Below, piece after piece: positions 1 to 38,162 of a DNA stretch of 38,162 nucleotides. Below the pieces are notes generated by a model, which worked only from the letters and a program-made list of their open reading frames with translations, had not been told where the DNA came from and did not search any database. This DNA is from Oligoflexales bacterium (GTDB taxonomy: Bacteria; Bdellovibrionota; Oligoflexia; Oligoflexales; Oligoflexaceae), in the NCBI GenBank assembly GCA_015232735.1, contig JADFZC010000001.1:1-38162 (forward strand), written 5' to 3'. Both the position numbers and the translations under genes were made by a program. Each line of letters begins with the position of its first letter. Position 1 is the first letter of the stretch.

Positions 1-460
1 TTTTTTTTTTTTTTTTTATTTTCCTTACTTCAATTTCCAAGTCTGTCGCTTCTTGTTCTGTTTCATAATTTTCTTAGGAAGCCATAATACTACAAGATTC
101 CACCAAGCATGGGTGAATCCAAAGTCGGAAGTAGAGCTGCTTATTCGACATGCGAAGAATGGAAAGCCATATAATGACTCTTGTTCGTAAAATACTAGAA
201 AAAACAGGTAATTCTGGATATGATATCATAAATTAATATCAGTAAAAATTTTTTTATTTTTATTCATGACAATTATGCTAAAATGATTCGATGAAAGTTG
301 TGTTATAAAATGGTTGTTTGATTTTGAACAATCTGAATATGCAAGAGGCATTCCTGAAAATAATGTGTACCAAGCGGATAATTGCTTTGTCTGTAAATAA
401 TAAGATAAAAATTATCACATTATTATTTGTGGCAGGGCATAAAAAATTCATTTTTAATAT
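1..460. other. AT-rich left edge without a supported gene
   Basis: The window opens with a 17-base T run followed by AT-rich DNA. A short plus-strand reading frame around 95-187 is open and protein-like (it contains WVNPKSEVELLIRHAKNG) but has no start codon or ribosome binding site and stops at 185-187. It may be the tail of a lost gene. I see no promoter or RNA gene I would defend. Confidence 0.4.
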
Positions 461-472
461 GAAGGATTGATA

Positions 473-811
473 ATGGTTGTTATGAAAGAGAAATCTACCA
501 AATCAGAGTCGACTAGATCAACACCGACAAGAAAGAAAGTAACGGAACAGGCAAAAACACATACTGAAAGAGCAGCGCCGGTTAATGTCGTGGAGCATAG
601 AACAAAAAGCGATACAGGCTCACAAAAGTATGTTCAGGAGCGCGTTGGTTCTTATAAAAAAGTCATGGTAAGCCCGGGTGAAAGACATAACTTGATTCAG
701 TTTAATGCTTATTTGCTTGCTGAAAAAAGAGGATTCTGCAATGGAACCGAGCTTGATGACTGGCTTGAGGCTGAAAAGATAGTCGACAGGCAGTTGAACG
801 ATGCTGTTTGA
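473..811 (+). CDS. DUF2934 family protein
   Basis: Small basic protein of 112 residues, function unknown. The first 60 residues are Lys/Thr/Ser-rich and probably disordered. The last 35 match the DUF2934 pattern: an AY, then a Glu-Lys-Arg-Gly turn, then LDDWLEAE (seen as FNAYLLAEKRGF and ELDDWLEAEK). In that family the motif occurs in short proteins of Proteobacteria and Planctomycetes with no established role. I chose ATG 473 because AAGGA lies 6 bases upstream; the TTG at 467 directly follows AAGGA and is too close, and ATG 482 is also in frame. It stands alone, followed by a MITE-like repeat 27 bases past the stop. Confidence 0.75.
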   Translation: MVVMKEKSTKSESTRSTPTRKKVTEQAKTHTERAAPVNVVEHRTKSDTGSQKYVQERVGSYKKVMVSPGERHNLIQFNAYLLAEKRGFCNGTELDDWLEAEKIVDRQLNDAV

Positions 812-837
812 TTTCATTGCTCCACTAGGCTGTTTTA

Positions 838-960
838 AGAGCCTGTTGAAAAAGCCGGGAATCAAGGCGCGAGGAGGAGGAAAACCGGAGTTTACGCGCT
901 GGTAAATGAGGATTTTCCGACGACGAGCAACGCCGAGTCATGGTTTTTTCAACAGGCTCT
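838..960. repeat. MITE-like inverted-repeat element, 123 bp
   Basis: The ends are a perfect 16-base inverted repeat: AGAGCCTGTTGAAAAA at 838-853 and its complement at 945-960. The interior (GGCGCGAGGAGGAGGAAAA, then TTTCCGACGACGAGCAACGC) is partly self-complementary and has no reading frame. Non-coding elements with this terminal motif and interior are, from memory, scattered in deltaproteobacterial genomes. I see no clear target-site duplication. It could also act as a terminator for the DUF2934 gene. Confidence 0.7.
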
Positions 961-1268
961 AAGTCTATGTTGTTCTTGTGATGCTGAGTACGACAGAGGA
1001 GGATTGTTCCTTCTGCCAGCAGTAATGCTAATTTCTAATCCATCGGGTTTCCGGATAATTTTCAAAATGATCCTTGTTTATTTGACCAATAAGGACGCTT
1101 GCGAAAAGCTTTTCAGAGAGTGTTCTAGGTTTTTTGTTTTGTATTTTCAGGATTTTTTTTAATATTTTCATCATTTCCAGGTACCACTTGTGATTCATGA
1201 ACATAGCCTATTAAAACCTAAATCAAAAGAAATTCAACAATTTTTTAAGGGAAAAGATCGCTGCTTTG
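961..1268. other. Intergenic DNA, nothing recognised
   Basis: Between the MITE-like element and the remnant at 1269. Neither strand has a convincing reading frame, RNA gene or terminator. Confidence 0.4.
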
Positions 1269-1546
1269 TCAAGAGTTCCCGCCGTCATGCTTCACTTCGT
1301 TCAGCAGACTCGACAACAAACCCCCTATTTTTTTGACCGGAATCCTTACCTTATGCCATTCGACTAATATGACATCTATTGGATTTTTTGTGATGGTTTT
1401 CTGGTAGGAAATTCCTTTTTTCTTAGACACTCTGTTTCGTTGAAGAAGACAGGCTTATTAACACTGATAAGTTTATAGACAGAAACTCCATTGATTTTAT
1501 TGCTAATATTGGTGGCATATTCATTGCACAATTCTTTTTTGGTCAA
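1269..1546 (-). pseudogene. Frameshifted small gene or gene remnant, unknown family
   Basis: Two minus-strand frames join if one A is added to the AAAAAA run near 1385-1395. Upstream frame: from a TTG at 1546 through KINGVSVYKLISVNKPVFF and LRKKEFPTRKPSQK. Downstream frame: PIDVILVEWHKVRIPVKKIG then LLNEVKHDGGNS and TGA at 1269-1271. The rejoined product would be about 95 residues. No ATG and no Shine-Dalgarno sequence precede it, so it is probably an old fragment. A sequencing error in the homopolymer is an alternative. I do not recognise the family. Confidence 0.35.
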
Positions 1547-1572
1547 ATTTGTGTTTTATGGGAGTACGTTAA

Positions 1573-1782
1573 ATGGCCGATATAAAAATGAGAGATTTAC
1601 TGAATGAAGTGAGAAGGCTCAGAAGCAATGAGATCTCAACGTCGAAAGTAAAAGTTCTCGATGAAATTGAAAGATATGTCATTTTAGCGATGGAATCAGA
1701 TTCAAAGGTCAAGTGTTTCAGTTACTTTTCAAAAGCACAGAGCATGCTGGCCACCTTTATACCTACAAAACTTTTTGGATAA
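1573..1782 (+). CDS. Hypothetical protein, 69 aa
   Basis: Short charged protein predicted to be mostly helical, with heptad-like LLNEVRRL and VLDEIERYVIL segments and a more hydrophobic C-terminus ending FIPTKLFG. No signal peptide or membrane segment. The ATG at 1573 is preceded by GGGAG at 1560-1564 with about 8 bases of spacing, which supports translation. No family recognised. It lies between AT-rich spacers in an accessory region. Confidence 0.5.
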   Translation: MADIKMRDLLNEVRRLRSNEISTSKVKVLDEIERYVILAMESDSKVKCFSYFSKAQSMLATFIPTKLFG

Positions 1783-2089
1783 ATAAAAAATACCTCATAT
1801 TTTCATCTCATTACCATTTCTATATTATTTATATGGTGTCAATAAATTCATTATAAGCATGAATATTTTCAAAAATAAGTTAATACATCGTTAATATCTT
1901 TGCTAAATTTATATTTAATTGGAATTATTGAGAAAATATAATATTAGTGATATGACATAAAAATAGTATTGATTATTAATAATTATTAATGTAAATAAAG
2001 GCATATGTTGGTTCGGATTATGATTTATTTTTAAAATATATCCTGAAATCAAAGAGATACATTAATTATTATTAAGATGGGAGATTAAT
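1783..2089. other. AT-rich spacer upstream of lipoprotein gene
   Basis: Extremely A/T-rich, with many TATAAT-like sequences, so no single promoter can be picked. No reading frame of note. It probably holds the promoter of the lipoprotein gene at 2090. Confidence 0.4.
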
Positions 2090-3061
2090 ATGTTTAGGAA
2101 AATAATATATTTTCTAATTGTATTTGTAACACTTAACCTTTCAGGTTGTGGAAAAAACAAGAAATCATCGGACGATGATTCACAACAAACGCCTGAAAAG
2201 AAACTAACTGATACTCAAACGCTTGAACAAAAACAAAAAGAATGTGAAGCAAAAGATCAAAAACTTTTTAGATGGAATTCAACTACAGGTGTTTGCGAGT
2301 CGATAGGTACAGAAGTTCAACCTACACCGGCAAAGGTGGAAGATATGGTCGTTGTCGCACAGACAGGGGTAAGCTCTTCAATAAAGGAATTCTCCGTAGG
2401 AAACACCTATATCACAAAGAAGAGTGCCTCTTATCAGCAGGAGAGATTTATGATCCCTGTCACAAATAATGCTTCTCAGACAAGATGTGGAGTTCAGGCG
2501 GTGATAAGACATAAATATGCCGATGGGACTTCTTCAATTCCCCTGGCTTCGGAAATGGGAAGCGCTATGAGCAGTACAAAAACAGTTACATTTCCGAATG
2601 GAGCTACCGGACATGAATCAACCGGCGGAAAGTTTTGCCTGCAGCAGGGGCAGACAGGTTTCATTTTGGGAGTTCTTGATTCAAGTTACAATACTTCCGA
2701 ACCCATATATGTGGAAGCTGTTTTGACAAGTGTTTTCGATTACTCGAGTCTGTCAAAAGTTATAACATCAACCCTTGTGGAATCAGCATCAGGGAAGGTC
2801 AGTTTTACACTTACCAATAGCAGCAGCGATCAAGTATTAATCAACAGCCCTGTCAGATATGTGTTGTTTAACAGCAACTCGACACCAGTTTATTGGGGAT
2901 ATCTTAAGAACACCGTGATAAAAAGCTTAAACAGTGGTGACAGCGTCACCCTGGATGACGATATTTCTTCGATAGGAGATCGCGGAATTGTTTCTGGGGA
3001 AGTTTTCGTTGACACATCCACTGTTCTTCCAGTTCCTCCTCCGTTTGTTGTCGTGCCTTAA
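2090..3061 (+). CDS. Predicted lipoprotein with Cys-Trp-Cys motif
   Basis: Secreted protein of 323 residues. Residues 1-20 form a signal peptide with lipobox LSGC, acylated Cys20. A charged linker (20-50) leads to a short module, CEAKDQKLFRWNSTTGVC, that recurs in the lipoprotein at 29.7 kb as CNLNGYFWDKLKQSC. The remainder is Ser/Thr-rich and probably beta-structured, with few cysteines, ending in PVPPPFVVVP. GGGAG lies 7-10 bases before ATG 2090. No catalytic motif; envelope or surface role inferred only. The frame stays open for 68 codons after the stop (next entry). Confidence 0.75.
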   Translation: MFRKIIYFLIVFVTLNLSGCGKNKKSSDDDSQQTPEKKLTDTQTLEQKQKECEAKDQKLFRWNSTTGVCESIGTEVQPTPAKVEDMVVVAQTGVSSSIKEFSVGNTYITKKSASYQQERFMIPVTNNASQTRCGVQAVIRHKYADGTSSIPLASEMGSAMSSTKTVTFPNGATGHESTGGKFCLQQGQTGFILGVLDSSYNTSEPIYVEAVLTSVFDYSSLSKVITSTLVESASGKVSFTLTNSSSDQVLINSPVRYVLFNSNSTPVYWGYLKNTVIKSLNSGDSVTLDDDISSIGDRGIVSGEVFVDTSTVLPVPPPFVVVP

Positions 3062-3268
3062 GTAATCTATAAAACGAGAGATCATGTTGCGAAAGATGAT
3101 GATGATTTAAGGTTGGATAGCATTAATGAGCGTACATTGTCCCAGGATCAAGCTGTCCTCGAACAGTGGTGGAAGGACAAAATTTTTCGATGGAAGGTGA
3201 CATTCGCAACAAGTCCTCCGTATGACATTAAAAGATATTACAGTTCTTCCTTTATAAACTTCATTTAG
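3062..3268 (+). pseudogene. Open in-frame extension after the lipoprotein stop codon
   Basis: Directly after TAA 3059-3061 the same frame continues for 68 codons to TAG 3266-3268, with a protein-like composition (LDSINERTLSQDQAVLEQWW, then KVTFATSPPYDIKRYYSSSF). There is no ATG. It may be the tail of a different gene joined here by deletion, or the former C-terminus of the lipoprotein cut off by a nonsense mutation. No family recognised. Confidence 0.3.
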
Positions 3269-3781
3269 GCATCTACTTTCTCAAGATGCTGTAAAATATG
3301 CCTGGTTGCTTGTTTTTGTTTCAACGTCTCGTTGTGTCATGCATTTATCGGGCCAGTTTTTTTTCCACACCTTTTCAATTGTATTAAAAATGAAAATAGG
3401 CTTGGGTTTTAAATGGTTCGACAGATAAAAAAAATAATTTTTTCCAGATAATTTAATTGTCATATCAATATTTGTTGTAGTCTTTTTGTAACATCTATGT
3501 AGCTAATTCACTTCTTTTTAATTTTTTACTTCGGTCAGAGTTGTATTTGTTACTGGATAGAGTGACTGGTGCAAAATGGGTAAGCAGCCTGTTCTTAAAG
3601 GCCAGCATACATGAGAAGGTATCAACATCTTTCAGTGTGGTGAGATGCGAAAATTTCACTTTTTTTTTAATGGCATAAATAGTATTCATCTCATGTAGTC
3701 CAAGAATTTTTATAAACATGGTTATCATTTGTCAAGTGATCTTGATGAGACGTTCATCATGCTTTCAAGAGGATTTATGTT
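3269..3781. other. Spacer without a supported gene
   Basis: Two minus-strand frames (3281-3463 and 3495-3728) are open for 60 and 77 codons but lack ribosome binding sites. AGAGGA near 3768-3773 is the ribosome binding site of the next gene. No terminator or repeat seen. Confidence 0.4.
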
Positions 3782-5377
3782 ATGAAGCACAATAAGATCC
3801 ATTCTATTCTTCTTATCTCGTTTATCTACGGTGGATGCGGTCAAAAAAAAGATGAAGTTCAAGAAGAAAATAGAGATGCTGCCAAAAAAAATTCGGAGGT
3901 CTTGAGTTTTGATAGGGATCCATCGTTGCCCAGGACCGATTTTCCTTATGCTTCATGTGAAAGTGATCTTTGTCTTCCTGCTTGTCAGACGTCAATTGAG
4001 GGACTGGTATATTACATTATGTCCGATAAAAAATTTTATATCTGCAGCGGAGTCGGTGAGAAATGGATTCCATTCACCTTTCCGACTAAAGGTGACAAAG
4101 GTGACAAAGGCGACAAAGGCGACAAAGGTGATCCAGGTCCAAAAGGCGAAAAGGGGGAACAAGGTCCGCAGGGACCTCGGGGTGAAACAGGTCCGGAAGG
4201 TCCAAAGGGAGAAAAGGGCGATCCGGGACCCAAGGGACCTGAGGGAGATTCCGGACCTTTAGGCCCAATTGGACCTAAAGGTGACAAGGGAGATCCCGGT
4301 ATCCAGGGCCCCAAGGGTGATAAGGGTGATAAAGGCGACAAAGGTGAATGCTGTCCGTCCGGTCCGCCTCCTAAATGTGAAAAAGGGGATAAAGGGGATA
4401 AAGGGGAAAAAGGAGACAAAGGAGACAAAGGGGATCCTGGGCCACAAGGTCCTAAGGGAGACACCGGACAAAAGGGATCTGATGGATACAGTTCTCTAAT
4501 AAAAGTTGAGAAATTGTCAAAAGGCGGCAATGAGTGTCCGGAAGGTGGATATAGACTGATTTTCTATCTTGATTACAACCGTAATAAACAATTGGATATC
4601 GGCGAGGAGTATGATTCGGCAATTCTATGTTCTTCAGCTCCGGTTGAGCCGCCTCCTCAGAAGCCTGTTGTGGCGAAGGTTTCTGGTGGTGATGAGGATA
4701 CCTGCGCTGTTCTTGAGGATGGTCGTGTGAAATGTTGGGGCAGCAATAAAGATGGAAAGCTTGGAGTGGGTGATACCCTTAACCGCGGAGAGAAAGCTTC
4801 CGATATGGGAACAAGACTTCCTCCGGTTGATCTTGGCAGTGACAAAAAGGCTGTTAGTGTTACAACCGGATATCTGCATTCATGTGCCATATTGTCTGAC
4901 AATTCCCTGAAATGCTGGGGAAACAACGACCACGGTCAACTTGGACTTGGCGATACCCTTTCGCGTGGCGGCGCAAAAGACCAGATGGGCGATAAACTTC
5001 CAACAGTTGATCTTGGAAAAGGGAATATGGCAAAAATGGTTGTCACGGGCTTTTATCACACATGTGCGCTTTTGTACGATGGCGAGGTGAAATGTTGGGG
5101 TTATAACGGCTATGGTCAGCTTGGACTCGGTGATACAATTTCGAAAGGCGGAAAACCTGGTGAAATGGGAGATAACCTGAAGGCTGTGGATCTCGGAACC
5201 GGTGTCTACGCTGTAAGCATTACTGCTGGAAGCTATCACACATGTGTTGTCCTTAACAACGGAACGGTCAAGTGCTGGGGACATAACGGTTCTGGAGAAC
5301 TTGGTCTTGAGGATACAAAGTATCGGGGAATAAATTCAGCTCAAATGGGCAACAACCTTCCCCAAGTCAATCTTTAG
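3782..5377 (+). CDS. Collagen-like / RCC1-repeat surface lipoprotein
   Basis: Protein of 531 residues. Residues 1-18 resemble a signal peptide ending YGGC (Cys19), a weak lipobox. Residues 55-100 are a Cys-rich module ([10 protein letters not shown]). Residues 104-234 are Gly-X-Y collagen repeats, mostly GDKGDKGDK and GPKGEKG, interrupted at 190-199 by [10 protein letters not shown]. Residues 250-285 ([20 protein letters not shown]) resemble the short Cys/Asp module found next to collagen repeats in other bacteria. Residues 298-531 hold four RCC1-type units of about 58 residues ([23 protein letters not shown]). RCC1 propellers usually have seven blades, and this chain stops just where a fifth unit would start. 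The hairpin repeat at 5385 begins right after the stop, so the gene is probably 3'-truncated. AGAGGA precedes ATG 3782 by about 8 bases. Role inferred: stalk plus binding domain on the cell surface. Confidence 0.85.
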
Positions 5378-5450
5378 GTAAACGTAAACAAAATCAGGAG
5401 AGGTTTAAAGCCTCTCCTGATTCAACACCCGGTCCTTCAGGGCCGGGGCT
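5378..5450. repeat. Two-hairpin repeat at gene 3' end (copy 1), likely bidirectional terminator
   Basis: First palindrome at 5392-5422: AATCAGGAGAGG, loop TTTAAAG, CCTCTCCTGATT. Second at 5428-5447: CCCGGTCCTTCAGGGCCGGG. An inverted copy with the same order lies at 15305-15415. Hairpins of the CCTTCAGGG type are common at ends of IS200/IS605 elements, and the IS605-type right end at 36 kb has a related CTCTTTAGGG hairpin. Placed between convergent genes, it probably ends transcription of both. Confidence 0.7.
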
Positions 5451-5502
5451 TACCAAAGCCGGCCCGCGGCGGATTCAATCAATGATTGACACGCAGTCTA
5501 TG

Positions 5503-6879
5503 TTAAACCACACCGTGATCCATCATGGCATTAACGACTTTCAGGAATCCGGCAATATTGGCGCCGGCTACATAGTCGTGACCGAAGCCATATTCCTTAG
5601 CTGCGTTAAGAGCGTTGTCATGAATGCTCTTCATAATACGTCTGAGATGACCGTCTACTTCGTCTCTTGTCCAGGAAACTCTCATGCTGTTCTGGCTCAT
5701 TTCAAGAGCGGAGACAGAAACACCGCCGGCGTTTGCTGCTTTACCGGGGCCATAAAGAACCTGTTTTTCGCGGAATACGTTAACTGCTTCCGGTGTCGAT
5801 GGCATATTCGCACCTTCGGAAACAACGTACACGCCGTTGTTGACGAGGTTTTGAGCGTCCTTGCCGTTGATTTCGTTCTGTGTTGCGGATGGGAATGCGC
5901 AGTGTGCCTTGTGGTTCCACAGCGGATTGCAGTCTGCCGATGCGTTGACCGCAGTGTAGACAGCCTTGGAATACTTGTTGACATATTCCTGGATGCGAGC
6001 GCGTTTTACGTTCTTGAGCTGCATCACATGGTCAAGTTTTTCCCTATTGATTCCCTCTTCATCATAAATGTAACCGGAGGAGTCGGACATTGTTACGACC
6101 TTTGCACCGAGCTGGATGAGCTTTTCTACGGTATACTGGGAAACGTTTCCGGATCCGGACACAAGACATACCTTGCCTTTGAAATCTTCCCGTCGTGTCG
6201 AAAGCATGTTTTCTGCAAAATATACGGAACCATAACCTGTGGCTTCAGGTCTGATCAGGGAGCCGCCCCAGCCGATGCTTTTGCCGGTCAGAACACCTGT
6301 GAATTCATTTGCAAGTTTCTTGTACATTCCAAAAAGGTAACCGATTTCCCTGCCGCCCACACCGATGTCGCCTGCTGGAACATCGGTATCTGCACCGACA
6401 TATCTCCATAACTCGGTCATAAAAGATTGACAGAAGCGCATTACTTCATTGTCACTCTTTCCTTTTGGATCGAAATCGGAGCCCCCTTTACCACCACCTA
6501 TCGGAAGAGTTGTCAGAGCGTTCTTGAAGATTTGCTCGAAAGCGAGGAACTTGAGGATACTCAGGTTTACCGACGGATGGAAGCGCAGACCTCCCTTGTA
6601 TGGACCGATTGCATTGTTCATCTGAATCCTGAAACCTCTGTTGACCTGCACGTTTCCCTTGTCGTCAACCCATGGCACTCTAAACTGCAGTACCCGGTCC
6701 GGCTCAACAATTCTTTCCATGATTCTTGCTTTCATGTATTGCGGATTGCGCTCGAGAACCGGTATTACGGATTCCGTAACTTCAAGAACAGCCTGCTGAA
6801 ACTCCGGCTGATGCGGATCTTTGGTATCCAATAGAGCTTTTACATCCTTGAGGATACTGTGGTTGCTTTTCATAGACAT
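5503..6879 (-). CDS. gdhA: NADP-specific glutamate dehydrogenase
   Basis: Cytosolic enzyme (EC 1.4.1.4): 2-oxoglutarate + ammonium + NADPH to glutamate. The 458-residue length is typical of hexameric bacterial GdhA. PIGGGKGGSDFDPKGKS (about 127-142) holds the catalytic Lys131; DVPAGDIGVGGREIG follows. The Rossmann motif is VSGSGNVSQYT (about 240-250), with SDSSGYI after the second strand, a signature of NADP-dependent forms. I chose ATG 6879 because GGAGGT lies 6 bases upstream; a start at 6945 would add 22 unlikely residues over that site. Divergent from the NuoEF/NfnB-like operon at 7717, which suggests a shared NADPH/nitrogen economy. Confidence 0.95.
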   Translation of the reverse strand: MSMKSNHSILKDVKALLDTKDPHQPEFQQAVLEVTESVIPVLERNPQYMKARIMERIVEPDRVLQFRVPWVDDKGNVQVNRGFRIQMNNAIGPYKGGLRFHPSVNLSILKFLAFEQIFKNALTTLPIGGGKGGSDFDPKGKSDNEVMRFCQSFMTELWRYVGADTDVPAGDIGVGGREIGYLFGMYKKLANEFTGVLTGKSIGWGGSLIRPEATGYGSVYFAENMLSTRREDFKGKVCLVSGSGNVSQYTVEKLIQLGAKVVTMSDSSGYIYDEEGINREKLDHVMQLKNVKRARIQEYVNKYSKAVYTAVNASADCNPLWNHKAHCAFPSATQNEINGKDAQNLVNNGVYVVSEGANMPSTPEAVNVFREKQVLYGPGKAANAGGVSVSALEMSQNSMRVSWTRDEVDGHLRRIMKSIHDNALNAAKEYGFGHDYVAGANIAGFLKVVNAMMDHGVV

Positions 6880-6898
6880 AGAATTACCTCCAAAATTA

Positions 6899-7192
6899 TC
6901 ATTTGTAAAAAAAGCACCCCGTGGTCTTTTCTCCCGTTGATTCAAAAAGTAACGAGTAATCTGTTGTCACGCGGTGAGTAGGTCTGAATCCAAAAAAAAT
7001 ATTTTCATTACCATGTCCCTTTTTCCGGGATATGAAGATGTTTTCAAAACGGTTGTCATAGTCAATAAGTGTGGAACAAATGCCCTTTGGGAGTTTTGGG
7101 ATGATGGTGCGGCATTGAATGCATGTTGCAGGTATCCCTGACGTTTGTCCGGATATCTTTATATTTTCAGATGAAAACGCATCGAATGCCAT
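6899..7192 (-). CDS. Doubtful small ORF upstream of gdhA
   Basis: 97 codons ending 20 bases before the gdhA start, so it could be a leader gene. Composition is protein-like (CRTIIPKLPKGICSTLIDYD, later THRVTTDYSLLFESTGEK) but there is no clear Shine-Dalgarno (AAGGCGGG is about 14 bases from the ATG) and no family I know. It could equally be untranslated gdhA leader. Confidence 0.25.
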   Translation of the reverse strand: MAFDAFSSENIKISGQTSGIPATCIQCRTIIPKLPKGICSTLIDYDNRFENIFISRKKGHGNENIFFGFRPTHRVTTDYSLLFESTGEKTTGCFFYK

Positions 7193-7716
7193 TTGAAATA
7201 TTGCCCGCCTTTTATGACTTTTAACCGTTAATACACTCTTCTCTTAACTCATTAAAGGTTTTGAAAACTAAAATACCCAACGTTTGATAAAACGCAAGAA
7301 GAGAATAAATTTTGGCTGGCCAGTTTAAAAAATCGGGAGTTATTCCCCAATGCAGCTGAGATTCGTGTTTTTGCTGTAACCACCTTTATTATTGATAACT
7401 TAAAGAAATTTGCAGGCAATGCGGTATCTCAAGCTTGTGTTTTCGTAAAGCGGCACTTACATCATAAAAATTTAATGACTTGGTGACAGCTTTTGTTTGC
7501 ATTAATGCAAAGGTAGTAATATAAGTGAAAAAAACCAAAGCGTGCCTACTACTTGTGATATTTTCATACGAAAGCTGATCGTTTCACGATGTGGTTTTTT
7601 ATTGAAAGATACCAGCGGATGGTTATAAAGGTTAGCGTTATTCAGTTTGAGTAATTTCTGGTACTTTTTGCACCAGTGACCGAATAGTTTATTTCGTCTT
7701 ACGAAAGGGACAATGA
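7193..7716. other. Divergent intergenic region between gdhA and the bifurcating-type operon
   Basis: About 520 bases with no convincing gene. It must contain the promoter of the 7717 operon and possibly that of gdhA. A perfect 16-base palindrome sits at 7496-7511. AAAGGGA at 7704-7710 is the ribosome binding site for ATG 7717. A 77-codon minus-strand frame (7502-7735) overlaps the start of the operon and is not credible. Confidence 0.5.
7496..7511. promoter_or_regulatory. Perfect palindrome TTTGCATTAATGCAAA, possible operator
   Basis: A 16-base perfect inverted repeat in the gdhA/operon divergent region, about 205 bases upstream of ATG 7717. The size and symmetry suit a dimeric regulator. 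No matching regulator gene is visible nearby, and AT-rich DNA yields some palindromes by chance. Confidence 0.3.
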
Positions 7717-8175
7717 ATGTTAGATACCGTATCATTGGCGAAAATTGATAAGGAAAAAAGCAATCTTATTAAAGCGCTTCAATTCGTCCAGGAGAAAGAG
7801 GGATATGTTTCGGACGACTCGTTAAAGGAGATCGCCGACTATTTCTCGATTCCTGAAGTGGAAGTTGAGGGGGTTGTGAGCTTTTACGCGCAATTCAAAA
7901 GAATTAAACCCGGCAGATTTAAAATCAGTGTTTGTGACGGAACAGCATGCCATATCAAAGGTGCTTCACTCATCAGCAACTGGATATCCGATGCTCTTGA
8001 AATCAAGAGCGGCGAAACCGACAAGGATGGATTGTTTTCCCTGGAAACAGTCGCCTGTCTCGGATGCTGCAGTCTGGCGCCGGTTATGAGCATAAATGGG
8101 AAGGTGTTTGGAAATCTGGACAGAAAACAGCTTGTGAAAGTCCTTCGGAACTATAAAAAGGAGGCCGTTAAGTGA
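7717..8175 (+). CDS. NuoE/HydC-like thioredoxin-fold [2Fe-2S] subunit (StnA-like)
   Basis: Electron-transfer subunit of 152 residues. The C-terminal half is a thioredoxin-like ferredoxin with ligands Cys73-x4-Cys78 (CDGTACH) and Cys114-x3-Cys118 (CLGCC), the NuoE family pattern. The N-terminal helical part (LIKALQFVQEKEGYVSDDSL to SFYAQF) is also typical. ATG 7717 follows AAAGGGA by about 6 bases. The stop overlaps the GTG of the next gene by 4 bases, implying translational coupling. No quinone-side complex I genes follow, so it serves a soluble complex. The downstream NuoF-like and NfnB-like genes suggest subunit A of a Stn-type transhydrogenase. Confidence 0.9.
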   Translation: MLDTVSLAKIDKEKSNLIKALQFVQEKEGYVSDDSLKEIADYFSIPEVEVEGVVSFYAQFKRIKPGRFKISVCDGTACHIKGASLISNWISDALEIKSGETDKDGLFSLETVACLGCCSLAPVMSINGKVFGNLDRKQLVKVLRNYKKEAVK

Positions 8176-9887
8176 AAATATCTAGAATCAAAGTTGGAAT
8201 GGGCAGCTGCGGACTGGCAGCCGGTGCAGGAGAGGTTTGTGATTTTCTGGCGCAGCATATTAAGGACATTCCTATCGTCGGTGTAGGCTGCATAGGTCAC
8301 TGCTATGCCGAGCCGATTGTGGAAGTTGAAACAGATACTGGTTCCCATTATTACGCGAAGGTGGCGCCAAAAAAAGAATTTGTTGATAAAATTTTAAGTG
8401 GTGACACATCAGGCACCATGGTCTTTCAGGAGAAGCGACTGTCTAAAGAGCTTCTCAAAGTCACAAAACTGGCAGGGAAGATAGATCCTGTCTCCCTTCA
8501 GGAATATATTGACAATGGTGGTTACAAGGCTCTTGAGAAGGCCAAGTCCATGGCCAGGGATGCGATTGTCGAAGAGGTGAAAAAATCGGGTCTCAGGGGA
8601 CGCGGAGGCGGTGGTTTCCCGACAGGACTCAAGTGGAGTTTTATCGCATCGAAGAACTCCAAGGAAAAGGTAATCATCTGCAATGCGGACGAGGGTGATC
8701 CCGGGGCGTTTATGGACCGTTCCCTTATGGAATCGATACCTCATCAGGTGCTGGAAGGGATGCTGATAACGGCTCTTGCAACGGATGCCACGCAAATTTA
8801 CATATATTGCAGGGCTGAATATCCGCTTGCAATAAAGAATTTGAAAATTGCAATTGAGCAGATCGAAAAAAACGGCATTAACAAGTTCAAGGACAGGACT
8901 GTCCCCATAAGAATCAAGGAGGGCGCTGGAGCGTTTGTCTGCGGCGAGGAAACGGCCCTAATAGCATCTCTAGAAGGGGGAAGGGGAACTCCGAGGCTCA
9001 GGCCACCGTATCCTGCGGATCAAGGTTTCAAGGGGTATCCTACAAGCGTTAACAACGTCGAGACATTCGCGAATGTACCTGTGATAATTCTTGAGGGTGG
9101 TGATGCGTATGCCTCTGTGGGAACCGAGAAGAGCAAGGGAACGAAACTCTTTGCACTAGCCGGTGACCTTCAGAATCCCGGGCTTGTTGAGGTTCCGATG
9201 GGCGTAACGCTTGGAGAGGTTGTATACGATATCGGCGGATCTCCCAAAGGCAGCGTCAAGGCTGTCCAGACAGGAGGACCAAGCGGAGGGTGCATCCCTG
9301 AAAATCTGTTTGATACCCCAATCGACTATGATTCGCTTAAATCCCTGGGGGCAATAATGGGATCTGGCGGTTTGATAGCAATTGGAAAAAACAGGTGCAT
9401 GGTCGAGACGGCAAGATATTTTCTTGAATTTACTGCGCGTGAAAGTTGCGGAAAATGCACCTTCTGCCGGATCGGCACAAAGAGGATGCTTGAGATTCTG
9501 GAGAGGATCACAAAGGGCGAGGGGCAGCTGAGCGATCTCGATTTGTTGGCGGATCTTGGCAACAAGATTGTGAAAGGTTCTCTGTGCGGCCTTGGACAGA
9601 CTGCACCCAACCCGGTACTGGCGACGTTGAGGTACTACAGGGATGAATATTTAAAGCATGTTGTGGATCATCAGTGCGAAGCCAGGGAGTGCAATGCCCT
9701 CGTGGATATTGTGATAGATCATGAAAAATGCATTGAGTGCAAGTTGTGTATCAAAACGTGCCCGGTCAGTGCAATTTCTGAAACCTATACTGTAAATAAT
9801 TCTGTCTGTACAAGATGCAACAGCTGCATAGAGGTATGCGCCAAAAAGGCCATCTATAGAGATGCCAGAGGAGGTCATCATGGATAA
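8172..9887 (+). CDS. NuoF/HydB-like FMN, NAD(H) and Fe-S subunit (StnB-like)
   Basis: Subunit of 571 residues, predicted to exchange electrons with NAD(H) through FMN. N-terminal thioredoxin-like [2Fe-2S] domain with Cys13, Cys23, Cys40, Cys44. NADH/FMN core with LRGRGGGGFPTGLKW (141-155), NADEGDPGAF and GAGAFVCGEETALI. A four-iron site from Cys426, Cys429, Cys432 (ESCGKCTFC) and Cys472. C-terminal 2x[4Fe-4S] ferredoxin: Cys520/523/526/530 and Cys546/549/552/556. The extra ferredoxin tail and N-terminal 2Fe-2S domain are the HydB/StnB architecture of electron-bifurcating enzymes rather than plain NuoF. GTG start with AAGGAGG ahead, overlapping the previous stop. Its last 8 bases overlap the next gene. 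Confidence 0.92.
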   Translation: MKISRIKVGMGSCGLAAGAGEVCDFLAQHIKDIPIVGVGCIGHCYAEPIVEVETDTGSHYYAKVAPKKEFVDKILSGDTSGTMVFQEKRLSKELLKVTKLAGKIDPVSLQEYIDNGGYKALEKAKSMARDAIVEEVKKSGLRGRGGGGFPTGLKWSFIASKNSKEKVIICNADEGDPGAFMDRSLMESIPHQVLEGMLITALATDATQIYIYCRAEYPLAIKNLKIAIEQIEKNGINKFKDRTVPIRIKEGAGAFVCGEETALIASLEGGRGTPRLRPPYPADQGFKGYPTSVNNVETFANVPVIILEGGDAYASVGTEKSKGTKLFALAGDLQNPGLVEVPMGVTLGEVVYDIGGSPKGSVKAVQTGGPSGGCIPENLFDTPIDYDSLKSLGAIMGSGGLIAIGKNRCMVETARYFLEFTARESCGKCTFCRIGTKRMLEILERITKGEGQLSDLDLLADLGNKIVKGSLCGLGQTAPNPVLATLRYYRDEYLKHVVDHQCEARECNALVDIVIDHEKCIECKLCIKTCPVSAISETYTVNNSVCTRCNSCIEVCAKKAIYRDARGGHHG

Positions 9888-11916
9888 AATTCGTGTAAAA
9901 ATAGACGGCAGGGAGTTCGAGGCCGCACCGGGAAGGAGCATACTTGATATTGCCAGATCGGGGGGGATAGAGATTCCAACTCTCTGCTATCATGAGAAGA
10001 TATCAAAGACAACATCGTGTTTCGTCTGTCTTGTAAAAGATAAAAAATCCGGAAGATTTCTTCCAAGCTGCTCGTATGAGGCTACAGACGGAATGGACCT
10101 TGAGTCAAGTACTGACGAGGTCCATACAATGCGCAGGACTGCCTTTGACCTTCTCCTTTCAGAGCATACAGGCGATTGCGAGGCTCCGTGCACCATAGCA
10201 TGTCCTGCGCACGCCAAGGTCGAAGAGTATGTAAGAGAAGGAAAAAAGGGCAACTATCTCGAAGCGCTCAAGATCATAAAGGAGAGGGTACCTCTTCCAA
10301 TGTCTATCGGCAGGGTATGCCCGCGTTTTTGTGAAAAGGACTGCAGGCGAAATGTAACAGATAAAAATGAGCCTGTTGCAATAAATGACTTTAAGAGAAT
10401 TGCTGCGGATCTTCATTATGAAACCTTTATGGAAGACCTGCCAAAACTTGGAGAGAAAAAAGTTGCGGTTGTAGGCGCGGGGCCTGCAGGGCTTTCCGTG
10501 GCATATTTTTTAAGACTAAACGGTATCAGCTCTGATCTTTACGAGAAGATGCCGGAAGCTGGCGGCATGCTGCGTTACGGAATACCGGAGTACAGGCTGC
10601 CAAAGGCGATTGTCGACAAGGAAATAGCTCACTTTAAAAAGATGGGAGGAATTCAGATCCTCTATAATAAGGAGCTTGGAAAGGATATCTCCATCGATGA
10701 ATTGACGAAAAAATATGATGCCGTAGCGATAACGGTCGGCTCGTGGAATCCAAGTTCAATGCAAACTGAAGGGGAGGAACTTTCAGAGGGCGGAATAAGA
10801 TGGCTTGAGAAGATTGCCCGTGATGGGTGGAAAGGGAAGAATCCCGGCAAGACAGTGGTAATAGGAGGCGGAAATACCGCTATGGACTGTGTCCGTACGG
10901 CTGTCCGCCTCGGCAGCAAGGATGTTACATGCTGCTACAGGCGCACAGAGCATGAAATGCCGGCTGAGAAAATCGAGGTTGAAGAGGCAAGGGAAGAGGG
11001 TGTCAAGTTTGAATTTTTGACCGCCCCATTGAAACTCAGAGAGGAGAAGGGCAGAAAGATTCTCACCTGCCAGAAGATGAGACTTGGTGAACCCGATGCT
11101 TCAGGGCGAAGGCGTCCTGTGGTAATCGAGGGTTCGGAATTTGATATCGAGGCGGATCTGGTCATTTCGGCGATAGGCCAGAAGACAGTGGTTCCAAGTG
11201 GAGTTAAGAGCAATAAGTGGGGAGATGTCGAGGTCAGCAGGCAGGATTATTCGGTTGACGGAAAGATTTTTGCTGCCGGTGACTGTGTAACGGGTCCGGC
11301 TTCGGTTGTCGAGGCTGTAGCGGCAGGCAGAATTGTGGCATGCGGTATTCAGAGCCATTTTGAAGGCAGAAGGTACAAGAATGAATATGAAATAAATGTC
11401 TCAAGGGGAAGCTGGGGATCTCTGGCGAAGAATGATCTTGTCTTTTTGAAAGAGCCTGTGGAATCAAAAAGGGAAAAGCAGGTGCTGATACCTATCGCTG
11501 AACGTATGACGACTTTCAAGGAAGTGGCAAAAACCTTCACGAGCCAGCAGATAGAGCGTGAGGGACAGCGCTGCTTTGAGTGCAGCTGTACGGCAAAAGG
11601 TGACTGCAAACTTAAGCAACATTCGGAAGAATATGGCGCAAGTCCTGACAAGATCAAAGGCGAGAAGAGGAAGCATGGCTATGACACTCGTCACTCAAGT
11701 ATAATCCTTGACAGAGGCAAATGTATCAAGTGCGGTATTTGCGTTAAGCTCTGCAAAGAGGTTGTTTCAAAGTCACTTCTCGGATTCAAACAGCGCGGCT
11801 ATGAGGTAAATGTCGGGGTTGCTTTCAACCGTCCGCTTCCTGAAAGCTGTACAAGTTGCGGGGAGTGCGTAAGAGGCTGTCCAATGGGTGCGCTTGACTG
11901 GAAGGTTAAAAACTAG
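9880..11916 (+). CDS. [2Fe-2S] / GltD-NfnB-like FAD-NADPH / ferredoxin fusion (StnC-like)
   Basis: Fusion of 678 residues that should carry the NADP(H) site of the complex. Residues 1-75: plant-type [2Fe-2S] domain as in NuoG (Cys36, Cys47, Cys50, Cys64). 95-160: GltD/DPYD-type Fe-S domain (GDCEAPCTIACP; GRVCPRFCEKDC). 193-490: two-dinucleotide-binding oxidoreductase with FAD motif VVGAGPAG, NADPH motif VVIGGGNTA followed by CCYRR, and FAD-closing DGKIFAAGD. 565-576: Cys-rich CFECSCTAKGDC. 608-670: 2x[4Fe-4S] ferredoxin (Cys614/617/620/624 and Cys657/660/663/667). ATG 9880 has GAGGAGGT just upstream; ATG 9862 would add six residues across it. No H-cluster domain, so this is not a hydrogenase. 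The family comparison is from memory; the three-gene set best fits Stn-type NADH/ferredoxin:NADP transhydrogenase. Confidence 0.88.
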   Translation: MDKIRVKIDGREFEAAPGRSILDIARSGGIEIPTLCYHEKISKTTSCFVCLVKDKKSGRFLPSCSYEATDGMDLESSTDEVHTMRRTAFDLLLSEHTGDCEAPCTIACPAHAKVEEYVREGKKGNYLEALKIIKERVPLPMSIGRVCPRFCEKDCRRNVTDKNEPVAINDFKRIAADLHYETFMEDLPKLGEKKVAVVGAGPAGLSVAYFLRLNGISSDLYEKMPEAGGMLRYGIPEYRLPKAIVDKEIAHFKKMGGIQILYNKELGKDISIDELTKKYDAVAITVGSWNPSSMQTEGEELSEGGIRWLEKIARDGWKGKNPGKTVVIGGGNTAMDCVRTAVRLGSKDVTCCYRRTEHEMPAEKIEVEEAREEGVKFEFLTAPLKLREEKGRKILTCQKMRLGEPDASGRRRPVVIEGSEFDIEADLVISAIGQKTVVPSGVKSNKWGDVEVSRQDYSVDGKIFAAGDCVTGPASVVEAVAAGRIVACGIQSHFEGRRYKNEYEINVSRGSWGSLAKNDLVFLKEPVESKREKQVLIPIAERMTTFKEVAKTFTSQQIEREGQRCFECSCTAKGDCKLKQHSEEYGASPDKIKGEKRKHGYDTRHSSIILDRGKCIKCGICVKLCKEVVSKSLLGFKQRGYEVNVGVAFNRPLPESCTSCGECVRGCPMGALDWKVKN

Positions 11917-11941
11917 TGGGCCATAACGCAAATTCCCTGTA

Positions 11942-12011
11942 ATAATTAGTCGCTGGTGCTTTCAGCGCCAGCGACGTATCCTGGCAAGCGAAGCTTGCAT
12001 AGGATCTGTCG
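11942..12011. repeat. Twin-hairpin intergenic repeat, copy A
   Basis: Lies 25 bases after the last gene of the Stn-like operon. Layout: ATAATTAGTC lead, hairpin 1 (GTCGCTGG arm, CCAGCGAC closing arm), then hairpin 2 with ATCCT/AGGAT outer arms and GCAAGC-GAA-GCTTGC inner stem. Related copies: 21332, 23224, 37805, 38027, 38108. No T-tract follows, so it is not a standard intrinsic terminator. Confidence 0.8.
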
Positions 12012-12080
12012 CGGGTCAACCTCGATCTTTCTTCGACCACACTGGATATTTCATTTCCTCTGTCTAATTCTAAGCCACTC

Positions 12081-12298
12081 TTTTCTTCATTTGGTATTGC
12101 TTTTTCATCATTTGCCTTAAATTTAGACCAAAGATAGACGAGTATCCTGCCGAGAGTGTTGCCTCGTCGCTCTTCATTCTGCTTTTCCCCAGTTGACCAT
12201 CACTTTTTCTTCATTTGGTATTGCTTTTTCATCATTTGCCTTAAATTTAGACCAAAGATAGACGAGTATCCTGCCGAGAGTGTTGCCTCGTCGCTCTT
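12081..12298. repeat. 94-bp perfect direct repeat, period 124
   Basis: 12081-12174 and 12205-12298 are identical, separated by 30 unique bases. Each copy contains GACGAG...CTCGTC arms. On the minus strand each copy reads about 30 open codons (SDEATLSAGYSSIFGLNLRQ then MMKKQYQMKK) ending in a stop shortly after, so this looks like a duplicated gene tail. No start site or known family. The rest of 12012-12558 holds no gene I can support; the plus-strand frame at 12156-12398 only reads through the repeat. Confidence 0.75.
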
Positions 12299-12558
12299 AT
12301 TTGAGCCCACACCCACGCCGATGTATACGAACAAGGCCCACGCGGTTCATGTACACGACAACGATATTTTTATAATATTTAATTTTATGGTCCACTGATC
12401 CGTAGATTTACTTTTTTAAATGTTAAGGTCATTAAATTTCATCGTCCTTCCTTGAAAAAATGGGGACTTCCCCCATATTGTAAAATAATCATATTAATCA
12501 TATAATTTATGGCAAAGTTACTGACTTAATTTTATTGGGTATATTGCAAGGGGTATTT

Positions 12559-13179
12559 ATGTCTAAAAAAATCTTTGCACTTGTTTGTACATATAGAAAA
12601 GACCGGACAATAGACAAGGCTATCGATGAAATCCTGAAGGGTCCCATTTCCCAGGGGGCTGAGGTTAACAAGGTTTACCTTCTTGATAAAAAAATTGAAT
12701 TTTGTCACAATTGTCGGTCATGTACACAAAAAGAGGGGATGGTCAGGGGGAAGTGCGTCCTCAGCGATGACATGGACAGGGTTCTCACGGATATGGAAAG
12801 GGCGGATGTAATTGTTTTTGCGGCTCCTGTAAACTATTACAATGTAAATGCACTTACACGAAGGTTCATTGAGCGTCTCATATGTTATACCTACTGGCCA
12901 TGGGGTTCAAGGGGCGGCCCTTTGCCGAGATTGAGAGTCCTTGAAAAAGATGCCTATATAGTGGTTTCATCGGCGGCACCGGGATTTCTTATTCCATTTA
13001 TGACTGGAGCTACAAGGGTTTTAAAGATAGCAGCAGGGTCTTTCGGGGCAAGGGTGGCCGGTACGTTATATCTGGGACTTGCCGCACAGAGTGAAAATCA
13101 GCCGCTTTCAAATGGACAAATCAGAAGTGCCAGAAATTTGGGTAAAAAGATTATGTCCCATAAAAGCGGGATGGAATGA
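12559..13179 (+). CDS. Flavodoxin-fold NAD(P)H-dependent FMN reductase / iron-sulfur flavoprotein
   Basis: Cytosolic flavoprotein of 206 residues. It begins KKIFALVCTYRKDRTIDKAI, the first strand and FMN-phosphate loop of the NADPH-dependent FMN reductase family. CHNCRSC followed by a fourth Cys ten residues later (GKC) resembles the compact Fe-S motif of iron-sulfur flavoproteins, though the last gap is longer than the usual 4-7. Then DDMDRVLTDMERADVIVFA and APVNYYNVNA, typical of the family. ATG 12559 has AAGGGG about 5 bases upstream; an in-frame TTG at 12535 lies before that site. Single gene; electron acceptor unknown, possibly ferredoxin, which would fit the neighbouring ferredoxin-linked complex. 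Confidence 0.8.
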   Translation: MSKKIFALVCTYRKDRTIDKAIDEILKGPISQGAEVNKVYLLDKKIEFCHNCRSCTQKEGMVRGKCVLSDDMDRVLTDMERADVIVFAAPVNYYNVNALTRRFIERLICYTYWPWGSRGGPLPRLRVLEKDAYIVVSSAAPGFLIPFMTGATRVLKIAAGSFGARVAGTLYLGLAAQSENQPLSNGQIRSARNLGKKIMSHKSGME

Positions 13180-13242
13180 CCGGGAAATTGGAAGTCAGTG
13201 ACATATTCCCGGTGAGGGATTCGGGTTTTCGGAGATGAAGTC

Positions 13243-15270
<2,028 letters not shown>

Positions 15271-15304
15271 TCATGGCCTGTGTTCACCTGACCATGTCCG
15301 AAGG

Positions 15305-15415
15305 GTAAACCCGGCCCTGAAGGACCGGGTGTCGAATCAGGAGAGGCTTTAAACCTCTTCTGATTTTGGTTAGCTTGAATAACCTCGCCCTGAAGGACGA
15401 GGTTTACTTAAACTT
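15305..15415. repeat. Hairpin repeat at gene 3' end (copy 2, inverted and longer)
   Basis: Three palindromes: 15310-15329 (CCCGGCCCTGAAGGACCGGG), 15335-15365 (AATCAGGAGAGG ... CCTCTTCTGATT) and 15381-15404 (AACCTCGCCC ... GACGAGGTT). Read on the minus strand it matches 5385-5447 in order and spacing, with an extra leading hairpin. It overlaps the end of the methyltransferase gene and supplies its final codons and stop. Confidence 0.75.
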
Positions 15416-16095
15416 GATGAAGAGGCAAATGCAAGTGTCATAATTCGTATATTGAGGTCCTTGCCGCTCGCTTCATCGTATGTACACAGGTCTTCCGTTT
15501 TTACTGAAAACCCTTTCTTTTTCGCAGCTTCGATAAATTCCCCGTAATATGTTCGTACAGGATCTGCTATGATTATCCGAGTATTTGAATGGGAAACCTT
15601 CAAAAGAAGATCGATTATTTGGGCAAAATACTGTCGTTCGTATAGAATGTCGGAAGCTATCACGAAATCATAGTTGCCTTCTGGCGTACTTTCGGACTGC
15701 CAGTCCATTAACCTGAATTCTATGCCGGAAAGTCCGTTCAGCCTCTTATTTTTTTCAAGAAGTTCTCCTATTTCAGCAAGATAATCCGCAGCTGTAGTCT
15801 TGCCTCCCAAAGCTGTGGCCACCATGCCGGGAAGGGCAATGCCGCATCCAAGTTCAAGCACTTTTTTCCTGCCGAGATCATTCGAGTAATTTTCGTTTAT
15901 GAATCTACCGAGAGCCAATGCCGAGGGCCATATCCTGCCGTAGAGAGGCACCCTGTGCTTTGTAAGATCCAGCTCTTTGGGATTAAGGGTATCGAGGTAT
16001 CTGTCGATGGTTTTTTCAAAATCCGAGAACACGTTGAACGAGAATTTTCTTTCTCCTATCATGATATTCTGGATTTCAAATCTGTAACCGGTCAT
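15370..16095 (-). CDS. Class I SAM methyltransferase, METTL21/Methyltransf_16-like
   Basis: Methyltransferase of 241 residues from ATG 16095. Motifs: VPLYGRIWPSALALG (entry motif), VLELGCGIALPG (SAM motif I, about 79-90), FRLMDWQ, and SDILYE (post-I catalytic region). These are features of protein-lysine methyltransferases of the METTL21 group; the substrate is unknown. A TTG at 16119 would add 8 residues and overlap the upstream gene's stop region; neither start has a strong ribosome binding site. The last dozen residues (SKPRPSGRGYSS) are encoded by the hairpin repeat at 15381-15404, so the native C-terminus was probably replaced. Confidence 0.8.
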   Translation of the reverse strand: MTGYRFEIQNIMIGERKFSFNVFSDFEKTIDRYLDTLNPKELDLTKHRVPLYGRIWPSALALGRFINENYSNDLGRKKVLELGCGIALPGMVATALGGKTTAADYLAEIGELLEKNKRLNGLSGIEFRLMDWQSESTPEGNYDFVIASDILYERQYFAQIIDLLLKVSHSNTRIIIADPVRTYYGEFIEAAKKKGFSVKTEDLCTYDEASGKDLNIRIMTLAFASSSSLSKPRPSGRGYSS

Positions 16096-16122
16096 AAAAA
16101 AGCTATAATCCGTCAGCAACCG

Positions 16123-17640
16123 TTATTTCGGTTTTTCAGTTTCGGTTGGCGGTTTTGTTTCAGGTTTAATTGAGCTGTCCTCCTTTGATTGTTCCGGCTT
16201 GGGAGCAGAAGGTTCAGGCTTAACCTGTGCATCCGGTTTTGCGGCGGAGGTCTCCTTGGATTCGTCTTTGCCGGTTTTTCCGGCTGGAGGCGCCGGCGTT
16301 ACAGGTTGAACAGCCGGCTCCGTCTTTGAGTCCGTTTTGACGGACTGAACAGCCGGCTCCGTCTTTGAGTCCGTTTTGACGGACTGAACAGCCTGCTCTC
16401 CCCCGGCGGATGGTTTTGCATCCTTCTGAGAAGTCTGGTCAGGCGGTTTGGCGCCAGTGGCTTCAGTGTTTGCCTTGGAATCAGGTTTTTCAGGCGGTGC
16501 GGCGATTTGTGCCGGTTTTTCAGGTTTCGTTCCCTGCTCCTCCGATTTTTCTGCGGCAGCGCCGCTTTTTGAAGATTCGGTTTTTTCTTCGCCGGTTTCA
16601 GTTGCTGATTTGTTGTCCTTTTTTGACGCCAGGGAGTCCTGCTGTGTCTCCGGTTTTGCCGCCTGCTTCTGCTTTTTGGTGGATTTTGATTTTTTCGCCA
16701 TCTTCACAGGCTGTTTTTGCTGTTTTTCGGAAGCTATGGGGCCCGTATCTATCCTGTCCTGATATTGGAGCGAGATCCATTTTATAACCCGCGTGAAATC
16801 AGCAAATCTCGTGTGTTTTCCTTCCGCCCCCAGAAATACCATTCCGATATCCCTCCCCTCCGGAATGCGTGCAGCCACAGCGAAGCAATATCGGGCAAGA
16901 TCCGTGTAACCTGTCTTGCCTCCAAGTATCTGTGCAATGTTTTTTGACAGCAGCCTGTCCGAGTTTTTTATTTTGATCTGACGGCTTCTGTCATCCTTGT
17001 AGGCAGTCATAGTGTATTCGGACTTGGTCATAATTTCAGTTATGATCGGTATCTTGATTGCTTCCCTTAGCGCGATCATTATTTCTCTTGCCGTCGAGAC
17101 ATTTTCAGGGGAAAGCCCGTTTGGTTCTTTAAAGGAGGTTTTTACAAGTCCAAGTTTTCGAGCCTTGGCTGTCATTTTTTCAGCTATGGCTGATGGATTG
17201 AAGCCGCATGCCTCGGCAAGCGCAGGAAAAGCCCTGTTGTCTGATCTCATGAGTGCTGCATGCAGAAGATCCCTGTGTGAAAAACTCCATCCGGTGGTAA
17301 GTCTTGTCTTGTCTCCACCCTTGGCTGCATCCCTGTTGGCGTTGGTCATCTCATGCAGTTCTTCAGGATCAAGATTGCATTCGTCCAAAAAAGCGAGAGC
17401 GGCAAACATCTTCGAAATGCTTGCAATGGGTCTCACAACATCAGCATCTTTCTCATAGAGAATCTCTCCCGTGTTGAGATCGGCAATCAGCGCTACAGCG
17501 GATTTTATGTTTGGTTTTCCGTCTCTTGTCACTGCCGGGGTCGCCCTGGATCTTTTTGCTGCAACAGATTCATGAGGGTATGCGAACAACCAGAGGCAAA
17601 TAGTTGATATGACAATTTTTTTTAGGTTCCTGAATCTCAT
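16123..17640 (-). CDS. D-alanyl-D-alanine carboxypeptidase (peptidase S11, PBP5-like) with low-complexity tail
   Basis: Periplasmic peptidoglycan DD-carboxypeptidase that removes the terminal D-Ala of pentapeptides. From ATG 17640 it has 505 residues: signal peptide 1-28 (IVISTICLWLFAYPHESVAA), SxxK motif Ser74-Lys77 (ASISKMFAALA), Ser133-Asp-Asn (SDNRAF), and Lys242-Thr-Gly (GGKTGYTD). Residues about 310-505 are Lys/Pro/Glu/Ala/Ser-rich with a perfect 13-residue repeat; the membrane-anchoring helix normal in PBP5 is absent. The tail could span periplasm or bind wall. An upstream start at 17712 would put 24 residues before the signal peptide, so I reject it; the Shine-Dalgarno at 17640 is weak (GAGAT). 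Confidence 0.9.
   Translation of the reverse strand: MRFRNLKKIVISTICLWLFAYPHESVAAKRSRATPAVTRDGKPNIKSAVALIADLNTGEILYEKDADVVRPIASISKMFAALAFLDECNLDPEELHEMTNANRDAAKGGDKTRLTTGWSFSHRDLLHAALMRSDNRAFPALAEACGFNPSAIAEKMTAKARKLGLVKTSFKEPNGLSPENVSTAREIMIALREAIKIPIITEIMTKSEYTMTAYKDDRSRQIKIKNSDRLLSKNIAQILGGKTGYTDLARYCFAVAARIPEGRDIGMVFLGAEGKHTRFADFTRVIKWISLQYQDRIDTGPIASEKQQKQPVKMAKKSKSTKKQKQAAKPETQQDSLASKKDNKSATETGEEKTESSKSGAAAEKSEEQGTKPEKPAQIAAPPEKPDSKANTEATGAKPPDQTSQKDAKPSAGGEQAVQSVKTDSKTEPAVQSVKTDSKTEPAVQPVTPAPPAGKTGKDESKETSAAKPDAQVKPEPSAPKPEQSKEDSSIKPETKPPTETEKPK
16307..16384. repeat. 39-bp tandem repeat inside the carboxypeptidase tail
   Basis: Two identical 39-base units (16307-16345, 16346-16384) encode VKTDSKTEPAVQS/P on the minus strand. 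The perfect identity suggests a recent slippage duplication in the low-complexity tail, with copy number likely to vary between strains. Confidence 0.8.
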
Positions 17641-17765
17641 TTTGATCTCTATGTTCAATAAATACAAAGAGTTAGTGAATAACATTACATGATTATAACC
17701 AAAACGCCTCAAGACTGCGACTTCAGATTTTTTTTATTTTGCCTGTTACCTGTAAGCAATTGGAT

Positions 17766-18866
17766 CTAATAAAAATATATTCTGTTGTAGCTTGGGAATT
17801 CCCAGTTTTTGCTCTGAGATTCGAGTATCATTTCCCTTATTGCCGTCAGCTTTCTGGCTTTCAGACATCTCGCAAAAAAGGCATGGCCGAAAAGATACCA
17901 GATATGGCTGATGCGCACGTGGAAAATAAATTTTCTTTCTCTTTTTGACTCGTTTTCGACATATTTTTCCAGAAAATCAATCAGTCTCAAACAGCTTTCA
18001 AGATAGAATATTCCTTCTTCCTCCCGCGTTAGAGGAGGCGTTTTTCCAGGGTACGGCTCAGGCGAATCCCTTATACCAAGCTTATGTGCAATCTGCCAGA
18101 ATATCCATGGCCTTGCGGTAATTGCCCTTCCTATCATCGACCCGTCGACATTATGTCTTTCAATAAGGGAAATGGCATCTTCAGCGGTCTGAATATCTCC
18201 ATTTGCTACAACGGGAATGGCTCGTTTCATGCGGAGTCTTTCAATCTGTTTCCAGTCGGCATCGCCAGAGTGTTTGCTTTTTTTCAGTCTTGCATGGATG
18301 ATTATAAAGTCGGCGCCCGCCTTTTCAAGTTTTTCAGTAAAAAAGTCGAGATAGTCGAAATCAGCTTTTTCCACTCCGATGCGTGTTTTTACGCTTACAG
18401 GAATATTCAGATGGCGTTTGGCCGCCTTTACCATGTTTGATGCGGTTTCGGGATTGTCCATGAGGCTTATTCCGCTGGAGCGGTATCGTGCAACCTTGAG
18501 CGTACAACCCATGTTTATATCCACTCCCCAGGGTGAGATAGAACGTATTTTACTGATGCTTTTTTCTATTTGCTGTTCATTGCCGCCCAATATCTGCATC
18601 ACCAGATTCTCCCTGTCGCGGTCGGAAATCCTGAGTTCGTCTATTCTGTCAGGTCTGTCGCTGGGAAGGCGAAGTGCGGAAAGCATTTCTGAAAAAAGCA
18701 GGGGTTTTAAGGAAGAGGGGGTATAGGATCTCACAAGTTCCCTGAAGGCCGCATGTGTCAACCCAACCATTGGTGCTGCCATAAATGGAAATTCTATTCC
18801 AAGTCTGGTCAATCTAGTCTGCAAATTGGCATGGGTCATGGATTCCCGTTCCTGATCGGTTAACAT
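17766..18866 (-). CDS. dus: tRNA-dihydrouridine synthase (Dus family)
   Basis: FMN enzyme that reduces specific uridines of tRNA to dihydrouridine with NADPH. TIM-barrel start PFMAAPMVGLTHAAFRELV (about 27-45), ENLVMQILGG, catalytic Cys121 in INMGCTLKVARYRSSGISLM (the family usually has GCP, here GCT), SVKTRIG, and FMN-phosphate loop VVANGDI...GSMIGRAI. Length 366 is slightly above the usual 310-350. ATG 18866 has a poor ribosome binding site; ATG 18839 follows AGGAACGGGA and is a credible alternative. It sits 23 bases after the acyl-CoA synthetase gene, so they are probably co-transcribed. Subtype (DusA/B/C) not resolved. Confidence 0.9.
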   Translation of the reverse strand: MLTDQERESMTHANLQTRLTRLGIEFPFMAAPMVGLTHAAFRELVRSYTPSSLKPLLFSEMLSALRLPSDRPDRIDELRISDRDRENLVMQILGGNEQQIEKSISKIRSISPWGVDINMGCTLKVARYRSSGISLMDNPETASNMVKAAKRHLNIPVSVKTRIGVEKADFDYLDFFTEKLEKAGADFIIIHARLKKSKHSGDADWKQIERLRMKRAIPVVANGDIQTAEDAISLIERHNVDGSMIGRAITARPWIFWQIAHKLGIRDSPEPYPGKTPPLTREEEGIFYLESCLRLIDFLEKYVENESKRERKFIFHVRISHIWYLFGHAFFARCLKARKLTAIREMILESQSKNWEFPSYNRIYFY

Positions 18867-18889
18867 AAATGCCGAGCGCCGGCAACTGA

Positions 18890-20527
18890 CTATTTCAAAT
18901 TTGCATACATATGTTTTAAAGCCTTTCGATCAGGTTTCCCAACAGGGGTTAGGGGTAATTCATTGACAAAATAAATATGTTTAGGAACTTTATAAGACGA
19001 CAGATGCTCTTTGCAAAAGCAGGTGACCTCTTCGCTTGTAAGGTTTTCACCGGGTTTTAAAACTATGGACACCGCGACTGCTTCCCCCCTGGTTTCGTCT
19101 TTTATTCCGAAACAGCAGGCTTGGGCAATTTTCGGATGGGAGTATAGAAGTTCATCGATTTCCCGTGGATATACGTTAAATCCGCTGACAAGAACAATAT
19201 CTTTCTTTCGGTCAATGATATACAGGCTGCCTTCATCATCGAATTTTCCAATGTCTCCTGTGAAAAGCCATCCGTCCCGCATCACAAGCGCGGTTTCCTC
19301 ATCCTGGTTCCAGTATTTTTCCATAATTGTGGGTCCCCTGGCGATAATCTCTCCGGCCTCTCCAACAGGCATCTCTTTTTTTCCCGTCTCGCAATCGACA
19401 ATTCTCAGCATGTTATCCGGAAGCGGCAACCCCACACTGCCAGGTTTTAGTCCTCCAAGGGAAGGTGAGCATGTGAGTACGTTTGATGTTTCAGACAGGC
19501 CATATCCTTCAGTGATCTTTGCGCCGGAAATGGCTTCGAAGCGTTTCAATGCCTCGACAGGAAGTGGTGCCGAGCCTGATATCACCGCTTTTATCGCTCC
19601 AATTTTGGATTCGGATATTTTTGGATGCTGGTTCAGGCCAATGATCATCGTGGGAACAGCTGCAAAAAAAGACGGTTCATTATTGTTGATTGCATCCAAA
19701 ATATTTTCGATTGTCGGCTGAGGTACAAGGACTATTGAGCCGCCAGCAACCAGGTTGAAATTTATGTTGGTGTTAAAGCCAAAGATATGATAGAGCGGAA
19801 TCGCCGCAAGCGTCTTGATCTGTTCGGCAGGTGGCATCAGTTTGGAAAACCAGTAATTTTCCTGATAGGCCATAGCAACCAGATTTTTATGCCGCAGCAT
19901 GCAGCCTTTGGATACTCCGGTTGTTCCCCCCGTGTACTGCAAAAGAGCGATATCTTCCGGCAAGACCTGTATGTCAGGATCATTTTCAGAGTTGATGCCT
20001 TGTATTTTGTTTAAATCATTGAAAAAATATATGTTTTCATCCTTTTCGACATCGACAAGCTGCAGATTTGGCTGCTGGAAAATGATGATGCGTTTTAACG
20101 GAGTCTGTCTGGTCTTAAAAATGGAAATAGGTTTTTTGGCGAACATGTCGAGCGTAATAAGTGTCTCTGCTCCGCTATCAGTGAGTATGTTAATCAATTC
20201 TCTTTCAGCGGCAAGTGGATTCATAGGCGTTATTATTGCACCGATTTTCATTGCTGCATGAAATGACCATGCGTATTGTGGGACATTGGGGAACAGAAGA
20301 GCGATCCTGTCTCCTTTTTTCACATCAAGATGCACTAGGGCATGGGCAAGCTTGCGGGAGATGGAATTGCAGATGCCATAGGTGAATTTTGCGTCGTTGC
20401 TGATTAGATATGTTGAATTGGCTCGAATTTTGGAATGATGGTCAAAAAGATCCTTAAGAGAAAGAGGCGGGTAATATATTGAGTGGGGAACGCCTTTGTC
20501 ATAATGCTTTAGCCATAATCTTTCCAT
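18890..20527 (-). CDS. AMP-forming acyl-CoA synthetase (long-chain fatty acid-CoA ligase-like)
   Basis: Adenylate-forming enzyme of 545 residues that activates a carboxylic acid with ATP and CoA. Core motif YTGGTTGVSKG (198-208), GYGLSETSN (about 341-349), GWLFTGDIG and YIIDRKKDIVLVSGFNVYPR (hinge), and the C-terminal catalytic Lys in PVGKPDRKAL. Overall order and length fit FadD-type ligases; the precise acid is not readable. AAAGAGGATATC gives a good ribosome binding site before ATG 20527. It follows ogt by 63 bases in the same orientation. No other beta-oxidation gene is nearby. Confidence 0.9.
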   Translation of the reverse strand: MERLWLKHYDKGVPHSIYYPPLSLKDLFDHHSKIRANSTYLISNDAKFTYGICNSISRKLAHALVHLDVKKGDRIALLFPNVPQYAWSFHAAMKIGAIITPMNPLAAERELINILTDSGAETLITLDMFAKKPISIFKTRQTPLKRIIIFQQPNLQLVDVEKDENIYFFNDLNKIQGINSENDPDIQVLPEDIALLQYTGGTTGVSKGCMLRHKNLVAMAYQENYWFSKLMPPAEQIKTLAAIPLYHIFGFNTNINFNLVAGGSIVLVPQPTIENILDAINNNEPSFFAAVPTMIIGLNQHPKISESKIGAIKAVISGSAPLPVEALKRFEAISGAKITEGYGLSETSNVLTCSPSLGGLKPGSVGLPLPDNMLRIVDCETGKKEMPVGEAGEIIARGPTIMEKYWNQDEETALVMRDGWLFTGDIGKFDDEGSLYIIDRKKDIVLVSGFNVYPREIDELLYSHPKIAQACCFGIKDETRGEAVAVSIVLKPGENLTSEEVTCFCKEHLSSYKVPKHIYFVNELPLTPVGKPDRKALKHMYANLK

Positions 20528-20590
20528 GATATCCTCTTTTGAATTAAGACATTTTAATTATGATATACTTAATGCGATTTTTAACCCAGA

Positions 20591-21127
20591 TCAAATTTTA
20601 AATTTCTTTCCATTTGAATGGGAGACTTTATTCCCCACTATTTCAAGACCCTCCAGCCGGAGCAATTCTCGTTTTTTCTCAACCCCACTCGAATAACCGC
20701 AGATATCATTGGATGCTGCAATAACCCTGTGGCAGGGGACGATAATCGGGATGGGATTTTTACTGTTGGCTCTGGCTATCGCCCTTACGCTTTTTGGTGC
20801 AGAAAGAAGGTGCGATGCCTGTTCAGAGTAGGATATGGCAGTTCCATAGGGAATGTCACTCAGACTTTTCCATACCCGCAACTCGAACTCTGTTCCGAGA
20901 GATAGGTCAAGTTCCACGTCGAAAGATCTCCTCTTTCCATTAAAATACTCATTCAGCTCTTTTACGGTCTGTATCAAAAGTTCATTTTCGGATTTCTCTT
21001 CAATTTTACCGTAAGATTCAATTTTTCGGGGAAGTGTTTTGTCAAATGAAATTGCGATGATTCCCTTATAGGAACAAATTATTCGCAGGTTTCCGAGGGG
21101 TGAGGCGAATGTGGTTGCATGAAGCAT
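20591..21127 (-). CDS. ogt: Methylated-DNA-[protein]-cysteine S-methyltransferase
   Basis: Suicidal DNA repair protein that takes alkyl groups from O6-alkylguanine onto its own cysteine. 178 residues. The C-terminal half has the winged helix with PYGTAISYSEQA, RAIARANSKNPIPIIVPCHR, where Cys132 of PCHR is the acceptor, and GYSSGVEKKRELLRLEG. The N-terminal half is the usual ribonuclease-like domain. AAGGAAA lies about 5 bases before ATG 21127. First gene of the minus-strand run that ends with the Tgt-MnmD fusion. Confidence 0.93.
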   Translation of the reverse strand: MLHATTFASPLGNLRIICSYKGIIAISFDKTLPRKIESYGKIEEKSENELLIQTVKELNEYFNGKRRSFDVELDLSLGTEFELRVWKSLSDIPYGTAISYSEQASHLLSAPKSVRAIARANSKNPIPIIVPCHRVIAASNDICGYSSGVEKKRELLRLEGLEIVGNKVSHSNGKKFKI

Positions 21128-21331
21128 GCGGTTTCCTTAAATTATGGGTCAAAACTGTCGCAGTTGATTTCTCTCGTTTGAGTACCCTGGCAAGTTTCCA
21201 CTGGTAAACTTACGATTTTTGTAAAAGTACCATAAAAATCTGTATTGAGCAAACAGGGCTGGACTCAATATTTACAAAAAAGGGCAGTGCCCGGGCTTAA
21301 AGTCTTTGCAGCCAAAAACCTATACCTTGGG
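21128..21331. other. Divergent intergenic region left of repeat B
   Basis: Separates ogt (minus) from the PLD-like lipoprotein (plus), with repeat B in the middle (21332-21403) and a further 159 AT-rich bases up to 21562. Promoters of both directions must lie here, but no -35/-10 pair stands out. Confidence 0.35.
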
Positions 21332-21403
21332 ATAATCAGTCGCTGGCGCTGAAAGCGCCAGCAGACGTATCCTGACGAGCGCAGCGAGTATAGGATCTCC
21401 TCG
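21332..21403. repeat. Twin-hairpin intergenic repeat, copy B
   Basis: ATAATCAGTC lead, hairpin 1 GTCGCTGGCGCT-GAA-AGCGCCAGC(A)GAC with one bulged A, then TATCCTGACGAGCGCAGCGA...TAGGATC. The second hairpin keeps only its outer ATCCT/AGGAT arms. It stands upstream of the PLD-like gene, not after a gene, which weakens a pure terminator role. Confidence 0.75.
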
Positions 21404-21562
21404 AAATTTCAGCATATTTCAAACAAATCCTATGCTTTTCTTCGCTTACCGTACCAGAAGCTTAAATTCAATATTTTACCTTATTTATTTATCTGCTCGA
21501 TAAGTTTAAACAATGCCTGGGCGTTGAATTTTAATAATGGAATGCTTTATTGGGGGGTGTTT

Positions 21563-23212
21563 ATGATACGTTTATTGTCAGTTCTTATGATTTTTTTTGT
21601 TTCCATTTCATGTGACGGCAGAAGAGGGAGCCGTGATTTATCTTTGAATACTTTTTTCAGCGACATTTCAGAGGAGCCGACCGGGAGCGCATGGGACTCG
21701 TCGGAATTTGATGTTCTATTTACAAATCCCGTATGCCCGTTTCAGGAGTTTGTCTCGTATAAACCGAGAGGTGGATATGCATTTAAGGAGATAGGTGATA
21801 AATGGGTATATCCTTCCCGGGAGGAAGTAAAGGATGTAACGGTTCCTGTCATGGGGATACCGACCGTAGGCGGGGAATTTAGAAAGGGCATTCCTCCGAA
21901 TGTCTATTGTACAAATAAGGATTTCGCTTTTTCAACCAAAAGGCTTCCTGAAAACAGTTACAGGAAAAAGGAAAATCCAATGAACAGGATTGAGGACTGG
22001 ATAAGCAGGACAAGGGAGCAGGACGAGATTTTTCTAGCTTCTTTCAGCTTCACAAGCAGGCAGTTGAAAGAATGGCTTTGCGCTGCTGCAAAGGAACGCG
22101 GGGTCAAGGTTAAGGTTTTGATCAACGTGAACGAGGATGGGTCGCCGACGGTTGACGCCATAAAGAGCGAATGCCCTGAGATAGAAATGATAGAGGCATC
22201 AAGCAGCGCAAGGCTGGCTCATTTGAAATTCATGCTGGTGTTTTACAATAATTCCAATCATGACGAGAAAATCAGAAAAGATGGATTCCTTTCCTTTCAA
22301 ACGGCAAATGTTTCATTTTCCGGATTTTGGGCTCATCATGAGACATGGAATTTTGTCCGAAAGGATCGGTCGAATTGGTTTATTCAGGACCATATCTGCC
22401 TGAGGGATGCGATCACCAGGGAGACTATGGAAAACATGTTGGAATTTAGTGACAGGATTTCAAAGTGTCGTAGTGAAAAAGGTATAAACAGCCGCAGGGA
22501 GCCGTCTCTTGTCAGCAATTATTTCATACCTGTATCTGGAGGGGAATATAATGACAAGGTTAAGATAAAGGAAATTCTCGAAGAGATAGGACGCGCCAAG
22601 ACACTGAAGATAGCAGCTCATCATATTGCTTATGAGGATATATATGAGGCGCTAATTCAAAGGCTTAAAAATGCTGAAAATGACGGATTCACACTTGAAA
22701 TAGTAATAGACAGCCAGATATTCTGGACAGGTTACACCAAGAATAAGAAAATCGTGGTAGATGACATCGCTTATTTTTCACCGGATGACTATACTGGATA
22801 TTGTCATTATGGGAAAAAGAACGATTCGATCAAGAGAAGTTGCTCAATGTACAATATTTCAGAGTTTTATGGAAAATTTGGACTCAAACGCCTTATTTCA
22901 GAAGGAGCCAGGGTCAGGTATTTTGAGTCCAACCACAGGGATTACAAATTTTTCCATAATAAATTCATAATATCCGAATATAAAAGCCCTGAAGGGGTGA
23001 TATCCGGGAGTGTGTTTGTCGGAGCCGGGAATTTTTCCAAGGCCGCATTTGAAAGGAATCTTGAAAATTATTATCTGATAAAAATACCGCATGTATATGA
23101 GGAATATAAAAAGCAGTTTGATTATCTTTTCAGTTTGGCTGTTGAAAAGGACAGCCTGCCGATTACATGGGATTATGCGGTAAAGGCTCAGGAATATTCA
23201 CCCGCACCGTGA
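21563..23212 (+). CDS. Phospholipase D-like domain lipoprotein
   Basis: Predicted lipoprotein of 549 residues; signal peptide MIRLLSVLMIFFVSISC with acylated Cys17. Two PLD-superfamily halves. The first has HLKFMLVF, so the HxK is present but the Asp of HxKx4D is not. The second has HNKFIISE (HxKx4E) followed by GAGNFSKAAFERNLEN, the usual PLD ending. Possible substrates are lipids or nucleic acids outside the cell; the altered Asp positions make activity uncertain. ATG 21563 follows GGGGGG closely; an ATG at 21539-21541 is in frame but lies before that site and would add residues ahead of the signal peptide. Followed by repeat C and the DDAH gene. Confidence 0.8.
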   Translation: MIRLLSVLMIFFVSISCDGRRGSRDLSLNTFFSDISEEPTGSAWDSSEFDVLFTNPVCPFQEFVSYKPRGGYAFKEIGDKWVYPSREEVKDVTVPVMGIPTVGGEFRKGIPPNVYCTNKDFAFSTKRLPENSYRKKENPMNRIEDWISRTREQDEIFLASFSFTSRQLKEWLCAAAKERGVKVKVLINVNEDGSPTVDAIKSECPEIEMIEASSSARLAHLKFMLVFYNNSNHDEKIRKDGFLSFQTANVSFSGFWAHHETWNFVRKDRSNWFIQDHICLRDAITRETMENMLEFSDRISKCRSEKGINSRREPSLVSNYFIPVSGGEYNDKVKIKEILEEIGRAKTLKIAAHHIAYEDIYEALIQRLKNAENDGFTLEIVIDSQIFWTGYTKNKKIVVDDIAYFSPDDYTGYCHYGKKNDSIKRSCSMYNISEFYGKFGLKRLISEGARVRYFESNHRDYKFFHNKFIISEYKSPEGVISGSVFVGAGNFSKAAFERNLENYYLIKIPHVYEEYKKQFDYLFSLAVEKDSLPITWDYAVKAQEYSPAP

Positions 23213-23223
23213 AAAATTTATGG

Positions 23224-23291
23224 ATAGTCCCTGGTGCCGGGGCATCAGCGGATGTATATTGGCGAACGAAGCGAACATAGGATCCCTACCG
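23224..23291. repeat. Twin-hairpin intergenic repeat, copy C (diverged)
   Basis: Begins 12 bases after the PLD-like stop. Hairpin 1 is TCCCTG-G-TGCC-GG-GGCA-T-CAG-C-GGA: different bases from copies A and D, but still paired. Hairpin 2 region reads GTATATTGGCGAACGAAGCG then AACATAGGATCC. An ATG-less reading into the DDAH frame crosses it, so the DDAH start lies downstream. Confidence 0.6.
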
Positions 23292-23375
23292 AAATCTCAA
23301 TCTTACTACAATAAAAAAATTTTGCCAATCCAGGTGGAAATGGGATACCCTTATGAACTGGCTAGGGAGAATACT

Positions 23376-24194
23376 ATGAATAAAAAAGATACATTTTTTT
23401 CAGTAATAAACAGAATTTATGTAAGACCTGTTCCTGATTCGTTCATCAACAGCATACGCAGCGATCCCACCTTGAGCATAGATATTGCTCTGGCAAGAGA
23501 GCAGTGGAAGAGCTATATCAACACAATAAAGTTCTGCGGGTTGCCTGTCGTTATCCTGCCAAGGGCTGACGATTTGCCTGATAGTGTCTTCATAGAGGAT
23601 ACGGCAATTGTAATAGACAACAACTGTGTGTTCATCACTGAACCAGGTCATCCGCTCAGGAGACCCGAGGCAGAAGGAGTCAGGAAATTTTTGGCGAGAG
23701 ACATGGAGGTAATAGTAAGTCAGCCGGGTGCATCGATAGATGGAGGGGATGTCCTCAGGTATTATGATACCCTTTTTGTCGGTTTGTCAGGACGAACTAC
23801 GGCACGGGGAGTCAATTTCCTTCGAAATGTTGCCAGAAGGCGTAATTTGAAGGTAGTCGAAGTGAACGTTCCCAAAGGGCTTCATCTTAAGACGTATCTT
23901 TCTTTGGTAGATGACTCCACAATGGTTTTTTATCCAGAGTCAGAAATCGACGTTGAACCATTTGAAGATGCGGGTCTTGCAATAATTGAAGCTTCTGAGC
24001 TTTGCGGCGCAAATGTACTTTCTTTGGGAAATAACAAGGTTTTGATAGCGAGTATGGCGAAGAATACCGGAAAGATGCTTGAGAGTATGGGATACGATGT
24101 AATATCGGTTGATATTTCCGAAATTGCAAAAGCCGATGGAGCTTTGACGTGTCAATCGATAAGGGTCCCTGAAGCTGGGGGCTGGTGCAGCTGA
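23376..24194 (+). CDS. Dimethylarginine dimethylaminohydrolase-like amidinohydrolase
   Basis: Enzyme of 272 residues of the guanidino-modifying pentein fold, predicted to hydrolyse N-omega-methylated arginines to citrulline and methylamines. Motifs in order: LPDSVFIEDTAIV (Asp69, Glu74, Asp75), SIDGGDVLR, GLSGRTTARGVNFL, LHLKTYLSLVDD with catalytic His170, and GALTCQSIRV with nucleophile Cys259. This is the DDAH pattern; arginine deiminases are longer. GGGAGA precedes ATG 23376 by about 6 bases; an upstream TTG/ATG frame from 23220 would translate repeat C and is rejected. The gene meets the histidine kinase gene tail-to-tail with 16 bases between. Confidence 0.88.
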   Translation: MNKKDTFFSVINRIYVRPVPDSFINSIRSDPTLSIDIALAREQWKSYINTIKFCGLPVVILPRADDLPDSVFIEDTAIVIDNNCVFITEPGHPLRRPEAEGVRKFLARDMEVIVSQPGASIDGGDVLRYYDTLFVGLSGRTTARGVNFLRNVARRRNLKVVEVNVPKGLHLKTYLSLVDDSTMVFYPESEIDVEPFEDAGLAIIEASELCGANVLSLGNNKVLIASMAKNTGKMLESMGYDVISVDISEIAKADGALTCQSIRVPEAGGWCS

Positions 24195-24210
24195 CATTTC
24201 TTTTTTTTAT

Positions 24211-26925
24211 TCAGGCGCATTTCAAGTTTTTATTTTGAGGCAGGGAATAATTTAAATGGTATTTTGGCACCTCTATTTCTACTCTGCATCCTTCATTCGG
24301 ACCTGAAAATATTTTAATGGTTCCATGCCTATTTACAACAGCATGCTTGACTGCAACCATTCCCATACCATATCCTGATACCCAGTTTTTTCCCTCTTTT
24401 GTAGATAATTCCTCGATAAATACAAGGTCAAGCTTATCCTGGTAGGACATTTTCTCCAGTTCCCTCGATGTTATCAAGTTTTTTTCAAGTGCTTTGGCTG
24501 CAAGCCGTTCGACATCTATTCCTTGTCCATTGTCTTCAACCTTAATTATGATTGTCTTTTCAGTCTCTATAAAGGACAGACAAACTGTTCCGATTTTTAA
24601 ATCCTTTTTATTTGTTCTCTTGGTTTGGATTCCATGATCTATTGCATTACGGATTAAGTGGATTATGGCGTTAAGTATGTCCGTCATGTGTTCGATATTA
24701 ACCCTGACATCTTCACCTTTAAGTTCAAATTCCATAGCTTTGTTCAACTTGCCCGCAATCCGATATGCGGTCTCTCTTATTGGGCCAAGAAATTCTGAAA
24801 CGGCTTTTGTTTGCATTTGATATAACCATCCCATGAGCCATTCGCGGAAATCATGTGAAGTGTTAAATTCAATGGATTTGTTGTACAAATCATTGAAACC
24901 TGTAACATTGACTTCATAAGTCTGTTCATGTTCCTTGATCGCCCATTCAAGGTCTGTCGCATGTGTGTGCATAAAATCATTGAAAGTCTTTTCAATTCTG
25001 TCAATGTCCTTGATAGTAACCTGGTCCTTATTTTCTATCCTGTTTATTTCATCACGCACTGTATTGAGAAGGAACGAGGCGGTATTGCCTTTCAGTGTAT
25101 GCAATGTCGCCCTAAGTTCGGTAACATTTTCCTGGCTGATATAGAGCTTCATTTTCGATATTTGCTCCTTGAAATCCCGTGTAAACATCTTGAAGCTTTC
25201 AATATGTCTCAATACATGCAGCAAAGTATTGTTTGCTGATATGGCTTTTTGCGCCTTCCGCAAATTTGTTTCATCTATTACGGTAACAAGAATGGAATTT
25301 ATTGAGTTATCATTTTTACGGACAAGTGCTGCTGACAGCGTAAGCATTCTATTCTCTATCTGGCAGTGTTGAGGAAGCTGTTTAAGGGTGACCTCTTCAG
25401 GGAGAATATCCTCGAATATCTGATCTATTGCAGCTTCAAAAGTGATCCTGGCATTCCCGGAAAGATTTACAAGGTCAGCAAAATCTTCATAATTTGTGAT
25501 TGCCCTTCCAAAGAGTCTTTCGCATGATTTTGAAAAACCAGGCTCAATGGTTTTTTCTCTGTTTAAAAGGAGGAAACCTGAATCAACGTGGTTTAAAATC
25601 GTGTTGATTGTGTCGGTTCTTTCCTTTACTATGGATTCGACATCCTCTATATGCCTTTGGAGTTCAAGGTTAAGCTGATCTATCTGGCTTCTGGTCTCTG
25701 CTTTTATCAGGTTCATCTTATATACAAGTGCCATGGATAGAAGAACAACCTCGATCGAATCTCCAGTTATTTGTCCCCACTCTATAATAGTGTTTGTGAA
25801 ATTCAGCTCTGCACCTCTCATTCCTGCAAGAGCACTGCCCAACAGGAAGAAGAGCAAGGCTGTAAAATAATATCTCGAAGGTTTAAATCCTTGGATAGTT
25901 CTCATCATCCCGGCAATTATCAGGAGCGGAAATGTTGTAATCACACACCATTGTGCAATTTTCACGGATGCAGGATAGTTGCTTGTTGTTAAAAAATAAA
26001 TGCAGTTGATAAATGGGGGGATGATGGCTATTTTCAAAAGACCATAAGCAAGACGGTTGGAGAATTTTTTACGATCAAAGCTCAGAAATTCCAGGGCAAA
26101 AAGAACAGAAGTCACCACGCATATGTTAACCGACAGAAGATATCCCCGGTTCATGAACCAATTGTAATCGGAATTGGGCTGCAAATAGATACCGACACCA
26201 AGTGATCCAATTTCAGTAAATATAAGCGAAGCTACATATACGTTGTAGTACAGATAATCTCTGGTGCGATGTGATGTGTAAAGATAAATATTGTAGAACA
26301 GCATTACAATAAGGAATCCAAGCAGGATGCCAAGGTAGATATGGTCCTTGAGAGAAAATTCGAAAAATGCCTGTGGACTCCAAAGCAAAAGAGGAAGTGA
26401 GGTCAAGTCCTCGGAATTGACTTTGATATAAAATGTGCTTTTGCCTTTTGGAATTTCAAGCATGAATACGGGGTATCTGTGTTTTATCGGACGCTTGCTG
26501 AAAGACACCTGATCGCCTAGTGTGAGGCTTGTGTAAGTACCATCATCTTTTGGCGAAAATACAGTAATAAAATCAGTTAAGGCGTAATGGTGCTCAAGAT
26601 AAAGGAGCTTCTTCTCTGATTCCGGGTTTATAAAATCGATTTTTGCCCAGAAGATCGATTCTGTCTGGCCCCATGCCGGCATATCATAAGTTGACTGGTA
26701 GAAGCTGCTATCGTATTTATGATTCAGGATGTCTTCAAGGGAGATATTTTTCCCCTTGTCTTCAAGGATTACGAGATGCTTGCCGATCTGATAGGAATTG
26801 TAATCGTTTTGATTAAGTATTAGAGGCACTTTTTCAGAGGAAAAACCTGTGGCAGCATTTCCCATTAAAATAGGAAACAAAAGCAAAATGCATGAAATAT
26901 ACACCGTTTTTTTCAACGCAATCAT
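24211..26925 (-). CDS. 7TMR-DISM sensor kinase with CheA-like Hpt and HATPase domains
   Basis: Large inner-membrane sensor of 904 residues. Signal/anchor 1-28; extracytoplasmic 7TMR-DISMED2 sensor about 35-185 (jelly-roll, probably ligand binding); seven membrane helices about 195-405; coiled coil 405-445; PAS-like region about 445-555; Hpt-like domain with LHTLKGNTAS, His609; HATPase of the CheA type with N-box LIRNAIDHGI (Asn760), DNGQGID (798-804) and GYGMGM (851-856). No receiver, P2 or CheW domain, and no standard HisKA H-box. Phosphate probably moves from ATP to the Hpt histidine and on to a receiver encoded elsewhere. AGG directly abuts ATG 26925, so the exact start is uncertain. Confidence 0.88.
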   Translation of the reverse strand: MIALKKTVYISCILLLFPILMGNAATGFSSEKVPLILNQNDYNSYQIGKHLVILEDKGKNISLEDILNHKYDSSFYQSTYDMPAWGQTESIFWAKIDFINPESEKKLLYLEHHYALTDFITVFSPKDDGTYTSLTLGDQVSFSKRPIKHRYPVFMLEIPKGKSTFYIKVNSEDLTSLPLLLWSPQAFFEFSLKDHIYLGILLGFLIVMLFYNIYLYTSHRTRDYLYYNVYVASLIFTEIGSLGVGIYLQPNSDYNWFMNRGYLLSVNICVVTSVLFALEFLSFDRKKFSNRLAYGLLKIAIIPPFINCIYFLTTSNYPASVKIAQWCVITTFPLLIIAGMMRTIQGFKPSRYYFTALLFFLLGSALAGMRGAELNFTNTIIEWGQITGDSIEVVLLSMALVYKMNLIKAETRSQIDQLNLELQRHIEDVESIVKERTDTINTILNHVDSGFLLLNREKTIEPGFSKSCERLFGRAITNYEDFADLVNLSGNARITFEAAIDQIFEDILPEEVTLKQLPQHCQIENRMLTLSAALVRKNDNSINSILVTVIDETNLRKAQKAISANNTLLHVLRHIESFKMFTRDFKEQISKMKLYISQENVTELRATLHTLKGNTASFLLNTVRDEINRIENKDQVTIKDIDRIEKTFNDFMHTHATDLEWAIKEHEQTYEVNVTGFNDLYNKSIEFNTSHDFREWLMGWLYQMQTKAVSEFLGPIRETAYRIAGKLNKAMEFELKGEDVRVNIEHMTDILNAIIHLIRNAIDHGIQTKRTNKKDLKIGTVCLSFIETEKTIIIKVEDNGQGIDVERLAAKALEKNLITSRELEKMSYQDKLDLVFIEELSTKEGKNWVSGYGMGMVAVKHAVVNRHGTIKIFSGPNEGCRVEIEVPKYHLNYSLPQNKNLKCA

Positions 26926-27088
26926 CCTGACAAGGCCTTTCCTCCTCCATATAGAGAAGCATCATAGTTCAGTTATCGGTTTTCAAAGAAAAAATTGAAC
27001 CTAAAAAGCCTATAATATTGAAATAAAAGAATAAAAAACCATCTATCCAGGGGTTTTCCCAATCAAATTGGTATATTCCCGGATTTTT

Positions 27089-27118
27089 AGGAATGTATTT
27101 TGAAGGAATGTATTTTGA
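27089..27118. repeat. 15-bp direct repeat AGGAATGTATTTTGA x2
   Basis: Two adjacent identical units just before the stop of the esterase gene, in the 200-base gap between two minus-strand genes. Nothing else of note lies in this gap. Confidence 0.5.
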
Positions 27119-27123
27119 TATTA

Positions 27124-28218
27124 TTACGATCCTTTCAAGGTGGAATTCAAAAAGGAGATAACTTCTCTTTTTAGAGAGGATACTTTGTCAATATTCTCAA
27201 GCATTCTTCCATCCGAGGCATAGTCCAGGCTGAAAGCATGACCAGCCTTGAGCATCTGGATGAAGACAATTTCCTTTTTCTTAATGCTGCTTACATAAAC
27301 TGTCTTATTTGAGGTCAAATCGTCAGATAACTGCAATCCCTGTTTTAATGAGAGGATCTTTCCTACCAGTTCCTTGGGCTGGTTTATATCTACGGTTTGG
27401 TCATCCTTGCTGTGAACAATAAGTATTGGAGGAATGTCGCTCCTTAAGTAATTGACTGGAGAGGCCTCTGCCCATAAATCCGGATTGCTGTTCCTTTTAA
27501 CTCCCGTATAGATGTAAGAATTTCCATCCTTGAGCCGCGTTGTCGGTGTTCCGTCATCTTTTGAATATACTCTGGTATTTAGATTTGTAATGCCATAAAG
27601 ATCTATGACCGATTTAAATGATAAATGAAATTTTTGCCGGTTGAATTTCTCATTGTTGCCGGCAAAAGCAACCATAAGTGCAAGGTGCCCTCCGGCTGAA
27701 GCTCCCATTATCGAATAGGAACTATTATCTATTCCAAATTTAGCGCTATTTTTAATAAGAAATATTACAGACTCTATGCATTGGTTAATATTTTTAGGAT
27801 AAGTAGGATTTTTTTCAGAAGCCAGTTCGTATCCAACGCTGGCAAAAACATAGCCGGCTGCTGCGATGTTGTTTCCAATGTTGATTTCACGCTTCCCACT
27901 TTTATGGTTTGTTACCCAGCCTCCGCCATGAAAATAAACGATTAGAGGCAGTTTCTTATCAGATGGGACATCGGGATAATAAAGATCCAGGGACTGAAAC
28001 CTGACCGGCAAATTTTCTATTGGATGTTCCATGTAGATAATGTCGTTTTTTCTGCAAATTCTATTGAAAGGCTGAAGGGACGAAATCGGATCCGCTATCT
28101 CTGAACAATATGGCTTTTGTTTGTCATGAATATCATTTTTTGCTGACATCCTGTTTTCCATTGTAATGCATGAAATGATTCCTATCATTATCAGTGGCAG
28201 GAATATATTGCTTTTCAA
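27124..28218 (-). CDS. Alpha/beta-hydrolase esterase lipoprotein
   Basis: Predicted membrane-anchored carboxylesterase of 364 residues (BD-FAE / Abhydrolase_3 type). Signal peptide with IISC lipobox, Cys17. Oxyanion loop VYFHGGGW (94-101), nucleophile elbow GASAG with Ser174, acid in VHSKDDQTVD (Asp272 or Asp273), and His327 in KAGHAFSLD: a full catalytic triad. TTG 28218 is used because GGAG lies 8 bases upstream and the signal peptide begins right after it; the next in-frame ATG would cut the signal. Substrate not readable. Monocistronic. Confidence 0.88.
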   Translation of the reverse strand: MKSNIFLPLIMIGIISCITMENRMSAKNDIHDKQKPYCSEIADPISSLQPFNRICRKNDIIYMEHPIENLPVRFQSLDLYYPDVPSDKKLPLIVYFHGGGWVTNHKSGKREINIGNNIAAAGYVFASVGYELASEKNPTYPKNINQCIESVIFLIKNSAKFGIDNSSYSIMGASAGGHLALMVAFAGNNEKFNRQKFHLSFKSVIDLYGITNLNTRVYSKDDGTPTTRLKDGNSYIYTGVKRNSNPDLWAEASPVNYLRSDIPPILIVHSKDDQTVDINQPKELVGKILSLKQGLQLSDDLTSNKTVYVSSIKKKEIVFIQMLKAGHAFSLDYASDGRMLENIDKVSSLKREVISFLNSTLKGS

Positions 28219-28425
28219 TTATTTTTCTCCGAAAAAATTTGTGTTATACTCTACTAGACTATGATCTTATAACATACCTATTTTGAGTGAGAAATAATGA
28301 TTTGAGGATAATGTTAAAATGAAACATCCATCTGGTGACAGAAATTTTGTGAAATCACTAAAAAATACAGATTTTTTCAATACCGGCATTTTCATATTGA
28401 TAGAAGAAGACAGGAAACATAACGT

Positions 28426-29631
28426 ATGAAAGAAAAATCCTCACGCTGGAATAGGAAGAAAATCGATGAAATCAAGAAGAAAGTCAGTGACGAACTTTCT
28501 TTAATGCCACAGAAGGAGAAATTGCCGTTTTTGCTTTCAACTATTTCCAGTCTTGATGTGGCCCGTTCATCGGAGGCTCGGTTAAAGGCATATGTGCTTA
28601 TAATTTCGGCTTTGGTACATCACCAAAGGTATAGAGGGTTAAAGGCAAGTCAGGTTGAAAATCTGTTACAGAGGGCGTATGCGATACTAAAACTCCAGGG
28701 GATAAAACCAGGTGTTTCAACGCTTTCATTCCTATTCGGAGAGATTCATCATGTACGCAGCCTGATTTACAGGAAGGACGGCCTGGTATGGAAATCTGCA
28801 TGGGAACAGCAGCTGGCTTCATATCTGTCCCGCCCAACGGTATTTGGAGGAAAGGCATTCCAGGCGGTTTCATATGGGGGACGTCTGCTTCGTCTCGGTC
28901 ATAGCATGGCTGCATATCAGGCTTTTCGCAGTGTTCCGGAAATGGAATATGATAAGGGACGGAGAGAGCTTTCATACATTGGCAGGATTCAGGCTCTTCG
29001 CCTAAGTGGTGATTTTAAAAGGGCTAAAAGTGAGATTGATTCTGTTCTTTCTGAAAATCTTTCAGATCCGGCAAGGCTTGAGATAGAGTGGGAACAGAAA
29101 TGTATTTTGGCATGCTGCCAAAAGGATCTTTCACCGCTAGTAATGGCCACGCTTAAGAAAGGCTCTCATTATCAAAGCACCTATCTTGTAGAAACTTTCT
29201 TATGGGTGAGCGCTGCCAGCAGCAGAAAATGGCTTGAGCGTGTAACAGCCATGCGGACTCTAGCGCGTGATGCGGCTGTGCGTCCCAAGAAGCTTGAACT
29301 TTTTTTCAAGGCTGCTTTGACCATTGAGGAGTGTTATGATATTGAGATCCCGCTTCCTCTCAGACTAAAAAAACTTGGCGATCTGCTTTCCACGATAGGC
29401 ATGCTTTTGAATATAGACAAAGAGATGCTGGTATGGCTTGCTGCTACAAGATGGCTTGTGAGAATACAATGTTTTTCATTGGCTATTTATACTCTGGGTG
29501 AATATGAAAGTCTTTCACGCCGGCTCAGTGGTGGGAGAAATCAGGATGTTTTTGTGATTGCTCAAGATCTTTTTGAAAGTGACTGGTATTGTGCGAAAAA
29601 CAATGTTTTAGAGAAAAATAATCCCGGATAA
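28426..29631 (+). CDS. Hypothetical helical-repeat protein
   Basis: Basic cytosolic protein of 401 residues, no signal peptide or membrane helix. Helical throughout, with TPR-like spacing of aromatic/Ala positions in the middle (SMAAYQAFRSVPEM, RIQALRLSGDFKRAKSEIDS). The first 30 residues are Lys-rich. AGGAAA is 8-12 bases before ATG 28426. No family recognised and no partner gene adjacent. The 207 bases upstream hold no feature I can name beyond AT-rich promoter-like DNA. Confidence 0.7.
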   Translation: MKEKSSRWNRKKIDEIKKKVSDELSLMPQKEKLPFLLSTISSLDVARSSEARLKAYVLIISALVHHQRYRGLKASQVENLLQRAYAILKLQGIKPGVSTLSFLFGEIHHVRSLIYRKDGLVWKSAWEQQLASYLSRPTVFGGKAFQAVSYGGRLLRLGHSMAAYQAFRSVPEMEYDKGRRELSYIGRIQALRLSGDFKRAKSEIDSVLSENLSDPARLEIEWEQKCILACCQKDLSPLVMATLKKGSHYQSTYLVETFLWVSAASSRKWLERVTAMRTLARDAAVRPKKLELFFKAALTIEECYDIEIPLPLRLKKLGDLLSTIGMLLNIDKEMLVWLAATRWLVRIQCFSLAIYTLGEYESLSRRLSGGRNQDVFVIAQDLFESDWYCAKNNVLEKNNPG

Positions 29632-29701
29632 CCTTTGTGATGATTGCTGAAAAAATATTTCATTTGATTCTCTGAGATATTTGGGAATCCTGATGGACTG
29701 G

Positions 29702-30775
29702 CTATCTTTTGCATTCTTTGGAATTAAAAATTTCCGAGGCCGGTATTATTATTGATGCGACCTTGGCAGTTGAAGTCAAGGATGCAGGCTTATATAAACC
29801 GATGGCAACATTCTCTTTTGTTTTATCCGTATAGTAACATTGATCGATTTGATATCCTTTTTCAAAAAGAGATTCATATTCAAGGACGATTTTGGATTCT
29901 TCTTTTGGATCGCATGACTCTATATAATCCCTAAGTTTTTCCTTTTGAGGCTCATTGCCGCAATAGGGAACCGATGCCAGACTTATCGATATTTCACAAC
30001 TTTGCTTAAGCTTATCCCAGAAATATCCGTTTAGGTTGCATTCTGTTTGAGATGGATACGATACGGCTGGCGCCTGGGAAGGAACGGGGGGAGCAGCAGG
30101 CGGATTTTTTGTCTCATTATCATTAGAATTGTTTAAAGCTTTTGTTGCGTCTTCGCCTGCATTTGCCATGGAGGTTTGGGTTTCCTGTGATCCTAAGGCT
30201 TTTTTTGTGATACTGTTCTGTACCAGATTTTTCCAAAGGGTAATGTCAAAAGTCTGAAAAGGCTTATTATCGAGAGGATCTTTAAAAGCAATTTTTGTCT
30301 GTCCAACTTTTTGTTCGACAACAGGTATTGTTTTATCGGATGGATTTCCATAGGTACGAAGAATAATCGGATCTTCGGTAGATATGGCGAAGGATTTGGA
30401 AAACGAGCCGTCGTCCTGTGTCTGGATTATTGTGATGACCGTTCCGGAAAAACTTGGATTTGGCTGATCTTTTTGATCTGAAATCAGGACCTTCCGATCT
30501 ATCTGAAGAACGACTATTTGAATTTTCCCTGTATCCTGACTATCAGGTTTTGCTGATCCGGCCTTGCCTCCGAGGGTAATATCATTATCTGTTCTTGCTA
30601 TTGCTATCGATCCTGGATCAACAAGATAACCGGGAAGTCCCTCACCGGTCTCACTTGGCCTTTCATCGTCCGGTTTTGCGTTTATCTTTGTTGACTGTCC
30701 TGAAAATGACGAAAACAGGTTGCATGAGGATAATAAAAGAATGGTAAGAAATGTTATGCTTAAACAGCCTTGCAT
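29702..30775 (-). CDS. Predicted lipoprotein with Cys-Trp-Cys motif
   Basis: Lipoprotein of 357 residues from ATG 30775 (AGGGAAG about 7 bases upstream); ATG 30799 is also in frame. Lipobox LSSC follows a hydrophobic stretch (ITFLTILLL). A Ser/Asp-rich linker leads to a beta-rich middle (IQIVVLQIDRKVLISDQ; FSKSFAISTEDPIILRTYG), a Pro/Ala-rich linker (PPAAPPVPSQAPA) and a C-terminal Cys-containing part starting CNLNGYFWDKLKQSC, the same motif as in the lipoprotein at 2.1 kb. Function unknown; cell-envelope location inferred. Confidence 0.75.
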   Translation of the reverse strand: MQGCLSITFLTILLLSSCNLFSSFSGQSTKINAKPDDERPSETGEGLPGYLVDPGSIAIARTDNDITLGGKAGSAKPDSQDTGKIQIVVLQIDRKVLISDQKDQPNPSFSGTVITIIQTQDDGSFSKSFAISTEDPIILRTYGNPSDKTIPVVEQKVGQTKIAFKDPLDNKPFQTFDITLWKNLVQNSITKKALGSQETQTSMANAGEDATKALNNSNDNETKNPPAAPPVPSQAPAVSYPSQTECNLNGYFWDKLKQSCEISISLASVPYCGNEPQKEKLRDYIESCDPKEESKIVLEYESLFEKGYQIDQCYYTDKTKENVAIGLYKPASLTSTAKVASIIIPASEIFNSKECKR

Positions 30776-31076
30776 TATGGTCTTCCCTTTTGTGGTCATT
30801 TTGTTTCTTTTTTGTATCGGGAAAATGATTAAAAAGTTTATGTCATTGTGTAACCCATGAAGATGACGAGATAAAAAATGGCAGCCTTTGTTTATGAAAC
30901 CATTGAGTTAAAATTTTTACTGAACCTTTGGTGAAGATTTTTTGGGACAGGTATGAGCTTACATTTTAAGTTATAAAATAATTTTCAATTTCATTGTGGT
31001 TATTTGTGATATTTGTTTAAAATATTCCTTTAAAATATTATTTTAGCTAAATTATAATAGATTGGAGATCTTCAGG

Positions 31077-32078
31077 ATGGAACGGTCAAATATTCGTGGG
31101 TTGGTCCTTTCGTTCACAGTGATGGGCAGCCTGATGGTTCCATTGTCTATCGAACTTGTAAAACGATCTCATCCCCCTTCCACCATTTTTTTTGGACTAT
31201 TCAGCCTTTTTTTGTGGGGAGTGCTTTTTCTTGCTCTTGGCATGACGGATCTTTTAAAACGGGTAAAAGGCTGGTGTAACAAAAATCAAAAAGTGATTTT
31301 TTACATTACTTCGTCCATATCAATCCCATGGTTTATATACGCTGCAGGTACAGGCGAGTCGCGTCCGGTTATATGGGTAAGTGTGTTATTGTACATAATG
31401 GCTCCTCTTTTTATTATGTACGATACCTTGGGCAGAGAACATAGCCTCGGTGTCAGGGAGATTGCTTTCATATGTCTGATATTCCTTCCAATAAATCATG
31501 GTTTCTTGCATAAATGCTTTATTTGGCCTGAAAATTTGGGGGCGGCCGCTTATACAAATTTTTTGGGAGTTATTCTTGTTGTAGTAATCCTTGAAGGATA
31601 TCTTGGTGTTGAGGGAATCGGTTACAGATTTAAATTTTATAGGGAGGATCTTGGAATTATCTTGAAGAATTTCTGCATCTTTATGGTAATTGCGCTGCCC
31701 ATAGGGATTTTTTCATCCTTTGTAACTCCTTCTGGGAACATAAAATCTCCAGGAGAAATTTTTTTGAGCTTCATAGGAATTTTTCTTCTAATAGCTATAC
31801 CGGAAGAAGTTCTTTTTCGCGGAGTCATCCAGAATCTTCTGACCAAATCATTGAAGCGTCCCAGGATTGCTCTTATAGTTTCAGCTATGATATTTTCACT
31901 TTCGCATGCTAACAAGGCAGGTGTCCCAGATGGTCCGATTCCGGATTACCGTTATCTAATCCTTGCTGGAATTGCGGGAATATTCTATGGTCTTTCATAT
32001 CAGAAGGGAAAGACACTGATGCCGGCAGTGATGGTGCATACTCTAGTGGATTTGACTTGGGCAAATTTTCTAATTTGA
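31077..32078 (+). CDS. CPBP-family intramembrane glutamic protease-like protein
   Basis: Polytopic membrane protein of 333 residues with about eight hydrophobic helices. The C-terminal CPBP/Rce1-type motifs are present: IPEEVLFRG (Glu243, Glu244, Arg248), FSLSHA with His277, and MVHTLVDLTW with His321. Bacterial members process or bind membrane peptides in some systems; the target here is unknown. GGAG about 10 bases before ATG 31077 supports that start over TTG 31062. The preceding 277 bases are AT-rich with no other gene. It ends against a minus-strand gene fragment. Confidence 0.85.
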   Translation: MERSNIRGLVLSFTVMGSLMVPLSIELVKRSHPPSTIFFGLFSLFLWGVLFLALGMTDLLKRVKGWCNKNQKVIFYITSSISIPWFIYAAGTGESRPVIWVSVLLYIMAPLFIMYDTLGREHSLGVREIAFICLIFLPINHGFLHKCFIWPENLGAAAYTNFLGVILVVVILEGYLGVEGIGYRFKFYREDLGIILKNFCIFMVIALPIGIFSSFVTPSGNIKSPGEIFLSFIGIFLLIAIPEEVLFRGVIQNLLTKSLKRPRIALIVSAMIFSLSHANKAGVPDGPIPDYRYLILAGIAGIFYGLSYQKGKTLMPAVMVHTLVDLTWANFLI

Positions 32079-32079
32079 G

Positions 32080-32390
32080 AGAAGATTTCTTTTTGCAAAC
32101 CATCTGAGCTCTTGCTAAGCCCTTCAATTCATCGAATCGAAGAGTCATCAATACACTTATTATTTGATCTTTAGCTTTGTCGATATTGCTCCTAATGTCT
32201 TTAATTGAGTTCTCCAATTCTTTTTGAGATTTTTCTGAGCGATACATAGAATATGCAGCTTTAGCTATCTCAGCATATTGGCTATAACCCAAACTACTAA
32301 GCAGAGCCCCATATATTAGTATTATTTTTTCACAAACATTTAATAAACTCCATTCTCCGTTATTTTCTGTTTTTTTTATTTTTATTAAGT
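32080..32390 (-). pseudogene. Gene fragment lacking start and end, unknown family
   Basis: A minus-strand frame is open from 32403 through the 3' end of the CPBP gene. The part up to about 32080 reads like real protein (KSQKELENSIKDIRSNIDKA, VLMTLRFDELKGLARAQM; helical, charged) and beyond that it merely runs antisense through the CPBP gene. There is no ATG or GTG start; TTG 32292 has no ribosome binding site. Best read as an internal piece of a lost gene. Confidence 0.4.
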
Positions 32391-32398
32391 TGCGGGAT

Positions 32399-32959
32399 TT
32401 AGTCTATATGTGCTCCGTATGGATTTATTATCCCTTTTGCAAAATCCGCAATATATTGCCAAGATGGATTCGGAATCACGATAAAATCTGAACTTAAACA
32501 ACCTGCCTTTGCTGAACCCACCTCTAATTCACGAGTAACTTGAATCATTGTTGTTGTCTTGGAATTATCAGCTGCTGTTAAAGAAAGTCGCTTGAGGTTA
32601 CCGCTATCAGTTGAAAAAGCAAATTTGCCCTTTGTCGCAGGGTAGGAGATTTCACTTGCTGGACATGCAACCTCAGTCTGAATTTCAAACTCATCAAGGC
32701 TGACTTTTAATGTGCCGAATGCAATCACATGATAAATTTGATACTGATCCCCGCACGTTTCAGCTAAGAGAGCCTTACTATTGCCAACAATGAACTTTGT
32801 ATCGCAAACAGCTTCATATGTGGTTAACTTTCTTGTTGCAAAAACTCCCCAATCCCCATCTAGCGGAGTTGTAATTACGGTAGGCTGGTCATCCCCCTTT
32901 TTGGAACCACATGCTGTAAGTATTGACGCAATGGCAAAAACTACTATTAATTTTCTCAT
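32399..32959 (-). CDS. Small predicted lipoprotein, paralog A
   Basis: Lipoprotein of 186 residues: signal peptide MRKLIVVFAIASILTAC, Cys17. Then GDDQPTVITTPLDGDW, a beta-rich body with four more Cys positions (AVCDTKF, AETCGD, EVACPAS, AGCLSS) shared with paralog B. About 40% identical to B over the mature region by eye, but nearly identical in the first 30 residues. ATG 32959 has GAGG about 10 bases upstream. Function unknown. Confidence 0.8.
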   Translation of the reverse strand: MRKLIVVFAIASILTACGSKKGDDQPTVITTPLDGDWGVFATRKLTTYEAVCDTKFIVGNSKALLAETCGDQYQIYHVIAFGTLKVSLDEFEIQTEVACPASEISYPATKGKFAFSTDSGNLKRLSLTAADNSKTTTMIQVTRELEVGSAKAGCLSSDFIVIPNPSWQYIADFAKGIINPYGAHID

Positions 32960-32990
32960 CTTATATTTACCTCTCATTAATAATTATAAA
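32849..32990. repeat. 5' segment shared with paralog B
   Basis: Nearly identical (a handful of differences) to 33502-33643, covering the signal peptide, lipobox and leader with ribosome binding site. The downstream halves of the genes have diverged far more. Confidence 0.8.
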
Positions 32991-33051
32991 TATTCCAAAA
33001 ATGAAAATTATTCGGTTAACATGCATAGAAATATATCCTCAAACCTTTTAA

Positions 33052-33612
33052 TTATTGAAGAGGTGAATTAATCGGTGCCAATACTCTTGATATAAAATTC
33101 GCTATATTGTTCCACGATTCGTTTGGCATAACCATAAAGTTAACTTCTAAACAACCTACTTTTGCAGCATTTGCAGCCTGTTCCTTTAGAATCTGATTGA
33201 AATCGGTCTTTTTTGTTCCATCTTCTGAGGCTAATGACAAATATTTTGTGTTACTAGAAGCAAGAGCGATAGTAAATTTGCCTTTCGTTGAAGGAAAAGA
33301 GACTCCTTCAAGTGGTGGGCATGCTGCTTCCGTCTTAATTTCATAGACATCTCCAACAACCTCAAGAGAACCAAATGCCACAACATGATAATTTTGAAAG
33401 GCATGATCGCATGTTTCTCCGAGAAAGGCTTTTCCTTCCCCTACAATTAATCGTGTGTCGCATATAAAGCCATATTTAATAGTACTTGTACCAGCTGCAA
33501 TCCAATCCCCATTTAGCGGAGTTGTAGTTATGGTAGGCTGGTCATCCCCCTTTTTGGGACCACATGCTGCAAGTATTGACGCTATGGCAAAAACTACTAT
33601 TAATTTTCTCAT
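33052..33612 (-). CDS. Small predicted lipoprotein, paralog B
   Basis: Lipoprotein of 186 residues in tandem upstream of paralog A, 92 bases apart. Signal peptide MRKLIVVFAIASILAAC with Cys17, GDDQPTITTTPLNGDW, and the same Cys pattern (FICDTRL, GETCDH, EAACPPL, VGCLEV). The conserved Cys residues suggest two disulfides in a periplasm-facing domain. ATG 33612 with GAGG upstream, as in A. Probably transcribed together with A. Confidence 0.8.
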   Translation of the reverse strand: MRKLIVVFAIASILAACGPKKGDDQPTITTTPLNGDWIAAGTSTIKYGFICDTRLIVGEGKAFLGETCDHAFQNYHVVAFGSLEVVGDVYEIKTEAACPPLEGVSFPSTKGKFTIALASSNTKYLSLASEDGTKKTDFNQILKEQAANAAKVGCLEVNFMVMPNESWNNIANFISRVLAPINSPLQ

Positions 33613-33643
33613 CTTATATTTACCTCTCATTAATAATTATAAA
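33502..33643. repeat. 5' segment shared with paralog A
   Basis: Partner of 32849-32990, offset 653 bases. Includes leader, start and signal-peptide coding region. Confidence 0.8.
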
Positions 33644-33914
33644 CAGAGCAATACTGTTTATTTATCAAGCATCCCAATCAATACAATATTTAAAATAGCC
33701 CTGTCAAATTTTTATGAGTTCTAAATTCGGTCTTTAAATTATTATAAAATATTTAATATTTTGATAATTTGTGATTAATGAATAAATGTGAGTAGTTAAA
33801 TTCCAGAAATCTGTTTCAGTGGCGTGTCATTATAACGCAGGATTCATGAGTATTCCGACCCAAATTCAAGAATGAATCCGGTCGACTGTGTTTGTCAACA
33901 TAGCTTTCCCACAG

Positions 33915-33987
<73 letters not shown>

Positions 33988-34139
33988 ATCCTTTTTAGGA
34001 CACCATAATCCTATCTTATCTTTTTACTGTCAAGACGCTATTTTAAAATTGAACAATATGCTTACGCAATCCCGCCCATTTATGGGTGGGTCAAGCAAGT
34101 ATGAGCTAGCTGAGCGCAGCGGAAGGTGAGTAGCCAATC

Positions 34140-34610
34140 TCATGATTTACGTTTTTTTCCTAAAAGAGCATTAGATTTTTTTATATTTTTTGGGTCCGCA
34201 GGTCTTCTTTGGTCAGCAATGTACTGTTTCACCACATCCAGTGGGGCTCCTCCGCAAGACACGACGCAATAACTTGGCGACCAAAGATGTTCTCCCCAGA
34301 ATTTTGTTTTTATTTGAGGCCAGTACTCTTGTCTTAAGAGATAGGAAGATTTTCCTTTAAGTTTTCCAACCAGATTAGCAATTGCCAATTTGGGAGGACA
34401 CGATATCATAAGATGGACATGATCATCTTCCCCGCTAAATTCTATAAGTTTAGCATCCATTTGATTACATGTTTCATCAAAGATAGTGTTAAGTCTATTA
34501 AGAATGCTTTCAGTAAATATACCTCTTCGATATTTTGTAATAAAGACTAGATGTACATAATTTTTAAAAACACAAGATCTACCAGTTCTCCATTTAAAAT
34601 TATCATCCAT
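34140..34610 (-). CDS. tnpA: TnpA, Y1 (HUH) tyrosine transposase of IS200/IS605 family
   Basis: Single-strand transposase of 156 residues that cuts and joins the hairpin ends of the element. KNYVHLVFITKYRRGIF at the N-terminus is the family signature; the HUH motif is HVH (His64, His66) and the catalytic tyrosine is Tyr130 in VVKQYIADQRR. All catalytic residues are present. GGAGG about 11 bases before ATG 34610; the ATG at 34643 would add 11 residues over the ribosome binding site. Confidence 0.92.
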   Translation of the reverse strand: MDDNFKWRTGRSCVFKNYVHLVFITKYRRGIFTESILNRLNTIFDETCNQMDAKLIEFSGEDDHVHLMISCPPKLAIANLVGKLKGKSSYLLRQEYWPQIKTKFWGEHLWSPSYCVVSCGGAPLDVVKQYIADQRRPADPKNIKKSNALLGKKRKS

Positions 34611-34666
34611 AAACTTGACATCCTCCAGAACATTTTGTAGCATTTGCGAAGCAAAGGAACAAGAGC

Positions 34667-36040
34667 ATGTTAATGGGGATTAAATTACAGGCACGTCCTA
34701 CGGAAACTCAGAAGTCAGTGCTGAGCCAGTGGATGGGTTGTGCGCGTTTTGTTTGGAACGCTAAATGCGATGAAGATAAATATCTAAGCTCATTTGCAAG
34801 AAAATTTTTACCAATAGGTACTTATGCACCTATAGACCAGAAGTTTGCTCAATATAAGAACAAAGAGCTGTCGCCATGGCTCTATGATTGTCCGAGCCAA
34901 ATATTGCGCAACTCAGCCGTGGGTTGGTATCAAACCTATCAAAAATTCCTAAGAGGGGAGTGTGGAAAGCCAAAACATAAAAAAAAGTGTGATGGTGGTA
35001 GTGTTCACTTAACGAGCGAATTATTTAGTTTTGTAAAATGCGAGGATGGTGTTTCGCGACTGTTTATAGGGAGCAAGACAAACAATATTGGTTTTCTGGC
35101 GATTAAGAATCATACTTCCTATAATGTTCCGAACTCAATACATATCAAAAAAAAGAATGGTGAGTATTCTGTCTCTTTTTGTTACGAGGATGAACTTGAT
35201 GAGTCAAATCTAAACAATCAAAAAGACAGTTTGGATTATCTTAAAGATGCCTCGAAGGAGTATCTGGAGAAATATGCAGTAGGTATTGACAGAGGTGTGA
35301 TCAGACCGATTCAGGCAGGCAACGATATTTTTGATTTAACCCCCGAGCAAAAGAGAAACAAAATAGCGAAAGAAAAATATTTAAACCGCTATCAAAGACG
35401 TCTATCGAAGCAGAAAAAAGGATCTAAACGTCGTGGTAAAACAAAGAGAAAAGTTGCACTATGTCATAAAAAGATCGCAAATATCAGAAAGGATTTTTGC
35501 CATAAGGCAAGTCATAGTATAGTTTCGAAAAAAGATAATAAAATAATTATATTGGAAGATCTTCAAACCAAGAATATGACCAGAAGACCCAAGGCTAAAA
35601 AAAATGAGATGGGGCATTGGGAAAAGAACCAGGCAAAAGCAAAAGCTGGTCTTAATAAGTCAATTCTTGATAAGGGATGGCACCAATTGGAATCGTATAT
35701 AAAATATAAATCCTATAGGGCTGGTAAAGTTTGGTTTAAAATACCGGCTCTTTACACCTCTCAGGAGTGTGCTGCTTGTGGCCACACTCATCCCGACAAT
35801 CGCATGAGTCAAAGTGTCTTCTCATGTGTGAGTTGTGGTCATACTGACAACGCCGATCATAATGCGGCAGAGGTAATTAAAAAACGAGCAATCAAATTAA
35901 TTTTAGACTCTGGAACGGAGTTGTCTAAGAGGGGTGTCCTTTTAGATACAGGACGTGGAGCCATAAATAAGACGAAACGAGCTAAAGCGAGTAGCGCATA
36001 CGGCAACGAAGCGTCAAAAAAGAAAAGAAAAGTGGCCTAA
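34667..36040 (+). CDS. tnpB: TnpB, RuvC-like RNA-guided nuclease of IS605 element
   Basis: 457 residues. N-terminal helix-turn-helix/WED-type start (LQARPTETQKSVLSQWMG), RuvC-I VGIDRG with Asp208, RuvC-II ILEDLQTKNM with Glu297, zinc finger Cys368/Cys371/Cys387/Cys390 (CAACG, CVSCG), RuvC-III NADHNAAE with Asp397. TnpB proteins are guided by an RNA from the tnpB 3' end and right end and cut the donor-joint target; the complete triad suggests a working nuclease. AAAGGAAC lies about 5 bases before ATG 34667. The C-terminus is Lys-rich. Divergent from tnpA with 56 bases between starts. Confidence 0.93.
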   Translation: MLMGIKLQARPTETQKSVLSQWMGCARFVWNAKCDEDKYLSSFARKFLPIGTYAPIDQKFAQYKNKELSPWLYDCPSQILRNSAVGWYQTYQKFLRGECGKPKHKKKCDGGSVHLTSELFSFVKCEDGVSRLFIGSKTNNIGFLAIKNHTSYNVPNSIHIKKKNGEYSVSFCYEDELDESNLNNQKDSLDYLKDASKEYLEKYAVGIDRGVIRPIQAGNDIFDLTPEQKRNKIAKEKYLNRYQRRLSKQKKGSKRRGKTKRKVALCHKKIANIRKDFCHKASHSIVSKKDNKIIILEDLQTKNMTRRPKAKKNEMGHWEKNQAKAKAGLNKSILDKGWHQLESYIKYKSYRAGKVWFKIPALYTSQECAACGHTHPDNRMSQSVFSCVSCGHTDNADHNAAEVIKKRAIKLILDSGTELSKRGVLLDTGRGAINKTKRAKASSAYGNEASKKKRKVA

Positions 36041-36087
36041 AGCCGCTTAGTATTGGAAGCTAGGCTCTTTAGGGCCGAGTAGTTCAC
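35980..36087 (+). ncRNA. Possible guide (omega/re) RNA region at the IS right end
   Basis: In characterised TnpB systems the guide RNA overlaps the 3' end of tnpB and the right end, with the guide taken from DNA just outside. Here the tail of tnpB and the hairpin at about 36062-36079 occupy that position. Placement is by analogy; no RNA boundary is visible in the sequence. Confidence 0.35.
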
Positions 36088-36154
36088 TTAATCTCCCATT
36101 CTGATAGATGTTCGGCTTTCGATTAATTTTTCAGCACTTATTCAGGTATCTTGT

Positions 36155-36745
36155 ATGAATAAAAGAATACTTTATCTTGCCAGCAACAATAGACACAAGC
36201 TTACAGAGCTAAAATCCATAATCAGTTCCGGCCATTGGGATATCCGACTTTGCAGTGAACTTTCTGAACGCATCTCATGGGAAGAGACCGGCGCAACTTT
36301 TGAGGAAAATGCGAGGATAAAAGCACTTGCGGTGAAAAAATATACAAATCACGCGGTGCTGGCTGATGACTCCGGGCTCTGTGTCCATTACCTTGGACAG
36401 GCCCCCGGCGTCCATTCAAGCAGATATTCCGGAGAAGGGGCCACGGATGAGATCAACAGGAAAAAACTCCTTGAAGCCCTGAAAGACATACCTCTCGAAA
36501 ACAGGTCCGCTGAATTCATATGCTGCCTGGTCTTTATCGATGAAAACGGAAAAGAGTCGGTCTTCAAAGGAACCTGCAAAGGAAAAATTATAGACAGGGA
36601 AAAAGGGAGCAACGGATTTGGATACGATCCTCTTTTTCTCATTGAAGGTTCCAGAAAAACCATGGCTGAGTTAAGCTCCGACGAGAAGAACAGCCTCAGC
36701 CATAGAAGGAGAGCTCTGGACAGCTGGATGGAAGTATTTTGCTAG
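36155..36745 (+). CDS. rdgB: XTP/dITP diphosphatase (RdgB/HAM1)
   Basis: Nucleotide-pool cleaning enzyme of 196 residues that hydrolyses XTP, dITP and ITP to monophosphates. LASNNRHKLTELKSI (substrate loop), FEENARIKA, VLADDSGLCVHYL with the catalytic/metal Asp pair, GVHSSRYSGE, SNGFGYDPLF, and SHRRRAL at the C-terminus: the full HAM1 signature. Length is typical. ATG 36155 has AGG about 8 bases upstream. Immediately downstream of the IS605-type right end, and convergent with the TPR gene (11 bases between). Confidence 0.95.
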   Translation: MNKRILYLASNNRHKLTELKSIISSGHWDIRLCSELSERISWEETGATFEENARIKALAVKKYTNHAVLADDSGLCVHYLGQAPGVHSSRYSGEGATDEINRKKLLEALKDIPLENRSAEFICCLVFIDENGKESVFKGTCKGKIIDREKGSNGFGYDPLFLIEGSRKTMAELSSDEKNSLSHRRRALDSWMEVFC

Positions 36746-36756
36746 ACAACAGACCG

Positions 36757-37731
36757 CTACTTTTTGTTACTTTCAACTTCCTCCACATACTTCAAATACT
36801 CTTTTGTAGTCTTGATCCAACCGAAATCAGGATGGCTTAGAGAGTCCGATATCTCCTGCCTGTATTTTTTTCTGTCAACAAGATAGCCTTCGAGAATCAC
36901 GACCGCCTTGCCTGGATTATTTGTCTTCGAATAGCATCTGGCCAGAAGAAAATTTGATTTTCTTACCATAGCTTCTTCATCTGCCCAGTAATTATCCTTC
37001 CCGGATTTTTCAAACACATATTCCAAAACCGGAATAGCTTTTGTGCACCTGTCAAGCTCCCTGTAAGAATCACCAAGCTTATAGTATCCTTTAAGATCAA
37101 GTTTCCCTTCCACCCTTACAGTTTCATAAAGGGCAGCAGCCTTCTTATAATCCCTTTTCTTGTAGAAATTGTCAGCTTTCACATATTGATCAAGCTTCTC
37201 CGCCTGCTTTCTGTCAGTATCTCCTGCCGCAGAAGAAGCTTTGCCTATGACCTTGTAACTTTTAAAAAAATATGGCGACTGAAGAAGACATGGAGGATTT
37301 GCGCCGCCAGCGCAACATGCCTGCTCGATTACGGCATCGATACGTCCCCCTGAAACACCATCACATTTCCCCTTTCCGGGAAATACAAAAACGCTGATAT
37401 CTTCACCCTTAAGAGCACCCTTCTCTTCGGTCAGACCGCTTTTTACTGCTTGCGAACTGACCACCTTTCCTTTGATTATCAGCCCGCGATAGCTGTCAAA
37501 GAACTTCTTCTGCTCAGGTTTGGCAAACTCTTTTATAAAACGAAACCTCTCACTATTCAGATCGAATGACGCGACCGGATCAAGAACCCCGCAGCTTGCT
37601 GCATCCATGACAATTGGCCCTTTGACAATTGAGACGCATTGAGCGGTTGAAACATGACTCATGCCTATTATCCCCGCCAGTACGAATGTTCCCTGGCAAG
37701 CCCGAATAATTTTTCCAGAATCCACCCTCAT
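36757..37731 (-). CDS. Secreted TPR-containing protein
   Basis: Protein of 324 residues, signal peptide 1-31 (FVLAGIIGMSHVSTAQC; Cys32 would be the mature N-terminus, but STAQC is not a good lipobox). Residues 32-165 form a Cys-containing domain of unknown type (ISVFVFPGKGKCDGVSGGRI; EQACCAGGANPPC). Residues 180-310 hold three to four TPR-like helical pairs (ADNFYKKRDYKKAAALYETV; YKLGDSYRELDRCTKAIPVL). GGGGGAAG precedes ATG 37731. Likely a periplasmic scaffold protein; partner unknown. Confidence 0.75.
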   Translation of the reverse strand: MRVDSGKIIRACQGTFVLAGIIGMSHVSTAQCVSIVKGPIVMDAASCGVLDPVASFDLNSERFRFIKEFAKPEQKKFFDSYRGLIIKGKVVSSQAVKSGLTEEKGALKGEDISVFVFPGKGKCDGVSGGRIDAVIEQACCAGGANPPCLLQSPYFFKSYKVIGKASSAAGDTDRKQAEKLDQYVKADNFYKKRDYKKAAALYETVRVEGKLDLKGYYKLGDSYRELDRCTKAIPVLEYVFEKSGKDNYWADEEAMVRKSNFLLARCYSKTNNPGKAVVILEGYLVDRKKYRQEISDSLSHPDFGWIKTTKEYLKYVEEVESNKK

Positions 37732-38026
37732 TTTGATCTTCCCCCAAACGTATTATAATAGGAAACATTAATTTCCAGCCCCACAGACAGTTCTTTCCCA
37801 AAAATCTGTCCTGATGAGTACAGCGATCATAGAATCTGTTTTGATATTTCATCAAAATGCTGTCACGATCCTATGAGATTAAATTTATTGCCAATAAAAT
37901 TATATGATGTCAGCCTTTCAGAATCCAATACTTTTTATCTGTATTCTTTGTATCATCTTATATCATTTTATTATCATTGAGTGCGCAATCTCCAAAATTG
38001 CTGGTAAAAAAGACTTTCCTCCGGAT
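37732..38026. other. Intergenic region rich in hairpins
   Basis: No credible gene. A degenerate twin-hairpin copy lies at 37805-37841, followed by a TTTTGAT/ATCAAAA hairpin (37839-37857). A 60-codon plus frame at 37904 and a minus frame at 37958 run through the repeats and are not credible. Confidence 0.4.
37805..37841. repeat. Degenerate second half of twin-hairpin repeat (copy F)
   Basis: TCTGTCCTGATGAGTACAGC then GATCATAGAATCTG resembles the hairpin-2 part of copy B (TATCCTGACGAGCGCAGCGA, GTATAGGATCTC). Hairpin 1 is missing. Confidence 0.45.
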
Positions 38027-38100
38027 ATAATTAGTCTGTGGCGCTTTTGCGCCACAGACGTATCCTGGCAAGCAAAGCTTGCATAGGATCTGTTTGTAGT
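38027..38100. repeat. Twin-hairpin intergenic repeat, copy D
   Basis: ATAATTAGTC lead, hairpin 1 GTCTGTGGCGC-TTTT-GCGCCACAGAC (11 perfect pairs), hairpin 2 TATCCTGGCAAGCAAAGCTT, GCATAGGATCTG. Its last 55 bases are repeated exactly as copy E. Confidence 0.85.
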
Positions 38101-38107
38101 AACGCAA

Positions 38108-38162
38108 TTTGCGCCACAGACGTATCCTGGCAAGCAAAGCTTGCATAGGATCTGTTTGTAGT
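38108..38162. repeat. Twin-hairpin repeat, tandem copy E running to the window edge
   Basis: Identical over 55 bases to 38046-38100, period 62. It has the right arm of hairpin 1 and all of hairpin 2, and the unit may repeat again beyond the edge. Confidence 0.85.

Follow-up and report, generated by a model that had tools for sequence, protein, structure and literature searches.

The window analyzed here, a 38-kb stretch of DNA, contains four dispersed intergenic copies (A, B, C and D) of a ~67-nt repeat, all four of them in the same orientation on the + strand. Copy A (11941-12009, +; hairpin 1 at 11949-11975 and hairpin 2 at 11978-12005) starts 24 nt past the stop codon that ends the oxidoreductase gene 9862-11916 and has the same sense as that gene. 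Copy B (21331-21399, +), whose hairpin 1 carries a bulged A and whose inner hairpin 2 is altered, is flanked by divergent genes, with an O6-methylguanine methyltransferase gene (20591-21127, -) on one side and a phospholipase-D-like gene (~21563-23212, +) on the other. Copy C (23219-23286, +) starts 6 nt past the stop codon of the latter gene, again in its sense direction. It is the most diverged copy, with a bulged C in hairpin 1 and a hairpin 2 that lacks support, and it overlaps the 5' part of a mechanical ORF (23220-24194). Judging from a ribosome-site-like AGGGAG, the real start of this ORF would be 23376, and with the gene placed there none of the four full copies lies inside a gene. Copy D (38026-38093, +) pairs perfectly in both hairpins. 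It is located upstream of 36757-37731, a - strand gene that weakly matches TPR, and the ORFs that overlap the copy are all 67 aa or shorter. A preliminary description of this DNA had placed copies A and C behind genes and copy B between divergent promoters, and the ORF map confirmed these positions.

The unit reads, in consensus order, ATAATYA, hairpin 1 (GTC..TGGYGC-loop-GCRCCA..GAC), GT, ATCCT..AGGAT and CT. In copies A and D, ATCCT..AGGAT encloses an inner stem of 6 bp with a tip of three bases. The arms of hairpin 1 are GTCG/CGAC in A and, with the bulged A, in B; they are GTCT/AGAC in D and GTCC/GGAT in C, the last with the bulged C and one G-T pair. As had been reported, these arms differ yet remain paired: with a single bulge base left out of each of B and C, all 11 of the 11 pairs of hairpin 1 are kept in every copy. 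Relative to copy A, two adjacent pairs are altered two-sidedly in D and one pair is altered in C.

Equal numbers of substitutions were also simulated. For A to B, which are one letter apart, all 11 hairpin 1 pairs survived with a frequency of 0.12; for the other comparisons the frequency was 0.0079 (B to D), 0.0022 (A to C), 0.0019 (A to D), 0.0010 (B to C) and 0.0002 (C to D). As tests, the six are not independent of one another. In a MAFFT alignment with the bulges kept, two-sided changes were seen in 4 of 22 pairs, 3 of these in hairpin 1, and hairpin 1 pairing failed at two pairs in B and one in C. When the four-copy alignment was shuffled 500 times, 6 shuffles attained its covariation score and 6 its percentage paired, while 21 attained its count of two-sidedly changed pairs and 98 its number of further pair types. 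Six slid controls gave no two-sided changes. With n = 4, this outcome of the covariation check proposed in the preliminary description is suggestive; covariation in hairpin 1 rests on four copies and few pairs and is not proven. The two-sided changes had been taken to indicate selection on the fold. That the first fold is kept holds as far as four copies allow, but selection is not the sole possible cause: the same paired changes would result if diverged subfamilies had been amplified, or if one arm of the palindrome had served as the template for repair of the other.

The unit had been described as a twin hairpin, which suits copies A and D best: there hairpin 2 is more stable than its dinucleotide-shuffled versions (z -3.84 and -3.52, respectively), but in B and C it is not (z -0.88 and +0.06). 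The hairpin 2 sequences of A and D differ by one letter, in the tip. In copy B, two inner A-T pairs have become G.A and A.G, which could presumably form a tandem sheared step, and one G-C pair has become A-T. In copy C, two outer and four inner positions depart from the pairs of A. Since the 3' ATAGGATC of hairpin 2 is invariant in all four copies and the z values are weak in B and C, hairpin 2 appears to be conserved more as sequence than as stem.

Profiles made from three copies recovered the fourth in each case (E 3e-17 for A, 1.8e-12 for B, 3.6e-8 for C and 3.1e-14 for D), and the initial count of at least four good copies stands with these four. A covariance model built from copies A-D was searched against the 38-kb window at E up to 10 and gave 18 matches, which include A-D by construction, and no further full copy was found. 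The model also matched the opposite strands of the copies (E 0.0086 for A, 0.08 for B, 2.2 for C and 0.00022 for D), as expected because the units are palindromic. Additional partial copies had been mentioned as well. One is distinct: copy E (38095-38155, +; E 4.7e-9) comprises the 3' arm of hairpin 1 and hairpin 2, and lies within a 62-nt tandem unit that reaches the window end. Another, copy F (~37782-37839, +), is possibly a degenerate copy consisting mainly of the hairpin 2 part, and is marginal only (E 0.19 with the covariance model; E 0.0087 to 0.37 with the four leave-one-out profiles). Apart from weak matches to a second hairpin element, described below, the remaining matches number five, each with an E above 3. 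The last 55 bases of the window exactly repeat 38046-38100 at a spacing of 62 (54 of the 55 rechecked), and the window may end where short-read assembly ran into a tandem repeat. The arrangement suggests that beyond copy D the 3' half of the unit recurs as a tandem array, in the fashion of a REP cluster.

On the + strand, no T-tract follows the units of copies A-D, while on the - strand of copy C a run of five T is located ~10 nt beyond hairpin 1. A terminator search that covered A, B and C, with D left out, returned one terminator-like site within a copy, on the - strand of A. The absence of a T-tract from the copies, as first stated, is thus correct for the + strand and has to be qualified for the - strand of C. 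Termination as the sole function was rejected, as it had been from the start, on the grounds that the + strand has no T-tract and that B is flanked by divergent genes.

A Y1 protein encoded at 34140-34643 scores 140 bits against NF033573, the IS200/IS605 transposase model (cut-off 55), and the neighboring ORF (34667-36040) matches a guided TnpB, the two together forming a tnpA/tnpB unit of IS605 type. The ends of this unit were not among the 18 window matches of the repeat model (E up to 10), and blastn-short of the copies against its flanks gave one match, of 10 nt (E 0.04), in copy B only. Among the 27 Pfam-scanned ORFs of the 72 listed in the window, no second Y1 match was found. A fixed short target beside the insertion is usual for IS200/IS605 elements. 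No 4-mer common to three of the four copies was present in the left or right flanks, and no consistent target duplication was seen at the four copies. The nearby Y1 enzyme had been offered as a possible mobilizer; it matches the ordinary IS200/IS605 model, the ends of its IS are unlike the repeat, and on sequence grounds the IS605 unit of the window is unlikely to mobilize the repeat.

Several described families of palindromic repeats were compared with the unit. Repeats of the REP/BIME type with RAYT (TnpA-REP) are likewise short, dispersed intergenic palindromes with copy-variable stems and tandem reiteration with flanking DNA, but they are 20-40 nt long, whereas the unit here is 67 nt and has a second, less constant hairpin (PMC8266576, PMC6006769). 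GTAG REPs require GT[AG]G at the hairpin foot (PMC8266576, PMC6006769). None of the four copies has GTAG or GTGG at the 5' hairpin foot, the motifs being absent from both strands of A, B and C and the GTGG of D lying inside the stem, and no RAYT was found among the 27 scanned window ORFs. High copy number in intergenic DNA is a further mark of the GTAG REP/RAYT system; the 38-kb window contains 4 full copies. CGTC REPs require that the CGTC be unpaired and the stem 8-9 bp long, and their superfamily is also marked by a 4-5 nt loop and a CCA-like tail (PMC3733652). A CGTC is found at the foot of hairpin 1 on the - strand in three of the four copies (A, B and D), and that family, like the present one, is without a known dedicated transposase (PMC3733652); in contrast to it, the GTC of this CGTC is part of the paired stem in the present repeat, the stem measures 11 bp instead of 8-9 bp, and copy C lacks the motif. 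Ends-only derivatives of IS200/IS605 elements (PATE-like) share with the unit two hairpins in one short, geneless sequence, but the published example keeps the LE and RE sequence of the resident IS (PMC7290912), compared with just one 10-nt match in this window.

A survey of stem-loop repeats in 40 genomes reported 92 families with common predicted secondary structure, a property shared by the present repeat; two thirds were intergenic, and 67 of the 92 were previously undescribed, so that one more such family is to be expected (PMC2267715). Judged on the comparisons above, the repeat is to be placed outside the named REP superfamilies and is REP-like in layout. It is best read as a putative new family that is ordinary as a kind. 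It may already have been published, as a text search of the literature cannot look up a sequence.

Relatives of the repeat were sought elsewhere. An exact hairpin 2 pattern, which fits A, B and D but not C and would miss diverged relatives, occurred in no viral contigs and at one place among genome contigs, in a Desulfovibrio MAG. At this place AGTC and GAC precede the pattern and the repeat model gives the place 12.8 bits (E 0.0087 over this locus alone, 0.016 when two loci are searched); the inner stem of hairpin 2 is broken, and the site lies inside a 247-aa ORF on the opposite strand. Having been chosen by letters that the model rewards, it was taken as chance, though this is not proven. 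Two further viral pattern scans gave 0 and 5 places, and none of the 5 matched the repeat model at E up to 0.1. By blastn, the copy A region had no match among plasmids; copy D returned 17 phage records (E 6, 21 nt) and one plasmid (E 6), which were rejected as chance. The covariance model was also run with the stricter filters of Infernal, by which diverged relatives can be missed, against 297 genomes of the phylum of the Desulfovibrio MAG place, a phylum that need not be that of the host. It matched 1 of the 297 (E 9.2e-4), a lone hairpin without the second part that was rejected as a homologue. Across plasmids, phages, viral contigs, the single exact-pattern scan of genomes and the 297 genomes from one phylum, no convincing homologue turned up. 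In protein searches with three window genes, the best non-self identities were 70, 61 and 44%, the first two among the best 120 of ~8,000 matches, and the names among the matches were mixed (Marinimicrobia, Spirochaetales, Oligoflexus and others). Because the best identities are at this level, close relatives of the host appear to be missing from that protein database, and the absence of homologues says little.

The repeat is best read as a REP-like palindrome, probably mobilized as single-stranded DNA. In a fuller version, to which we give about an even chance, the copies are REP-like extragenic palindromes, a 67-nt unit having been copied to several intergenic places. The + strand of the unit would most likely fold as single-stranded DNA while exposed as lagging-strand template, and hairpin 1 would be recognized by a Y1 HUH transposase from elsewhere in the genome, which would copy or move the unit in trans. 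Units behind genes (A and C) would be co-transcribed and would place a stable stem-loop at the 3' end of the mRNA. The dispersed copies, their positions and the retained pairing of hairpin 1 were observed directly; that the unit is mobile, that it passes through single-stranded DNA, which enzyme acts on it and what it may do to mRNA is what we infer.

The REP-like reading is favored because the four copies are mutually detectable and hairpin 1 is kept despite different arms, and because the tandem reiteration of D and E with flanking DNA resembles reported REP clusters (PMC3733652). Of the twelve 3-kb blocks over 1-36000, 11 have positive GC skew, by which the + strand is probably the leading strand; together with the single orientation of all four copies, this would expose the same strand at the fork and fits a preference for the lagging-strand template, a weak argument since such an orientation arises by chance 1 time in 8. 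Further support comes from subclass 2.6 of Y1 enzymes, whose flanking hairpins are atypical and lack the GTAG tag (PMC6006769). The reading is weakened in that the sole Y1 match in 27 of the 72 ORFs is of IS200/IS605 type, in that the REP tag motifs fail and the flanks show neither a common 4-mer nor a consistent target duplication, and in that the full copies number four, all from one 38-kb window. REPs are reported to occur predominantly between unidirectional and convergent genes, unlike copy B, which sits between divergent ones (PMC3733652). If mobile, the repeat would be one more palindromic repeat without a known transposase, from a poorly sampled lineage, and its untagged two-hairpin unit would help to ask what Y1 enzymes recognize. 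Neither mobility nor a function as RNA, if true, would overturn present views.

A function as RNA is possible but considerably less probable. The repeat would in this case be transcribed as a stem-loop in 3' UTRs, where it would protect the ends of mRNAs or determine their processing; recombination would have spread it and selection on the RNA kept it, and it would mark gene ends in the source lineage. The starts of A and C, 24 and 6 nt past stop codons and sense to the upstream gene, are consistent with this, as are RNA folds of A and D that far exceed those of shuffles. Fold z values were -7.06 (A), -3.00 (B), -0.22 (C) and -7.89 (D) with RNA parameters and -6.66, -2.93, +0.98 and -8.00, respectively, with DNA parameters; because the two sets are alike, the fold cannot separate RNA from DNA. 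The location of B between divergent genes and of D upstream of a - strand gene argues against an RNA element. The copies also lack an Rfam match: the covariance models of Rfam 15, run over the whole window, returned just a tRNA and a sub-threshold match on its opposite strand.

It is unlikely, though less so than the readings that follow, that the copies are old non-autonomous MITEs of a DDE transposase, or a repeat spread by recombination only, with paired changes that arose through templated repair or diverged subfamilies. Other small inverted-repeat elements are present (838-863/935-960; 5385-5447 and 15310-15372), and the clearest paired changes fall in two adjacent pairs and may represent few events. 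On the other hand, no terminal inverted repeat was seen to bound the unit, and the copies show no consistent target duplication. Binding sites for a putative nucleoid, segregation or regulatory protein, which would read the palindrome as double-stranded DNA, are improbable; they would fit the single orientation of all copies and the invariance of ATAGGATC in 4 of 4, but the two-sided changes in the stem indicate that the identity of the paired letters is not constant.

We consider it slightly more doubtful still that the unit is a bistable two-hairpin switch, in which GGATA 5' of hairpin 1 and AGGAT of hairpin 2 would compete for TATCC. The competing folds are predicted to lie within 1 kcal/mol of each other in B (-30.9 vs -31.3) and D (-37.9 vs -38.8). 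In B, C and D, though not in A, a GGAT precedes the stem by at most 12 nt; this has a chance of ~0.05 per copy and was noticed post hoc. Copy A lacks GGATA and copy C lacks TATCC, leaving the alternative stem incomplete in both. A switch, if real, would be a new kind of two-hairpin single-stranded DNA mobile unit, the two states being its bound and released forms, or alternatively a dispersed RNA switch. Least probable is that the TnpA of the IS605-type element (~34.1-36.1 kb) moves the unit as an ends-only derivative (PATE) of that element. This reading is largely refuted despite Y1 TnpA and TnpB genes 2-4 kb from copy D, given IS ends that have no repeat-model match at E up to 10 and a sole 10-nt blastn-short match (E 0.04, copy B), and copy flanks without a common insertion tetranucleotide.

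Two other elements were observed in the window. The covariance model of the repeat weakly matches a second hairpin element (copies at 5385-5447 and 15310-15372) at 5390-5458 (E 0.021), 5428-5448 (E 3.4) and 15300-15367 (E 0.37); a viral scan for this element returned one contig, without a match to the repeat model. A small inverted-repeat element has its arms at 838-863 and 935-960.

A short distance 5' of hairpin 1, the first stem-loop of the REP-like intergenic repeat, a GGAT(A) box lies in copies B (21320-21340), C (23205-23230) and D (38014-38040). In copies B and D this box can pair with TATCC, the part of the repeat unit located at the second stem-loop, hairpin 2, and such pairing would compete with hairpin 2. 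Immediately past copy A, an exact direct repeat of 94 nt with a spacing of 124 nt occupies 12081-12298; inside it, TATCCTG is flanked by GACGAG..CTCGTC.

A second two-hairpin element is present as inverted copies at 5378-5455 (-) and 15303-15407 (+), which display 95% complementarity over 63 nt and both adjoin an ORF end. An additional hairpin is found at this element (15381-15403), with arms CCTCG/CGAGG versus CCCGG/CCGGG, which again pair.

Other features include a MITE-like inverted repeat at 838-960, with 26-nt arms (85% complementary, starting AGAGCCTGTTGAAAAA) separated by 71 nt, and an IS605-type unit with divergent tnpA and tnpB genes (about 34060-36090, approximate borders) that a tRNA-Thr gene adjoins. 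Two adjacent ORFs of 192 aa each (32399-32977 and 33052-33630, minus strand), neither of which has a Pfam match, share 92% identity over 155 nt of DNA at and upstream of their 5' ends. An exact tandem duplication of 39 nt (16307-16384) is located within a D-alanyl-D-alanine carboxypeptidase-like gene.
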